Of a stretch of DNA of 64,000 nucleotides, positions 1 to 64,000 are shown piece after piece. The notes under the pieces were generated by a model. The model was not told where the DNA came from, did no database searches, and was given only the letters and a program-made list of their open reading frames with translations. How positions within the stretch are numbered: position 1 is the stretch's first letter; every line of letters begins with the position of its first letter. The position numbers were made by a program, and so were the translations under genes. The stretch comes from Rhizobium sp. 9140 (GTDB lineage: Bacteria > Pseudomonadota > Alphaproteobacteria > Rhizobiales > Rhizobiaceae), in assembly GCF_900067135.1 (NCBI RefSeq), contig NZ_FJUR01000002.1:1105501-1169500 (forward strand). The letters run 5' to 3'.

Positions 1-565
1 TCAGCACGTTCGGCTTGCCCACAGTCTTCACATAGGCCCAAGCTGCCAGCAGCTTGCCGGCGCCGGAAAAATCGACCTTGGCGGAATAGTCCACGCCGGC
101 GAATTGCTCCTGCGTGACGTCGTAGAGATGCGTGGTGCTGATCTTGAGGCCGGACGAGCGGGCTTCGGAGAGTTGCGGGCCGAGCACTTCGGGATTGAGG
201 CCGCCGGCAATGTCGAGCGCATCGTATTTCTGGCTGATCGCCTGCGAAACGCCCTGGATCCACTGATCGACCTTCAGCTGGTTGTCCCAGGTCGTGTAGG
301 TGAAGCCGACCTCGGCCGCCGCCGAGGCCATCGCTTTCTGCAGTTCGACATTGAACGGAATGGTCATCGAAATCGGGATCGACAAGACCCTCTTGTCCTT
401 CATGCAAGCCTTCGCATCGAAGGCTTCGCCCGGCGCTTCGAAGGCAGGCATCTTCTCATGCTCGGCGATGATTGCCTTTGCATCCGCCATCGGATCTGCC
501 ATGGCCGGAGCGCTCATTCCATAGGTGCAAGCGGCCAGAAAGGCGCCGGTGAGAAGCTTCTGCAT
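1..565 (-). CDS. Periplasmic substrate-binding protein of a sugar-type ABC importer (partial, C-terminus beyond window)
   Basis: The reading frame starts at an ATG at 565-563, preceded by an AAGGGG ribosome site, and runs off the left edge of the window. The first ~23 residues (MQKLLTGAFLAACTYGMSA...) form a signal peptide. The mature part contains VLSIPISMTIPFN, then a stretch about a quasi-helical substrate-binding fold (WIQGVSQAISQKYDALDIAGG), which is the pattern of the periplasmic-binding-protein family 4 (RbsB-like) clan. About 188 residues are visible of a usual 320-370. A copy of the palindromic motif shared with two neighbouring promoters lies ~65 bp upstream of the start, so it is probably under the GntR regulator at 2190. 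The ligand cannot be read from the sequence; family-level assignment only. Confidence 0.75.
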   Translation of the reverse strand, partial: MQKLLTGAFLAACTYGMSAPAMADPMADAKAIIAEHEKMPAFEAPGEAFDAKACMKDKRVLSIPISMTIPFNVELQKAMASAAAEVGFTYTTWDNQLKVDQWIQGVSQAISQKYDALDIAGGLNPEVLGPQLSEARSSGLKISTTHLYDVTQEQFAGVDYSAKVDFSGAGKLLAAWAYVKTVGKPNVL

Positions 566-627
566 ATATCCCCTTTTCCGGCTCTTCAGCGCGAGCCCCA
601 TGGTCTGCCTGAACGAAAGTCGTGGGG

Positions 628-644
628 ATAATGTACGTACTTAT
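628..644. promoter_or_regulatory. Candidate GntR operator, copy 1
   Basis: The sequence ATAATGTACGTACTTAT lies upstream of the binding-protein gene that starts at 565. Read on the minus strand it is ATAAGTACGTACATTAT, which matches copies at 2097 and 3250 at nearly every position of ATWAGTWCGYACAT. The near-palindromic GTACGTAC core suits a dimeric regulator. The link to the GntR protein at 2190 is inference from proximity. Confidence 0.55.
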
Positions 645-836
645 TCGATCGACCGTCAACCGTATTTGCCTAAAAAAGTTTCCTGCATATAAACTGTGCA
701 ATTATAATGTATTGATAGGCAGGGCGCTCTTTCCTTGGTCAGGAGGCGGGTCGGACGGTATAGACATGCAACGCCGGAAACGGGCCTTTGCACCATAGCG
801 AAGGTCGGTTTGTCTGTACATTTCATGCCTATTTTA

Positions 837-2054
837 TCAGTTGCATGCGCGGTGGGCCTGCCAGGCGACCAGCATGCCTCCGAAGCCGAACAGCGAAAAC
901 GCAAGGAAGCTGGCGCCGTAGTGGCCGATGAGGGCGTAGAGCATGGCAAAGCTTGATGGACCTACGATGACGCCGATAAAGGTATAGACGAGGACGCCGC
1001 CGGTAATCGCGCCGACCCGGGCATCCGGCGCGTTGCGCGCGACTTCGGCCAGAAGCACGCCGTTCCACCCGATGGTCACGCCACCCATGGCGACGAACAG
1101 CGCGATCTGGGCGATGGTCGGCATGTCCTGCAGCCAGAAAAGGCCGGCATATCCAAGCCCGCCCAGAAGCCCGAGCAGCGCCAGGGTGAGAAAGCCGCCG
1201 CCGATCCGGTCGGCTACGACGCCCCAGAAGATGCGGCCGAACGCACCGGCAAACTGCATGGCGGCCGCCACCGAGCCGGCGGCGAGCACGGACCATCCGG
1301 CATCGTGAACGAGCGTGACCACGGCAAAGGCGGATACCGACAGCTGCATGGCGGAGTAGGCAAAGCCAAGCGCGCTCAGCGCGCGCAATTTCGGGTTTCT
1401 CCAGATGATCGTCTGCTCGTCCAGGAAACCGCTGCGAAACGAGGTGGGCTTGCGGGATGCGACGGGTTCCGCCGCATGCGTCGCCATCATCAGCAGGGAG
1501 ACGAGAAACGGAAGTGCTGCGCCGACCAGGAGCGCTGCATGCCAGCCGAGCCTGGCCGAGAGATAGGGGAAGAGGAAGCTGGCCAGAATGCCGCCAAGTG
1601 GGACGCCGCTCTGCTTCAGCGAGAAGACGATGTTGCGGCGTGCAGGCGGGGTGACGCGGCTCAGCATTTCGGACGCTGCGGGATTGTTGAGCCCGTAGCC
1701 GATGCCGATCAACAGCGAGCCGATCACGATCAGCCCGATCATGGCGGTGGCGATGCCGATGCAGCCGAAGATGAAGCAGCCAAGCGCTGCCTGTTCGATC
1801 CGCACCGGCCCGAAGCGCTGGACCAGCGTGCCGGCGACGGCGGACGAAATCATGCCGGAGGCGTAGATGAGGCTGATCTGGTAGCCGATCCAATGCGCGC
1901 CGATGCCGAGATCCAGCGCAACGACCGGCGCGATTGCGGTCAAGGCAAGCACGCTGGCCGTGGCGACGATCTGCACGAGAGTGGCGACGGTGAGCGTTTG
2001 AAGGAGGGACGAGGCGCGCTGCGGCGCGGCCGCTTCTGCCAGCATGTCGGACAT
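837..2054 (-). CDS. MFS transporter (12-TM type)
   Basis: The 405-residue product has a hydrophobic profile of about 12 membrane segments separated by a central polar linker (around residues 195-225, RKPTSFRSGFLDEQT), as expected for a major facilitator. The loop between TM2 and TM3 has the partial signature AGTLVQRFGPVRIEQ, and GIGYGLNNPAASEML is typical of nitrate/cyanate-like MFS members. It is transcribed away from the GntR gene at 2190 and has a copy of the shared operator-like motif ~45 bp upstream of its start. It therefore probably moves the inducer or a pathway compound across the inner membrane; the direction of transport cannot be told. Confidence 0.8.
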   Translation of the reverse strand: MSDMLAEAAAPQRASSLLQTLTVATLVQIVATASVLALTAIAPVVALDLGIGAHWIGYQISLIYASGMISSAVAGTLVQRFGPVRIEQAALGCFIFGCIGIATAMIGLIVIGSLLIGIGYGLNNPAASEMLSRVTPPARRNIVFSLKQSGVPLGGILASFLFPYLSARLGWHAALLVGAALPFLVSLLMMATHAAEPVASRKPTSFRSGFLDEQTIIWRNPKLRALSALGFAYSAMQLSVSAFAVVTLVHDAGWSVLAAGSVAAAMQFAGAFGRIFWGVVADRIGGGFLTLALLGLLGGLGYAGLFWLQDMPTIAQIALFVAMGGVTIGWNGVLLAEVARNAPDARVGAITGGVLVYTFIGVIVGPSSFAMLYALIGHYGASFLAFSLFGFGGMLVAWQAHRACN

Positions 2055-2096
2055 GGAGGGACTTTCAACGAGAATGGTGACACATGGAATTTGTAT

Positions 2097-2110
2097 ATGT
2101 GCGTACTAAT
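2097..2110. promoter_or_regulatory. Candidate GntR operator, copy 2
   Basis: ATGTGCGTACTAAT lies in the intergenic region between the divergent MFS gene (start 2054) and the GntR gene (start 2190). Its reverse complement ATTAGTACGCACAT matches copies 1 and 3. The position would allow one dimer to control both the transporter and the regulator itself. Confidence 0.55.
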
Positions 2111-2189
2111 TGATTTCCCCTGCCTCGGCAACGCGGACGTTGCCTTTTTCGCTATGCTGGATTTCGTTTGCCTCCCATGGTGAAAACGG

Positions 2190-3032
2190 GTGAAGAAGAC
2201 GCTGAGTGGGAGGCGAGCGAGACGGATGGGCAAAGCGCCGATGGCGACACTGGGTGAGGGCGAACCGACGGGGGTTGTGGTCGATGCCGAAGACTGGAGG
2301 CCCGAACTCGTCACGGCGCCGCTCTACATGCAGGTTGCGCACCATCTCGAAGCGCGCATCCGGCGGGGCGAATTTCCGGTCGGCTCGCTCCTGCCGACGG
2401 AAAATGAGTTGGCTGCTGCCCTTGGCGTAAGCCGCCAGACCGTCCGGCAGGCCATCGGCACATTGCGCGCGAGCGGACAGCTATCGGCCCGCAAGGGTGT
2501 CGGTACGCGCGTCGAGGCGGGGTCCAACTTCGACGGGAAGCGCTTCATCGCGCATTCGCGGTCCGAACTGTTCGAGATCGCCAGCCAGACGGAATTCGTC
2601 ATCACCCATAAGGAAGAAATATCGGCGCAGGGACGGCTGGCTGTGGAGCTCGGTTGCCGGCCCGGCCGCAAGTTCCTGCATATGAGCGGGGTACGCTACC
2701 CGGCGACCCGGCAAAAGCCGTATTCGTGGAACGAGGTCTATATAGATGCGCGTCTGGCGCCTGCCGTGCGCGACCTCGCCGTCGCAAAGTCCGCGATCTT
2801 CCATCTGATCGAAGATTATACCGGCGAGAAGATCCAGGAAATACAGCAGGACATCAAGCCGCTTATCCTGACGGCTGAGATCGCGGCGCAGATCGACAGC
2901 AAGGCCGGCGATCTCGCCCTTCAGGTGACGCGCCGCTATTTCAGTGCTGGCCGCCGCCTGATCGAGTACGCCTTCCAGATTCTGCCTGCCGACCGGTTTA
3001 CCTATTCGACGACGCTACGCGCCGGAAGCTGA
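2190..3032 (+). CDS. GntR-family transcriptional regulator (HutC/FarR subfamily, UTRA domain)
   Basis: The N-terminal winged helix is clear: LYMQVAHHLEARIRRGEFPVGS followed by LPTENELAAALGVSRQTVRQAI (about residues 45-95). The C-terminal ~150 residues form a UTRA ligand-binding domain (RRYFSAGRRLIEYAFQILPADRF at the end is characteristic). Length is 280 residues from the ATG at 2190; downstream in-frame ATGs at 2226 and 2241 would give a length closer to the usual ~240, so the true start may be one of these. It lies between the MFS gene and rutA, and three similar palindromes flank these genes, which makes it the likely local repressor responding to a pathway intermediate. Confidence 0.88.
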   Translation: MKKTLSGRRARRMGKAPMATLGEGEPTGVVVDAEDWRPELVTAPLYMQVAHHLEARIRRGEFPVGSLLPTENELAAALGVSRQTVRQAIGTLRASGQLSARKGVGTRVEAGSNFDGKRFIAHSRSELFEIASQTEFVITHKEEISAQGRLAVELGCRPGRKFLHMSGVRYPATRQKPYSWNEVYIDARLAPAVRDLAVAKSAIFHLIEDYTGEKIQEIQQDIKPLILTAEIAAQIDSKAGDLALQVTRRYFSAGRRLIEYAFQILPADRFTYSTTLRAGS

Positions 3033-3249
3033 TCGGTCACAGCGCACGCACGGTTGCCGCTGCCCAGGTGCGTCCGGCACCCTGCATTCCATGAGTAAAC
3101 TTTCGCCATTCTCTCCAGTGGCCGCCTCACCGCGCGCGAAAGCGACGGTATTGACCAGCGCCGCGGCAGAAGTGGAATGCAATTGCCTAAATAATATTCA
3201 CGCATAAATATACAGCAATTTTACGCTGGACAGGTCTCATGAATTTTGC

Positions 3250-3265
3250 ATTAGTTCGTACATAC
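3250..3265. promoter_or_regulatory. Candidate GntR operator, copy 3 (rutA promoter)
   Basis: ATTAGTTCGTACATAC lies ~45 bp upstream of the rutA start at 3309. It matches the reverse complements of the sites at 628 and 2097 (consensus ATWAGTWCGYACAT). The position overlaps where promoter or early leader would be, consistent with repression. Confidence 0.55.
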
Positions 3266-3308
3266 TGTGCGTCTTCTGCCTCTCTCGATCCTGCAAAGGA
3301 GTATCTCC

Positions 3309-4402
<1,094 letters not shown>

Positions 4403-4406
<4 letters not shown>

Positions 4407-5989
4407 GCGGCATGGCCGCGCACCAACAGATACCACCGCCGGCGACGCTCGATCCCGCAGGTATGCGGGATCCGACGCGTGCCGACGCGCCCTTTCGGAC
4501 AGTGCCTGCTGTCGCGCCGCTGTCGGGACAGGATCGCTCCATCCTGCCGGACGAAACCGAGCGGTCTCTCGAAGGCTGTGCCGTGCGAGATTTGATTTCC
4601 GTCCGTCATGCAGGCGTCGGGGACCTCCTGCACGCCTATGCCGCGGGCACGATAACCCCGTCCGACGTCCTGTCCGCCCTCCGGATCGCGATCAACGAGG
4701 ATGCATCCGGGCGGGACGCGATCCTCGCCCGCGTGCCGGGAGCGGACGAGGCCGCAGCGGTGAGCACCCGGCGCTGGCAGACGGGAACCGCGCGACTGCT
4801 CGAAGGCATCCCGTTCGGCATCAAGGATATCATCGACGTCGCGGGGACCCTTGTTACGTCCGGCTCGATGTTCACCGGCGACAGGATTGCCCGGGACGAT
4901 GCCCCGGTGGTCGCAGCACTTCGCGCCGCCGGCGCCATCCCCTTCGTCATGACGGCAACGACCGAATTTGCCACCGGCTCTCCTTTCAATCCGCGCTATG
5001 GCCCAGTTGCCAACCCCTGGGACGCGACCCGCTGGACAGGCGGATCCTCGACCGGCTCCGGTGCCGCCCTTGCCGCGCGGCTCCTGCCGCTGGCACTTGG
5101 CACAGATACGGGTGGCTCGATCCGCGTTCCCTCCTGCTGGTGCGGCACGACGGGCCTGAAACCGAGCCGCGAGCGCGTGTCGCGCGCAGGCGTCGCGCCA
5201 CTCTCCTGGACGCTCGATCATGTCGGCCCCATGGCGAGAAGCGCTGCGGACATCGCCGCGAGCTTTCCCGTCATGACCGCCCTGTTCGACGCCGGTCTGA
5301 ACGCAGAGTGCGAAGGCCTCCGTCATGGCGCGGCCGATGTCGCCGGCCTGCGGATCGGCGTTCCCTGTGGCTGGTTCACGGATCAGGTGTCGTCCGATGT
5401 TCTTTTCAACTGGCGGGCGGCGCTGACCGTCTTCGAGACGCTCGGCTGCCAACTGGTGCCGATGCCGCAGATCGACGTCGAGCCCTTGCACAAAGCCGGG
5501 TGGACGATCCTGCTGTCGGAGCTTGCGACCTACCACGAGGAGCGGATCGATCACACCGCGCTGTTCGATGCGGGCCTCGTGCACCGGCTGCGGCAGGGTA
5601 TGGAGATTCGCGCTTCGGACTACGGACGCGCGCTGCAGATGCGGCTTGAAGCGCAGGAGACGGTTTTGGCGGCGATGGCCGGCGTGGACCTTATGATCAC
5701 GCCGGGTCTGGGCGGCGAGGCGGGGCGGCTCGACACGATGTCGGTGGATGTCGATGGCCGGCCCATTCCTTTTCAGGAGATTATCTCCCGCAACACGATG
5801 CTGTTCGATCTCACCGGCTTTCCGGCGCTGATGCTGCCCTCCGGTGTTGGGAAACACGGCCTTCCCACGGGTATCCAGCTCGTCGGGCGGCCGTTGGATG
5901 ACGGTCTCTGCCTGCGCGCCGGCGTCGCTTTTCAGGCGGCGACCGACCATCACGGGGCGTTGCCTCCTCGACTGGAAGTGTTCGTATAA
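4403..5989 (+). CDS. Amidase signature family hydrolase (AtzF/GatA-like)
   Basis: The Ser-cisSer-Lys triad regions are all visible: Lys in [15 protein letters not shown], the cis-Ser in [13 protein letters not shown] and the nucleophile region [21 protein letters not shown]. The ATG at 4403 overlaps the rutA stop by ATGA, giving 528 residues. About 85 residues before the core are low in recognisable features. It probably hydrolyses an amide or ureido product of the RutA-type ring opening; the allophanate-hydrolase-like and Glu-tRNA amidotransferase-like branches are both possible at family level. It is the second gene of a three-gene operon, followed by a cysteine hydrolase overlapping by TAATG. 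Confidence 0.85.
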
Positions 5990-6660
5990 TGCCCTTTGAC
6001 GAAGGGATGGTAACGCACGGAGCAACCAAGATGTCCGCCGACGATCTGCTCGATAACTACCGGAAAGCCTATGACAACAGGATCGGCTTCGGACGCAAGC
6101 CGGCCTTGGTCCTGGTCGATTTCGTCCAGGCCTATTTCGAACCGGACAGCCCGCTCTATGCCGGGGTCGATGCTGCATTGGCAAGCGCGCTACGCATTCG
6201 CGAACGCGCCCGGTCGAAAGGCATTCCCGTCATTCTGACCGGTGTCGTTCTTCATCCGAGCGGTGCCGATGGCGGCCGGTTTTTCCAGAAAGCCAAGCCG
6301 CTGGCCTGCTTCACCGCCGGAAACCCGCTCGGCCGCTGGCCGAACGGGCTCATGCCCGAAAGCGACGAATTCATCGTCACCAAGCAGTATCCAAGCGCCT
6401 TCTTCGGCACCTCGCTCGCGCCGCTTCTGACGTCCATGGGCGTCGATAACGTGGTGCTCACGGGACTGACAACCAGCGGCTGCGTGCGTGCATCCTGCGT
6501 CGATGCCATGTCGCACGGGTTCATCACGACCGTGGTCCGCGATGCCTGCGGCGACCGCCACCCCGCACCCCACGAGGCCAACCTCTTCGACATGAACGCA
6601 AAATACGCCGACGTCGTCTCCGAAGCGGACATTCTTGCGCATTTCGACGGTCTTTCGTGA
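5989..6660 (+). CDS. Isochorismatase-family cysteine hydrolase, N-carbamoylsarcosine amidase-like
   Basis: The catalytic triad of the cysteine-hydrolase family is present: Asp in PALVLVDFVQAYF, Lys in EFIVTKQYPSAFFGTSL and Cys in LTTSGCVRASCVDAMSHGF. The overall spacing and the motif AFFGTSLAPLLTSMGVDNVVLTG resemble N-carbamoylsarcosine amidohydrolase and maleamate amidase (NicF) more than RutB. It should cleave a carbamoyl or amide group to release ammonia and CO2 from the ring-opened product. The start at 5989 overlaps the amidase stop, and an alternative in-frame ATG lies at 6031. It is the last gene of the rutA operon. Confidence 0.82.
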   Translation: MPFDEGMVTHGATKMSADDLLDNYRKAYDNRIGFGRKPALVLVDFVQAYFEPDSPLYAGVDAALASALRIRERARSKGIPVILTGVVLHPSGADGGRFFQKAKPLACFTAGNPLGRWPNGLMPESDEFIVTKQYPSAFFGTSLAPLLTSMGVDNVVLTGLTTSGCVRASCVDAMSHGFITTVVRDACGDRHPAPHEANLFDMNAKYADVVSEADILAHFDGLS

Positions 6661-6667
6661 GAAGGGC

Positions 6668-6696
6668 TTCTCCTGGGAGAAACCACCGGTCCGGTG
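6668..6696 (+). terminator. Two short palindromes just after the rutA operon, possible transcript end
   Basis: TTCTCC-TG-GGAGAA (6668-6681) begins 8 nt after the operon's last stop and is followed by CACCGGTCCGGTG (6684-6696). There is no run of T, so a classical intrinsic terminator is not supported; they may simply stabilise the 3' end. The rest of the interval to 6952 shows no gene. Confidence 0.25.
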
Positions 6697-6952
6697 CCAA
6701 GCTGAAATCGTGATAGCCATGGGGAAAATGCTGCTTCGAGTGTCTGCAGCCGCGACAGAGCGCGCAATACGCAAGCCAGATCCCATGACATTATCTCCGT
6801 CACGGCACACCCCTCTCGAGCAGGGCGATCTCGGAACCGAAGTCACCGGCCGTGACGTCGGATAGCGGTGGCTGCCCGTGGTGTCCGATGTTCACGGTGT
6901 CCGGAGGCAAGCAGCGTGACTGGGCGCAGATGCTGTCCGGTCTGCGGCGCGG

Positions 6953-7810
6953 TCACGCCGCCATCGTCGTCGTACCGTAGGTGATGCCCTTCTCCTTCAG
7001 CCAGCGGCGATAGGCGATGGACGAGGCGTCGGCGCGCGTCGGGATCTCCGCGCGGGGCTCCATCGGCAAAAGGAGAGGACGCTGGTTCTCGAGGATGATC
7101 CGGTCCTGCAGGAAGATCAGTTGCTGGAACTGCACAAGCTCCGCGGTGGTCGAGACGTCGTCGATCAGGAACATCACCGGATGGGCGATGCAGCGATCGG
7201 GATCGAGCGGCTGGACGAACAGGCAGATCACGTCCCAGCGGTTGGCGGCATTCGGGCAGGTCTTGTAAAGCAGCGTCGCAAACGGAGTCATGACCCGGTA
7301 GATATAGTCGGTCATGATGCCGGATGTGGCAGACAGCGCTGCCTGCGGCTGAAAGAACTGGCAGTTGGTCGCCCAGACCTCGTCCACGTCGCGCCGGATC
7401 TCGGCATTGTAATGCAGCACCTCCGTGTGCGGTTCGGCGCCGAGAATATCCGTGTGGACGAAGGGAAAATGCGCCATATCGAGGAAATTCTCCACGATGC
7501 GCAAGCCGGAGGCGTGCACCGCCACGGTGCCGCAATTGACCACGCGCCGGTCCGCCTCGTCGGCCTCGGGCAGCGAGAACAGTCCGCCGGCCGGGGTGCC
7601 GGGCGTCGCCCAGAGCAGGCCGAAGCGGCGGATTGTCGGCAGCGGATCGTTGCGGCCCTCCGCCATGACGGTGATGGTGCCATCGCCTGTGCGCGTGACC
7701 GCGAGGTCCGTGCCGAGAAGCCGGCTCGTGGTCGTGCCGCAGGGCAGGTCCGCCTCGGTCGCCAGCGGATACCATTGATCGAGCGCGGCCTTGTCCGAAC
7801 AGGTGTTCAT
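6953..7810 (-). CDS. Rieske-type oxygenase catalytic subunit lacking the [2Fe-2S] site (NdmC-like), copy 1
   Basis: The 285-residue product has the mononuclear-iron motif of Rieske oxygenases, ENFLDMAHFPFVH, with N108, D111, H114 and H119; D236 in IFLQDRIILENQ is the likely third ligand. The N-terminus keeps the outer strands of a Rieske fold (QWYPLATEADLP...LLGTDLAVTR...RRFGLLWATPG), but the ~45 residues that normally carry CxH-x(15-17)-CxxH are missing, so it cannot hold its own cluster. Electrons must come from another protein, most simply the stand-alone Rieske protein at 13500. NdmC of P. putida CBB5 has the same architecture. It is the last gene of the minus-strand importer operon. A paralogue lies at 21863. 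Confidence 0.85.
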   Translation of the reverse strand: MNTCSDKAALDQWYPLATEADLPCGTTTSRLLGTDLAVTRTGDGTITVMAEGRNDPLPTIRRFGLLWATPGTPAGGLFSLPEADEADRRVVNCGTVAVHASGLRIVENFLDMAHFPFVHTDILGAEPHTEVLHYNAEIRRDVDEVWATNCQFFQPQAALSATSGIMTDYIYRVMTPFATLLYKTCPNAANRWDVICLFVQPLDPDRCIAHPVMFLIDDVSTTAELVQFQQLIFLQDRIILENQRPLLLPMEPRAEIPTRADASSIAYRRWLKEKGITYGTTTMAA

Positions 7811-7971
7811 GCGACGCCTCCTATTGGTCGTGGATCCGGTTCATCACGGTCTGATGCCCGGCCGTTCGTCTGTCGATACTCGGACACTATAGCCTGAACG
7901 GCCGGCGTGCGAACAGCGCCGCTAAAGGTCGCGACATGGACGATGTCTTTCACGGGTGGCGTGGACATCGG

Positions 7972-7999
7972 CAGTCTCCAGTCTCCAGTCTCCAGTCAC
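7972..7999. repeat. Heptanucleotide tandem repeat
   Basis: CAGTCTC is repeated three times without interruption and followed by the variant CAGTCAC. It sits directly at the permease stop codon (7996-7998) in the 185-bp gap before the downstream Rieske catalytic gene. It looks like a slippage-generated repeat. No further structure is clear in this gap. Confidence 0.7.
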
Positions 8000-8946
8000 C
8001 GGACATCGCGATAATAGGGCAGGCCGAGGGCGGCGGGGGCGGCCATGATGCGGCGCATACGCTGAAAGGCGAGCACCGGCACGATGATGAAGGCCACGGT
8101 GCCGAGATAGGGCAGCATGGAGAGGAAGGCAGGCGCCACCGGCCAGCCCCGCGCCTGCCCGACGAAGCCGAGCGCGGTGATGAAGCCGAACAGGAGGCCC
8201 GACAGCACGGCCGGGATCGGCCGGTAACCCGCAAAGATCACCAGCGCCACGGCGATCCAGCCGCGACCGGCCACCACGCCGTCCGACCAGGAGGGTACGA
8301 AGGTCAGGGTCAGATAAGCTCCGGCGCCCGCCGCAAGCGCCGAGCCGGCGGTGACATAGGCAAAGCGGATCAGCGTCACGGGAATGCCCGCCGCATCGGC
8401 CGCTGCCGGGTTCTCGCCGACGGCGCGCAGGTTCAGCCCGTGGCGGGTCCGGAACATCAGGATGGACAGCCCGACCGGCAGGATGATGTAGATCAGGTAG
8501 ACGAGGATGTTCTGCGAGAAGAACGCCTTGCCGAGAACGGGGAGGGTGCTGAAGATCGGCACCTCGACGCCCGGAAAGACGGCGCGGGCCGGCATGCCGG
8601 AATAGGCGCGGCCGATAGTGGAGGCGAGACCGCTGCCCATCAACGTCAGGGCGAGCCCGCATAGCACCTGGTTCGCGCGCAGGATAACGGTCGCAAAGGC
8701 AAACACCATGCCGAACAGCGCGCCGACGGCCAGCGCTGCCATAAAGCCGATGCTGGGTGAAGGCACGGCGGCGACAGTGGCGATCGCGGTCAGCGCGCCC
8801 ATCGCCATCAGACCCTCGACACCCAGATTGACGACGCCGACCCGCTCGGCCAGCACCTCGCCGAGAGCTGCCAGCGCCAGAACGCCGCCTGCGAGGAATG
8901 CCGTGGTGAAGAGGCCGGTGAGAAGATCCATCGTCTGCTCCTTCAC
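7996..8946 (-). CDS. ABC transporter permease, BMP/nucleoside (Nup/YufQ-like) type
   Basis: The 316-residue, strongly hydrophobic product begins MKEQTMDLLTGLFTTAFLAGGVLALAALGE and contains GVVNLGVEGLMAMGAL, the signature of the second permease of BMP-family nucleoside importers. GENPAAADAAGIPV is the conserved cytoplasmic loop that contacts the ATPase. It overlaps the upstream permease gene by ATGA (8943-8946), so the two inner-membrane subunits are translationally coupled. The substrate is likely a nucleoside or free purine/pyrimidine. Confidence 0.87.
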   Translation of the reverse strand: MKEQTMDLLTGLFTTAFLAGGVLALAALGEVLAERVGVVNLGVEGLMAMGALTAIATVAAVPSPSIGFMAALAVGALFGMVFAFATVILRANQVLCGLALTLMGSGLASTIGRAYSGMPARAVFPGVEVPIFSTLPVLGKAFFSQNILVYLIYIILPVGLSILMFRTRHGLNLRAVGENPAAADAAGIPVTLIRFAYVTAGSALAAGAGAYLTLTFVPSWSDGVVAGRGWIAVALVIFAGYRPIPAVLSGLLFGFITALGFVGQARGWPVAPAFLSMLPYLGTVAFIIVPVLAFQRMRRIMAAPAALGLPYYRDVR

Positions 8947-9983
8947 GCCGTGTCGCGCGTGATGCGGTAATGGGCGAGTTCGTCACCGATGGCGGTGAGA
9001 AACAGGATGAGCCCGGTGATCGCCAGCACCGCCGAGGTCGTCAGCCCCTGGGTCTGCAGGATGATGCCGGAGTTGAGGATGAAGGCCATCAGCGCGGCGG
9101 AAAAGACGACGCCGATGGCGGAGGAGCGTGCGAGCACGGCGACCATGATGCCGAGATAGCCGTAATTGTTGGAAATGCCGCCCTGCAACCGGTGAACCGT
9201 TCCCGCCACCTCCAGCATGCCGGCAAGGCCGGCGATCGCGCCCGACAGCAGCATGACGACGATCAAGTGTCGGCGCACCGGGATCCCCGCATATTTTGCC
9301 GCCGACGGGTTGGAGCCGACGAGGCGCACCTCGTAGCCCCAGCGCGAAAAGGCGAGACACAGGCCGACCGCGACGGCGACCAGAACCGCGATGGGCAGGC
9401 CCCAGTGAACCGAGCCCCAGAATTCGGGGATTTCAGCGGACATGCGCGGCGTCGCGGAATTGGCGGTGCGGTCGCGCCAGACGCTGGTGGAGACGTAGAA
9501 GACGAGGAGGATGGCGACGAAGTTGAGGAGCAGCGTGGTGATCAGTTCGTTGACATTGGCATAGGCGCGGGCCAGCGTCGGGATCAGGATCCACAGCGCG
9601 CCGCCCAGCAGCCCCGCCGCGAACATGGCGGGAAGGGTGAAAGCCGGCGGGCCGGGCACGAACAGGCCGACCACCGCCGCCCCGAAGGCGCCGGCATAGA
9701 ACTGGCCTTCGGCGCCGATATTCCAGGCGCCGATCTGTTGGGCGACGGCGACCGACAGGCCGGTCAGGATCAGCGGCGTGACGAGCAGCGCCAGATCCTC
9801 CAGGCCGAAACTAGAACTGAAGCTCGCGGAGATCACTTGCCAGCCGAGGTCGAGCGGATCGGCCCCGGTCGCCGCCAGGATGAGACCTGCGACGGCGAGG
9901 GCCAGCAGGATGGCGGCAGCACGCGCCGCAAAGGCGACGCCGGACGAGGCGGAGGGGATGCGCTGGAAGCGGAAGGTGGCCAT
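8943..9983 (-). CDS. ABC transporter permease, BMP/nucleoside (YufP-like) type
   Basis: The 346-residue product has about ten membrane segments. QIGAWNIGAEGQFYAGAFGAA and the loop VGSNPSAAKYAGIPVRRHL are conserved in the first permease of BMP-type importers. It starts at the ATG at 9983, 1 nt after the ATPase stop, and overlaps the next permease gene. Together with the neighbouring ATPase and binding protein it forms a complete importer. Confidence 0.87.
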   Translation of the reverse strand: MATFRFQRIPSASSGVAFAARAAAILLALAVAGLILAATGADPLDLGWQVISASFSSSFGLEDLALLVTPLILTGLSVAVAQQIGAWNIGAEGQFYAGAFGAAVVGLFVPGPPAFTLPAMFAAGLLGGALWILIPTLARAYANVNELITTLLLNFVAILLVFYVSTSVWRDRTANSATPRMSAEIPEFWGSVHWGLPIAVLVAVAVGLCLAFSRWGYEVRLVGSNPSAAKYAGIPVRRHLIVVMLLSGAIAGLAGMLEVAGTVHRLQGGISNNYGYLGIMVAVLARSSAIGVVFSAALMAFILNSGIILQTQGLTTSAVLAITGLILFLTAIGDELAHYRITRDTA

Positions 9984-9984
9984 G

Positions 9985-11508
9985 TCAGGCAGCTCCGGGG
10001 ATGCGCATGCGGCCGCCCATCATCAGGCCGATCTCGTCGATATCGGTCCTGTCGTTGTCGAGGATGCCCATGATCTTTCCCTCGTAGAGAACGGCAATGC
10101 GGTCCGACAGGTTGAGCAGCTCTTCCAACTCTTCGGAAATGAGGACGATGCCGGCGCCGGCATCGCGCAGCTCGACGATGTAACGCAGCATGGTGTTGAT
10201 CGCGCCGACGTCGAGGCCGCGGCTCGGATAGGCTGCGACGAGCACCTTGCTGGCGATGCGGATCTCGCGCCGCGCTACGAGCCGCTGCTGGTTTCCGCCT
10301 GAAAGGTTTCGCACGGGCATGCCGAAATCCGGAATGGCGACCTCGGCGGCAGCCGCAATCTCGCGGGCGAGCACCATGGCCGCGGCCGGTCGATAGGTGC
10401 CGCCCTGCGATACCGGCGGTCGCCTGTATTCCCGCATCACGGCGTTGACGGTGATGCTGAGCGCGGGCGCAAGGCCGCTGTGCAGTCTGTCTTCGGGAAT
10501 GTGGCCGATCCCGCCTTCGGCAAAGGCTGCGGGATCGCTCGCCGCAACCTCGCGGCCCTCGATCAGGATGCGCCCGGCGCTGGCAGGACGGATCCCGGTC
10601 AGCACCTGGCTCAGCTCGCGCTGCCCGTTGCCGGCAACACCCGCGATGCCCACGATCTCGCCGGCGCGGATCTCAAGCGAAATGTCGCTCAGCGCCAGAT
10701 GGCCGCCGTCGCCGATGGCGGACACGTTTTCGAGGCTCACCACCGGAGTTGCCGACACCGGGCGGGCGCCCGGCGCCCGCTGGCGCATGTCGGCAAGGAC
10801 GATATCGCGCCCGACCATGCGCCGCGCCAGCAGGCGGGGCGTGCAGTCGGCCGTGTTTTCGGTGGCGATCTTGCGGCCGCCGCGCAGGATCGAGACGCGG
10901 TCCGAGATCTCCAGAACCTCGTCCAGCTTGTGGCTGATGAAGATCACGGCATTGCCGGCCGCGGCGAACACCCGCAGCGCCTTGAAAAGTTCGCGTGCTT
11001 CGGCCGGCGTCAGTACCGCCGTCGGTTCGTCGAGGATCAGCACACGGGCATCGCGGGCCAGCACCCGCAGGATTTCCACGCGCTGCTGCTCGCCGGTCGA
11101 AAGGTCACTTACCCGTGCGCCGGGGCGGGTCGCCAGGTTGAACCGGGCAGCGAGCGCCTGCGTGCGCGCTTCCAGGACATGGGCGGAGGCCCGGCGCGGC
11201 GTGTCCGACCAGCCGAGATGGATGTTTTCGGCCACCGTGAAGGCCTGAACCAGCTTGAAATGCTGGTGGACCATGCCGATGCCGGCCGCGATCGCCTGCA
11301 TCGGCGTCGAAAACTGCTTCGCATAGCCGTCGATGATGATCTCGCCGGCATCCGGCTGGTAGATGCCGGTGAGGATGTTCATCAGCGTCGACTTGCCGGC
11401 GCCGTTCTCGCCGAGCAGTGCGTGGATCTCGCCTGGCATGACCTCCAGATGGACATTCTCGTTGGCGACGACGCCCGGAAAATACTTGGCGATCCCCCTC
11501 AACTGCAC
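9985..11508 (-). CDS. ABC transporter ATP-binding protein with two tandem ATPase domains (nucleoside/sugar type)
   Basis: Domain 1 has Walker A GENGAGKST, signature LSTGEQQRVEI and Walker B VLILDEPTAVLTP. Domain 2 has a degenerate Walker A (GVAGNGQRE), signature LSGGNQQRLVARRE and a Walker B (VLVAAYPSRGLDVGA) without the usual Asp-Glu. Such asymmetry is normal for YufO/XylG-type ATPases. The GTG at 11508 starts only seven residues before the first conserved strand (AKYFPGVVANENV). The frame remains open upstream without an ATG, so a different non-ATG start is possible. Confidence 0.87.
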   Translation of the reverse strand: MQLRGIAKYFPGVVANENVHLEVMPGEIHALLGENGAGKSTLMNILTGIYQPDAGEIIIDGYAKQFSTPMQAIAAGIGMVHQHFKLVQAFTVAENIHLGWSDTPRRASAHVLEARTQALAARFNLATRPGARVSDLSTGEQQRVEILRVLARDARVLILDEPTAVLTPAEARELFKALRVFAAAGNAVIFISHKLDEVLEISDRVSILRGGRKIATENTADCTPRLLARRMVGRDIVLADMRQRAPGARPVSATPVVSLENVSAIGDGGHLALSDISLEIRAGEIVGIAGVAGNGQRELSQVLTGIRPASAGRILIEGREVAASDPAAFAEGGIGHIPEDRLHSGLAPALSITVNAVMREYRRPPVSQGGTYRPAAAMVLAREIAAAAEVAIPDFGMPVRNLSGGNQQRLVARREIRIASKVLVAAYPSRGLDVGAINTMLRYIVELRDAGAGIVLISEELEELLNLSDRIAVLYEGKIMGILDNDRTDIDEIGLMMGGRMRIPGAA

Positions 11509-11709
11509 GAGAGGCGGCGTGCCGGGAGCGGGTTGGAAACGAGGTGCGTGAGGGGATGTCGACAGGGCCGGGAACCTTGTGGGCTGTGATGGTGGACGCG
11601 GGAGCGCTTTGGCTTCGGCAAGGCGGGCGAGGCCGGTTATAGGACCCGCCCCTTCCGGACCGCTTGTCGAGAAGCATGGGGCGGGATCGTCTTCACATGG
11701 TGCGGATCT

Positions 11710-12831
11710 TTAAGAGGTCAGCCCCGAAACGCCCTCGACGGACCAGTCCCAATTGTACAGTTCCAGTTCGGTCATCTTCTGCCCGGCAGCGACGCGGACC
11801 GTGCCGGTGGCATCCTTGATCTCGCCCTCGAACGGCGACCAGCCCCCGATGATCTTGTCGCGCACGGCGTCGGCGGCCTTGCCGACATCGGTAGGCACCT
11901 TCTCGCCCCACGTGTCGCGGTCGACGCCGGCACCCATGGCCAGCAGCGTCTCGCTCGGCGTCCAAGTGCCGGCCAGGCGCTTGCCGACCTGATCGACATA
12001 GAACTTCTTGAAGTCGATGATGACAGAGGAGACGTAGGAATTGGGGCCGTAGCGGCGGATGTCGGTGTTCCACATCGCAGCCCAGACGCCGCGCTTTTCG
12101 GCGACCTGCAGGTAGCCGGCCTCGTCCATGATGCCGAACAGGAAGTCGCAACCATTGTCGATCAGCGCCGTGCCGGCTTGGGTCGCGGCCTGCGGATCGA
12201 ACCAGGAATTGATGACGATGGTCTGGAGTGTCGCCTGAGGATTGACGGTGCGCGCACCCATCAGGAAGGCGTTTGTGGAGGCGTAGACGGACGCCACCGG
12301 GAAGGATGCGACGTAGCCGAGCTTGCCCGTCTTCGACAGGTGGCCGGCGGCCACGCCCAGCACATAGGTTGGATACCAGTGGGCAAGGTAGTACCAGCCC
12401 AGATTGTCCATGGTGATGTGGCCGTTGCATTCCAGGAACGCCACGTCCGTGGCGCGTTTGACGACCTCGTGCAGGAAGTCGCCGTTCGACGACGTGTCGA
12501 AGATCAGGTTGGCGCCTTCCGAGACGAACTGCCGATAGGTGCGCGTCGCATCGGCGGAATAGGGAATGTTCTCGACTTCGAGGATCTTCTTGAGCTTCGG
12601 ATAGGCTTCCTTGACGGCCAGCAGACCCTGATGGTGCGACCAGGTCCAGCCCTCGTCGGAAATGGGACCGACATGACCGAAGCCGATCACGGCGTCTTCT
12701 TCGGCAATAGCCGGAAGCGCGGTCGCCGCTAACGCCTGGCGGGCAAAGCCGGCCGGCAGCATCAGCGAGGCTGCTCCGACCGCGCTCATATTCAAGAAGC
12801 CGCGGCGGGAAAGTGTACGCAGGTCGATCAT
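11710..12831 (-). CDS. BMP-family periplasmic nucleobase/nucleoside-binding protein with Tat-type signal
   Basis: The start at 12831 gives a 373-residue protein with an N-terminal SRRGFLNMS motif followed by a hydrophobic segment, typical of Tat export. The mature region has the BMP-family pattern (VIGFGHVGPISDEGWTWSHHQGLLAVKEAYP, FDTSSNGDFLHEVVKRA, NGCDFLFGIMDEAGYLQVAEKRG). The ~200-bp gap to the ATPase shows no gene. As the first gene of the minus-strand operon it probably captures a purine- or pyrimidine-like ligand in the periplasm. Confidence 0.88.
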   Translation of the reverse strand: MIDLRTLSRRGFLNMSAVGAASLMLPAGFARQALAATALPAIAEEDAVIGFGHVGPISDEGWTWSHHQGLLAVKEAYPKLKKILEVENIPYSADATRTYRQFVSEGANLIFDTSSNGDFLHEVVKRATDVAFLECNGHITMDNLGWYYLAHWYPTYVLGVAAGHLSKTGKLGYVASFPVASVYASTNAFLMGARTVNPQATLQTIVINSWFDPQAATQAGTALIDNGCDFLFGIMDEAGYLQVAEKRGVWAAMWNTDIRRYGPNSYVSSVIIDFKKFYVDQVGKRLAGTWTPSETLLAMGAGVDRDTWGEKVPTDVGKAADAVRDKIIGGWSPFEGEIKDATGTVRVAAGQKMTELELYNWDWSVEGVSGLTS

Positions 12832-13238
12832 GGCATCCCCTTCAGGTCGTTCTCTTGAGCGACGTCGCGCCCAGCCTTGTTCTGAAGCAACTCGCGTGCC
12901 AGTTGGCGCTTCCCTGCGGATCCCGCATCTGCAATGCGCCGGCCAACATAGGAAATTCGAGGAGAAGGCACGGACCTGACGCAAGTTTCCCCAGTCCTGT
13001 CGTGCCGCAAAGCCTTTCGGCGTTGGGAAACCCAGCCTCAAGAGGCAGGGTTGTTCGGTATCAACGAGTTTTTCACAGCAAGGCCGATGTGTAAAAGGCA
13101 ACACCGGATCGGTGCGGGCGACTTGAATACTGCGGCGAAAAATGCCTAGAATGCCCAAAAGAAAGACGTGCAATCTTTTTATGCAGTCTGGTGAAATTTG
13201 GGGCTTCGAGGATTGGTTTTGCAAGGGATGGGACGCCG
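12832..13238. promoter_or_regulatory. Divergent control region between importer operon and catabolic operon
   Basis: This 407-bp interval contains no convincing gene and separates two divergent operons, so both promoters should lie here. A short palindrome CACCGGATCGGTG is at 13102-13114. No clear LysR-type T-N11-A box or copy of the GntR motif was found. An AAGGGATGG ribosome site precedes the first plus-strand gene. Confidence 0.45.
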
Positions 13239-13478
13239 ATGTCGGAGGTGAGCACTGCGGCGCGGTTTACGTTTCGCGGGCGGATGGTGTGCGGAAGTTT
13301 CACCGAATTCGCGCTGCACCGCGCCCGGCGGCTGGATATCGAGATCGATGTCGGCGCCTGCGATGCGGATGCGGCCACCTTCCGCGTCCGGGGTCAGGAC
13401 GACCTCGTCGATGCCTTCGAAATGGCCTGCAGCCTCGGGCCTGAAGATTGCATCGTCCTCGATGTCGAACGGAGTTGA
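13239..13478 (+). CDS. Small acylphosphatase-like protein (79 aa), function unknown
   Basis: The start at 13239 follows AAGGGATGG. The sequence (MSEVSTAARFTFRGRMVCGSFTEFALHRARRL...) suggests the beta-alpha-beta-beta-alpha-beta layout of the acylphosphatase/ferredoxin-like fold: a first strand ending in FRGRM, a helix FTEFALHRARRL, then VRGQDDLVDAFEMACSLGP and a last strand IVLDVERS. The catalytic Arg and Asn of true acylphosphatases are not obviously conserved (the FRGRMVCGS loop differs from VQGVGFR). It is the first gene of the plus-strand operon, 21 nt before the Rieske protein, which suggests a role with the oxygenase. The fold assignment is tentative. Confidence 0.55.
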   Translation: MSEVSTAARFTFRGRMVCGSFTEFALHRARRLDIEIDVGACDADAATFRVRGQDDLVDAFEMACSLGPEDCIVLDVERS

Positions 13479-13499
13479 GCGCATGAACGGGAGCGGCAC

Positions 13500-14141
13500 A
13501 TGAAACTGGAAGAGGGGTGGGTGCCGGTCGCCCTGTCGTCGTCGATCGAGGCGGGAACCTCGGCGGGCACCGTCGTCTTCGGCAGCGAGATCGTCGTCTG
13601 GCGCGACACCGGCGGCACGGCGCATGTCTGGGAGGATCGCTGCCCGCATCGCGGCATGCGCCTGTCGTTCGGCTTCGTGCGCGGCGACCACATCGCCTGT
13701 CTTTACCACGGCTGGCAGTACGACGCGGCCGGACAGTGTCGCTATATCCCGGCCCATCCGAAGCTCGACGTGCCGCAGACCATCAAGGTACCGCTCTACC
13801 GGGTCGCGGAAACATACGGCATCGTCTGGGCGACCGCCTCTGCGGATGCGCTTCTGCCGGATTTTGGGGCGGATAAAGGCTTCGCCCCGGTGCGTAGCAT
13901 CTCGATCGACTGTGCAGCGTCCGCTGTCTTGGCGGTATTGGGGCTCGAAGGTCCCGCGGCGGTAATCACAGTGGATGGAGACACGCTGTTGGTGGCTGTG
14001 CAGGCGGTCATTTCTGAACGCACATGCGCCCATGTCGTCCTCCTCGGCGCGGAGCCCCATCCGGTCGCGCGGCAGAAGCATCATGCGCGCTGGGCGGAAG
14101 CGTTGCGCTTCCGGCTGGAAACCACGAGCGAGGTGGCCTGA
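13500..14141 (+). CDS. Stand-alone Rieske [2Fe-2S] protein with C-terminal extension
   Basis: Residues 1-115 form a Rieske domain with C48-x-H50 (DRCPHRG) and C67-x2-H70 (ACLYHGW), exactly the ligands missing from the two catalytic subunits at 6953 and 21863. The domain resembles the N-terminal part of vanillate-demethylase-type oxygenases rather than a small ferredoxin. The last ~80 residues (from about FAPVRSISIDCAAS) contain no mononuclear-iron motif and are not recognised. It probably relays electrons to the catalytic subunits in trans, like the extra Rieske domain of NdmD. Its stop overlaps the GST-like gene start (TGATG). Confidence 0.85.
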   Translation: MKLEEGWVPVALSSSIEAGTSAGTVVFGSEIVVWRDTGGTAHVWEDRCPHRGMRLSFGFVRGDHIACLYHGWQYDAAGQCRYIPAHPKLDVPQTIKVPLYRVAETYGIVWATASADALLPDFGADKGFAPVRSISIDCAASAVLAVLGLEGPAAVITVDGDTLLVAVQAVISERTCAHVVLLGAEPHPVARQKHHARWAEALRFRLETTSEVA

Positions 14142-14773
14142 TGGCGCAGCCGACGCTCTACCATTACGAACTGGACGAGGCGAGCTATCGCGTCCGCCTG
14201 CTGCTGTCGTTGCTCCGGCGCGACGTCGATCCGGTCGCAGTCGATATGTTTCCCGGGCAGGAGCATGTGAAGCCGACCATGCTGGCGCTCAATCCGCAGG
14301 GCACGCTGCCGGTTCTCAAACACGACGGGCTTGTTCTGCACGGCACGGCAGCGATCCTGATGTATCTTGCCAAGGCCTACGACCCGGCGAGCCGCTTTCT
14401 GCCGGAGGCGCCGGCCGAATTCGGCGCCGTCGTTACTTGGCTCGGCTTTTCCGAAACCGCGCTCGCACCGGCGTTCCAGGCGCGGCTGAACGCGATGTTC
14501 GCAACTCCCGGCGATGCGGACGCCTTGCGTCGACGTGCACGCGCGGCATTCCGTACCATGGACGACCACATGACGATGCGGCATTTCGACGGGCAGGACT
14601 GGTTCTGTGGCGATGGGGCCACCCTTGCCGACATCGCCCTCTTTCCCTCTTTTGCCCTCAGCCGCGACTACGGCATCGATCATGACGCGTTCCCCGCCTT
14701 GCGCCGCTGGATACGCCGCGTCCGCGCGCTCGACGGCTTCATCACGATGCCGGGCATCCCGGATTATCATTAG
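14141..14773 (+). CDS. Glutathione S-transferase-like protein (NdmE-like candidate)
   Basis: The 210-residue product has a GST N-terminal thioredoxin domain (TLYHYELDEASYRVRLLLSLL, then ALNPQGTLPVLKHDGLVLHGTAAILMYLA, with the cis-Pro and the glutathione-binding segment). It also has an all-helical C-terminal domain with GDGATLADIALFPSF. It is coupled to the Rieske gene by a TGATG overlap. In P. putida CBB5 a GST-like protein (NdmE) is a structural partner of the split N7-demethylase, so a scaffold role is plausible; a true glutathione-dependent reaction remains possible. GST family membership is firm, the NdmE role is inferred from context. Confidence 0.85.
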   Translation: MAQPTLYHYELDEASYRVRLLLSLLRRDVDPVAVDMFPGQEHVKPTMLALNPQGTLPVLKHDGLVLHGTAAILMYLAKAYDPASRFLPEAPAEFGAVVTWLGFSETALAPAFQARLNAMFATPGDADALRRRARAAFRTMDDHMTMRHFDGQDWFCGDGATLADIALFPSFALSRDYGIDHDAFPALRRWIRRVRALDGFITMPGIPDYH

Positions 14774-14867
14774 GGCTGGACGATCGTGAGGATCGGCCGG
14801 TTCTGCGGGAGAAAAGACAGACAGACCAACCCGTCACGCTCATCTCAACCCGTTCCCGGAGATCGCC

Positions 14868-16667
14868 ATGCAGCCTCTCACCCGCTTTTCTGTCCAGCCA
14901 CTCTCCACAATGACGCGCAGACTTGCCGATGTCGCGTCCGGGCGCCGCGATCCCGATCTCGTCATCGGGGATGCGCGGGTGCTCTCCACGTATTCCGAGC
15001 GGATCCTGCCCGAGCGGGAGATCTGGATCTCGGGTGGACGCATCGCCGCCATCAAACCCGCGGGAAGTCACAAAGGCGCGGCGAGGCGTTACGATGCGCG
15101 GGGCGGCATTCTCGCGCCGGGGCTGGTCGATCCGCATATCCATATCGAATCCAGCATGGTCACGGCCTGCGCCTATGCCGAGGCGGCGCTTCTCAACGGC
15201 ACGACGACGATCTTCTGCGACAGCCACGAGATCGGTAATGTCATGGACGTGGCGGGTGTGGAGGCGATGCTGGAGGATGCGCGCCATGCGCCCTTGTCGA
15301 TCTTCCTCACCGTTCCGAGCACGGTTCCCGCCACTTCGCCCGAGCTTGAAACCGCCGGCGGCGACCTGACGCCGGGCAAGATCGCCGCGCTGTTCGATGC
15401 ATGGCCGGAAGCTGTGGCCCTCGGCGAGAAGATGGATTTCGTGCCCGTCGCCATGGGCGACGAGCGCGCCCATGCCATCCTGGCGGCGGCGCTCTCGCGC
15501 GGCCGGCCGGTCTCCGGCCATGTCTATGGCCGCGAATTCGTCGCCGCCTATGCCGCCTCCGGTGTCACCGACACCCACGAAGCCATCGACCGGGAGATCG
15601 CCGACGACTTGCTGGAGGCCGGGTTATGGCTGTTCCTGCGCGGCGGCCCGCCGACCACCGCCTGGCACTCCCTGCCGCATGCGATCCGCGCTATCACCGA
15701 GCTTGGCGCGTCCCACAAACGCGTCGCCGTCTGCACCGACGACCGTGATGCCGACGACCTCCTGTACTTCGGGCTCGACTGGGTGGTGCGCGAAGCGGTG
15801 AAGGCCGGCATGACGCCCGAACAGGCCTGGTCGATGGGCTCGCTGCATGGCGCCACCCGCTTCGGCATGGACGGCGAGATCGGCGGCATGGGCGGCGGGC
15901 GCCGCGCCGACCTCGTGCTTCTGAGCGACGATCTCGCCCCGATCAGCACCTGGTATGGCGGCGAACTGGTGGTCGACCAGCGGTCGATCACCCCCGTGCT
16001 GGAGGAGACCCTGTCGCGCCCCTACCGCTATCCGGACGCCGCCTATAGCACCGTGAAACTGCCCAAGGGCCTGAAGCTCACGCCCGATCTGCCGACCGAG
16101 ACGGTGATCGCCCACACGATCCGCACGGAACTGCCCGGCATCATGCTCGGCCATGTCCCCGTCGAACTCGAACCCGCCAACGACTGGCAGTCCCATTTCG
16201 ACCGCCATGGCCTCTGCTTCGTCACCGTGGTGGAGCGGCACGGCAAATCGGACGGGAATGTCGGTCATGGCCTGCTCAGCAATTTCAGCCTCAAGCGTGG
16301 TGCGGTCGCCTCCTCGGTCGGCCATGACAGCCACAACATCATCGTCGCCGGTGCCAGCGAGGCCGACATGCAGGTGGCGCTGGACGCGATTGCGGCTGTG
16401 CAGGGCGGGGTCTGCGTCGTCATGGACGGGGTGGTGACCGCCATGGTGGAACTGCCGGTCGCGGGGCTTCTCTCCGATAAGCGTGTCCATGCGGTGGCGG
16501 AAGAGGTGAAACGTCTGAAAATAGAATGGGAAAAGGCCGGCTGCACCATTCCCTATATGGGTTTCAACCTCATTCCCTTGTCGGTCATTCCGGAAATCCG
16601 CATCACCGACAAGGGCAATGTACTGGTGCCGCAGATGGCGCTGCAGCCTCTGTTCGAGCCGGTCTAA
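14868..16667 (+). CDS. Adenine deaminase-family amidohydrolase
   Basis: The 599-residue length and motifs fit the AdeC family: [21 protein letters not shown] (HxH metal site), [19 protein letters not shown] and [14 protein letters not shown], with the C-terminal domain [19 protein letters not shown]. The family replaces the 6-amino group of adenine by oxygen, giving hypoxanthine and ammonia. Some members prefer other 6-substituted purines. The start at 14868 follows GGAGATCGCC; a later ATG at 14910 is possible. It lies 94 nt after the GST-like gene and its stop overlaps the LysR gene (TAATG). The context suggests deamination of an imported or N-dealkylated purine. Confidence 0.87.
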
Positions 16668-17605
16668 TGGACCCCTACCGGCTCGGCCTCGTCGCCATCC
16701 GTATCCATTATTTCCAGCTGGTGGCACGGCTGGGCTCGATGCGGCAAGCCGCCCAGATGCTCAATGTCGCGCCCTCCTCGGTCAGCCGCATCATCAAGCA
16801 GCTGGAAGAGGAACTCGGCCTGCCGCTGTTCGAGCGGGTGCGCCAGCGGCTGAAGTTGACGAGCGCCGGCGAGTTGATGCTCTACCACGCCCGCCAGAGC
16901 TTTTCCGAGCTCGACCGCGCCTGCAACGAGATCAACGAACTGCATGGCCTGCATCGGGGTACGGTGTCGGTGGCGATTATCGAAAGCGTGTCGCGCGGGC
17001 TGATGCCGGAGGCGCTCGAGGCCTTCTGGCGATCGCATCCCGGCATCGCCGTCGATGTGCGGGTGATGAGTTCTCAGCAGGTGGCCAATGCCGTGGCCGA
17101 AGGCGAATGCGATCTCGGCCTCGTCTTCGATATCCGGGTGCCGCGCAATGTGCGCCGTATCGGCATGGTGTCGCTGCCGCTCGGCGTGGTCACCCGGCCC
17201 AACCACCGGCTGGCCGGAAAGGCCGACCTGCGCATGTCCGACCTCGCCGGCGAGCGTGTGATCCTGTCGGATGCGAGCCTGACGCTCGGCGCCTGGGTGG
17301 AGGAGGCCTTCGGGCGCACCTTTGCCGAGTTGAACCAGCGCGCCCGCACCAATTCCATTGCGCTGATGACGGACCTTGCCAAGCGCGATCTCGGGCTCGT
17401 GCTCCAGACCCGCGTCGGCATCGAGCAGGATATTGCCGAGAGCACCCTGGGCTTCGTGCCGCTGCGCGATCCGAAGCTGTCGCTGCGCAAGCTCATGCTG
17501 CTTTCGCGCACCGAAAAGGAAATGTCGCCGGCCTCCTCTGCGCTCGGCCGCGTGCTCGGAGGACATCTCGACCGCCTGCGCGACGCCACCGGGGAAGCTG
17601 GGTGA
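16667..17605 (+). CDS. LysR-family transcriptional regulator
   Basis: The 312-residue protein has the N-terminal HTH (HYFQLVARLGSMRQAAQMLNVAPSSVSRIIKQLEEELGLPLFER) and a LysR substrate-binding domain (GTVSVAIIESVSRGLMPEALEAF, GECDLGLVFDIRVP). The ATG at 16667 overlaps the adenine-deaminase stop. It lies inside the operon rather than divergent from it, which is less common for LysR regulators. It probably senses a purine-type intermediate and activates this cluster; the target site was not identified. Confidence 0.88.
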   Translation: MDPYRLGLVAIRIHYFQLVARLGSMRQAAQMLNVAPSSVSRIIKQLEEELGLPLFERVRQRLKLTSAGELMLYHARQSFSELDRACNEINELHGLHRGTVSVAIIESVSRGLMPEALEAFWRSHPGIAVDVRVMSSQQVANAVAEGECDLGLVFDIRVPRNVRRIGMVSLPLGVVTRPNHRLAGKADLRMSDLAGERVILSDASLTLGAWVEEAFGRTFAELNQRARTNSIALMTDLAKRDLGLVLQTRVGIEQDIAESTLGFVPLRDPKLSLRKLMLLSRTEKEMSPASSALGRVLGGHLDRLRDATGEAG

Positions 17606-17698
17606 GATGTTGCGTTGAGCGCACCGCTTCGTAACGAAATCAAGGACTATTCGGAACACCGCGTTCTTGCCACCCTACTCCTCTCGAAAGGATGCATC

Positions 17699-18199
17699 AT
17701 GAAGCAATCGGCCGTCGATGCGGTGATCCGTGGGTTGAAGAAGGCGGGCGTCAGCATCGTCTGCTATCTGCCGGACTCGCTGTTCAAGGAACTCTACCCG
17801 GCGCTTGACGCCGACCCCGACATCCGCACCATCCGCGTCACCAACGAGGGCGAGGGCGCGGCCATCTGCGGCGGCGTATTCCTGTCGGGCAAGCGCGCCG
17901 CGCTGGTGATGGAAAATTCCGGCCTGCGCGCCGCCGTCGAACCGCTCGCCCGCATGGGTCTGGGAGCCGGCATTCCGGTCGTCATGCTCATGAGCTATCG
18001 CGGCGAGTTGGGCGAGAACAACTGGTGGGCGATCCCCCACGGCATCACCATGGAGCCGGTGCTTGACGCGCTGCGCATTCCCTTCCGCGTGGTGCGCGAG
18101 GAAGACGCCATCGAGCGGGCGATCGTCGATGCCTATCATTGGTCCTATGCCGGTTACTACCATTCGGCGATCGCGCTTGGCGGGGAGATCGTGCGATGA
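17699..18199 (+). CDS. ThDP-dependent decarboxylase, Pyr-domain subunit (ComD/phosphonopyruvate-decarboxylase-like)
   Basis: This 166-residue protein is a single ThDP Pyr-type domain: AVIRGLKKAGVSIVCYLPDSLFKELYP, then RVTNEGEGAAICGGVFLSGK with the Glu that activates the cofactor, and MENSGLRAAVEPLARM. The start at 17699 follows GAAAGGATG. The stop overlaps the next gene (ATGA), which encodes the complementary PP domain, so the two chains should form one active site, as in sulfopyruvate decarboxylase ComDE. It probably decarboxylates a 2-oxo acid formed late in the pathway; the substrate is not evident. Confidence 0.8.
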   Translation: MKQSAVDAVIRGLKKAGVSIVCYLPDSLFKELYPALDADPDIRTIRVTNEGEGAAICGGVFLSGKRAALVMENSGLRAAVEPLARMGLGAGIPVVMLMSYRGELGENNWWAIPHGITMEPVLDALRIPFRVVREEDAIERAIVDAYHWSYAGYYHSAIALGGEIVR

Positions 18200-18804
18200 A
18201 GCGTTTCGACTGCATGACGGCGCTTGCCGCCCGGCTGAAGGACGAATTGGTAATCCTGTCGCTCGGCGGCAGCGTCGACGAGTGGTACAATGCCGCCCCG
18301 CACATGCGCACGGCGAGCCTGTTCCAGCAGCAGCTCGGCTGCGTCACGCCGCAGGCCTTCGGGCTCGCCGCCGGCCTGCCGCACCGGCGGGTGGTCTCGC
18401 TCGATACCGATGGTGGCATGATGTTCAACCTCGGCATTCTGGCGACCCTCGGCAACGAGCAGCCGAAGAACCTGTTCGTCGTCGTCTGGGACAACGAGTG
18501 CTACCAGTCGATCGGCGGCCCTCCGACTCACACGGCCTTCGGCCGCGTCGACATCGCCGCCATCGCGCGCGGCTGCGGCGTGGACAATGCGTTTACCGCC
18601 CGAACGGTGGAAGAATTCGACGCCCATTGCCAGGCCGGCCTGTCTTCCGACGTGCCCTATCTGGTCGTCGCCAAGGTGGCCGGCAGCGTGCAGCCGGACA
18701 TCCGGCGCAAGCATAGCGACGGGCGTGAGGACAAGTATATCTTCGTGCGCCATGTGGAGGCCAGCGAAAGCGTGGTCATCATGGGGCCGAGCGAGCACAA
18801 CTAG
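18196..18804 (+). CDS. ThDP-dependent decarboxylase, PP-domain subunit (ComE-like)
   Basis: The 202-residue chain carries the diphosphate-binding motif in the form SLDTDGGMMFNLGI...VVWDNECY, a variant of GDG-x(24-27)-NN with Thr in place of the first Gly. FQQQLGCVTPQAFGLAAGLPH precedes it as in sulfopyruvate and phosphonopyruvate decarboxylases. It overlaps the Pyr-domain gene and ends 3 nt before the GMC oxidoreductase. The C-terminal ~45 residues (from about RKHSDGREDKYIF) extend beyond the core domain. Confidence 0.8.
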   Translation: MKRFDCMTALAARLKDELVILSLGGSVDEWYNAAPHMRTASLFQQQLGCVTPQAFGLAAGLPHRRVVSLDTDGGMMFNLGILATLGNEQPKNLFVVVWDNECYQSIGGPPTHTAFGRVDIAAIARGCGVDNAFTARTVEEFDAHCQAGLSSDVPYLVVAKVAGSVQPDIRRKHSDGREDKYIFVRHVEASESVVIMGPSEHN

Positions 18805-18807
18805 ACC

Positions 18808-20373
18808 ATGGCGCACCCGACCATCATGCTCGTCCGCACGCTTGCTCCCGCTTACGACTATATCGTCGTCGGCTCGGGTTCGGGCGGCTGTGCCGTGGCG
18901 CGCCGGCTGGTCGAGGGGTCGGATGCGACCGTGCTCCTGATCGAGGCCGGGCAGGCCGGTTTCGATGTCGCGGCGCTGGACGATCCCGCCGCCTGGGCGC
19001 CGCTGGGGCGTGGCACCTACGACTGGGGTTACGATTACGCGCCGACGGACCGGGTGAACGGGCGGACGATCGGCATTCCGCGCGGCAAGGTGCTGGGTGG
19101 CTCGTCGGCGATCAATGCCATGATGTGGTATCGCGGCCATCCGATGGACTACGACGCGTGGGAAGAGGCCGGATGCGAGGGTTGGTCCTTTGCCGAGGTG
19201 CTGCCCTTCTTCAAGCGCGCGGAGGACTGGGAGGACGGCGAGACAGCGCTGCGAGGCGCTGGAGGCCCCCTGCGCATCGAGCGCGGCGCGCCCGTTCATC
19301 CGGTCGCCGGCGCTATGCTGGGCGGCGCGGCGGAGCTCGGCATTCCGGTCATCGACGATCCGAACGGGCCTGATAACGAAGGGGCGGCGATCGCCAATTT
19401 CAATATTTCGGGCGGCAAGCGCTGGAGTTCGGCGACGGGCTATCTCCGGCCGATCCTTGCGCACCCGCGCCTGACGGTGCTGACCGGGTCGCTCGCGGTC
19501 CGTCTCGGCTTCGCGCACGGCCGCTGCGTCGGCGTTCATCATCTGGTCGAAGGGCGCCTGTGCGAGACGCGCGCCACCAAGCAGGTCGTACTCGCACTCG
19601 GCGCCATCGACACGCCGCGCCTCCTCATGCAATCGGGCATCGGCGATCCGGCGGAGCTCTCCCGGCTCGGCGTGGATGTCCTCGCCGCGCTGCCCGGCGT
19701 CGGGCGCAATTTGCAGGATCATCCGCTGGTCCAGTCCTGCGTGTTCCGGGCGAGGCAACCGCTGGGGCCGGTCGTCGGCAATGGCGGCGGGACCATGATC
19801 AACTGGAAATCGTCGGCCGCCCTGCCGCAGGCGGACCTTCATGCCTTTCCGATCCAGGGCAACGGTGCGGAGGCGCGCATTCGTGAGCTTCACGACCTCT
19901 CCGGCGAGGTCTTCTCCATCGGCTGCGGCCTGATGCGTTCCAAAAGCATCGGTCATCTGCGGTTGCTCGGTGCCGAGCCCGGCGCTCGGATGGAGATCCA
20001 GCCGAATTACCTGGCTGAACAGGCCGATCTCGATGCGCTGGTCATCTCGGTGGAAACCGTGTTGGACCTCGTGCAGACCCGCGCCTATGCCGACTGGTTC
20101 GGTGGCCATCTCGCGCCGATCCCAAGGCTCTCTCGCCGCGAGATCGTCGCTTATATCCGCAATGCCTGCTCGACCTTCTTCCACGTCTGCGGCACCTGCG
20201 CCATGGGCGCGGGCGAGATGGCGGTGACGGACGGCCGCCTGCGGGTGCGGGGCGTCGAGGGCCTGACCATCGCGGATGCCTCGGTGATCCCGATCATTCC
20301 CACCTGCAACACCCATGCACCGGTCACGATGATCGGCGAACGCGCGGCCGACTTTCTGCTGCGAGCGGCGTGA
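18808..20373 (+). CDS. GMC-family FAD-dependent alcohol oxidoreductase
   Basis: The 521-residue protein has the ADP-binding motif YDYIVVGSGSGGCAVARRL, the GMC signature 1 region PRGKVLGGSSAINAMMWYRG and signature 2 region LALGAIDTPRLLMQSGIG. The C-terminal catalytic part has FFHVCGTCAMG and the end motif ADASVIPIIPTCNTHAPVTMIGERAADFLL. Both catalytic positions (His in HVCGTCAMG, and Asn/His in TCNTHAP) are retained. It should oxidise an alcohol to an aldehyde. Together with the aldehyde dehydrogenase at 26402 it could process a side chain or hydroxymethyl product of the oxygenase. Confidence 0.88.
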   Translation: MAHPTIMLVRTLAPAYDYIVVGSGSGGCAVARRLVEGSDATVLLIEAGQAGFDVAALDDPAAWAPLGRGTYDWGYDYAPTDRVNGRTIGIPRGKVLGGSSAINAMMWYRGHPMDYDAWEEAGCEGWSFAEVLPFFKRAEDWEDGETALRGAGGPLRIERGAPVHPVAGAMLGGAAELGIPVIDDPNGPDNEGAAIANFNISGGKRWSSATGYLRPILAHPRLTVLTGSLAVRLGFAHGRCVGVHHLVEGRLCETRATKQVVLALGAIDTPRLLMQSGIGDPAELSRLGVDVLAALPGVGRNLQDHPLVQSCVFRARQPLGPVVGNGGGTMINWKSSAALPQADLHAFPIQGNGAEARIRELHDLSGEVFSIGCGLMRSKSIGHLRLLGAEPGARMEIQPNYLAEQADLDALVISVETVLDLVQTRAYADWFGGHLAPIPRLSRREIVAYIRNACSTFFHVCGTCAMGAGEMAVTDGRLRVRGVEGLTIADASVIPIIPTCNTHAPVTMIGERAADFLLRAA

Positions 20374-20414
20374 GACCCATGACTGACAGACCCTCAACCG
20401 GAACGGGACAGAGA

Positions 20415-21800
20415 ATGGCAACGGACAAGCAGATCATCGCCGGCGACACGCTCCTGACCATGGACGCCGCAAACAGAGTGATTGCGGGTGGCGCCGTGTT
20501 GATCGAGGACGGCCGCATCCTGGCCGTAGGGCCGGTGGATACGTTGACAGCCGTCAACGCCCAGGTGCCGGTCAAGAGGATGACGAACTGCCTGCTGATG
20601 CCCGGCCTCGTCAATGCGCACGCCCATTCCGGATTTCTCCGCGGGACCGCCGAACATCTGCCGGTCTGGGACTGGCTGACCCTGCACATCAACCCCATGC
20701 ACCGCATGCTGCGCCCGGAGGAAGCCGAGGCGGCTTCCTTTCTCTGCTACGCGGAATCCGTGCTCGGCGGCACGACGACAGTGGTCGACATGTGGCGCTT
20801 CATGGAGGGAAGTGCGCGTGCGGCGGAGATCGTCGGTAACCGGCTGGTGGCGGTTCCCTATGTCGGCGAACACCCGGATTACGACTATTTCGACACGCTC
20901 GATATGAATGAGGCTATGCTTCAGACATGGCACCGCAAGGCCGGCGGCCGCGTCAATGTCTGGGTCGGGCTGGAGCATCTGTTCTATGCGGACGAAGCCG
21001 GCCAGCAGCGCGCCATCGACCTTGCGAAACGCTACGATACCGGTTTCCACACCCATTGCAGCGAGGCACAGATCGAGCTTGCGGAATTCGACAGGCGTTA
21101 TGGCAAGCGCCCGATGTTCGCCCTGAAGGAGCTCGGCTTCTTCGAGGCGCCGCGCACCATGATCGCCCACGGCGTCTGGCTCGATGCGTCCGAAATCGAC
21201 CTGATCTCGAACCATGCCGTCTCCGTCGCCCACAATCCGGTGAGCAATATGAAGCTGGCAAGCGGCATCGCGCTGGTGGCCGATATGCTCGCCGCGGGCG
21301 TGCCGGTCGGCATCGGCACGGACGGCGAGAAGGAGAACAACAATTTCGATATGTTCGAGGAGATGAAGGTGACCTCCCTCCTCGGCAAGCTGAAAGACCT
21401 CGACGCCGCCGCGATGGACAGCTGGGACGTGCTGCGCATGGCGACGATCACTGGCGCGCGGGCCATTGGGCTTGACCACGAGATCGGATCGCTGGAAGCC
21501 GGCAAGCGCGCCGACCTGATCGCCGTGCGCACCGACACGCCGCGCATGACGCCGGTCTTTTCCGACGGTCCCTATTTCAACCTGCAGCACAATCTGGTCC
21601 ACGCCGTGCGCGGCGGCGATGTCCGCCTGACCATGGTGGACGGCAGGATCCTGGCTGAGGACGGTGTGCTGAAAACCGCCGACCTCGACCACATCATCGC
21701 CGACATCCACCGCCTCGCTCCACCCCATTTCGCCCGCCGTGCAGCCTGGCTCGCGGAGAACAGCGAAGGCACGGCGCAGTGGACGAAAGCGGGGCAATGA
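20415..21800 (+). CDS. Metal-dependent amidohydrolase, MTA/SAH deaminase-TrzA/AtzB-like
   Basis: The 461-residue enzyme shows the subtype-III metal site: LLMPGLVNAHAHSGFLRG (HxH), FHTHCSEAQIELAEF, MIAHGVWLDASEIDLI and GIGTDGEKENNNFDMFEEMK with the catalytic Asp. These features place it with deaminases of S-adenosylhomocysteine, guanine-like and s-triazine substrates. It probably removes an exocyclic amino group from a purine or pyrimidine. The start at 20415 is chosen for the alignment to the family; an upstream ATG at 20379 would add 12 residues. The next frame overlaps its stop. Confidence 0.83.
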   Translation: MATDKQIIAGDTLLTMDAANRVIAGGAVLIEDGRILAVGPVDTLTAVNAQVPVKRMTNCLLMPGLVNAHAHSGFLRGTAEHLPVWDWLTLHINPMHRMLRPEEAEAASFLCYAESVLGGTTTVVDMWRFMEGSARAAEIVGNRLVAVPYVGEHPDYDYFDTLDMNEAMLQTWHRKAGGRVNVWVGLEHLFYADEAGQQRAIDLAKRYDTGFHTHCSEAQIELAEFDRRYGKRPMFALKELGFFEAPRTMIAHGVWLDASEIDLISNHAVSVAHNPVSNMKLASGIALVADMLAAGVPVGIGTDGEKENNNFDMFEEMKVTSLLGKLKDLDAAAMDSWDVLRMATITGARAIGLDHEIGSLEAGKRADLIAVRTDTPRMTPVFSDGPYFNLQHNLVHAVRGGDVRLTMVDGRILAEDGVLKTADLDHIIADIHRLAPPHFARRAAWLAENSEGTAQWTKAGQ

Positions 21801-21862
21801 CGGGACCGGCCGCCGGTTGCGGAGCATTCCGAACACCGGCAAAGGGCAATGGAGCGAGACAG

Positions 21863-22717
21863 GTGGCAAAGACGACCGACAGTGCAGCGCTCGATGAATG
21901 GTATGCGGTCGAAACAGCGGCCGACATGGGGACCGCGCCCGTTTTCACCCGTCTGCTCGGGCAGGACATCATTGTGTCGCGCGGCGCCGATGGCGTCACC
22001 GTCCGCGAGGCGCCTGCCGGCCCGCCGCTGCCGGTGCGGGAGAAATACGGTTGCGTGTGGACGACGCTCGGCACGCCGCGTCGGGACATTTTCGATATTT
22101 CGGAGGCGCTGGAGACCGATCGCCGGTTCGTGCCCTGCGGCTGGGTGACAATGCGTGCCTCCGGCTTGCGGGTGGTGGAGAACTTTCTCGACATGGCGCA
22201 TTTCCCCTTCGTCCATGCCGATATTCTGGGCGCCGAGCCGAACACGGAGGTGCCGAGCTACCTCAGCGAGATCCGCCGCGACGTGGACGAGGTGTGGGCG
22301 ACCAACTGCACCTTCTTCCAGCCGCGCATCGCCGCCACCGAGAGCGAGGGTGGCTTCGTGCAGCTAACCTACCGGGTGCCGATGCCCTTCGTGGTCATGC
22401 TCTACCGCGTCTGTCCCACGGCCCCCGACCGGCTCGACGCCATCGCGTTGTTTATCCAGCCGATCGAGGAGGATCTCTGCCGGGCACAGCCGGTCATGTA
22501 TCTGGTGGATACCGCTTCCACCCAGACCTCGCTTCTGCATTTCGAGCAGGTGATTTTCCTGCAGGACCGCATCATCGTAGAGAACCAGCGCCCGCTGCTC
22601 CTGCCGATGGAGCCCCGGCGGGAAATTCCGACCCGCGCCGATTCCTCCTCCATCGCTTATCGCCGCTGGCTGAAGGAAAAGGGCCTGCGCTTCGGCACCG
22701 TTGCCGGGGCAGGGTGA
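21863..22717 (+). CDS. Rieske-type oxygenase catalytic subunit lacking the [2Fe-2S] site (NdmC-like), copy 2
   Basis: This is a paralogue of the product at 6953, sharing ENFLDMAHFPFVH, EIRRDVDEVWATNC, IFLQDRII.ENQRPLLLPMEPR and IPTRADSSSIAYRRWLKEKG. The mononuclear-iron ligands are intact while the CxH/CxxH cluster loops are deleted, again leaving only the outer Rieske-fold strands. The GTG at 21863, preceded by GGAG, is preferred because it aligns exactly with the start of the paralogue; an ATG at 21797 overlapping the previous stop is the alternative. It ends 2 nt before the dehydrogenase gene. Two differing copies suggest two substrates or positions of N-dealkylation. Confidence 0.84.
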   Translation: MAKTTDSAALDEWYAVETAADMGTAPVFTRLLGQDIIVSRGADGVTVREAPAGPPLPVREKYGCVWTTLGTPRRDIFDISEALETDRRFVPCGWVTMRASGLRVVENFLDMAHFPFVHADILGAEPNTEVPSYLSEIRRDVDEVWATNCTFFQPRIAATESEGGFVQLTYRVPMPFVVMLYRVCPTAPDRLDAIALFIQPIEEDLCRAQPVMYLVDTASTQTSLLHFEQVIFLQDRIIVENQRPLLLPMEPRREIPTRADSSSIAYRRWLKEKGLRFGTVAGAG

Positions 22718-22719
22718 CG

Positions 22720-25700
22720 ATGGCCGATCGCCCGCACTCCCGTCCCCTCGAGGTCCTGCACCCGGCCAGCGTTCAGGACGCGCTCGACCTGCTTCATGGC
22801 GACGCGCGTCTCGTTGCCGGCGGCACGGCGCTGCAACTGGAGTGGGCGCGCGGCCTGCCCAAACCGGCACGGCTGATCGACCTCGGCCGCATTCCCGGCC
22901 TCAAGGGGATCACGGGGGATGCGGCAGGCCTGCGGATCGGGGCGTTGTCGCCGCTCGGCCTTCTTTGCTCCAGCGAGCGCGTGGCGCATCACCTGCCGAT
23001 GCTGCAAGCCGCCGCCCGCACGGTGGCCGGGCCTGCGGTGCGCAACCTTGCCACGGTCGGCGGCAACATTGTCGCCCGCACCGGCTGCCTCCTGCCGGCG
23101 CTACTGGCGCTGGACGCGACGCTTGAGGTAACGGGCAGAGACGGGCGCTTGCGCGAGCCCCTGTCCGGCTGGCTTCGCCGCCCGGCCGATCCGGCCGAGG
23201 TGCTGGAGGCAGTACATCTGCCGGTGCCGGATCCACAGAGCCACTGGACGCAGCGCAAGATCGGCCTGCGCGCTGCCTTCACGCCCAGCGTCATCGGTAT
23301 CGCGGGACGTTTCGATTGCCATGACGGCACCGTCGTCGCGGCGCGCCTCGCGGTCGGCGGCGGCATCGTCGTGCCGCGCAGGCTGTATGAGATCGAGCGG
23401 CGGCTCACAGGACAGGATGCCGCCGGGATCGACTGGCCGGCGCTGCGCTCCGCGCTGATCGCCGCGATCGATGCGCCGGACGATGCGTTCCGGTCGGGGC
23501 GGTACAGGCGGATGGTTGCGGCCAATGCGCTGGTGCAGGGCTTGCGGGATGCCGGACGGTCCCGCCCGGACGAGGGTCTGGTGCCCGAGAGATTGGCAGG
23601 ACTGGGGACGCCGCGCACGTCAACGGAAATCCGCCTGACCCGAAAGGATCAGGCGCACCGCTGGCACGTCCGGCCCGATATGGAACCCAAGGTGTCTGGG
23701 ACCCTGTCATACCTCACGGACCGGCGGGAGCCAGGCATGCTGGTCGGGCGGATTCTCAGGGCCGGTCGCCCGCATGCGCGCATCCTGTCGATCGATACCA
23801 GCGCGGCCGAGGCGCTGCCCGGCGTCGCGGCGGTCGTCACGCACCACGACATTCGCGGCGAGAATGCGTTCGGCATCGTGGTACAGGACCAGCCTGCCTT
23901 CTGCTTCGACAGGGTGCGCTATGTCGGCGATCCCGTGGCCGCCGTCGCGGCCGTCGATGCGGCGACGGCGGAGGCGGCGCTCGCGCTGATCCGGGTGGAC
24001 TACGAAGACTTGCCCATCGTGACCGACCCCGAAGAGGCGCTGTCGGACGCAGCCCCGGCGATCCATGCGGGCGGCAACCTGCAGCGGATCCTGCATTTTT
24101 CGCGCGGCGACGTCGTGGCCGGGTTCGGGGCGGCGGCGCATGTCGTCGAGCGGCGCTACGAGACCTCGCGCCAGATGCATGGTTTCATGGAAACGGAAGG
24201 CGGCTTTGCGCGTGTCGAGCCGGACGGATCGCTCGCCGTCTTCGTTGGCGGCCAGCACGGCGCGCGCGACCGGCTGCAGCTAGCGCGCATTCTCGGGCGT
24301 CCGGAGGAAACGATCCGCGTCGTCACCAGCCCGACCGGCGGCGCTTTCGGCGGTAAGGACGAGCTGACGGTGCAGCCGGCGCTGGCCTTGCTGGCGATCA
24401 AATCCGGCAAGCCGGTGCGCCTCCAGCTTTCGCGGGCCGAGTCGGTAATATCCGGCATCAAGCGTCATCCGATGATCATCCGCATGCGCACCGCCTGCGA
24501 CGCCTCCGGGCGCCTGATCGCGCAGGAGGTGGATCTGCTGGCCGATGCCGGCGCCTACGCCTCGCTCGGTCCCGGCGTGCTGGAAACCGCGCTTGAGCAT
24601 GTGGCCGGTCCCTATGTGATCCCGCATGTTTCGACACGCGGGCGGCTTGCCTATACCAATAACGGTGTCTGCGGCGCCTTTCGCGGCTTCGGCGCCAACC
24701 AGATGACCTATGCGATCGAATGCCAGATGGATGCGCTGGCGGAGCTCTGCAGCCTGACGCCAGTAGAGATCCGCCGGCGGAACCTGCGCGCCCAAGGCTC
24801 ACCCGGTTTTCTCGGCCAGACGGTTGCCCCGTCGGAGCGCCTCGCAGATATGCTGGAGGCCGCCGCCGCCAGCCCGCTTTGGGACGATCCCGGACCCGGA
24901 GATGGCGAGGAGGTAATCGGCACGGGCATGGCGCTGAACTATCAGGGCAATGGGCTCGGCTCGCTGGTGCCCGATCCGGCCGGCGGGCGCCTGCGCTTGC
25001 GCGCCGACGGGCTGATCGAGGCGGCCTACGGGCTGGACGAGATGGGGCAGGGGCTGCTTACCTCCGTTCAGGCGGCCGTGTCCGCCGAGCTCGGCTGCAG
25101 CCGCGACGATATCCTGCCCGTCACCGGCGACACGGCGCTTGCCCCCGATTCCGGCTCGACCAGCGCCTCGCGCGGCGGCTATGTCGTCTGGCGGGCGGCG
25201 CGGTTGGCGGGTCCGGCGTTTTCCACCCGGCTGACGGATGCCGCCGCCCGCCTGCTCGACCGGCGCGCCGATGGCCTGAAACTGGCACCCGGTGGCATCG
25301 CCGACCGGCACAGCAACAGTGGCCGGCTGCTGATGCGCTTCCGCGACCTGGCCGAGGCGCTCGTCCCCGACGCACGGCCGTCCGTCACGGTCGCCTTCGA
25401 CTTTCCAAAGACGGAGTACACGGCCGGCAACGCCCGTTACATCTTCGCCTTCGGCGCCTGCATCGTGCGCGTGGCGGTGAGCCGGATCACGGGCGCGGTC
25501 CGCGTCCTCGATATCCACCAGCACACGGCCGCAGGCCCGGTTCTCGACGTCGCAGCCTATCTCGGGCAGATGGAGGGCGGGGCGATCCAGGGGCTGGGCT
25601 TCACCCTGGTCGAGGACGCGCGGATGCTGGACGGCTCTCACGTGACCGCCAATCTCGACAGTTATATGCTGCCCGGCATCCGCGATACGGCGCGCAGCAT

Positions 25701-25911
25701 GTCGGTCTTCGCGCTGGAAGGCCTGGATGACGGCGACGGCCTCGGCCCGCGCGGTGCCGGCGAACTCGGGATCGGTGCGATCACCCCGGCCATCGCAAAC
25801 GCCGTCGGAAAGGCCATCGGCCAGGTCGCGGGCAAGACCGCCGGCAAGACGCCGCTGACGGTCCCCTTCTGTCCGGAAGGCCTTCTGGACGCGATCGGAG
25901 CACGCGTATGA
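22720..25911 (+). CDS. Xanthine dehydrogenase-family protein: FAD domain fused to molybdopterin domain
   Basis: The ATG at 22720 gives 1063 residues. Residues ~1-275 are a CoxM/XdhA-like FAD domain with LVAGGTALQLEW and VRNLATVGGNIVARTG, which bind FAD. Residues ~310-1063 are the molybdopterin-binding chain with CGAFRGFGANQMTYAIE (conserved Arg) and GLGPRGAGELGIGAITPAIANA (active-site Glu of the GxGE motif). The order FAD-Mo in one chain with the [2Fe-2S] subunit encoded separately is unusual. The reaction should be water-dependent hydroxylation of a heteroaromatic ring such as a purine. The longer frame beginning upstream is an artefact of readthrough across the previous gene. Confidence 0.9.
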   Translation: MADRPHSRPLEVLHPASVQDALDLLHGDARLVAGGTALQLEWARGLPKPARLIDLGRIPGLKGITGDAAGLRIGALSPLGLLCSSERVAHHLPMLQAAARTVAGPAVRNLATVGGNIVARTGCLLPALLALDATLEVTGRDGRLREPLSGWLRRPADPAEVLEAVHLPVPDPQSHWTQRKIGLRAAFTPSVIGIAGRFDCHDGTVVAARLAVGGGIVVPRRLYEIERRLTGQDAAGIDWPALRSALIAAIDAPDDAFRSGRYRRMVAANALVQGLRDAGRSRPDEGLVPERLAGLGTPRTSTEIRLTRKDQAHRWHVRPDMEPKVSGTLSYLTDRREPGMLVGRILRAGRPHARILSIDTSAAEALPGVAAVVTHHDIRGENAFGIVVQDQPAFCFDRVRYVGDPVAAVAAVDAATAEAALALIRVDYEDLPIVTDPEEALSDAAPAIHAGGNLQRILHFSRGDVVAGFGAAAHVVERRYETSRQMHGFMETEGGFARVEPDGSLAVFVGGQHGARDRLQLARILGRPEETIRVVTSPTGGAFGGKDELTVQPALALLAIKSGKPVRLQLSRAESVISGIKRHPMIIRMRTACDASGRLIAQEVDLLADAGAYASLGPGVLETALEHVAGPYVIPHVSTRGRLAYTNNGVCGAFRGFGANQMTYAIECQMDALAELCSLTPVEIRRRNLRAQGSPGFLGQTVAPSERLADMLEAAAASPLWDDPGPGDGEEVIGTGMALNYQGNGLGSLVPDPAGGRLRLRADGLIEAAYGLDEMGQGLLTSVQAAVSAELGCSRDDILPVTGDTALAPDSGSTSASRGGYVVWRAARLAGPAFSTRLTDAAARLLDRRADGLKLAPGGIADRHSNSGRLLMRFRDLAEALVPDARPSVTVAFDFPKTEYTAGNARYIFAFGACIVRVAVSRITGAVRVLDIHQHTAAGPVLDVAAYLGQMEGGAIQGLGFTLVEDARMLDGSHVTANLDSYMLPGIRDTARSMSVFALEGLDDGDGLGPRGAGELGIGAITPAIANAVGKAIGQVAGKTAGKTPLTVPFCPEGLLDAIGARV

Positions 25912-26405
25912 GCACCTTCGCCTTCCGCCTCAACGGCGAGATGCGGTCCATCGCCACGCCGGCCGAGACGCGGCTCTCGGAGATCCTGCGCGATCAGTAC
26001 CTTCAGACGGCCACCAAGGTCGCCTGCGGCATCGGGCGCTGCGGCGCCTGCACGGTGATGATGAACGGTCAGGCCGTCAATGCCTGTCTCGTCATGGCCT
26101 GGCAGCTAGAGGGGGCCGACATCGTCTCGCCGGAAGGGCTCGACGCCTTCGAGACCGCCCGGATCGTCAAGGCGGCGCTCATCGAGGAGAACGCTTTCCA
26201 GTGCGGCTATTGCGCGCCCGGTTTCCTGATGGCGCTGACTGCGCTGTTCCTCAGCCACCGACAGGCGGGAGAGCCGGAGATTCTGTCGGCGCTGGAGGGC
26301 AATCTCTGTCGCTGCACCGGCTATCATTCCATCCTGCGCGGCGCGCTTTCCGCCGCCAACCGCCTGCGTCCCGGCGCAGCAAGCGAGACCGGAGATCCCC
26401 CATGA
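25908..26405 (+). CDS. [2Fe-2S] subunit of xanthine dehydrogenase-family enzyme
   Basis: The 165-residue protein has the plant-ferredoxin-type cluster CGIGRCGACTVMMNGQAVNAC and the second, all-helical cluster motif QCGYCAPGFLM with NLCRCTGYHSI, as in CoxS/XdhA small subunits. The start overlaps the large-subunit stop (ATGA), and its own stop overlaps the aldehyde dehydrogenase start, so the three are translationally coupled. It passes electrons from the molybdenum site to FAD. Confidence 0.93.
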   Translation: MSTFAFRLNGEMRSIATPAETRLSEILRDQYLQTATKVACGIGRCGACTVMMNGQAVNACLVMAWQLEGADIVSPEGLDAFETARIVKAALIEENAFQCGYCAPGFLMALTALFLSHRQAGEPEILSALEGNLCRCTGYHSILRGALSAANRLRPGAASETGDPP

Positions 26406-27916
26406 CCCTTATTCTTCGCCCGTTCAAACCCGAAAGCGAGGGCGCCAAGGCCTTTCTGTCGACACCCCGCAAACGCCTGCTGATCGGCGGTACCTGGGTT
26501 GAGGCCTCCAGCGGCGCGACGTTTCCGACCTATGATCCTGCAACCGGCGAGCCTCTGGCGGAACTGAGCGAAGCGAATGCATCGGATGTGGACGCGGCCG
26601 TCTCGGCCGCGAGAGCCGCCTTCGAAAGCGACGCCTGGCGCGGCATGACGCCGTCGGCACGCGCAAAACTGCTCTGGCGCATCGCCGATCTGATCGAGGC
26701 GAATGCGGATGCGCTGTCGGAGCTTGAAACGCTCGACCAAGGCAAATCGCTGAAGACCGGCCGTTTCGGTGAAATCCCGGCCTCGGCCGAACAGTTCCGC
26801 TATTTCGCGGGCTTTGCCACGAAAATCCTCGGCACCACCATTCCCACCTCGGTTGCCTACCAGCCGCCGGGCAAGAAGATCTTCGCCTATACGACACGCG
26901 AGCCGATCGGCGTGATAGCCGCCATCACGCCGTGGAATTCGCCGCTGCTGATGGCGGCGATGAAGCTCGCGCCAGCCCTTGCCGCCGGTTGCACCGTGGT
27001 TCTGAAGCCGGCTGAGGAAACCTCGCTCACGGCTCTTCGCCTCGGCGAACTGATGATCGAGGCCGGACTGCCGTCCGGCGTCGTCAACATTGTCACCGGT
27101 TCCGGGGAGGTCGCGGGCGCAGCGCTCGCCGCCCATCCGGACGTCGACAAGGTGGCCTTCACCGGCTCGACCGAAGTCGGCAAGCTGATCGTGGGGGCCG
27201 CGCGCGGCAATCTGAAAAAGCTCACGCTGGAACTGGGCGGCAAATCGCCGGCCATCGTCTTGGCTGACGCCGACATGGACCTCGCCGTTCCCGGCATCGC
27301 CCGCGGCATCTTCGCCAATGCCGGGCAGGTCTGTGTCGCCGGCTCGCGCGTCTATGCCCACCGCGCGGTCTACGACCGGTTGGTCCAAGGGCTGGCGCGG
27401 GAGGCAGGCAGGCTGCGTCTTGGCCACGGCCTCGACCCCGAGACCGACCTCGGGCCGCTGGTCAACCGGAAGCAGGCCGACCGGGTCGCGCGCTATGTTC
27501 GCGGCGGTGTGTCCGACGGAGCGGAGATCGTCGCAGGCGGGGTGCAGGACGGCGAGCAGCAGACCTTCTATGCGCCGACCGTCGTCACCGGCGTGCGTCC
27601 GGATATGGCCCTGATGCGCGAGGAAATTTTTGGTCCCGTTGTCGCCGTTACACCGTTCGATGAGGCAGGTGAGGCGCTCGCCTTCGCCAACGACACCCCC
27701 TATGGCCTTGCCGCCAGCGTCTGGACCGCCGACCTCAGTACCGCCCACCGCCTGTCGGCCGCCATTCGCGCCGGCACGGTCTGGATCAACTGCCACTCCT
27801 ATTTCTCCCCAGAACTGCCCAAGGGCGGCCACAAGCAATCCGGCTGGGGCTATGAGAACGGCGCGCCGGGGCTGGAGAATTATCTCGAGACAAAAACGGT
27901 GTGTGCGGTGGTGTGA
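26402..27916 (+). CDS. NAD(P)-dependent aldehyde dehydrogenase
   Basis: The 504-residue product has the ALDH catalytic elements: LTLELGGKSPAIV (general-base Glu), FANAGQVCVAGSRVY (nucleophilic Cys), GVIAAITPWNSPLL and EEIFGPVVAVTPFDEAGEAL. It is the last gene of the plus-strand operon and overlaps the iron-sulfur subunit gene. It is closest in pattern to betaine/phenylacetaldehyde-type dehydrogenases. It probably oxidises the aldehyde released by N-dealkylation or formed by the GMC oxidoreductase. The 200 bp after it contain no gene. Confidence 0.9.
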   Translation: MTLILRPFKPESEGAKAFLSTPRKRLLIGGTWVEASSGATFPTYDPATGEPLAELSEANASDVDAAVSAARAAFESDAWRGMTPSARAKLLWRIADLIEANADALSELETLDQGKSLKTGRFGEIPASAEQFRYFAGFATKILGTTIPTSVAYQPPGKKIFAYTTREPIGVIAAITPWNSPLLMAAMKLAPALAAGCTVVLKPAEETSLTALRLGELMIEAGLPSGVVNIVTGSGEVAGAALAAHPDVDKVAFTGSTEVGKLIVGAARGNLKKLTLELGGKSPAIVLADADMDLAVPGIARGIFANAGQVCVAGSRVYAHRAVYDRLVQGLAREAGRLRLGHGLDPETDLGPLVNRKQADRVARYVRGGVSDGAEIVAGGVQDGEQQTFYAPTVVTGVRPDMALMREEIFGPVVAVTPFDEAGEALAFANDTPYGLAASVWTADLSTAHRLSAAIRAGTVWINCHSYFSPELPKGGHKQSGWGYENGAPGLENYLETKTVCAVV

Positions 27917-28636
27917 TACCAACGGACCGGAGCTTTGGGCCTAGGGCAGGTTCGAGTGGTTATCGATTTGACGGCCGCGGGTCGTTTGCAAAGACGTTCC
28001 AGGTTTGGCAGCAGATATCGATGATCGGGGTCTGATCCCTTCAGGAGCGTCACCTTTCAGATGCAAGCGAGAAGGATGACTGAGACGAGGATCAAACCCG
28101 ATCCGGAATGCCGATCTGGCCTGCGGCCGATTTTTCGGACACGAGGTTAAGCTAATCCGACCTTGGTTTCCAAATCATTTGGGCTGAGATAGCCCAGTGT
28201 CGAGTGGCGGCGCTTCGGATTGTAGAAGCGCTCGATGTAATCGAACACATCTGCTCTGGCGTCGTTCCTGCTCCTGTAGACCTTGCGAGCTGTTCTCTCC
28301 GTTTTCAGTGACGAGAAGAAGCTCTCCATCGCTGCGTTGTCCCAGACATTTCCAGAGCGGCTCATCGAGCAGGTGATGCCATGATCGCCCATGAGGCGCT
28401 GGAACTGCTCGCTTGTATATTGGCTTCCCTGATCGGAATGATGCAGGAGCGCATCTGGTTTTCGTCGACGCCAGATCGCCATGATCAGCGCATCTGTGAC
28501 GAGCTGGGCCGTCATGTTGGCATTCATCGACCAGCCGACGACACGGCGTGAGAACAGGTCAATAACAGCGGCGACATACAGCCAGCCTTCTGCGGTCCAG
28601 AGTGGAGTAAGAAGCGCAGATGCGCTTCTCCTCCCC

Positions 28637-28670
28637 GAACCGTACGTGCACCTTTCAGCGCATACGGCTC
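28637..28670 (-). ncRNA. Group II intron domain V, copy 1
   Basis: The 34-nt segment reads GAGCCGTATGCG, a short linker with GAAA, and GTACGGTTC on the minus strand. This is the catalytic hairpin consensus. Domain VI follows (GGAGGAGAAGCGC paired with GCGCTTCTTACTCC) with a candidate branch-point A seven nt from the intron end. Confidence 0.9.
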
Positions 28671-28675
28671 TCCGT

Positions 28676-30205
28676 TCAAGCTTGGCCCATGGCCATAGCA
28701 ACGTCATGGTAGTGAGACGTGACGGTACTGCGGTTCTCGATCCGGAAGATGTATGGGTTTTCCTCCGGATTGCGCCACCGGAATTGCGCCTTGGGGCTTG
28801 AGATAAGCCGGTGTAGCGCTTTTCCGACGGGTTTACCGCGTTCATTTCGACCAAACATGAGCCAGGTTTTCGCCTTGCCCGGTTCCGGGACCCTGACCCA
28901 TTTCCGCATCAAGGGTTTGATGCGGGATCGGTACTTGTGTCCCAGCCAATGCGCCATTTTCCAGAACACAACATGGTCGATGCGCCGGAAGACGTACGCC
29001 GTGAAGTCGGTGAACTTGTAGAACGCCGCCCATCCCACCAATTGGCGGTTCAGGCTGGAGATCATGTCGACCGTGCTGACACTATGATTGCCGGAAAGGG
29101 TTTCGGTAAGTCTGCGAACAAACCCCTTGGCCTTTTCCTTGGGTATCGTCGTGACGACGGACATCCGTCCGTGTGCCCCTCGCTTGCGAATGATCCGGTG
29201 TCCCAGAAAGACGAAGCCGTCATTGACGTGTGTCACATGGGTCTTTTCCATGTTCAGCGCCAACTTCAACTCACCTTCCAGAAACGCCCGGCATTCCTCG
29301 CGGATTTCCTCTGCCTGAGCCCTGGTTCCTTTTACGATCACGACGAAGTCGTCAGCGTATCGGCAATAGGCAACGGCCGGTTTCCATTGCCGGTTCTCGC
29401 GAACCGTGATGGGGCGGCCCTGCTTGATGCCGAAGTTCCATGCCCATCGGTCCTTGCGAGCCTTGTCGCTCAAATATTTCGCCTCCAACCAGGCATCAAA
29501 CTCGTGGAGCATGATGTTGGACAGGAGCGGTGACAGAACGCCGCCTTGCGGGACACCCTCGCTTGAGGCCGTAAACAGGCCACGGTCGATGTGGCCTGCC
29601 TTTAGGAACCGATAGAGAAGATCAACGAACCGTCCGTCCAGCACCCTTCGCCGCACGCATTTCAGAAGCAGCCGGTGATGGACCGTGTCGAAGTAGCTGG
29701 CCAGATCACCTTCGATGATCCAGCGGCCCCTCGTCGTGTCGGCACCATCCTGAAGCTGTATCCTCACGGTGCGGACGGCATGATGCACGCTCCGTTCCGG
29801 CCGGAAGCCATAGGATAAACGATGGAAATCGCTCTCCCAGATTGGCTCCATGGCCATCAGCATGGCGCGTTGGACAATGCGATCCGTCAGGGTCGGAATA
29901 CCCAGTGGTCTTAGCTTGCCGTTGGGTTTCGGGATATAGATGCGCTTGACCGGCTGGGGGCAATAAGTCTCCTCCAGCAGGCTTGCCCGCAGGTCGTCCA
30001 GATGCTGATCCAGTTTGACCTGCAGTTTTTGCTTGTCCATTCCGTCGATACCCGGCGTTCGTGCGCCGCTTGACGCCAGAACCATCCGAGCGGCCTCGGC
30101 AAGCCATTCCCGATTGGCAATCAACCGAAGAAGACGATCAAACCGTCGGTTTGGCTCGCTCTCGGCCCATGTTGCGAGCTTGTGCTGCATTTCGCTGATT
30201 ATCAA
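28676..30205 (-). CDS. ltrA: Group II intron-encoded reverse transcriptase/maturase, copy 1
   Basis: The 509-residue protein has the RT0-RT7 blocks (RIYIPKPNGKLRPLGIPTL, GFRPERSVHHAV, GDLASYFDTVHH, GVPQGGVLSPLL) and the catalytic YADD in AYCRYADDFVVIV. It continues into a maturase (X) domain around NRQLVGWAAFYKF. No Cys-rich HNH endonuclease is visible at the C-terminus (ends VAMAMGQA), so mobility probably does not use second-strand cleavage, as in RmInt1-type introns. The stop lies only 5 nt upstream of domain V, leaving almost no distal domain IV. It should splice its own intron and drive its retromobility. Confidence 0.93.
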   Translation of the reverse strand: MIISEMQHKLATWAESEPNRRFDRLLRLIANREWLAEAARMVLASSGARTPGIDGMDKQKLQVKLDQHLDDLRASLLEETYCPQPVKRIYIPKPNGKLRPLGIPTLTDRIVQRAMLMAMEPIWESDFHRLSYGFRPERSVHHAVRTVRIQLQDGADTTRGRWIIEGDLASYFDTVHHRLLLKCVRRRVLDGRFVDLLYRFLKAGHIDRGLFTASSEGVPQGGVLSPLLSNIMLHEFDAWLEAKYLSDKARKDRWAWNFGIKQGRPITVRENRQWKPAVAYCRYADDFVVIVKGTRAQAEEIREECRAFLEGELKLALNMEKTHVTHVNDGFVFLGHRIIRKRGAHGRMSVVTTIPKEKAKGFVRRLTETLSGNHSVSTVDMISSLNRQLVGWAAFYKFTDFTAYVFRRIDHVVFWKMAHWLGHKYRSRIKPLMRKWVRVPEPGKAKTWLMFGRNERGKPVGKALHRLISSPKAQFRWRNPEENPYIFRIENRSTVTSHYHDVAMAMGQA

Positions 30206-31247
30206 AGGTCTTCACCTCGCTTGGTCAGATAGTTTGCACTTCAAGCAGTTTGAACTGTTCCCCTTCGCCATGTGATGGGCTTTCCCCATCCCGGACTACT
30301 ACGGGAACTCCGCCAACATGATGGACATCAGGGTCAACTCCCTTGCGACGCAATACTTCGTTGTCATTCCATCATGCCTTCCCTCGTTCATATGATGGAC
30401 GTCAGCGTATTGGTGAGGTTGCCGGTCGCAGTCTTTTCCCTTGCGTTCCGCAAGTCGATGCCGATGTCATGGTCTGGCTGCATTCTCCCCATGACCCCAT
30501 ACGGGCGACATACATCTACGACCGTATTCGGATGCCGCCGACTTACGTGTCCGGCAGCTTCATCAGCATTTCGCCTGTTAAGCCGTGTAGGCGAAGGCGA
30601 CCTTTCAGCCCTCAGATGCGGGTTAACCGGTTCGTGTTCCTCAACCTTCCAATACTTCAGCCTCGGGAACCATCTTGGCGTAACGGCTTCGCCTCAATCC
30701 CCTTTACCTGCGGGCTACGTCACCCTGCCAGTTGACGGCAGGTCACCGCCGCTTGGGCTCATGCCCCCTCGCAGCAGGGAGCAGGCAAGTCTTCACATCC
30801 TCCTTTCTCTTTGCATTCCAGTCATATGCCTCCCCGATTGGGGCGAGGCGCACTGTAGGTCAGGTCCATCGCCCAGACCTGGTTAGGCCGGGTGACCGCC
30901 AGCTTGCGCAGGAGGTAGGGATAGATTTTGTGCCCAGGCGCTGGTTTTGAGGTGTTTGGGCGGCGATAGATCGCCTCGATGCCCATCTTCTTCATCAGCG
31001 TGGCGACGTGCAGCCGCCCAGTCTCCAGCCCTTCTCCCTTCAAGAGCCCTTGCAACATCCGACTTCCGGCAAATGGGTAGTCGAGATGCAACTCGTCAAT
31101 CCCCGAGCGAATGCGCAGCATTCGTCCGCCGGCGCATCAGAGCCAGATCGCCGTCAGACACCGGACGCGGCGAATAATAGACACTGCCCCGGCTGAAGCC
31201 GAGAAGCTTCGCCTGGCGCACGACGGGTAGCTCATGCTGGCGGTCGA

Positions 31248-31559
31248 TCATTTTTTTCCGCCCAGCAATCCCGCCTTGCCGAGCGCTCCGGCTAAAAAAT
31301 CGTTCTCCAGCGTCAACTCCCCGATTTTGGCGTGCAGTGTTTTGACATCGACGGTTGGACCCGCCGGTTCCGTCTTCGATTCATCGCCGAAAACGCCTGT
31401 CGCTCCCTCAAGGAGCTGGTCTTTCCACTGTTTGATCTGGTTGGCATGCACGTCGAACTGCTGGGATAATTCCACCAGCGTCTGCTCGCCTCGGATGGCG
31501 GCGAGCGCCACCTTCGCCTTGAAAGCCGGGCTGTGGTTCCGGCGCGATCGTCTCGTCAT
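31248..31559 (-). CDS. IS3-family transposase orfA (HTH)
   Basis: The 103-residue product starts MTRRSRRNHSPAFKAKVALA after an AGGAG site; the HTH is VELSQQFDVHANQIKQWKDQLLE and a short coiled coil follows (LHAKIGELTLENDFL). The last codons (GGA AAA AAA TGA) form an A7 slippery run that would allow -1 frameshifting into orfB. OrfA itself looks intact. Confidence 0.88.
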   Translation of the reverse strand: MTRRSRRNHSPAFKAKVALAAIRGEQTLVELSQQFDVHANQIKQWKDQLLEGATGVFGDESKTEPAGPTVDVKTLHAKIGELTLENDFLAGALGKAGLLGGKK

Positions 31560-31610
31560 GGTATCTCCTGTTCCCGGCATCTAAGCCGAAGTCAGGCAGA
31601 AATTCCACTT

Positions 31611-31967
31611 ATCCACGCTGTGCAGATTTCCCGAGCCACCTCTGCTTACAAAGAAACCGCTCGATCTCCGCCTTCCAAACGCCCGTCTTCGGCAAAGGCT
31701 GCCGCTCGCGCTCGTAGGAGAAGTCGGTCTCGTCGCTGCGCAATATCTTGCGGACCGTGTTGCGGGAAACATGCAGTTCACGGGCGATCTTCTTCATCGA
31801 CCAACCTTGAACATGAAAGGCCCGCCGGACGCGCGCAATCGTATCCACTCGCTTCAACTCCCTCTCCATCCGCCGTCAAAAGACGGATGGTCAGATAAAT
31901 CCGAAGGGGGTCAAAATTGGACGCCGATTACCCCGCTAATGGGGTCAATTTTGCACGCCGGAACACA
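31611..31967 (-). pseudogene. IS21-family remnant: istA 5' fragment with terminal repeat
   Basis: The frame MERELKRVDTIARVRRAFHVQGWSMKKIARELHVSRNTVRKILRS, starting at 31869, is the N-terminal HTH of an IstA transposase and stops being recognisable after WKAEIERFL, near the IS3 boundary. Upstream, GGGTCAAAATTGGACGCC (31908 onward) and GGGTCAATTTTGCACGCC form the repeated terminal motifs typical of IS21 ends. Only one end of the element survives. It differs from the other two IS21 elements in the window. Confidence 0.7.
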
Positions 31968-32330
31968 GATTCCGGCTTTGTTGGCATCCGATGCCTCAGA
32001 AACTGCCTGCGCGTCACGATAGAGCTGCTTCTCAGAAGGGTCTTGACCAGTGTCTACTTCCTCGCGATAGACCTGTTCCGGCTGAGCGGTTTTCGCCTTC
32101 CCCGGATCCTCGATCCGAAACACCGCCGTTCCCTCGAAGTATCCTGTCTGCCAGGCGATGATCGCATCATTGAATACCTGTGGCAGCACCTCCTTCGCCG
32201 TCGGGTCGCCATACCAATTCATGACAATCCGCCAGACTTTGGCGAACAGCGCGGTGCCCATGCGGAGATTTTCACAAGCTTCGACAAGGTCCGATTTCAG
32301 CGCTCCGGCCTCCATGATGCCGAGAGCCAC
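31911..32330 (-). CDS. Unidentified protein fragment
   Basis: A minus-strand frame contains a plausible protein stretch (VEACENLRMGTALFAKVWRIVMNWYGDPTAKEVLPQVFNDAIIAWQTGYFEG) followed by a polar tail. Its last ~20 codons read into the IS21 end, so the real C-terminus is lost and this would be a truncated gene. I do not recognise the family. The frame could extend upstream without its start. The rest of 32330-32480 shows nothing. Confidence 0.35.
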   Translation of the reverse strand: MALGIMEAGALKSDLVEACENLRMGTALFAKVWRIVMNWYGDPTAKEVLPQVFNDAIIAWQTGYFEGTAVFRIEDPGKAKTAQPEQVYREEVDTGQDPSEKQLYRDAQAVSEASDANKAGICVPACKIDPISGVIGVQF

Positions 32331-32484
32331 AGCTGCAGCTCCGCCCTGCTTCTTTCCGCCACACGCCCTCGGCTGTTCAGCCGGAACAAAACGAAATGCG
32401 CGCTGGAGCTAAAGTCGTGGAGCGCCCCACACCCGGCTTTCTCCAGATCACGGATCAGGCTAAGGACTGATACCAATGGATAGA

Positions 32485-32604
32485 AATCAGACTACAGGCT
32501 GCTATCACAAGAACCGTATGCAGCTTACAGTCTGATATAACGCGCTTGATTATCAGCCCCTAAGCTGATAAAATAAACAAAATATCAGTTTGTAGGCTGA
32601 GATA
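32485..32604. promoter_or_regulatory. Four operator-like repeats upstream of the XRE/Fic pair
   Basis: Related sites lie at 32485-32504 (AATCAGACTACAGGCTGCTA), 32520-32538 (opposite orientation), 32551-32570 (TATCAGCCCCTAAGCTGATA, a good palindrome) and 32583-32604 (TATCAGTTTGTAGGCTGAGA..). The shared core is ATCAG-n(8-9)-GCTG. The last site overlaps the start codon of the XRE-type gene, which suggests strong autorepression by that protein. The tract is AT-rich compared with its surroundings. Confidence 0.65.
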
Positions 32605-33065
32605 TGAAAAGTGACACTCGCAAAAGAGCACGGGGACGGCTTGACGAAAGACTTCAGGCGCTCCAACCAATTGATCGGTTTAGGGCTCCGCCGAAGGGAT
32701 GGGTACGAGCGCTACGCGATGCCCTCGGCATGACGGGTACGCAGCTGGGCGCGCGCATTGGAGTCCGGCCGCAAACAGTTGAATCAATCGAAAAGTCGGA
32801 AGCAGCCGGGACAATCCAACTCAATACCCTGCGTCGCGCCGCCGAGGCATTGGATTGCACGCTCGTCTATGCCCTCGTTCCAAACAGCTCGCTTGAAGCC
32901 GTTGTCGAGGCGCGGGCGCGCAAGATCGCAACACGCGAACTCCAGCGCGTCGCGCACACTATGCGTTTGGAAGCCCAGGGCACTGAAAATGCGAATTTCG
33001 AATCTCGCATCCAGGCATACATCCGCGACAGGCTCTCTGAGCGCGATCTCTGGAATGAAGTATGA
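32604..33065 (+). CDS. Mobile mystery protein A-like, XRE-type HTH regulator
   Basis: The 153-residue protein has a Cro/C1-type HTH (WVRALRDALGMTGTQLGARIGVRPQTVESIEKSEAAGTIQLNTLRRAAEAL) followed by a helical C-terminal part. The pairing with a small Fic protein that overlaps by ATGA matches the mobile mystery protein A/B gene pair. It is likely the antitoxin-like repressor of the pair, binding the four repeats just upstream. Confidence 0.83.
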   Translation: MKSDTRKRARGRLDERLQALQPIDRFRAPPKGWVRALRDALGMTGTQLGARIGVRPQTVESIEKSEAAGTIQLNTLRRAAEALDCTLVYALVPNSSLEAVVEARARKIATRELQRVAHTMRLEAQGTENANFESRIQAYIRDRLSERDLWNEV

Positions 33066-33658
33066 CAGATCTTTTCCAGGAACCTGAAGACGCGACGTCT
33101 CTTGAGCCGCAGGAACGAGAGGGTTTGCTCCAGACCTGGATCACTCACCGCCGCGACCTCAACGAAGCGGAAGAGGAAAACATCGTCGAGGGTGCGGTTT
33201 GGGCGCGGGGCCGGCGGCGCTTGCCACTCGAACGGATGCTCAGCGAAGACTTCATGCGGACACTACATAAGCGAAGTTTCGGTGACGTCTGGCAATGGGC
33301 CGGCACGTTCCGGGCGACGGAGCGCAACATCGGCGTTCAGGCTTATCGTATTGGAATGGAGCTCGCGAGCTTATTGAGCGACATCCGTTACTGGATTGAA
33401 CACAAGACCTTTCCACCGGATGAGATAGCAATCAGATTCCATCATCGCCTCGTCGCCATCCACCCGTTTCCGAACGGAAATGGACGGCAGGCACGTCTCG
33501 CAGCCGACCTGCTGATCGAGCGGCTTGGCGGTGATCCTTTTACCTGGGGCGGCGGCAGTCTGGCCAATGTTGGCGAATTGCGAGGACGCTACGTCGCCGC
33601 ACTACGAGCGGCGGACAATCATGACGTCGCTCCGCTTCTGGAATTCGCGCGCAGCTAA
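33062..33658 (+). CDS. Mobile mystery protein B-like, Fic-domain protein
   Basis: The 198-residue protein has the Fic motif [12 protein letters not shown] (catalytic His, and Asn/Arg for ATP binding), preceded by [22 protein letters not shown]. Fic enzymes transfer AMP or related groups to target proteins. It overlaps the XRE gene and ends 64 bp before the left end of the IS3 element. The gene pair travels on mobile elements and is probably a toxin-antitoxin-like or regulatory module. Confidence 0.85.
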
Positions 33659-33772
33659 CAGGGCCCATCGCAAGTGTGACAAAGACGGTCGGTAGCCACA
33701 TGACGCCCGATTGGCGGCCCTGTGAACCGCCCCGGCTTTGCCGGAGACCCCAACTCGTGAGAAGTAGGGTCT

Positions 33773-34141
33773 ATGACAAGCAAAACGACGAACAAATTTT
33801 CTCCTGAAGTCCGCGCCCGCGCCGTTCGGATGGTAACGGAACATGAAGCTGAATACTCATCGCGCTGGGCGGCGGTATCATCGATAGCGGCCAAGATCGG
33901 CTGCTTGGCGCATACCCTCCATGAATGGGTGAAGAAGGCCGAGGTCGACAGCGGCAAGCGTGCAGGTTTGCCGAGTGACGTGGCGGAGAAGATGAAGGCA
34001 CTGGAGCGGGAGAACCGCGAGCTTCGTCATGCGAACGAGATTTTACGCAAAGCCTCGGCGTATTTTGCCCAGGCCCCTTTCAGCGAATGCAAGCATTCGC
34101 TTGTCGGGCAAGGGGAGCTCGACCGCCCACTGAAGCGATGA
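33773..34141 (+). CDS. IS3-family transposase orfA
   Basis: The 122-residue product contains the HTH region [49 protein letters not shown] and a leucine-rich coiled coil ([27 protein letters not shown]) used for multimerisation. Its stop overlaps the orfB ATG (ATGA), and the orfB frame is open back to 34087, so either frameshifting or coupling could yield the full transposase. Confidence 0.9.
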
Positions 34142-35043
34142 TTTCCTTCATCGACGAACACCGCTCGGTGCTCGGGGTCGAGCCGATCTGCAGGCTGCTG
34201 CCGATTGCCCCGTCCACCTATTATGAAGTCGTCGCCAAGCGCACGGACGTGGGTCGCCTATCAGCCCGCGAACGGAATGATATTGCCATGAAAGTCGAGA
34301 TACGCCGGGTGTTCAACGAGAACTTCCAAGTCTATGGCGTGCGCAAAGTCTGGCGGCAGTTGCAGCGAGAAGGTTACGACATCGCCTGCTGCACCGTCGC
34401 TCGGCTTATGAGAATGATGGGGCTTCAAGGCGTCATTCGCGGCAAGCCAGTCAAAACCACCGTGTCGGACAAGTCCGCTCCATGCCCGCTCGACCGGGTG
34501 AACCGACAGTTCTTCGCTCCAGCGCCGAACATGCTGTGGTTATCAGATTTCACCTATGTCGCGACCTGGCAAGGCTTCGTTTACGTGGCCTTTGTCATTG
34601 ATGCCTTCGCCCGCCGTATCGTCGGTTGGCGGGCAAGCCGAACGGCCCATGCGGGCTTTGTGCTCGATGCCCTCGACCAGGCGCTTCATGATCGGCGGCC
34701 TGTCAAACGCGGCGGGCTGGTTCATCATTCCGACCGCGGCTCGCAATATGTGTCTATTCGCTATTCCGAACGGCTGGCGGAGGCGGGCATCGAGCCGTCT
34801 GTCAGAAGCGTTGGCGACAGTTACGACAATGCTCTCGCCGAAACGATCAACGGTCTTTACAAGGCCGAGGTCATCCATCGCCGGGGACCGTGGCGAAGCT
34901 TTGAAGCCGTGGAGTTCGCCACGCTCGAATGGGTCGACTGGTTCAACAACCGCCGCCTTCTGGAGCCCATCGGAAACATTCCGCCTGCCGAGGCTGAAGA
35001 ACGATACTATGCCATGCTGGACGCACCAGCCATGGCCGCGTAA
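34138..35043 (+). CDS. IS3-family transposase orfB (DDE integrase domain)
   Basis: The 301-residue catalytic protein has the three acidic residues in context: D in [15 protein letters not shown] in [12 protein letters not shown] and E in [17 protein letters not shown]-like region [25 protein letters not shown] precedes them. The sequence TTCACCTATG-TCGCGACC (34549-34566) is the unoccupied version of the group II intron target; the junction would be between 34558 and 34559. Confidence 0.92.
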
Positions 35044-35138
35044 CTTAAACCAAACGGTCTCCGGTCTAGCCGGGGCGGTTCACAAGCTTCTCAAGCTTCC
35101 CCGCCTTGAAAGGATTTGAACCGACGTCTGTTTAGTCT

Positions 35139-36368
35139 TTAGCTGGGCGCCTTCCCAATCCGCCACTGGTAAGGCGGCGGCGTGCCGTTGACGGCATAGT
35201 CGCCGATAATGCGGTCCTTGTAGATGCGGGGGTTGTGCGAGGACAGGGTGCGGGCGTTGCGCCAGTGGCGGTCGAGACCGGCCGGCTTCTTGATCGCGGA
35301 GGCACCGAGCGTGTCGAAGAGGAGCGTCGATGCCTCGAGAACGAGATTGGTGACGACGTTGAGGGCCTGCGACGTTTCCAGTTCCGCAATGGCGTTGGCG
35401 CGTTCCTCGGCGTCTGCATCACCGGCGAAGTGGGCCTGGTATGCACGTTCGATCGCGGCCGCGACCTGCAGCACGATGGCGCTGGTGCAATAGGCGTGGC
35501 TGCGGGTACGGCCGACCACTTGCAGCACCTGCGGGTCCTCGCGGGAACTCGGGCCGGCCGCGTTCGAGTAATGACGCTTGCGTGCGCCAACGGCCGCCGC
35601 CGTCTCGCTTGCGATGGCCCGGCCGATACCGGCAAGCGTCGCCAGGTGCACGATCTGGTAGAACGCGGCGCCGTATCGGAATTTCTCCTGATCGGCCACA
35701 ATGTCCTTGGGATCCACGGCAACATCCGTAAAGGTCGTCGTGCCGCTGGCGGTCAGTGTCTGCCCAAAACCGTCCCAGTCATCGACGACATTGACTCCGG
35801 GGTCGTCCCGGCGCACCTGAAGCACGACGCCCTCCCCCTCCACGCCGGTGGCGCCGACGTCGATCCAGTCGGCAAACAGCGAGCCGGTGGTGTAGTATTT
35901 CGTGCCGTTGATGACCAGTCCGTCGTCCTTCCTCGACACGCGCGTCGAGAAGGCATCCTGCTTGGCGTCGCCGATCTCCGTCCAGGCATTACCGGCGATC
36001 TCGCCGGCCGCGATGCGCTGTACCCAGCGCTTGCGGCTGTCGCCCTGTGGCTTGCCGACGACATCCTCGACAAAGCCGAAATGACCGCGCAGGGCCTGCG
36101 TAATGTTGGAGTCCGCTTCCGAAAGCTCGATCAGGAGGTTGGCGAGTTCCGGTATCGAGGCGCCGAAGCCGCCTTCGGCCTCCGGCAGGCGGAGCGCGCC
36201 GAAGCCCGCTTGCTTCAGCATCCGGATCTCATCGACCGGCAGGGTGCGCGAAAGCTCCCGTGCGATCGCGCCCTTGGCGATCTCGGAAAACAGCGGGCGG
36301 AACCGGGCGGCAATCTCTTCGTAACGCGGGCTCGGGCCTGCACCCCAGGCCAGATCAATCTGTGACAT
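35139..36368 (-). CDS. Flavin-dependent monooxygenase of acyl-CoA dehydrogenase fold (DszC/SfnB-like)
   Basis: The 409-residue protein has the acyl-CoA dehydrogenase layout: N-terminal helices (MLKQAGFGALRLPEAEGGFGAS), a middle beta domain (KYYTTGSLFADWIDVGA) and C-terminal helices (LVLEASTLLFDTLGASAIKKPAGLDRHWRNARTLSSHNP). The HNP..YK..-type ending is typical of DszC, SfnB and related monooxygenases that use FMNH2 or FADH2 from a separate reductase. It is the last gene of the Liv-type operon, starting 20 nt after livF. The substrate could be an organosulfur compound or another heteroatom compound; no reductase is encoded nearby. Confidence 0.82.
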   Translation of the reverse strand: MSQIDLAWGAGPSPRYEEIAARFRPLFSEIAKGAIARELSRTLPVDEIRMLKQAGFGALRLPEAEGGFGASIPELANLLIELSEADSNITQALRGHFGFVEDVVGKPQGDSRKRWVQRIAAGEIAGNAWTEIGDAKQDAFSTRVSRKDDGLVINGTKYYTTGSLFADWIDVGATGVEGEGVVLQVRRDDPGVNVVDDWDGFGQTLTASGTTTFTDVAVDPKDIVADQEKFRYGAAFYQIVHLATLAGIGRAIASETAAAVGARKRHYSNAAGPSSREDPQVLQVVGRTRSHAYCTSAIVLQVAAAIERAYQAHFAGDADAEERANAIAELETSQALNVVTNLVLEASTLLFDTLGASAIKKPAGLDRHWRNARTLSSHNPRIYKDRIIGDYAVNGTPPPYQWRIGKAPS

Positions 36369-36388
36369 CGATGTATTCCTTGAAAGGG

Positions 36389-37159
36389 TCAGTTCGTTCT
36401 GGAGGCCGGGGCGCCTCCGAGATAGAAGTCGTGAACGTCCTCGCGGCGGCGCAGCTCTTCGGCCGTTCCCGACAGGGCCACACGACCGTTTTCCAGAATA
36501 TAGGCGTGGTCGGCGTAGCGAAGCGCCAGGTTGGCGCTCTGTTCGGCGAGGAGAAAGCTGACGCCAGCCTCCGTGTTGAGCGTCCGGATGATCTCGAAGA
36601 TTTCTTGCACGATGATCGGGGCCAGCCCCATGGAGGGTTCATCGAGAAGGACGAGGCGCGGCCTAGTCATCAGAGCCCGGCCGATCGCCACCATCTGCTG
36701 CTCGCCGCCGGACGTCAGTCCGGCTTTGACCTTGCGCTTCTCCTTCAGCCGCGGAAACCACGCATAGACCTGCTCGAGGCTGCGTGCGAGTTCGGCCCGA
36801 CCGGGCTTGCGGACGTAGCCGCCGGAGAGAATGTTCTCCTCGACGGTCAGCTGTGCAAAGCAATGCCGGCCCTCGAGAACCTGCACGACCCCCTGCGCCA
36901 CCAGCCTGGAGGCCGAGAGCGCGCCGACCGGGGTGCCGCGCCAGAGGATCGTGCCCTTGCTGACATGGCCGCGTTCCGGCCCGAGCAAGTTGGAGACGGC
37001 TTTCAATGTCGTGGTTTTCCCCGCGCCGTTTGCGCCGAGGAGGGCGACGATCTTGCCCTCCCCGACGGTCAGGGAGACGTCACGAACGGCGAGGATTGCA
37101 GAACCGTAGAGGGCCTCGATGTTCCTGATCTCGAGAAAGCCGGTGTCCTGAAGGGTCAT
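36389..37159 (-). CDS. livF: Branched-chain-amino-acid-type ABC transporter ATPase (LivF-like)
   Basis: The 256-residue ATPase has Walker A GANGAGKTTT, signature LTSGGEQQMV and Walker B RLVLLDEPSMGLAP. VAQGVVQVLEGRHCFAQLTVEENI is characteristic of LivF. It lies between livK and the DszC-like gene in the seven-gene minus-strand operon and pairs with LivG at 40557 to power uptake. Confidence 0.88.
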   Translation of the reverse strand: MTLQDTGFLEIRNIEALYGSAILAVRDVSLTVGEGKIVALLGANGAGKTTTLKAVSNLLGPERGHVSKGTILWRGTPVGALSASRLVAQGVVQVLEGRHCFAQLTVEENILSGGYVRKPGRAELARSLEQVYAWFPRLKEKRKVKAGLTSGGEQQMVAIGRALMTRPRLVLLDEPSMGLAPIIVQEIFEIIRTLNTEAGVSFLLAEQSANLALRYADHAYILENGRVALSGTAEELRRREDVHDFYLGGAPASRTN

Positions 37160-37197
37160 ATGATCGTTTCCGTATGTTGGCCCGTCCGTGTATGGGA

Positions 37198-38532
37198 TCA
37201 GTTCTGCGCCTGACGCGGCTCGATGCCCTTTTCCTTGGCGTAGGCGGCTGCGCGCGCGTAGATCGCGTCACGGAACAAGGGGCGATCGCCCTTCAGCCAG
37301 TCGGTCACCGCGTTCCACTTCTGCCCGTCCCACTGCACGATCTTGGCGGCCGGATCGCCTTCATGGTCCTGCGGCGTGATCTTTAGGGGGCTGAGCAGGC
37401 CTGTCGCGCCAAGCTCGGCAATGCGTTCAGCGGTGATGTCGAGATGCTCGGCGGCCCACTGGCCCTCTTCCTTGGTCAGGGGACGGTTTCCGAACTTCTT
37501 CTGGCCGGTGCGCAGGATCTCGGTGTAGATGATCGCCTGGACGAGACCGGCATTGTAGTAAACCGAGCCGAATTTCGAGACGTCCTTCAGTTCGCCCTTG
37601 CCGGCATCGATGACGTTCTTTTTCAGTTCCTTGGTGATCTCGAAATCCGTGCCCGACGGGAAAACCGACACGGCGAGATAGTTCTTGGCGGCGGCACCTG
37701 CAGGCCGCGCATCCTCTTCGGATCCCGTCCAGATGTCACCGATGATGCGATCCGCTGGGAAGCCGACACGCGCCGCGGTCTTCAGTCCAACCGGCGACAT
37801 CACGCCCCAGGCGCGGAAGAACACCCAGTCCACGCCGGCCCGCTTGATCTGCTGCCACTGCGCCTGCTGCTGCTCGCCGGGATGCGGAACCGCTATCTGG
37901 ATATTCTCGGACCCGTATTTTTTCGAGAGGATGGCCATCGGCTGGATCGTTTCGCGACCATAGCCGGAGTCGTGATAGAGCGTGGCGATCTTCAGACCTT
38001 TGAGCTTGTCATAGCCACCGACCTGATTGGCGATATGCTCGACGACGATGGAGGCTTCCGTCCAGTAATCGAAGAGAAGCGGAAACTGGTAGGGAAAGAC
38101 GCTCCCGTCCACCGCATCGCCCCGTCCGCCGGCAACCGAGATGATCGGCAGCTTGTCGAGCCGCGCCTTGTCGGAAATGGCGGCGTCGAAGCCGCTGGAC
38201 GTGGTGAAAAGAACGGCGACCGGTGCTCCGGCATAACCGTTCTTGTAGCGCTCGTAGCATTCGAAGGCGCGCTCGAGCGTATAGGCCGTCTCGCACTCTT
38301 GGACGAAGATCTTGACGCCGTTCACGCCGCCCTTTTCGTTGATGTAGTTGAAATAATCGCGATACCCAGCCCATTGCGGAATGCCCGAAGGCGCGTAGGG
38401 GCCGGTGCGATAGGAGAAGAGCGGGAAGAGCTGCTGGCCCGTCGCATCGTCCGCCTTTGCGACGCTCGTGAGCGTGGAAGCGGCGATGAGGGCACTGGTG
38501 GCGAGTGCAAGAGTTTTCGATAGAAGAGACAT
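37198..38532 (-). CDS. Periplasmic substrate-binding protein (LivK-like)
   Basis: The 444-residue product starts with a signal peptide (MSLLSKTLALATSALIAASTLTSVAKA). The mature domain is the type I periplasmic-binding fold with YFNYINEKGGVNGVKIFVQECETAY, TTSSGFDAAISDKARLDKLPIIS and YHDSGYGRETIQPM. It lies in the middle of the operon. The sequence suggests a ligand other than an amino acid because the neighbouring genes are monooxygenases, but the ligand is unknown. Confidence 0.87.
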   Translation of the reverse strand: MSLLSKTLALATSALIAASTLTSVAKADDATGQQLFPLFSYRTGPYAPSGIPQWAGYRDYFNYINEKGGVNGVKIFVQECETAYTLERAFECYERYKNGYAGAPVAVLFTTSSGFDAAISDKARLDKLPIISVAGGRGDAVDGSVFPYQFPLLFDYWTEASIVVEHIANQVGGYDKLKGLKIATLYHDSGYGRETIQPMAILSKKYGSENIQIAVPHPGEQQQAQWQQIKRAGVDWVFFRAWGVMSPVGLKTAARVGFPADRIIGDIWTGSEEDARPAGAAAKNYLAVSVFPSGTDFEITKELKKNVIDAGKGELKDVSKFGSVYYNAGLVQAIIYTEILRTGQKKFGNRPLTKEEGQWAAEHLDITAERIAELGATGLLSPLKITPQDHEGDPAAKIVQWDGQKWNAVTDWLKGDRPLFRDAIYARAAAYAKEKGIEPRQAQN

Positions 38533-38610
38533 GGCGGTCCTTTGGGTTCGTTGATGAAGCGTTGGGAGAAATTCGGGAGGATGGAGCAGGCCTCGTCGCT
38601 GCTCGGGTCG

Positions 38611-39663
38611 TTATCCGGCGTATCTGTTCCGGATGGCCTGTCGCGCACGCCGCAGCAGCTCGGAGAGGCCATCCGGCTCCTTGATCAGGAGCAGGATGAT
38701 GATGGCGCCAAAGATGATGCGCTGAAGGTTGGTCAGCGCGCCCTGATCGCCGAGGAAGGAGAGATCGACCGCCAGCACGACGCGGTCGAGCAGGATCGGT
38801 GTCAGCACGATGAACGCGGCTCCGAGGAAATTGCCGAAGATCGTCGCCACGCCGCCGATGAGCACGATGAAGAGAACCTGGAAGGACTTGTCGAGGTTGA
38901 AGGTGTGCGCATCCGACGTGCCGAGATAGGCAAAGGCCCAGAGAACACCCGTGATACCGAGGAAGAACGAACTGATCGCGTAAGCCTGCAGCTTGCGGCG
39001 GGCGACCCGGATGCCGAGAACGGAAGCTGCCGTTTCCATATCCCGGATGGCCATCCATTCACGCCCGAGCCGGCTGCGGACGATGAGGAAGGCAAGGCCG
39101 ATGAGCAGGACCGTGACGCTGGCGGCGAGAAAGTACCGGCCAAGCGGCGACTGCAGGCTGTAGCCGAGGATTTCCAGCCGCGGCGCGGAGATGGTCAGCG
39201 ACTGGCTGTCGTTGGAAAACCAGGTGAAATTGCTGAACAGCCACTCGAAGAAGAACTGCGCGCCGAGCGTCGAGGCGCCGAGGTAGAAGCCCCTGATCCG
39301 CAGCGACGGCAGCCCGAAGACGACGCCGGCCGACGCCGCGATCAGCCCGGAGATCAAAAGCACGAGGGGTAGCGGCAGCCCGGGTACGCGCAAAATAAGA
39401 TTATAGGCCGAGAACGCGCCGATCAGCATGAAGGCCGCCGAGCCCAGGGACACGAGACCGGCATAGCCCTGCAGCAGGTTGAGCCCGATGCCGGCAAGCC
39501 CCATGACCAGTGTCGGAATGATGATGGAGCTGAGCCAATAGTCTTCCGCGACGGCCGGGATGACGGCGAACGTGACGAGCAGCCCGGCGACGATCGGCAG
39601 CAGGGGCGCGTCGAGGCGCGAGCGGAGGCCGGACGGCAACGTTCGATCCTGAAGCACGGTCAC
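38611..39663 (-). CDS. livM: Branched-chain-amino-acid-type ABC permease (LivM-like)
   Basis: The 350-residue membrane protein has about ten segments, with GLNLLQGYAGLVSLGSAAFMLIGAFSAY and REWMAIRDMETAASVLGIRVARRKLQAYAIS, the conserved EAA-like loop of LivM. It starts 3 nt after livH ends. The C-terminal ~15 residues are charged. It forms the inner-membrane channel with LivH. Confidence 0.88.
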   Translation of the reverse strand: MTVLQDRTLPSGLRSRLDAPLLPIVAGLLVTFAVIPAVAEDYWLSSIIIPTLVMGLAGIGLNLLQGYAGLVSLGSAAFMLIGAFSAYNLILRVPGLPLPLVLLISGLIAASAGVVFGLPSLRIRGFYLGASTLGAQFFFEWLFSNFTWFSNDSQSLTISAPRLEILGYSLQSPLGRYFLAASVTVLLIGLAFLIVRSRLGREWMAIRDMETAASVLGIRVARRKLQAYAISSFFLGITGVLWAFAYLGTSDAHTFNLDKSFQVLFIVLIGGVATIFGNFLGAAFIVLTPILLDRVVLAVDLSFLGDQGALTNLQRIIFGAIIILLLIKEPDGLSELLRRARQAIRNRYAG

Positions 39664-39665
39664 GG

Positions 39666-40547
39666 TCAGACCCTTTCGATGTCACGGTCGCCGAACAGGC
39701 CGGCGGGCCGAATGAGGAGGAAGGCGACGGCGAGGATGTATGCAAACCAGGTGGAGACGCTGCCGTTGACCAACGGCCCGAGATAGATATCGGCGAGCGC
39801 CTCGCTTGCGCCGACGATCAGCCCGCCGGCAATCGCACCGGGGATCGAGGAGAAGCCGCCGATGATCAACACCGGGAGAGCCTTGAGCGTGATCAGCGAG
39901 AGCGAAAACTGCACACCCTGGCGCGCGCCCCAGAGAAGGCCGGCGACCAGAGCGACGAGGCCCGCGACGCTCCAGACGATGCGCCAGATCACCGGGAGAC
40001 GGATGCCGATGGATTGGGCAGCGAGCGTGTCGTCCGCCACGGCCCTGAGCGAGACGCCCATCCGGGTCTTGCTGAAGACAATGGCAAGGACCGCGACCAG
40101 GGTGACGACGATCAGGGAGGCAACAATGTCGAAATGGCTGATCAGGATGCCGGCATAGTCCTCGGCGATATCGTCGATGCCGAGATCGAGCATGTGCACG
40201 TCGGTGCCGAGAAAGAACTGTGCTGTGCCGTCGATGACGAAACTGAGACCCAGCGTGGCCATGAAGAGGGTTAGCGAATCCCGGTTGCGCAGGGGTCGGA
40301 GCACGAGAGCCTCGACCAGGATCGCCACCACGACCATCAGCGCCGCCGTCGCGAGGAACGCGATCCAGAACGGAAATCCGTGCTCCACGAGGGTGACGAA
40401 GGCGAGCGCCGCCAGAAAGACCATTGCGCCCTGGGCAAAGTTGAAGACGCCCGACGCCTTGTAGATCAGCACGAACCCAATGGCGACGAGCGCATACATC
40501 AGCCCGGCGAAGAGGCCGGTGATCAGGGTTTCCAGAAAAAAGGACAT
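39666..40547 (-). CDS. livH: Branched-chain-amino-acid-type ABC permease (LivH-like)
   Basis: The 293-residue product begins MSFFLETLITGLFAGLMYALVAIGFVLIYKASGVFNFAQGAMVFL, the hallmark of LivH, and contains RMGVSLRAVADDTLAAQSIGIRLP, the ATPase-contact loop. Start is 10 nt after livG ends. It is tightly packed in the operon. Confidence 0.9.
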   Translation of the reverse strand: MSFFLETLITGLFAGLMYALVAIGFVLIYKASGVFNFAQGAMVFLAALAFVTLVEHGFPFWIAFLATAALMVVVAILVEALVLRPLRNRDSLTLFMATLGLSFVIDGTAQFFLGTDVHMLDLGIDDIAEDYAGILISHFDIVASLIVVTLVAVLAIVFSKTRMGVSLRAVADDTLAAQSIGIRLPVIWRIVWSVAGLVALVAGLLWGARQGVQFSLSLITLKALPVLIIGGFSSIPGAIAGGLIVGASEALADIYLGPLVNGSVSTWFAYILAVAFLLIRPAGLFGDRDIERV

Positions 40548-40556
40548 GGGAAATCT

Positions 40557-41324
40557 CTAATGAACGGTGCCGAGATAGGCGGCGATGACATCGGGATTGT
40601 TGCGCACCTCGTCCGGTGTACCGTCCGCGACCTTGCGGCCGTAATCGAGGACGACGACATGCGAGGCGAGGTTCAGCACGATGCCGACGTCGTGTTCGAT
40701 GAGCACGATGGTCGTTCCGAAGGACCGGTTGACCTGGGCGATGACGCGGCTCATTTCCTGCTTTTCCTCCTGGTTCATGCCGGCCATTGGCTCGTCCAGC
40801 AGCAGGAGTTTCGGGGCAGCCACCAGCGCGCGGGCGAGGTCGACGCGCTTCTGCGTGCCATAGGAGAGCGTCGAGACGACCGTGTTGGCGTGTCGGTCGA
40901 GATGCAGAAAGGCGATGATTTCGTCTGCCCGGTCAGTGAACCGGCGTCGCTCCGCCCCATCCCGGCCGAAGCGGAAGATGTTTTCAAGAAACGTCGCGGC
41001 GCCCTGCCGCGAGAGGCCGGCCAGCACGTTTTCCCACACGTTCAGGCGGTGGAAGAGCGCATTGTGCTGGAAGGTTCGCCCGATACCCAGCAAGGCCGCC
41101 TTCTGCGGTTGGATCGCCCCGAAGCGTGCGCCGTTAAAAACGATATCGCCGGTATCGGCTCGGTAGACGCCGTTGATGACGTTCAGGAGCGAGCTCTTGC
41201 CCGCCCCGTTGGGGCCGATCAGGGCGCAGATCTCGCCGGTGGCGACGCTGAAGCTCAAGGCATTCACCGCCTTCACGCCCTTGAAGGACAGCGAAACGTC
41301 GCGAAGCTGGAGGAGATCGCTCAT
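40557..41324 (-). CDS. livG: Branched-chain-amino-acid-type ABC transporter ATPase (LivG-like)
   Basis: The start at 41324 gives 255 residues with Walker A GPNGAGKSSLL, signature LSYGTQKRVDLARAL and Walker B LLLLDEPMAGMN; GRTFQHNALFHRLNVWENV is typical of LivG. The start overlaps the monooxygenase stop by ATGA, so it is coupled to that gene. A longer open frame upstream is shadow sequence. Confidence 0.9.
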   Translation of the reverse strand: MSDLLQLRDVSLSFKGVKAVNALSFSVATGEICALIGPNGAGKSSLLNVINGVYRADTGDIVFNGARFGAIQPQKAALLGIGRTFQHNALFHRLNVWENVLAGLSRQGAATFLENIFRFGRDGAERRRFTDRADEIIAFLHLDRHANTVVSTLSYGTQKRVDLARALVAAPKLLLLDEPMAGMNQEEKQEMSRVIAQVNRSFGTTIVLIEHDVGIVLNLASHVVVLDYGRKVADGTPDEVRNNPDVIAAYLGTVH

Positions 41325-42745
41325 CAGGCGACGACCGACCGCAGCGCAGAGGCCGATGCGCGTTCGGCATCCCGGCGCTTGACGGCTTCGATGTCGCGAT
41401 AGGCATCGGCAGGGTGGTTCTTCGGTAGGTAGGGTCCGTCGCCGAAAAGTTTCTCTCGCAGGGTGCCGGGCTTGTAGGCCGTGGGATAGACGCCGCGCTT
41501 CTGCAGTTCCGGCACGAGCAGATCGACCGCCGCCTCGAAGCTTTCCGGTGTCACGGCATAGGCAAGATTGAACCCGTCGACATCCGTTTCCTCCGCCCAA
41601 TCCTGAAGGATATCGGCGATCGTGCCGGGCGAGCCGACGAAAACCGGACCGACGCCGCCGATACCGCCCCATTTGGCAAGCTCTTCCACCGTCCAGGTCT
41701 TATCCTTGCCGGCAAAGTGCTCGACCATCGAGACGATGGCGTTGGTCTCGACCTTCTTGAGTGCGTCCGTCGATGCGTACTGCCCGAAATCGATGCCGCT
41801 CCATCCCGACATTAAGACGAGGGAGCCGTCATAGGATGTATAGCTCTGATATTCCTCGAACCGCTTCTGGGCCTTTTCGTCCGTCTCGTCGATGATGAGC
41901 GTCGTCAGATTGTAGATCAGCACCTTCTTCGGATCGCGGCCGCTGGCCGCCGCCTTTTGCCGGATTTCGGAGACATAGGCCTTCAGCAGCGCCTTGCTGG
42001 GGGCGCCGACGAAGACGCATTCGGCATGTGCTGCGGCAAAAGCCTTACCCGGACCGGAGGCCCCGGCCTGATAGAGAACCGGCGTGCGCTGTGGCGAGGG
42101 CTCGGACAGATGGTAGCCCGGCACGTCGAAGAACGTGCCCTTGTGGCCGATCTCGTGAACCTTGGTCGGATCGGTAAAGATCCCGCGGACGGGATCGCGC
42201 TGCACGGAGCCCTCCTCCCAGCTCCCCTCGAACAGCTTGTAGAGCACCTCGACATATTCGGCGGCGACCTCGTAGCGGTTTTCATGGCTGCGCAGGCCGC
42301 CTTGGCCGACATTCTTCGCGCCGCTTTCGAGATAGGACGTCACGATGTTCCAACCGATCCGTCCCTTCGTATGGTGGTCGGCCGTCGCCAGCCGACGTGC
42401 GAATGTGTAGGGATGCTCGAAGGAGGTCGAAGCGGTGATGCCGATGCCGAGATGCTCGGTCGCAAGGGCGATCGGAGCGGCAAGCTGGATCGGATCGTTG
42501 ACGGGGATCTGCGCCGCCTGCTCGATCGCATGGTAGTTCGAGCCCTTGTAGACATCGTAATAGCCGATGACATCCGCGATGAAGATCCCGTCGAAGATGC
42601 CGCGTTCCAGGGTTCTCGCAAGATCCTGCCAGTAATCGAGGTCCTTGTACTTCCAGGACCGATCCCGTGGATGTTTCCAGAGACCCGGCGACTGGTGCCC
42701 TACGCAATTCATGTCAAAGGCGTTAAACCGTATCTGCCTGATCAT
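41324..42745 (-). CDS. FMNH2-dependent monooxygenase of the NtaA/SnaA/DszA family
   Basis: The start at 42745 follows CCGGAG and gives 473 residues. Family motifs include RFNAFDMNCVGHQSPGLWKHP, DGIFIADVIGYYDVYKG, TKGRIGWNIVTSYLESGAKN and LYQAGASGPGKAFAAAHAECVF. Members include nitrilotriacetate monooxygenase and DszA dibenzothiophene-sulfone monooxygenase. It is the first gene of the operon and likely catalyses the first cleavage of the imported compound together with the DszC-like partner at 35139. The needed flavin reductase is not encoded in the operon. Confidence 0.87.
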   Translation of the reverse strand: MIRQIRFNAFDMNCVGHQSPGLWKHPRDRSWKYKDLDYWQDLARTLERGIFDGIFIADVIGYYDVYKGSNYHAIEQAAQIPVNDPIQLAAPIALATEHLGIGITASTSFEHPYTFARRLATADHHTKGRIGWNIVTSYLESGAKNVGQGGLRSHENRYEVAAEYVEVLYKLFEGSWEEGSVQRDPVRGIFTDPTKVHEIGHKGTFFDVPGYHLSEPSPQRTPVLYQAGASGPGKAFAAAHAECVFVGAPSKALLKAYVSEIRQKAAASGRDPKKVLIYNLTTLIIDETDEKAQKRFEEYQSYTSYDGSLVLMSGWSGIDFGQYASTDALKKVETNAIVSMVEHFAGKDKTWTVEELAKWGGIGGVGPVFVGSPGTIADILQDWAEETDVDGFNLAYAVTPESFEAAVDLLVPELQKRGVYPTAYKPGTLREKLFGDGPYLPKNHPADAYRDIEAVKRRDAERASASALRSVVA

Positions 42746-43099
42746 CGATCCGCTCCGGATGCACGTAGGTGTTGGCCTACAAAATATCATCAGGAACGGT
42801 CAATGCGAGAAACTGGCTATTGTCTATAGATTTTGTTTAGAACAATTTTCCTAAATTATGGTCGTTTTAGAGTTGCGGTTCAGCACATCTTCAAATTAGA
42901 TCGAACCGCTGGCCGTCGTCCGCTGGGCAGGAGGACAAACATTTGTCAACGATCCGAAGCCTTGGCGCATCATAGGGCACTCAGACCTGCATCAAACAAT
43001 TCTCGGCATCGACGGCGCGGTCGGAAACCAGTACGCGATGATGGAATCGGTTACCGTTCATACGGGACCTCAGATGCGTAGCGTGAAACCTCGCCTTGA
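42746..43099. promoter_or_regulatory. Upstream region of the monooxygenase-Liv operon
   Basis: About 350 bp without a convincing gene. An imperfect inverted repeat ATTGTCTATAG ... TTTAGAACAAT lies around 42819-42846, in an AT-rich patch, and could be an operator for the operon. The rest shows nothing clear and ends at the IS5-family element. Confidence 0.3.
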
Positions 43100-44075
43100 G
43101 TGTCGGTCCGAGCACTTTATGAAACGTTAGAATTATTTATCGAAATTTGCATTTGCGGGTTTGCGTCACAGGCGTCGTTGTGATTCCCTTGGCCTTTCGA
43201 AACGCGAGAGGAGGCTTCGATGTGGACGATCGAAAACCGCGGACGATATGATCGCAGCAAATTACGATATCCGAGTGATCTGACGGATGAAGAATGGGCT
43301 CTTGTCGAGCCGTTGATCCCGGCTGGTAAGCGGGGCGGCGGCAAGCGCACGGTGGTTTTGCGCGAGGTGGTGAACGGCCTCATGTATGTCCTGTCGACAG
43401 GTTGCCAGTGGCGGGCGGTACCAAAAGACTTGCCGCCCCGAAGTACGCTGTTTGGCTATTTCGACCTGTGGAACTGGGACGGAACGCTCGGCCGCCTCCA
43501 TGCTGAGCTCTATGTGAAATGCCGGGAAGCAATGGGCCGCGAAGCAAGTCCTACGGCTGCGGTGATCGATAGCCAGAGCGTCAAAGGCGCCGAAAAAGGG
43601 GGGCTTGCATCGACCCGTGCGGGTATGATGCGGGGAAAAAGATCAAAGGCAAGAAGCGCCATATTCTTGTCGACACGGTAGGTCTGCTGCTAAACGCCCT
43701 GGTCCACCCGGCAGACATTCAAGACCGCGATGGCGGGGCTCTGGTTCTGCGGACATTATTCGGGCGCTATCCGTTTTTGACAAAGCTATTCGCCGACGGC
43801 GGCTATCAGGGACCGATCTTTGCCAAGGCACAGAAGAAGGCCAGACCAGGTCTGAACACTGAAATCGTCAAGCGATCCGATGCTGCAAAAGGCTTCGAGA
43901 TATTGCCACGCCGTTGGGTCGTGGAGCGAACCTTTGCGTGGCTTGGGCGATGCCGGAGACTGGCCAAAGACCTCGAGAACCTATCGACAAATGCGCTCGC
44001 CTTCCTCAAACTCGCATCCATCCGCCTGATGCTGCGAAGGCTATGTGCAAACTGAAAAAGTTTCCGGACCGACTC
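43100..44075 (+). mobile_element. IS5-family (IS427-group) insertion sequence with 3-bp target duplication
   Basis: Imperfect terminal repeats are GTGTCGGTCCGAGCACTTT at 43100 and, on the complement from 44075, GAGTCGGTCCGGAAACTTT. The element is flanked on both sides by TGA (43097-43099 and 44076-44078), fitting the TNA duplication of this group. It contains one transposase in two overlapping frames. The right end abuts the next IS21 element. Confidence 0.8.
43220..44055 (+). CDS. IS5-family transposase in two frames (possible -1 programmed frameshift)
   Basis: The first frame (43220-43681) encodes MWTIENRGRYDRSKLRYPSDLTDEEWALVEPLIPAG and DSQSVKGAEKG. The second frame continues CIDPCGYDAGKKIKGKKRH to the end RLMLRRLCAN at 44055, with FADGGYQGP and RRWVVERTFAWLGRCRRL containing the later acidic DDE residues. 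The switch occurs at AAAAAGGGGGG (43594 region), where a one-base backward slip joins the frames, so this may be normal expression rather than damage. Confidence 0.82.
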
Positions 44076-44123
44076 TGAATGCATAGCGACAATCTAGGTG
44101 AGATTCAGCGTCAATCAGGATGA

Positions 44124-46654
<2,531 letters not shown>

Positions 46655-46773
46655 GAATCTCATCCAGATTGTCGCAAGCATCTCATCCTGATTGACGCGC
46701 TATATCTGAAAGGACTCGAACAGCCGTTCGCCTAGATAATGACTTTGGTGGTGTTCATTGGAGTGGTAGCGAA

Positions 46774-47880
46774 TTATTTCTGCAATGACAGTGAGTACCG
46801 AGTATGTCGACGTTCACCCGTACGCGTCAGTGCACCGATCTCCACGAGTTGCTGAAGGTCGCGTGTTGCTGTAGCGCGGGATGTATCTGTGATCGAGATA
46901 TAGTTTTCGGCACTTAGACCTCCCTTGAAGCCAGCCGTGCCTTCCTTGAAGATGCGCGCGACTACCTTTTCTTGCCGCTCGTTCAGTTTGTCCCGAAAAC
47001 GATCATAGAACTTTGCTTTCTGGATGAAGAAATCTACGCGCTCAAGCGTCGCCTGTTGAGCATCCAGGATAGTTTCTGAAAAGAAAATGACCCAGTCGGT
47101 GATATCAAGCGTGCGCTGGTGCCGCTCAAGCTCTGAATAATAAGCCTTCCGGCGCTTCTCGATTGTCAAGGCGAGTGAAATGAGGCTTGGCTGCCCTATG
47201 TTTTGCGCTAGGGATTTCTCGGCGAGCGCGCGTCCAATTCGGCCGTTGCCATCCTCAAATGGATGTATGCTTTCAAAATAAAGGTGTCCTACTGCGGCGC
47301 GCGTCAAAGCTTGAAGCGACGTTTGACCATCTGGCCCGGATTGATTGAACCATGTGCTGAAGGTCTCCATCTCAGCGGCAACCTGGCGAGATGGGGGAGC
47401 CTCGAAGTGGATAGTGGGTTTGTCCAATCGACCCGATACAATCTGCATGGCGTCTTCATGCGTGCGGTAAGCACCAACCGTTTCAATATATCGGTTTCCG
47501 GCCATCAGCATTGAATGCCAGTGGAACAGTCCCTCATGACACAGCGGCCTATGCCAACTTCGATAAACATCCGCCATCATCTCGGCGATCCCCCGCTCTT
47601 GGGGGCGGATCTGTCTATCATCAGTGTTTAGCCCGAACTGCCGGCGGAGTGATGACTGGACACTCACGCGGTCCAGAAATTCCCCCTCAATCTCTGAGGT
47701 CTTGACCGCTTCGTCGCTCAGCAACTCAATGCGAAGTTGGTTGCTGTCGTCATCGTTGAAATGTCGAACAGCACCGATAACCTCGCCGGCGGACTGCAAG
47801 AATTTCTGCTCCAACGATATCAGGCTTGCGGTGTCGTATCTGAAGTTTGGCCAGTCAGTGTTTTGCCAGTTCCATTTCAT
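46774..47880 (-). CDS. Fic-family protein with N-terminal inhibitory motif (class II)
   Basis: The 368-residue protein has the active site HPFEDGNGRIGRAL and, near residue 62, TSEIEGEF, which fits the (S/T)xxxE(G/N) inhibitory helix found before the Fic core in self-inhibited members. The C-terminal part contains a winged-helix-like segment (FKGGLSAENYISITDTSRATATRDLQQLVEIGALTR), common in Fic proteins that also bind DNA. It likely AMPylates a protein target and may regulate itself. It lies alone between an IS21 and a broken gene. Confidence 0.88.
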   Translation of the reverse strand: MKWNWQNTDWPNFRYDTASLISLEQKFLQSAGEVIGAVRHFNDDDSNQLRIELLSDEAVKTSEIEGEFLDRVSVQSSLRRQFGLNTDDRQIRPQERGIAEMMADVYRSWHRPLCHEGLFHWHSMLMAGNRYIETVGAYRTHEDAMQIVSGRLDKPTIHFEAPPSRQVAAEMETFSTWFNQSGPDGQTSLQALTRAAVGHLYFESIHPFEDGNGRIGRALAEKSLAQNIGQPSLISLALTIEKRRKAYYSELERHQRTLDITDWVIFFSETILDAQQATLERVDFFIQKAKFYDRFRDKLNERQEKVVARIFKEGTAGFKGGLSAENYISITDTSRATATRDLQQLVEIGALTRTGERRHTRYSLSLQK

Positions 47881-48087
47881 GAGTTATAGAATCCCTCTCT
47901 ATAGCTCATAACTATTGCTGGAAATGAGCTATTGCAAACCCATCTATCGCTCAGCACCACAATCTGCATCTCTCCATTCAAGAAGCAGCGATCGACAGCT
48001 AACCTCTTGCCCTAAACATATTTTGTTAATGGGCGCCCCCTATTTCCGCTCGCCCTCGGCACTGGTGCCGAGCGAAAACGAATAAGC

Positions 48088-49338
48088 ATGACCAAACACG
48101 ACCTTTCATCACGACATTTTCAGCGAAAAATTTCGCAATTCTGCGAGCTTCGTATCGCTCCAGTCGCATCCAGGCGAGTGTTCGAAAATATACGGCCCTA
48201 TCTTGCCAGTTTGATCATCTACCGCAAATCGCCCCCGCTTCTGAATGGCCATATCGACTGGAAGATGATCGGTCAGGCCTGTGGGATCGAAGCCGAGTTA
48301 ACGGCAGAACTCAAAAAGCAGGTCCGGCCAGGCTTGGATGCAATCATCCGCTGGCTCGGCGCATCACCAGCTACCGAAGAACGACGACCACCAAAGCCGA
48401 CAGTTAGCACGGGTAAAATGACGCCCGCCAAGAAGGCAGCTTCCGCACGCTCCGCCCGATAGCCACAACGCGCGGCGATCGCTGGCACCTTTGTCCGGTC
48501 TGCGTCAACATCGCCCGGCCCAGCACCAAAACCGATAAGCCCTTTCCCAGAAGCACTATTTGAAGCGACAGAAGATCCGGCGAGCTTTCAGGACGCATTG
48601 GTCTACCATATGCGTCGGTTCGGCGACACCTATTGCCAGCTCTACCGCGCCGTTGTTCATCTGAATGAGACCTTCGACAACAAGACGTTGCTATCCTGGA
48701 TCCACGGAGAGCGCGTGCGCCGATCTGTTGCCAGTTTCAACATCCTCCGCCGCATCGAGCGACGCTATCGACTTTCAGAGGGATATTTCAAAGAGAAACT
48801 GCCGCATCAGGCACGCTCGCTGTATGGTCACGATCTCGGTGACATCAGCCCAGCTGAGCGTCGACGGATTTCACTGCACCTGCCCGAAGACTTCAACAGC
48901 CTGCCCTTTACCAAGCGCGAGGAGATCCTCGATTGGGTGCGCCGGGTGATCATTTCCGGCTCTACGGAATATCGCCGCCATCAGGCGGCGGCCAGCAAGC
49001 AGCGATATGCCATCCGATTTCCCGGCGTCACCTATGGCAGCAGTTTTCTTTCCTCTCGGTCATTGCCATCGGCGGCCGGCACCAATCAAAACGTTGCCGC
49101 AGAACTTGATGAACCTGATCTGCTCTCCGGCATTGTCGACGCACCGCCGAGACTTGCCATGGAAATGGCTGATCTCATCCGCTTCAAGACTTCGACGCTG
49201 ACAGCGATTGGGTTCCAACGGAACGGCGTCTGGGGTGAAGAAGCGGCCTCCCAGAAGATTGAGCACCTCGGCTTGATGTTTGGTGCGCTTGCTGCCTCGC
49301 CAAACGGTGTCGTGAAGGGTTTCGGTGTGCCAGTCTGA
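48088..49338 (+). pseudogene. Recombinase-like gene interrupted by a nonsense codon and truncated by an IS
   Basis: The frame starts MTKHDLSSRHFQRKISQFCELRIAPVASRRVFENIRPYLASLIIYR, meets an in-frame TAG at 48460-48462, and continues in the same frame as PFPEALFEATEDPASFQDALVYHMRRFGDTYCQLYRAVVHLN. It reaches GALAASPNGVVKGFGVPV at 49335, where the IS3 end begins. It resembles the N-terminal half of a large rhizobial tyrosine-recombinase-like protein as I remember it; the catalytic half is missing and is not present beyond the IS. If the TAG is natural these would be two genes, but the unchanged frame argues for one damaged gene. Confidence 0.6.
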
Positions 49339-49894
49339 ACCGCCCCGGCTAGACCGGAGACCGTTTGGTTTAAGTTACGCGGCCATGGCTGGTGCGTCCA
49401 GCATGGCATAGTATCGTTCTTCAGCCTCGGCAGGCGGAATGTTTCCGATGGGCTCCAGAAGGCGGCGGTTGTTGAACCAGTCGACCCATTCGAGCGTGGC
49501 GAACTCCACGGCTTCAAAGCTTCGCCACGGTCCCCGGCGATGGATGACCTCGGCCTTGTAAAGACCGTTGATCGTTTCGGCGAGAGCATTGTCGTAACTG
49601 TCGCCAACGCTTCTGACAGACGGCTCGATGCCCGCCTCCGCCAGCCGTTCGGAATAGCGAATAGACACATATTGCGAGCCGCGGTCGGAATGATGAACCA
49701 GCCCGCCGCGTTTGACAGGCCGCCGATCATGAAGCGCCTGGTCGAGGGCATCGAGCACAAAGCCCGCATGGGCCGTTCGGCTTGCCCGCCAACCGACGAT
49801 ACGGCGGGCGAAGGCATCAATGACAAAGGCCACGTAAACGAAGCCTTGCCAGGTCGCGAGTGGAGTAAGAGGCGCAGATGCGCTTCTCCTCCCC

Positions 49895-49928
49895 GAACCG
49901 TACGTGCACCTTTCAGCGCATACGGCTC
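49895..49928 (-). ncRNA. Group II intron domain V, copy 2
   Basis: Identical to the 34-nt catalytic hairpin of copy 1, with the GAGCCGTATGCG and GTACGGTTC arms. Confidence 0.9.
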
Positions 49929-49933
49929 TCCGT

Positions 49934-51463
49934 TCAAGCTTGGCCCATGGCCATAGCAACGTCATGGTAGTGAGACGTGACGGTACTGCGGTTCTCGATC
50001 CGGAAGATGTATGGGTTTTCCTCCGGATTGCGCCACCGGAATTGCGCCTTGGGGCTTGAGATAAGCCGGTGTAGCGCTTTTCCGACGGGTTTACCGCGTT
50101 CATTTCGACCAAACATGAGCCAGGTTTTCGCCTTGCCCGGTTCCGGGACCCTGACCCATTTCCGCATCAAGGGTTTGATGCGGGATCGGTACTTGTGTCC
50201 CAGCCAATGCGCCATTTTCCAGAACACAACATGGTCGATGCGCCGGAAGACGTACGCCGTGAAGTCGGTGAACTTGTAGAACGCCGCCCATCCCACCAAT
50301 TGGCGGTTCAGGCTGGAGATCATGTCGACCGTGCTGACACTATGATTGCCGGAAAGGGTTTCGGTAAGTCTGCGAACAAACCCCTTGGCCTTTTCCTTGG
50401 GTATCGTCGTGACGACGGACATCCGTCCGTGTGCCCCTCGCTTGCGAATGATCCGGTGTCCCAGGAAGACGAAGCCGTCATTGACGTGTGTCACATGGGT
50501 CTTTTCCATGTTCAGCGCCAACTTCAACTCACCTTCCAGAAACGCCCGGCATTCCTCGCGGATTTCCTCTGCCTGAGCCCTGGTTCCTTTTACGATCACG
50601 ACGAAGTCGTCAGCGTATCGGCAATAGGCAACGGCCGGTTTCCATTGCCGGTTCTCGCGAACCGTGATGGGGCGGCCCTGCTTGATGCCGAAGTTCCATG
50701 CCCATCGGTCCTTGCGAGCCTTGTCGCTCAAATATTTCGCCTCCAACCAGGCATCAAACTCGTGGAGCATGATGTTGGACAGGAGCGGTGACAGAACGCC
50801 GCCTTGCGGGACACCCTCGCTTGAGGCCGTAAACAGGCCACGGTCGATGTGGCCTGCCTTTAGGAACCGATAGAGAAGATCAACGAACCGTCCGTCCAGC
50901 ACCCTTCGCCGCACGCATTTCAGAAGCAGCCGGTGATGGACCGTGTCGAAGTAGCTGGCCAGATCACCTTCGATGATCCAGCGGCCCCTCGTCGTGTCGG
51001 CACCATCCTGAAGCTGTATCCTCACGGTGCGGACGGCATGATGCACGCTCCGTTCCGGCCGGAAGCCATAGGATAAACGATGGAAATCGCTCTCCCAGAT
51101 TGGCTCCATGGCCATCAGCATGGCGCGTTGGACAATGCGATCCGTCAGGGTCGGAATACCCAGTGGTCTTAGCTTGCCGTTGGGTTTCGGGATATAGATG
51201 CGCTTGACCGGCTGGGGGCAATAAGTCTCCTCCAGCAGGCTTGCCCGCAGGTCGTCCAGATGCTGATCCAGTTTGACCTGCAGTTTTTGCTTGTCCATTC
51301 CGTCGATACCCGGCGTTCGTGCGCCGCTTGACGCCAGAACCATCCGAGCGGCCTCGGCAAGCCATTCCCGATTGGCAATCAACCGAAGAAGACGATCAAA
51401 CCGTCGGTTTGGCTCGCTCTCGGCCCATGTTGCGAGCTTGTGCTGCATTTCGCTGATTATCAA
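49934..51463 (-). CDS. ltrA: Group II intron-encoded reverse transcriptase/maturase, copy 2
   Basis: The 509-residue protein is identical to copy 1 at protein level as far as I can read, including YADD and the maturase region, and again lacks an HNH endonuclease. The single substitution in the gene (50465) is synonymous. Confidence 0.93.
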   Translation of the reverse strand: MIISEMQHKLATWAESEPNRRFDRLLRLIANREWLAEAARMVLASSGARTPGIDGMDKQKLQVKLDQHLDDLRASLLEETYCPQPVKRIYIPKPNGKLRPLGIPTLTDRIVQRAMLMAMEPIWESDFHRLSYGFRPERSVHHAVRTVRIQLQDGADTTRGRWIIEGDLASYFDTVHHRLLLKCVRRRVLDGRFVDLLYRFLKAGHIDRGLFTASSEGVPQGGVLSPLLSNIMLHEFDAWLEAKYLSDKARKDRWAWNFGIKQGRPITVRENRQWKPAVAYCRYADDFVVIVKGTRAQAEEIREECRAFLEGELKLALNMEKTHVTHVNDGFVFLGHRIIRKRGAHGRMSVVTTIPKEKAKGFVRRLTETLSGNHSVSTVDMISSLNRQLVGWAAFYKFTDFTAYVFRRIDHVVFWKMAHWLGHKYRSRIKPLMRKWVRVPEPGKAKTWLMFGRNERGKPVGKALHRLISSPKAQFRWRNPEENPYIFRIENRSTVTSHYHDVAMAMGQA

Positions 51464-52528
51464 AGGTCTTCACCTCGCTTGGTCAGATAGTTTGCACTTC
51501 AAGCAGTTTGAACTGTTCCCCTTCGCCATGTGATGGGCTTTCCCCATCCCGGACTACTACGGGAACTCCGCCAACATGATGGACATCAGGGTCAACTCCC
51601 TTGCGACGCAATACTTCGTTGTCATTCCATCATGCCTTCCCTCGTTCATATGATGGACGTCAGCGTATTGGTGAGGTTGCCGGTCGCAGTCTTTTCCCTT
51701 GCGTTCCGCAAGTCGATGCCGATGTCATGGTCTGGCTGCATTCTCCCCATGACCCCATACGGGCGACATACATCTACGACCGTATTCGGATGCCGCCGAC
51801 TTACGTGTCCGGCAGCTTCATCAGCATTTCGCCTGTTAAGCCGTGTAGGCGAAGGCGACCTTTCAGCCCTCAGATGCGGGTTAACCGGTTCGTGTTCCTC
51901 AACCTTCCAATACTTCAGCCTCGGGAACCATCTTGGCGTAACGGCTTCGCCTCAATCCCCTTTACCTGCGGGCTACGTCACCCTGCCAGTTGACGGCAGG
52001 TCACCGCCGCTTGGGCTCATGCCCCCTCGCAGCAGGGAGCAGGCAAGTCTTCACATCCTCCTTTCTCTTTGCATTCCAGTCATATGCCTCCCCGATTGGG
52101 GCGAGGCGCACCATAGGTGAAATCTGATAACCACAGCATGTTCGGCGCTGGAGCGAAGAACTGTCGGTTCACCCGGTCGAGCGGGCATGGAGCGGACTTG
52201 TCCGACACGGTGGTTTTGACTGGCTTGCCGCGAATGACGCCTTGAAGCCCCATCATTCTCATAAGCCGAGCGACGGTGCAGCAGGCGATGTCGTAACCTT
52301 CTCGCTGCAACTGCCGCCAGACTTTGCGCACGCCATAGACTTGGAAGTTCTCGTTGAACACCCGGCGTATCTCGACTTTCATGGCAATATCATTCCGTTC
52401 GCGGGCTGATAGGCGACCCACGTCCGTGCGCTTGGCGACGACTTCATAATAGGTGGACGGGGCAATCGGCAGCAGCCTGCAGATCGGCTCGACCCCGAGC
52501 ACCGAGCGGTGTTCGTCGATGAAGGAAA

Positions 52529-52897
52529 TCATCGCTTCAGTGGGCGGTCGAGCTCCCCTTGCCCGACAAGCGAATGCTTGCATTCGCTGAAAGGGGCCTG
52601 GGCAAAATACGCCGAGGCTTTGCGTAAAATCTCGTTCGCATGACGAAGCTCGCGGTTCTCCCGCTCCAGTGCCTTCATCTTCTCCGCCACGTCACTCGGC
52701 AAACCTGCACGCTTGCCGCTGTCGACCTCGGCCTTCTTCACCCATTCATGGAGGGTATGCGCCAAGCAGCCGATCTTGGCCGCTATCGATGATACCGCCG
52801 CCCAGCGCGATGAGTATTCAGCTTCATGTTCCGTTACCATCCGAACGGCGCGGGCGCGGACTTCAGGAGAAAATTTGTTCGTCGTTTTGCTTGTCAT
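52529..52897 (-). CDS. IS3-family transposase orfA (second copy)
   Basis: The 122-residue product is the same as the orfA at 33773. It appears intact and overlaps the orfB 5' exon. Confidence 0.9.
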
Positions 52898-52947
52898 AGA
52901 CCCTACTTCTCACGAGTTGGGGTCTCCGGCAAAGCCGGGGCGGTTCA

Positions 52948-53495
52948 GTTTTGGGCGTATTGCTCAGGAGGTCACCGCACGACTCCAACCCTTTGGCGCG
53001 CGCATCGTCACCAGTTCCCCAAGAACATCCCAAGGCAGCCTTCCTCCCGGAGTCACCAAGACGGACTTACCGACGCTCCTACGCGAAAGCGACGTGGTGA
53101 GCGTGCTCGCCAGTCTCACAGAAGAGACGCGCCATATGATCGGCGCCGCTGAATTTGCTCTAATGAAACGCGACGCAGTCCTCGTGAACACGGCTCGAGG
53201 CGCGATCATCGACGAGGAAGCACTGCTCGTAGCCTTACGACACAGGCGCATAGCAGGGGCGGCGCTCGACGCCTTTTCGACCGAGCCGCTGCCAATCGAT
53301 AGCCCGCTACGGAAGCTGGACAACGTGATCCTGACGCCGCACAGCGTCGGCCACACGGGCGAAGGGGTCGCCGCAATAGCGCCTGCCCTGATAGAAAACA
53401 TTCGCTGCATCCTTCGTGGCGAAGTACCGTTGATCTGCAAGAATCCGGAAGCGGAGCAAGCTTGGCGATCGAGACTGAAGCGGCTCAATAGCTAG
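52948..53495 (+). pseudogene. D-isomer-specific 2-hydroxyacid dehydrogenase, C-terminal fragment
   Basis: Directly after the IS end the frame reads FGRIAQEVTARLQPFGARIVTSSPRTS, which is the second half of the NAD-binding domain (the GxGxxG part is lost). It continues with the conserved NTARGAIIDEEALLVALRHRRIAGAALDAFSTEPLP (Arg and Glu region) and LDNVILTPHSVGHT (catalytic His position). About 180 residues remain of ~320. The 5' half is absent from the window, so IS-mediated deletion is likely. It cannot form an active enzyme. Confidence 0.85.
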
Positions 53496-53511
53496 ATCCC
53501 ATGCCTGATTG

Positions 53512-53893
53512 CCGGAAAGAGCGGACGGCGTGTCGTCTCCGCCTTCATCACCGCGGCCCTCGGTCAAGACACGCCAGAGGCGGCAAGCACCCAATGGCGT
53601 AATGTTGCCGACCAAATCAGGCCGAAGGTGCCGAAGCTCGCCACCGTCATGAGCAGCGTCGAGCAGGACGTGCTCGCCTACATGACCCTCCCAAGGCACA
53701 CTGGACAAAGCTTCATTCAACCAACCCAATCAAACGCCTCAACGGCGAGATCAAGCGGCGCACCGAGGTGGTCGGCATCTTTCCAAACGACGGCGCCATC
53801 GTTCGTCTCGTCGGTGCGCTGCTCCTCGAACAGAATGATGAGTGGGCCGTCCAGCGGTCCCGCTACATAACACTGGAACAATCGGAAAAATGA
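53512..53893 (+). pseudogene. IS256-family transposase C-terminal remnant with frameshift
   Basis: The first frame encodes KSGRRVVSAFITAALGQDTPEAASTQWR and PKLATVMSSVEQDVLAYMTLP. After a shift near 53700 the other frame gives KLHSTNPIKRLNGEIKRRTE and VGIFPNDGAIVRLVGALLLEQNDEWAVQRSRY, ending at a TGA at 53891-53893. These are the C-terminal motifs of IS256/mutator transposases. The N-terminal two thirds are missing. Confidence 0.8.
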
Positions 53894-54244
53894 GCTGATG
53901 ATTCACTCATCAGCCTGCCAACGGTAAGCTGACCCATTCCCGGCTCTGTCCGGGAGACACGGCGACTGCTGAAGCTATGCCACGTGCAGGGGCACGATCG
54001 GATTGACGTCTCGTGCTATGCTCTGTCCAGGCGCTGCTCTCGTGCTGCCGCTATTGCGCGGTGAGCGCACGGTTGCGTTGCCCATAACCTCTTTGCCTCA
54101 TGTTTCGACGTGAGAATCGACGTCCCGTTCTACTCGATTCTTAGAAGCGAGAATCCTGCCGTTACCCTGTATCCATTTCGCAATAGCTAACATAGAACGA
54201 CATGGCGTTGACCTGAACGCCTCGCTCTCCGAGCTTCCCACATA
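53894..54244. other. Intergenic region upstream of the HWE kinase
   Basis: No convincing gene or clear repeat is seen in these ~350 bp. The part nearest 54180 should contain the kinase promoter. Confidence 0.4.
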
Positions 54245-56122
54245 ATGGACATGATATCGATGAGCCCTGCGACTGTATCTTCTGCCGTCTTCCGCATGAA
54301 TGGTGAACTCGCGGCCGCGGACCCGGTACTCGTTGGGAATGCAGATCTCCTTGCCGCTGTGTTCTCAGGCTCCGGAGACTGCATCAAGATCTTCGATCTG
54401 GACGGAAATCTCCAGTTTATGAGCGATGGCGGGAAACAGATCATGGAGGTGGACGATTTCAGCGGGATCAAGGGCTGCCCTTGGCCGGATTTCTGGACCG
54501 GGGAGGGGAATGATATTGCGAAGGCCGCCATAGCGTCAGCAAGGGAGGGTGTTGCCGCGCGGTTTTCGGGATCGGCGGTCACCGTCAAAGGCAATCCACG
54601 CTATTGGGATGTGCAGGTCCTGCCGGTTCCCGGCGCCGGGGGGAAACCCACCCACCTTTTGTCGATCTCCAGAGATATCACGGAAACGAAGCTCGCCCGG
54701 GAAGAGGCAAGACAGCTCACCGTCAATCTTCAGAATGCGGCCTTACGAGAGGCTGACAGCATGCGCCGCCTTTTCGAGAGTGCTCCGAGTTTCCTTTGTA
54801 CGCTGGAAGGGCCGCATCACGTCGTCAAGATCGTCAACGGCGCGTTTTCGCGCCTCATTGGTCCGCGCGCGATGGTTGGTCGTCCCTTTCAGTCTGTTCT
54901 GCCCGAACTGGAGAGCCAAGAGGTCATCACGCTTCTCGATCGTGTCTACGCCACAGGTGAGGCCATGACGGGTCGGGGCGAGTTGATCCGTTTGATGCGC
55001 GTTGAGGGGGGAGGTGAGGAGGATATCTTCCTCAACTTCGTCATTCAGCCCATTCGCGATCTTCAAGGCCAGGTAACCGGCCTTTTCATCGAAGGGCATG
55101 ATGTCACCGACCTGAAGCGTGCTGAGATTGCGCTGCGACGAAGAGAACTCCAGCTGCAACTGGCGCTCGATTCAGCGGAAATGGGTGTTTGGGAGGCCGT
55201 TCTCGTCAACGGACGTATCGTTTCGACGACAGAGGATGCGAGGGCGTCGTTTCTGCTGGGCCGGCCGGCCGACCAGCAGCCATCCTTCGAGACTTTTGTC
55301 AGCCGTGTACATCCCGACGACCGACAAGCACTGAGCCGATCCGTCGAGCAGGCTATGAATCCTCTCGGGGAAGGGCATCTCGATGTCGAATACCGGGTGC
55401 TGTCCGGCGAGAACAGGCCGGAGCGCTGGATTCACGCCAGAGCACGGTTTGTAGACGGCAAGGATGCAAAGCGGCTCGTCGGCACCGTCCGCGATATCAC
55501 GGCCATCAAGGATGCCGAAAGCCAATATGCCCTGTTGAATGGCGAACTTCAGCACCGGATCAAGAACACCCTGGCCATGGTCAGCGCCATCGCGTCGCAG
55601 ACGCTGGAGGGCGAAGCGGTTCTGGAGCAGCGCGACACGTTCAACGCCCGCCTGCACACACTGGCTCACGCGCACGACCTGCTGATGGGGGAAGCGCAGG
55701 AGAAGGGCAGCATCCGTGAGGTCATCGAAACGGCACTGGCGCCGCATCGGACCGGTGCCGCGCAGTTCGATATTTCCGGTCCCGACCTTCCGCTGTCCCC
55801 GAAACAGACGCTCTCGCTCGCCCTCGCCATACATGAACTGGCCACAAATGCCGCGAAATACGGCGCGCTCTCGTTGCCGAGCGGGAAGATTGTGATCAGC
55901 TGGGATCAAAATGCGAATGGTTCCGAAGCTCAGGCCTTTGCGTTGCGGTGGGAAGAGAAGAACGGTCCACCTGTCGTGCCGCCGACGCGGTCGGGATTTG
56001 GCTCCCGGCTGATAACCCGGGTTCTCGCTGCGGATTTCAAGGGCCAGGTCACGCTCGACTATGTCCCAGTCGGTCTCGTTTGCACGCTCGTCTCGCGCTT
56101 TCCCGTCGAACTTGGCGCTTAG
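54245..56122 (+). CDS. PAS-domain HWE-type sensor histidine kinase
   Basis: The 625-residue cytoplasmic protein has no membrane segment. Three PAS-type modules can be seen: ~35-150 (FSGSGDCIKIFDLDGNLQFM...HLLSISRDITETK), ~165-295 (RRLFESAPSFLCTLEGP...LFIEGHDVTDLK) and ~305-430 (WEAVLVNGRIVST...VGTVRDITAIK). The HWE kinase core follows with the phosphorylated His in LNGELQHRIKNTLAMVSAIA and the N box ALAIHELATNAAKYGALS. Such kinases feed PhyR-type general stress or light/redox responses. No response regulator is adjacent. The ATG at 54245 was used; another at 54260 is possible. Confidence 0.88.
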   Translation: MDMISMSPATVSSAVFRMNGELAAADPVLVGNADLLAAVFSGSGDCIKIFDLDGNLQFMSDGGKQIMEVDDFSGIKGCPWPDFWTGEGNDIAKAAIASAREGVAARFSGSAVTVKGNPRYWDVQVLPVPGAGGKPTHLLSISRDITETKLAREEARQLTVNLQNAALREADSMRRLFESAPSFLCTLEGPHHVVKIVNGAFSRLIGPRAMVGRPFQSVLPELESQEVITLLDRVYATGEAMTGRGELIRLMRVEGGGEEDIFLNFVIQPIRDLQGQVTGLFIEGHDVTDLKRAEIALRRRELQLQLALDSAEMGVWEAVLVNGRIVSTTEDARASFLLGRPADQQPSFETFVSRVHPDDRQALSRSVEQAMNPLGEGHLDVEYRVLSGENRPERWIHARARFVDGKDAKRLVGTVRDITAIKDAESQYALLNGELQHRIKNTLAMVSAIASQTLEGEAVLEQRDTFNARLHTLAHAHDLLMGEAQEKGSIREVIETALAPHRTGAAQFDISGPDLPLSPKQTLSLALAIHELATNAAKYGALSLPSGKIVISWDQNANGSEAQAFALRWEEKNGPPVVPPTRSGFGSRLITRVLAADFKGQVTLDYVPVGLVCTLVSRFPVELGA

Positions 56123-56132
56123 CGAATACGAA

Positions 56133-56161
56133 AAAGCCGCCAGTCTTGCGACTGGCGGCGT
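56133..56161 (-). terminator. Intrinsic terminator of the truncated membrane-protein gene
   Basis: GCCGCCAGTC-TTGC-GACTGGCGGC is a perfect 10-bp stem with a 4-nt loop, followed on the minus strand by TTTTT (56137-56133). It lies 26 nt after the stop of the gene ending at 56188, and also separates it from the convergent kinase gene. Confidence 0.8.
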
Positions 56162-56187
56162 CGAGGTTCGGATATCGTTAGCCGGAT

Positions 56188-56680
56188 TTAGACGGCGCGG
56201 ACATCGTCCAGATCGCGCTTCGTGCCGGCAACGCCGCCGAACCAGGCTGCAACGGCGCCGAGGACCAGAGCAATGAAGCCGAGGATGGCGCCTGTCGATA
56301 CAGCAGCCGTAGCAGTCTGAGCGGCGTCAATGGCCTGCTGCTTGGCAGCTTCCATATTCTGGCGATAGGTCTGCTCATACTGCTGAACCTGAGTGCGAGC
56401 CTGATCGACCGGGATGTTCTGAGCGCGGGCCAGAGCTTCGGCAGCACGGGTGCGGGCCTCTTCGGCGCTGGCTTCGTCGCCGGTGACGACAGCCTGAATG
56501 GCGGAGACAGCCGCGTTCTGCAGAGCCTGCGGGTCATTGCCCGTCGTATTGCGGATCTGCTGCTCGATGCCGGCCATCGGATTGGTGACGTCGGAAAGAG
56601 CCGGTGCCGCAGTTGTTGCAGCTGTGGCAGCCGTACGGCCAACACCGCCGACGACGCTGGAAATGCCGTTGAAGGCACCG
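56188..56680 (-). pseudogene. PhnA-like/YrzE-type membrane protein, C-terminal part, cut by IS21
   Basis: The surviving C-terminal ~160 residues (GAFNGISSVVGGVGRTA, then QQIRNTTGNDPQALQNAAVSAIQAVVTGDEASAEEARTRAAEALARAQNIPVDQARTQVQQYEQTYRQ) end in one membrane segment (GAILGFIALVLGAVAAWFGGVAG). This is typical of a rhizobial membrane protein often annotated as PhnA-like. The N-terminal membrane domain is lost at the IS21 boundary and I do not find it beyond 59190. Function unknown. Confidence 0.65.
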
Positions 56681-56813
56681 CTGTCAACGGCGGAGTAAAA
56701 TCCTGCCACGCGGCGGCGCAAAAGTCGGCCACTTGTGGCGCGCGCATGAGACCGCCGGGAGGGCTTAGGCCCGAGCGGGGGTCTCATGCGCGCGTTGCGA
56801 TTTTCGAAGGGCG

Positions 56814-57572
56814 TCAGCCGGCCTTTCGGGCGCGGCTTTGGGCGAGACGATAGCTGTCGCCGTTCATCTCGAGGATGCTGACGTGATGGGTGATGCGGTC
56901 GAGCAAAGCGCCGGTCAGGCGCTCGGACCCCAAGGTTTCCGTCCATTCGTCAAAAGGAAGGTTGCTGGTGATCAGGGTCGCGCCTCGCTCGTATCGTTGC
57001 GAGATCAGCTCGAACAGCAATTCCGCGCCGGTCTTTGACAGCGGCACGAAGCCCAGTTCATCGATGATCAACAGCTGGTAGGCGGCCATCTGCTTCTGGA
57101 ACCGGATGAGACGCCGCTCGTCGCGCGCCTCCATCATCTCGCTGACCAGTGCGGCCGCTGTCGTGAACCCAACGGACAGGCCCTTCTGGCAGGCGGCCAG
57201 GCCGAGGCCGAGCGCCACATGGGTCTTGCCCGTGCCGCTGGGGCCGAGAGCGATAACGTTCTCCCTGCGCTCGATCCATTCGCAGCGCGCCAGTTCCAGC
57301 ACCTGCATCCTGTTCAGCTTTGGGATGGCGGCGAAGTCGAAACTGTCGAGGCTTTTGACGACCGGGAACCTGGCCGCCTTGATGCGACGCTCGACCTTGC
57401 GACGGTCCCGTTCGATCATCTCCCGCTCGGCAAGCCGGGTGAGGTATCCGACATGATCGACGCCTTCGGTGGCGCACAGCCGGGCCAGCTTCTGGTACTC
57501 GCGCTGGAAACTCGGCAGCTTCAGGGTTTTGAGATAATGGGTGAGAAGGATCTCGGGTGCTTGGGTGTTCAT
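56814..57572 (-). CDS. istB: IS21-family helper ATPase IstB (second type)
   Basis: The start at 57572 gives 252 residues beginning MNTQAPEILLTHYLKTLKLPS, with Walker A ALGPSGTGKTHVALGLG, Walker B YQLLIIDELGFV and the sensor TSNLPFDEWTETLGSERL. It overlaps istA by ATGA. The sequence is well separated from IstB at 45761. Confidence 0.92.
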   Translation of the reverse strand: MNTQAPEILLTHYLKTLKLPSFQREYQKLARLCATEGVDHVGYLTRLAEREMIERDRRKVERRIKAARFPVVKSLDSFDFAAIPKLNRMQVLELARCEWIERRENVIALGPSGTGKTHVALGLGLAACQKGLSVGFTTAAALVSEMMEARDERRLIRFQKQMAAYQLLIIDELGFVPLSKTGAELLFELISQRYERGATLITSNLPFDEWTETLGSERLTGALLDRITHHVSILEMNGDSYRLAQSRARKAG

Positions 57573-59065
57573 GCGACTTCTCCCGCATCCGACGACAGGA
57601 GACGCATATACGCCTTCGCCGATGTCGTCTCGACCGTCGCCCTCGGCAAATACGGGTAGATGGACAGGTCCAGTCTGGGCGGCCGGCGTTCCACCCGGCA
57701 CAGGATCAGATGCTTGACGGCGTCAAAGCCAATGGCGCCAAGCTGGATCGCCTGCTTCACCGCCGCATGCAGATCGGCGAGTTCGAAGCTCTCCAGCAGG
57801 CGGAGGACCTGCACGTACTCACGCCGGCCGTGTTTGGCCATGCGGCCTTCCATCAACCGGCGCAGCGTAGCGAACTCTTGCGGCAAGTCCCAGCCCTGGA
57901 GGGGCGCTGCCTGATCCAGCGAATTGATCTTCTGCTCGATCAGCGGCAGGTAATGGACAGGATCGAAGACGACGTCTTCCCGTTCCCAGCACCGAGGATG
58001 GCGGGCGATGATCTCGCCACGGCCACCAATGACCACTTCGTTGACATAGCCGCGCACCCACACATCCTGATGGCCATAGGCGACCGGGACGGAATAGTCG
58101 TTGGTCTTGTAGCGCACCAGCGACTGCGCCGTCACCTTGGCACTTGCCTGGTCGCAGGCATCAAATGGCGAGGCTGGCAAGGCGCGCATGGCAGCCAGAT
58201 CGCGCCGCAAGCGCTCGCCGATCGTCTCGCTCTCGCCGCGCAGCCTGTCGCGCTGGCGCTTCCGGCACTGCTCCTCCAGAAAGGTGTTGAACGCCTCCCA
58301 TGTCGCAAACTGCGGGATCGGTACCATGAAGTTGCGCCGGGCATAGCCGACGAGACCCTCGACGTTCCCCTTGTCGTTGCCCTTGCCGGGACGGCCATAG
58401 CGATCCCGGATAAGGTAGTGGGACAGGAAGCCGCTGAACAACGTCGCGCGCTTGCGGGTGCCGTCAGGCAAAATCTTCGCCACCAGGCAACGGTCGTTGT
58501 CGTAGACGATCGATTGCGGCACGGCGCCGAAGAAAGCGAACGCATGGACATGGCCATCGACCCAGGCCTCGGCCACTGCCGCCGGATAGGCCCGCACGTA
58601 GCAGCCGTCGCTGTGCGGAAGGTCGAGCACGAAGAAATGCGCCTTCTGCTCGACACCGCCGATGACCACCATCGCCTCACCGAAATCGGCCTGCGCATGG
58701 CCGGGCGGATGCGACAGCGGCACGAACACTTCCTGGCGGCGCTGATCCCGCTCGCGCATGTAATCCTTGATGATCGTATAGCCGCCAGTGAACCCGCATT
58801 CGTCTCGAAGCCGGTCAAACACCCGCTTGGCCGTATGGCGCTGCTTGCGCGGCACTTGTCTGTCTTCGTCCAGCCAGTGATCGATCGTCGAGACAAACGC
58901 ATCCAGCTTGGGCCGCCGGATCGGTGATTGTCGCTGATAGCCAGGTGGCGTCGAATAGGACAGCATCTTGGAAACGCTGTCGCGCGATATGTTGAAATGC
59001 TTTGCAGCCTGACGCCGGCTCATGCCTTCCGAGCAAGCCAGTCGAACCTTCAGATATAATTCCAC
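57569..59065 (-). CDS. istA: IS21-family transposase IstA (second type)
   Basis: The 498-residue transposase begins MELYLKVRLACSEGMSRRQAAKHFNISRDSVSKML (HTH). It contains the DDE core with HAQADFGEAMVVIGG, IVYDNDRCLVAKIL and GNDKGNVEGLVGYARRNFMVP carrying the last acidic residue. It is intact. Confidence 0.93.
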   Translation of the reverse strand: MELYLKVRLACSEGMSRRQAAKHFNISRDSVSKMLSYSTPPGYQRQSPIRRPKLDAFVSTIDHWLDEDRQVPRKQRHTAKRVFDRLRDECGFTGGYTIIKDYMRERDQRRQEVFVPLSHPPGHAQADFGEAMVVIGGVEQKAHFFVLDLPHSDGCYVRAYPAAVAEAWVDGHVHAFAFFGAVPQSIVYDNDRCLVAKILPDGTRKRATLFSGFLSHYLIRDRYGRPGKGNDKGNVEGLVGYARRNFMVPIPQFATWEAFNTFLEEQCRKRQRDRLRGESETIGERLRRDLAAMRALPASPFDACDQASAKVTAQSLVRYKTNDYSVPVAYGHQDVWVRGYVNEVVIGGRGEIIARHPRCWEREDVVFDPVHYLPLIEQKINSLDQAAPLQGWDLPQEFATLRRLMEGRMAKHGRREYVQVLRLLESFELADLHAAVKQAIQLGAIGFDAVKHLILCRVERRPPRLDLSIYPYLPRATVETTSAKAYMRLLSSDAGEVA

Positions 59066-59338
59066 GGTATAGATCCCCAGGCCCTCCTGCGCTCATTGCA
59101 GAAGAGAAATAGGTGGCCGACTTTTACGCCGCCCGAAGCGGGACAATCCCGCCGCTACCGTGGTCTAATTTTGCACCGCCGCTCTCACCGATCGTCGGAA
59201 AATCCACAAACCGCATTTGGCCCACTCACGAAAGAAGTGGACCAGAGCGCAAAGGTAGGCCAGCGTCAAGGTCTGTAGGAAAAGCGAACGGCGCGTTATG
59301 CGCCGAAACGGACGGCCCAAACCGGGAGGAGACCCATC

Positions 59339-60544
59339 ATGGCGAGCGTAACCACACCAAGTGGGGTCCGGGCAGACACCATGGCCTTTTCGATCATAGC
59401 GGCAGCCAGCTTCTGCCACATGCTCAACGATATCATGCAGTCGCTGCTGACCTCCCTCTACCCGCTGATCAAGGCGAACTATGCGCTCGATTTCGTCCAG
59501 ATCGGCCTTCTGACCTTCGCGTTTCAGGTGACGGCATCGCTGTTGCAGCCGTTGGTGGGCGTGGTGACGGACCGTTGGCCGATGCCGTTCTCCCTGCCGG
59601 CGGCGATGCTTGCCACCTGCGCTGGGCTGTTTACGCTGGCCTTCGCCCATAGTTTCGAGGTGCTGGTCATCGGTGCCTGCCTCATCGGCGTTGGTTCCGC
59701 CGTCTTCCACCCGGAAGCCTCGCGCGTGGCTCGCCTCGCCTCGGGTGGGCGGCACGGTCTTGCGCAATCTTTCTTTCAGGTCGGCGGCAATGCCGGCACG
59801 GCCATTGGGCCGCTGCTCGCGGCGTTCGTCGTCATCCCGCGCGGGCAGGAGACGCTTGGCTGGTTCTCGATCATCGCCGTCGTCGGCTTCATCGTGCTAT
59901 CCTTCGTCAGCACATGGTATCTACGCCATCGCCGCGCGACGGCTGGCCGTCCAACGCTCGACCGCGCCCTGCCGCTGCCGCGCAATCAGGTGCTGTGGAC
60001 CCTGGCCGTCCTCACCGTGCTGACGGCAACGAAGAACGCCTATCTCGCCAGTCTTTCAAGCTACTTCACATTCTTTGCCATCGAGAAGTTCGGCGTCGGC
60101 GTGCAGGATGCGCAGGTCATGTTGTTCCTGTTTCTCGGAGCGTCCGCGGCCGGCGTGTTCTTCGGCGGACCGATCGGCGACCGGTTTGGCGCCCGCGTCG
60201 TCATCTGGTTCTCGATCCTCGGCGTCATCCCCTTCGCGCTGATGCTGCCTTACGCCAATCTCTTCTGGACCTCGGCGCTTGTCATCGTCATCGGCTTCAT
60301 CTTCTCCTCCGCGTTTTCCGCCATCGTGGTCTTCGCGCAAGAACTGGTGCCGGGCCGTGTAGGGCTGATCGCCGGCATGTTCTTCGGCTTCGCCTTCGGG
60401 TTCGGAGGCATCGGCGCAGCCGTCCTCGGCCTGTTTGCCGATCGCTACGGCATCGAGTTCGTCTACCGGCTCTGCTCCTACCTGCCGCTGCTTGGCCTGC
60501 TCACTGTCCTGCTGCCGAAGCTGCCCGGTCGAAAGCGCGCCTGA
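59339..60544 (+). CDS. fsr: Fosmidomycin-resistance-type MFS exporter
   Basis: The 401-residue protein has 12 membrane segments and the Fsr-type pattern ASFCHMLNDIMQSLLTSLYPLIKANYALDFVQIGLLTF, then VGSAVFHPEASRVARLASGGRHGLAQSFFQVGGNAGTAIGP. Fsr exports fosmidomycin and probably other small acids. The start at 59339 follows GGGAGGAG. The gene ends 2 nt before the convergent aldo/keto reductase gene. The 153 bp upstream contain no gene. Confidence 0.88.
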   Translation: MASVTTPSGVRADTMAFSIIAAASFCHMLNDIMQSLLTSLYPLIKANYALDFVQIGLLTFAFQVTASLLQPLVGVVTDRWPMPFSLPAAMLATCAGLFTLAFAHSFEVLVIGACLIGVGSAVFHPEASRVARLASGGRHGLAQSFFQVGGNAGTAIGPLLAAFVVIPRGQETLGWFSIIAVVGFIVLSFVSTWYLRHRRATAGRPTLDRALPLPRNQVLWTLAVLTVLTATKNAYLASLSSYFTFFAIEKFGVGVQDAQVMLFLFLGASAAGVFFGGPIGDRFGARVVIWFSILGVIPFALMLPYANLFWTSALVIVIGFIFSSAFSAIVVFAQELVPGRVGLIAGMFFGFAFGFGGIGAAVLGLFADRYGIEFVYRLCSYLPLLGLLTVLLPKLPGRKRA

Positions 60545-60546
60545 GG

Positions 60547-62034
60547 CTACAGACTGATGCTACCGCCTGCGGCTCCGTCGCAGATGGCTTCCGCCTCAAT
60601 CTCGACCGCGTAATCGCCGATCAGATTGCCCGCCTCCATCATCGTGTTGGCGGGCAGGACGGTGCCGAAGACGCGGCCGTGGGCGCGGGAAACCGGCTCC
60701 CATTGGCTGGCGTCGCGCAGATAGACGCGGGTCCGCACCACATCTTCCATCGATCCGCCGAGCGCGGCGATCGATGCGGCGATCTTGTCGAGGATGTAGG
60801 TTGCCTGCGCTCCCGCATCCCCCGGCGCGACGCAGCGGTCGGCTGCATGCGTGGCCGTCGTGCCGGAGACGTGGATGCGGTTGCCCACGCGGACGGCGCG
60901 GCTGTAGCCGGCGATCGGCTCCCAGATGCTGCCGGAGGAGACACGGCTGCGTCCCGGCCGGCCCGGAACCGGCTCGGCGGTGTAGATCGAGGGAATGGCA
61001 CTCAGATGATGGCTGAGATCGCCGGAGGCGGTAAGGAACGGCGGCTTGCGATATTCATCGCCGCAATCGCCGGGGATGGGCTGGGTGGCGGCGAAAGCCT
61101 CGTTAAGATCCGCATGGTCCTGCGCGTCGAGCGAGAAGCCGAAAACGTTCAGATTGTCGCCGCGATGCTCGTTTTCTCCAAGCCGCGCGCCGATGATCGT
61201 GGCGGCAACGGCTGGATGTTCTAGAACCCAGCGGCTGGCGACGTTCGACAGAGAGACATGATGTCGCCGGGCGATCCGCGATGCGGCTTCGAGGATGCCC
61301 TGAAACGCGGCCCAGCCGCCGGCCGTGTCGATGAAGCGCTTGTATTTCGAGCGGCTCCAGTCGGGTATCGTTTCCGGTTCCGGCGCACCCAGCCATTTTT
61401 CGGAGAGAAAGCCCCCGCAGAGCGAGCCATAGGCCAACAGCTTGACGCCGCGCTTCTGGCAGAGATCCGACAAGGCGCCTGCGGCACGGCGGTCGACCAG
61501 CGAGAACGAGACCTGATTGGTCGTGATCTCGATGCCGTCGGACAGCGCCAGCGCCAGATGCCCCGCGTCGAAATTCGTCAGGCCCAGCGCGCCGATGAGG
61601 CCTTCTTGCTTCAGCCGCTGCATCTCGTTGAGGGCATCCAGCCAGGCGGGGTGCTGGAAGGTCCACCAATGAAACTGCAAAAGGTCGATCCGCTCGACCC
61701 CGAGCCGGGTCAGACGTTCCTCGACGCCGCGCCGCACGATATCGCGCGTCATCGGGCCGGGCTCGGGACACCACTTCGTGAAGGCGACCGGTCGCGGTGC
61801 ATTCGGGTAACGCGACAGGAGACGGCCGGTGATCACCTCGGCCGAACCATAGTGATCGGCCATATCGAACGTGTCGAAACCGTTTCGAGCATAGGCCTGC
61901 AAGGCGTCTGCACCCATGTCCGGATCGATCGTCGTGCCGTTCTTTTCGATGTCGGCGACCTGCCAGAGGCCGCAGACGAGGCGGCTGATCTCCAGATCGG
62001 GTGTGAGGCGAATGCGGTCAGGGCGCTCGGTCAT
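60547..62034 (-). CDS. Aldo/keto reductase fused to a C-terminal RidA-like domain
   Basis: The start at 62034 gives 495 residues. Residues ~1-340 are an aldo/keto reductase with the tetrad in TFDMADHYGSAE (Asp, Tyr), AFTKWCPEP (Lys) and DLLQFHWWTFQHP (His). Residues ~365-495 are a RidA/YjgF domain (VRVGNRIHVSGTTATHAAD, DVVRTRVYLRDASQW, GNLIGDYAVEIEAEAICD). The Arg of the VARLP-type motif that stabilises the imine carboxylate in RidA seems to be absent (EAGNLIGDY), so it may belong to a non-deaminase Rid group. The fusion suggests reduction of a carbonyl linked to enamine/imine chemistry. Confidence 0.82.
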   Translation of the reverse strand: MTERPDRIRLTPDLEISRLVCGLWQVADIEKNGTTIDPDMGADALQAYARNGFDTFDMADHYGSAEVITGRLLSRYPNAPRPVAFTKWCPEPGPMTRDIVRRGVEERLTRLGVERIDLLQFHWWTFQHPAWLDALNEMQRLKQEGLIGALGLTNFDAGHLALALSDGIEITTNQVSFSLVDRRAAGALSDLCQKRGVKLLAYGSLCGGFLSEKWLGAPEPETIPDWSRSKYKRFIDTAGGWAAFQGILEAASRIARRHHVSLSNVASRWVLEHPAVAATIIGARLGENEHRGDNLNVFGFSLDAQDHADLNEAFAATQPIPGDCGDEYRKPPFLTASGDLSHHLSAIPSIYTAEPVPGRPGRSRVSSGSIWEPIAGYSRAVRVGNRIHVSGTTATHAADRCVAPGDAGAQATYILDKIAASIAALGGSMEDVVRTRVYLRDASQWEPVSRAHGRVFGTVLPANTMMEAGNLIGDYAVEIEAEAICDGAAGGSISL

Positions 62035-62238
62035 CAGGACGTCTCCCGGGCCTGCGCCCGCGTTTTTCGCGGCGGCCGAGCGCGCTGCGCTCGCCCAGAA
62101 TGCCGCGGGGCCGAAGAAGAAGGATGGCGCAAAGGCCGACGCCGATTGCGACGATCTGCAAGGATGCGGCGCGTATCCAGCGACGAGCGCGTGAATATCG
62201 AGTGCCGGACCCATCGGCGGAGCCGAGACGGCGCTCAT
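62035..62238 (-). pseudogene. Deletion scar joining livF 5' end to livM 3' end
   Basis: Reading on the minus strand, a LivF-type start MSAVSAPPMGPALDIHALVAGYAP overlaps the livG stop by ATGA. After about 24 codons the sequence changes to a different frame that encodes the C-terminal end of a LivM-type permease (SLQIVAIGVGLCAILLLRPRGILGERSA), finishing just before the aldo/keto reductase. The rest of livF and livM, and any livH/livK, are missing. The transporter is therefore non-functional here unless complemented. Confidence 0.72.
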
Positions 62239-63035
62239 GCCATGGCTCCGAGATAGGCCTCGATGACAGCGGGATCGCGCGCGACCTCTGCCGGGCTACC
62301 CTCGGCAAGCGGCCTGCCCAGCGCCATGGCGACGACCCGCGAGCAGAGACGGGAGACCATGTCCATATTGTGCTCGATCAGGAGGATGGACGTGCCCTCC
62401 GCGTTCAGCCGCCGCACGCGCTCGATGATGGTCTCCAGCAGGGCCGGGTTGACGCCGGCCGCGGGCTCGTCGAGCAGGATAGCGGTCGGATCCGCCATCA
62501 GGATGCGCGCCAGTTCCAAGAGCTTGCGCTGTCCGCCGGAGAGAACCCGTGCCGGCTGGTGTTCGAGATCCGACAGGGTGACGAAGGCGAGAAGCGCGCG
62601 TGCCTTCTCGACCGCCGCCTTCTCCTGTCGTCGCACATGGGCGACGCGCAGAAAATTGGCGAGCAGCCGCTCCCCGTCCTGGCGCTGCGCGCCCGCGAGC
62701 ACGTTTTCGAGCACGGTCATTTCGAGGAAAGGTCTCGGGATCTGGAACGTCCGCCCGATACCGAGGCCGATCCGCTGTTCCGGCCGATCCTGCGATGCGT
62801 CGCGCCCGCCGATCCGGATCTCGCCCGATGTCGGTTTCAGCGTGCCCGCAATGAGGTTGAAGAGTGTCGTCTTGCCAGCCCCGTTCGGCCCGATCAGCCC
62901 AACCATCTCGCCGCGCGCCAGCCGCAGCGACATCCTGTCGACCGCCGTCATCCCGTCGAACCGCTTGACGAGATTGCGGGCATCGATAACGGAACTTTCA
63001 GCTGCCGGCGTTTTCGAGGCGATCTGGAATGGCAA
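62235..63035 (-). CDS. livG: Branched-chain-amino-acid-type ABC transporter ATPase (LivG-like), orphaned
   Basis: The 266-residue ATPase has Walker A GPNGAGKTTLF, signature LSGGQRKLLELARIL and Walker B AILLDEPAAGVNP, and GIGRTFQIPRPFLEMTVLENVL as in LivG. It starts at a TTG (63035) because no ATG lies upstream; the true start may have been lost or lie within the first 20 codons. Its permease and partner genes are deleted, so it is probably a relic. Confidence 0.82.
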   Translation of the reverse strand: MPFQIASKTPAAESSVIDARNLVKRFDGMTAVDRMSLRLARGEMVGLIGPNGAGKTTLFNLIAGTLKPTSGEIRIGGRDASQDRPEQRIGLGIGRTFQIPRPFLEMTVLENVLAGAQRQDGERLLANFLRVAHVRRQEKAAVEKARALLAFVTLSDLEHQPARVLSGGQRKLLELARILMADPTAILLDEPAAGVNPALLETIIERVRRLNAEGTSILLIEHNMDMVSRLCSRVVAMALGRPLAEGSPAEVARDPAVIEAYLGAMA

Positions 63036-63286
63036 GCGAGGGATTCCGAGGCTGCAATGAATTCAGTGATTTACGCGATGGTAGTCAGTTTTCGAATAGC
63101 CGAGACGGACTTTAGAATGGCCGACTATACCAAGATGCTGATAACACTAAAAAAAAAGGCACAGCTAGGCCACCGGGCAACAGCGTTCCGGAAGTTCGGC
63201 TTTACGCTGCGGGTGTTGCAGACTTTCGACAGTTGGAGCCGTGTTTCAGCCGGGTGCCTGGCCATCATCGAACTGTGTTGGCTGAA
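63036..63286. other. Intergenic region
   Basis: No convincing gene. The interval up to 63341 is slightly AT-rich, contains a run of A near 63150, and ends in the terminator stem for the chemotaxis operon. Confidence 0.4.
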
Positions 63287-63333
63287 ACCAAAAGATATCG
63301 ACCGGCCGTGAGATGGTCGGTCGATATTTTGGT
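63287..63333 (-). terminator. Large stem-loop after cheW, likely transcription terminator
   Basis: ACCAAAAGATATCGACCG (63287-63304) pairs with CGGTCGATATTTTGGT (63318-63333), with one bulge and a ~13-nt loop. It begins 9 nt after the cheW stop on the minus strand, and the 3' arm on that strand ends CTTTTGGTTTC. Confidence 0.75.
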
Positions 63334-63341
63334 GAAGCCGC

Positions 63342-63809
63342 TTACGCTGCGAGCAACAATTCCGCTTCACTTCTGTTGAACATACGATCGAGGTTCAGGA
63401 AGCAGATCATGCCGCTTGGCTGGACGATGATGCCATCGGAGAAGGCCGTCGCACCGGACGACGTGATGTCGGGAACCGGCTGAAGCAGGTCCGCGGAGAC
63501 CATGAGGATATCCGAGACCTGGTCCACGAGAAGCCCCATCACCATGCCGTGCACTTCCGTAACGACGATGGCACTGCGCTCGGTCGGTTCGGCACCGGAC
63601 ATACCGAGCTTGAGCGCGAGGTTGATCACGGGAATGACCGTGCCACGAAGGTTCATGACACCCAGGACTTCCGAGGGAGCCTGGGGAATGGGCGTCACGG
63701 GTGCCCATCCGCGAATCTCGCGGATGGTGACGGTCCGGACGCAGAACTCCTGATCGTGGAGCCGGAAGGCTATGATTTCCAGCATTGCCGAGTTCGCCGC
63801 ATGTAGCAT
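63342..63809 (-). CDS. cheW: Chemotaxis adaptor CheW
   Basis: The 155-residue protein is a single CheW domain: EIIAFRLHDQEFCVRTVTIREIRGW, VLGVMNLRGTVIPVINLALKLG and AIVVTEVHGMVMGLLVDQVSDIL. It couples chemoreceptors to the kinase CheA. The ATG at 63809 overlaps the receptor stop (TGATG), so it is preferred over the ATG at 63824. Chemotaxis towards a pathway compound is possible but not shown. Confidence 0.92.
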   Translation of the reverse strand: MLHAANSAMLEIIAFRLHDQEFCVRTVTIREIRGWAPVTPIPQAPSEVLGVMNLRGTVIPVINLALKLGMSGAEPTERSAIVVTEVHGMVMGLLVDQVSDILMVSADLLQPVPDITSSGATAFSDGIIVQPSGMICFLNLDRMFNRSEAELLLAA

Positions 63810-64000
63810 CAGAATTCCCTCCATCCATCGTTGACTGCTGTGTTTCCGGCCGATGCCCCGGCAGCCTTGCGGGGACGCGCAGCCGGCTGTGCGTTGGCGT
63901 AGCGCGGCGTGTTTGCCGCCTTCATGGTCGCCGCCGCGTGACGCAGTGCCGACGATTGTGCGCCGGTGTTACCGAGAACAAACTGCCCGATGAGGTGGCG
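63809..64000 (-). CDS. Methyl-accepting chemotaxis protein, C-terminal end (partial)
   Basis: The frame entering from the right edge reads RHLIGQFVLGNTGAQSSALRHAA, then a flexible Ala/Pro-rich tail and ends NDGWREF followed by TGA at 63811-63809. A tethered aromatic pentapeptide-like C-terminus (GWREF) is typical of receptors that bind CheR/CheB. The overlap with cheW supports co-transcription. Only the last ~63 residues are in the window. Confidence 0.78.
   Translation of the reverse strand, partial: RHLIGQFVLGNTGAQSSALRHAAATMKAANTPRYANAQPAARPRKAAGASAGNTAVNDGWREF

Follow-up and report, generated by a model that had tools for sequence, protein, structure and literature searches.

A probable split Rieske oxygenase with a free Rieske protein and two catalytic paralogues in Rhizobium sp. 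9140

Genes and proteins of the locus

The window analyzed here is a stretch of 64,000 nucleotides of Rhizobium sp. 9140. Two of its genes, lying 14 kb apart on opposite strands, encode NdmC-like catalytic subunits: C1 (6953–7810, minus strand, 285 aa) and C2 (21863–22717, plus strand, 284 aa, with a GTG start). Both matched the Pfam family VanA_C (PF19112), with 78.9 bits for C1 and 61.1 bits for C2 against a cut-off of 23.5, and motif searches found NFLDMAHFPFVH but no CxH..CxxH in either. The iron motif of C1 is N108-x2-D111-x2-H114-x4-H119. For C2, H113, H118, and D235 are the probable iron ligands and D110 is the probable bridging Asp; these four positions (C2 numbering) were invariant in 10 of 10 C proteins in one alignment and 25 of 25 in another. 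With the Pfam Rieske family (PF00355), C2 gave no match at E≤1, and C1 gave a sub-threshold match of 12.2 bits over residues 12–49, upstream of the position of the cluster loop. Alignment with one full-length relative (L012:3560–4591) placed a gap of 48 residues in C1 and 49 residues in C2 at the cluster loop, with alignable sequence on both flanks. A preliminary description of this DNA had claimed two paralogues that keep the iron site and have lost about 45 residues carrying the cluster ligands; the coordinates, Pfam matches, motifs, and measured gaps all agree with it, and a complete Rieske motif, which would have spoken against it, was found in neither protein by Pfam or motif search. The minus strand of C1 was a detail left out of that description.

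The gene for R, a free Rieske [2Fe-2S] protein of 213 aa, lies at 13500–14141 on the plus strand. R matched PF00355 with 85.2 bits and had no Pfam match to a catalytic domain; motif searches found C48, H50, C67, and H70 and no iron motif, as the preliminary description had it. The four ligands were invariant in 52 of 52 aligned R proteins. In Rieske oxygenases the two metal centers are normally joined in one chain. None of C1, C2, and R has both CxH..CxxH and the iron motif; here the complementary ligand sets are on separate, co-occurring proteins. The cluster motif was absent and the iron motif present in all 120 C homologues examined (the best 120 of 4451), and the reverse was true of 120 of 120 R proteins (that of the window and 119 listed of 1794). 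Because the homologues agree so completely, the ligand pattern of C and R is not due to chance. Of eight comparisons with G094 and with R. tumorigenes, seven had 55–77% of their differences at third codon positions; for R versus R. tumorigenes the bias was weaker (95 of 200 differences).

The stop codon of R overlaps the ATG of the next gene (TGATG), which encodes G, an NdmE-like GST-fold protein (14141–14773, plus strand) that the preliminary description did not mention. G has Gly in place of the Glu of the usual glutathione-binding Glu-Ser pair.

Between C1 and R, the minus strand carries the genes of a BMP-type ABC uptake system: a permease (7996–8946), which is an open reading frame with an annotated gene in the same place in R. 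tumorigenes; a second permease (8943–9983) and an ATP-binding protein (9985–11508), both open reading frames identified by position relative to R. tumorigenes; and a BMP/PnrA-family solute-binding protein (PF02608; 11710–12861, start codon uncertain) related to AtzT. AtzT is a guanine-binding protein (PMC6834077). The window protein keeps the aromatic clamp of AtzT, and the contacts Glu165, Phe98, and Asn218 are changed. Because these residues touch guanine in AtzT, the ligand is not simply guanine, and guanine was ruled out as the transported compound.

The genes that follow G are all on the plus strand. The first encodes an adenine-deaminase-family amidohydrolase (14868–16667), whose sole solved relative at E≤1e-30 is adenine deaminase 2 (3nqb); its score of 338 bits is under the NCBIfam adenine deaminase cut-off of 472.5. 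Next are a LysR-family regulator (16670–17605), the alpha half (TPP_enzyme_N, 17699–18199) and beta half (TPP_enzyme_C, 18196–18804) of a TPP enzyme, the latter with a putative phosphonopyruvate decarboxylase beta subunit as its best solved match, a GMC-family oxidoreductase (18808–20373), and an amidohydrolase of the deaminase/chlorohydrolase group (20370–21800). C2 is followed by a single-chain molybdenum hydroxylase (22714–25911), which has both an FAD-binding and a molybdopterin domain and resembles XDH and nicotinate dehydrogenase (the R. tumorigenes homologue was the query for solved relatives), a [2Fe-2S] (Fer2) protein presumed to be a subunit of it (25908–26405), and an aldehyde dehydrogenase (26402–27916).

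Distribution in related genomes

We surveyed 199 genomes of the family, scoring C at E≤1e-60 and P0002-like Rieske proteins at E≤1e-25. C was present in 43 genomes and the Rieske protein in 32, as a free protein in 31 and as a 613-aa fusion in one (G066). In each of the 12 C genomes that had no free R, a fused NdmD-like Rieske-reductase (D) adjoined C. Of the 156 genomes in which C was absent, none had a free R at E≤1e-25 (Fisher p 8e-27, with kinship of the genomes ignored). Eleven of the 31 free-R genomes had two C and one R, and the remaining 20 had a single C of the free-R type at E≤1e-60; 12 of the 13 fused loci had two tandem C and one D. The C locus contained a GST in 42 of the 43 C genomes.

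A wider survey covered the best 80 of 559 GTDB loci, on 75 contigs. C lacked the cluster motif in all 80; R and GST were each present in 76 (71 of 75 when counted per contig), and R and GST were neighbors on one strand in 71. No R was found within the flanks of the other four loci, two of which are on truncated or short contigs. One 302-aa protein (P0204) that reads as Rieske plus GST was discarded as an R-GST fusion, because its junction and short end resemble frame errors.

Comparison with NdmCDE and other known systems

The closest described system is NdmCDE, the 7-methylxanthine N7-demethylase of Pseudomonas putida CBB5. NdmCDE, as described in the reviews PMC4408171 and PMC10380055, shares with the window a catalytic subunit without a cluster, a Rieske domain given in trans, a GST-like third protein (G at 14141–14773), and a purine/nucleobase gene context. 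PMC10380055 further describes NdmC as cluster-less, gives NdmE a structural role, and reports a 3:3:3 complex. The parallel with NdmC and NdmD extends further than the preliminary description had proposed, since the third Ndm component also has its counterpart, the NdmE-like GST adjoining R. NdmCDE was called "very unique" in PMC4408171, where homologues without a known function had already been recorded from Sinorhizobium and Mesorhizobium. NdmC/NdmD stands as the nearest parallel, and the arrangement is no isolated oddity: it is a conserved type in related bacteria. An open-license literature search gave no split or cluster-less Rieske oxygenase beyond the Ndm literature.

There are also differences. 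The Rieske domain of NdmD is fused to a reductase, whereas R ends at 213 aa after a linker-like tail, and the window has two catalytic subunits, no linked reductase, a BMP-type ABC transporter, and other accessory enzymes. C and R of the window also belong to a separate lineage: the C tree and the Rieske-domain tree contained the same single split between free and fused systems, with support of 100/99. When a distant outgroup was used and the two ndm-like loci (L154 and L155) were omitted, support for the fused group was 97/82; the rooting is uncertain, and the tree program warned of long branches meeting.

These results bear on the possibility that the window encodes a bona fide NdmCDE-type methylxanthine N-demethylase that releases formaldehyde. 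C1 and C2 are 42–48% identical to the NdmC-position proteins of the ndm-like loci L154 and L155, both of which have frm genes, and R and G are 36% and 38–39% identical to their counterparts there; the transporter is related to a guanine-binding one, guanine deaminase was present in 25 of 40 loci centered on C1, and of 30 other free-R loci in the family, two (L122 and L129) had frmA-like matches. However, the C proteins of free-R systems are on the other side of the 100/99 branch from those of L154 and L155, outside the NdmC lineage. At E≤1e-40, frmA and frmB had no match in the 64-kb window or in any of the best 80 of 559 GTDB loci, but did in 7 of the 13 fused loci, and aldehyde dehydrogenase was present in 30 of 40 loci with C2. 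We consider this possibility unlikely, although it is the most credible of the alternatives. Formaldehyde could still be dealt with by genes elsewhere in the genome.

Other systems share parts of the arrangement. The Sinorhizobium NdmCDE-like clusters (L014 and L015) and the 13 fused family loci have C, Rieske, and GST, usually a BMP-type transporter, and often two C per Rieske unit; unlike the window, they have the Rieske domain fused to a reductase, and a duplication of their own gave rise to their C paralogues. Loci of the R. etli p42c (L013) and Paracoccus alcaliphilus (L017) types have a free R, C, GST, a BMP transporter, and an amidohydrolase or 8-oxoguanine deaminase, but one C rather than two, and the Paracoccus type (also G067 and G179) has a linked VanB-type reductase that the window lacks. 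In the solved full-length proteins NdmA/NdmB and SxtT/SxtDIOX, to whose catalytic domains C aligns and to whose Rieske domains R aligns, both centers are in one polypeptide, unlike in the window.

Proposed electron transfer, origin, and substrate

The best explanation overall, which we hold with considerable confidence, is a Rieske non-heme iron oxygenase split after the pattern of NdmC/NdmD/NdmE, with a free Rieske unit. Most likely it acts on a purine-like compound, both catalytic subunits relying on one Rieske/GST unit that is powered by an unlinked reductase. The results support the earlier proposal of a split oxygenase whose trans-acting Rieske protein is probably common to both paralogues. 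R would carry the [2Fe-2S] cluster, and C1 and C2 the substrate pocket and mononuclear iron; G may hold R and C together in a complex, as proposed for NdmE. An unlinked NAD(P)H reductase would reduce R, and electrons from R would cross the protein interface and reach the iron by way of the bridging Asp in C. Activation of O2 at the iron would then oxidize the substrate, probably by N-dealkylation or hydroxylation. For NdmA/B, PMC10380055 gives a cluster-to-iron distance of 12.1 angstrom between neighboring subunits.

In line with the preliminary description, which had placed no reductase in the window, VanB-type reductases were absent among the best matches there and in the 80 related loci (best 80 of 559 GTDB). 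A VanB-type reductase at G000 C2:780.6–781.6 kb (L020) was rejected as a general answer for the dedicated partner, because the homologue in G094, of the same genus, is only 38% identical, and at E≤1e-30 the enzyme is missing from 12 of the 31 free-R genomes. GbcB (L008) was rejected as universal donor because it is not universal in free-R genomes. At the cut-offs used, both types were absent from 4 of the 31, two of which are 99% complete. Besides GbcB-like and VanB-like proteins, the genome has candidate donors in PF14759 and weak PF00175 matches. The lack of a linked or universal reductase counts against the split-oxygenase reading, as does the distance of 14 kb between the oppositely oriented C1 and C2 genes.

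C1 and C2 probably carry out two different oxidations of one pathway with the common R/G unit; alternatively, they might be two subunits of a single hetero-oligomeric oxygenase. The latter would fit the 11 free-R genomes with both C genes and one R, the tandem C genes before one D in the fused loci, and the NdmA/NdmB heterohexamer reported in PMC10380055. We think it improbable, because single-C systems are common among free-R genomes (20 of 31), both C1 and C2 keep a complete iron motif, and their gene contexts differ: C1 is accompanied by the transporter and often guanine deaminase, and C2 by the TPP, GMC, XDH, and ALDH genes. That R is an ordinary Rieske ferredoxin for other full-length oxygenases, with C1 and C2 non-catalytic or otherwise powered, is very improbable: R does stand alone, and the genome has three more PF00355 matches in frames of 419–457 aa and a fourth in a frame of 197 aa, but free R is confined to genomes with C among the 199 surveyed, its lineage splits as that of C does, and its Rieske domain is nearer to those of the oxygenases SxtDIOX, SxtT, and NdmA (1e-22 to 4e-18) than to Rieske ferredoxins (9e-7 to 5e-4).

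The tail of R, which had been called unknown, has kin. Residues ~114–213 share homology with the linker of NdmD (P 2e-9, a score that none of 100 shuffles reached), and the linker in turn resembles the end of the C catalytic domain (P 4e-5, reached by none of 200 shuffles). The direct comparison of the tail with C was weak (P 0.044, with 0.063 for a GST control, either score being equaled by 1 of 100 shuffles) and was dropped as stand-alone evidence. By this chain of resemblance, R looks like an oxygenase minus its iron half, its tail probably being the relic of a degenerate catalytic domain, and C looks like an oxygenase that shed its cluster. The best explanation for C and R is descent from full-length oxygenases that degenerated in complementary fashion, so that two metal centers have likely decayed on opposite partners. 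In a fuller scenario, to which we give even chances, a full-length Rieske oxygenase was duplicated, after which one copy lost its cluster and the other its iron site, with the shrunken catalytic domain persisting as the R tail and NdmD linker. The outcome would be a modular system, widespread in Alphaproteobacteria: two interchangeable catalytic subunits, each with its own substrate, would be driven by a single Rieske/GST unit that draws electrons from a housekeeping reductase. The NdmD fusion would be a second branch of the same design.

The free-R arrangement, which recurs in related bacteria, looks like a new version of the system known from caffeine breakdown, and NdmCDE becomes one member of a broad family whose Rieske unit may be free, free with a linked reductase, or fused. 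With the metal centers on separate proteins, electron transfer, partner recognition, and substrate specificity are open to independent study and exchange, and the conserved split family makes it possible to ask if several catalytic subunits can draw on the same Rieske unit.

The pathway seems to be a hitherto undescribed route for breaking down a purine-like compound, and the substrate may be an aromatic purine-like base imported by the adjoining BMP-type ABC transporter. Cytokinin degradation was considered and dropped, as the sources covered by a limited literature search gave no support for it. The genes adjoining a minimal triad (L087) gave no hint of a substrate. HpxD, a molybdenum-cofactor-independent xanthine hydroxylase named in a plasmid annotation, is a distant relative in purine catabolism, with 25–30% identity to C2.

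Division of the iron and cluster sites

The preliminary description had placed the iron motif only in the catalytic subunits C1 (6953–7810) and C2 (21863–22717), and the cluster ligands only in the free Rieske protein R (13500–14141); Pfam and motif checks concurred. C1, an oxygenase catalytic subunit encoded on the minus strand, and its paralogue C2 are 59% identical. The proposed deletion of the cluster loop was recovered as a gap of 49 residues in C2 and 48 in C1 relative to one full-length oxygenase, with both flanks remaining alignable. Homologue searches returned 4451 proteins for C and 1794 for R, and the best 120 were listed for each. All 120 C homologues had the iron motif and lacked the cluster motif; window R and its 119 listed homologues all had the cluster motif and lacked the iron motif. 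The nearest named relative of R was from Rhizobium sp. PP-CC-3A-592 (91%). When C1, C2, R, and the gene G were compared with their counterparts in genome G094 and R. tumorigenes, third codon positions accounted for 55–77% of the differences in seven of eight comparisons and for 95 of 200 in the eighth (R versus R. tumorigenes). The motif split and this third-position bias together argue that the C/R arrangement is not due to chance. The original observation stood, as did its interpretation in outline, though the latter was incomplete. Among the parts left out was G (14141–14773), a GST-like gene directly after R whose start overlaps the R stop (TGATG).

Conservation of the C-R-GST unit and the fused alternative

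Of 559 loci encoding a relative in a scan of GTDB contigs, the best 80, spread over 75 contigs, had their genes assigned by top BLAST match (E ≤ 1e-12). In these 80 loci C always lacked the cluster motif, R and GST were each found in 76 (71 of 75 contigs for each), the two were neighbors on one strand in 71, and no VanB-type reductase was detected. Among the 199 genomes of the window's family, 43 contained C. Free R was present in 31, every one with C, and was absent at E ≤ 1e-25 from the 156 genomes without C; in the other 12 C genomes, an NdmD-like Rieske-reductase fusion (D) adjoined C. GST lay within the C locus in 42 of the 43, the exception being G185, whose contig is short. Plasmid pRt1078 of R. 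tumorigenes carries a closely similar cluster, which differs in that guanine deaminase adjoins C1 and the adenine-deaminase-like gene between GST and LysR is missing.

Nine loci (L085, L087, L089, L090, L095, L100, L102, L104, and L107) had only GST, R, and C1 recognized, with transporter and purine genes absent; L087 adjoins D-2-hydroxyacid dehydrogenase and enoyl-CoA hydratase genes. C2-type genes with 64–65% identity to C2 occurred in the actinobacterial assemblies L074 (Rhodococcus sp. CH91) and L096 (Rhodococcus sp. JCM 9791), reflecting either horizontal transfer or assembly contamination.

Two ndm-like loci, L154 (Paraburkholderia caffeinilytica) and L155 (P. putida MT178), were so termed because their gene order and frm genes follow the description in passages of PMC4408171, and served as stand-ins for the Ndm sequences of CBB5. 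In a C tree including them, with no outgroup, all 32 fused-type C fell on one side of a branch (support 100/99), and a tree of 53 Rieske domains gave the same free/fused separation, also at 100/99. Support for the fused group was 97/82 when L154 and L155 were left out and a distant full-length outgroup was added. The C tree had 97 rows, three of them from loci without a visible R. The tree tool flagged long branches meeting and the rooting is uncertain, so either the free or the fused state may be ancestral. Free R with a linked VanB-type reductase, found in G067 and G179 as in Paracoccus, is intermediate between the two arrangements. In L153 (10859–12614; P. putida 1290, pPp1290) and L156 (Cupriavidus sp. 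EM10), the NdmD-like genes are annotated as several fragments and are probably decayed or frame-disrupted.

Two C genes accompanied one R in 11 of the 31 free-R genomes, the remaining 20 having one free-R-type C; on the fused side, a tandem pair of C genes sits ahead of one D at 12 of the 13 family loci. The catalytic tree placed the C duplications separately in the two branches, and thus each branch came by its pairing of two C genes to one Rieske unit on its own. From these counts and duplications we infer that both C use the same R. Genome G160 (loci L141 and L152) carries a free-R C2 cluster as well as a fused C-C-D-E cluster, and is a natural setting for comparing the two architectures.

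Electron supply, the R tail, and the GST-like protein

Electrons from NAD(P)H would pass through a reductase to R and then to the iron of C. Asp110, His113, His118, and Asp235 of C are invariant; by analogy, we take Asp110 to be the probable bridging residue and Asp235 the probable third iron ligand. As noted previously, the window contains no reductase for this system, and none was linked to C, R, or G. Elsewhere in the 5.4 Mb genome are a VanB-type reductase adjoining another Rieske oxygenase (L020), a reductase that we take to be GbcB-like (L008), a weak, sub-threshold match to PF00175 (L009), and a PF14759 protein (L018). Because VanB-type matches (E ≤ 1e-30) occurred in only 19 of the 31 free-R genomes, that of G160 being its own fused D, and four of the 31 had neither a VanB-type nor a GbcB-type (E ≤ 1e-60) match, the donor to R is probably a housekeeping reductase or varies between species.

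The Rieske domain of R was closer to those of oxygenases (best SxtDIOX/SxtT) than to Rieske ferredoxins. Its tail matched the segment that joins Rieske and reductase domains in NdmD-like proteins (probability 96, P 2e-9; none of 100 column shuffles scored as high), and this linker in turn gave a colinear match to the C-terminal portion of the catalytic domain of C (probability 70, P 4e-5; 0 of 200 shuffles as high; GST control, P 0.57). The alignment of whole R with C covered the Rieske strands and extended into the beginning of the catalytic domain (P 1.5e-6). The tail alone matched C weakly (P 0.044, 1 of 100 shuffles as high), similar to the GST control (P 0.063); the tail is therefore read, with moderate strength and transitively through the NdmD linker, as a degenerate catalytic domain. 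NdmCDE is the already known founding precedent; what is new is a free Rieske unit that two catalytic subunits apparently share, the breadth of the system, and likely complementary decay.

G matched GST domains in Pfam. In the window's G class, the Glu of the Glu-Ser pair that usually binds glutathione is replaced by Gly in 69 of 93 rows and kept in 11 (58 and 10, respectively, among 81 distinct sequences). Fused-type GST and the two ndm-type GST proteins had Asp, and the R. etli type retained Glu in 12 of 14. This pattern is consistent with a structural function like the one suggested for NdmE in passages of PMC4408171 and PMC10380055.

Gene neighborhood and possible substrate

With flanks of 10 kb, such that C2 may fall just beyond a C1-centered locus, 30 of 40 C1-centered loci encoded a BMP-type binding protein and 25 a guanine deaminase. 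Of 40 loci with C2, 38 encoded a GMC oxidoreductase, 36 TPP enzyme halves, 36 an amidohydrolase, 34 a molybdenum hydroxylase, and 30 an aldehyde dehydrogenase. The window's BMP-type protein is a relative of AtzT, for which passages of PMC6834077 give guanine binding at about 110 nM. The window type retains the clamp of aromatic residues (Trp for Tyr45, Trp194) and does not retain Glu165, Phe98, and Asn218, which the R. etli type keeps in 14 of 14; judged from these residues, the imported ligand may be an aromatic base that resembles a purine but is not guanine.

Formaldehyde-gene matches lay near 7 of 13 fused family loci and 2 of 30 other free-R family loci (L122, L129), with none in the best 80 of 559 GTDB loci or in the 64-kb window. 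Given this distribution, hydroxylation, or a reaction that frees a larger aldehyde, seems likelier for the window system than simple N-demethylation.

Next to C1, positions 3267–6660 encode a RutA-type pyrimidine monooxygenase (627 bits, above cut-off), an amidase resembling AtzE, and an isochorismatase that scores well under the RutB cut-off, constituting a partial or alternative pyrimidine ring-opening set. A reverse transcriptase-like ORF, probably of a group II intron, occurs at 28676–30205 and 49934–51463, the copies agreeing at 1529 of 1530 bases. Perfect inverted repeats form two pairs, 33723–34563/52107–52947 (841 nt) and 34559–35082/49336–49859 (524 nt), and suggest that mobile elements were recently active, or an inversion took place, in the window's right half.
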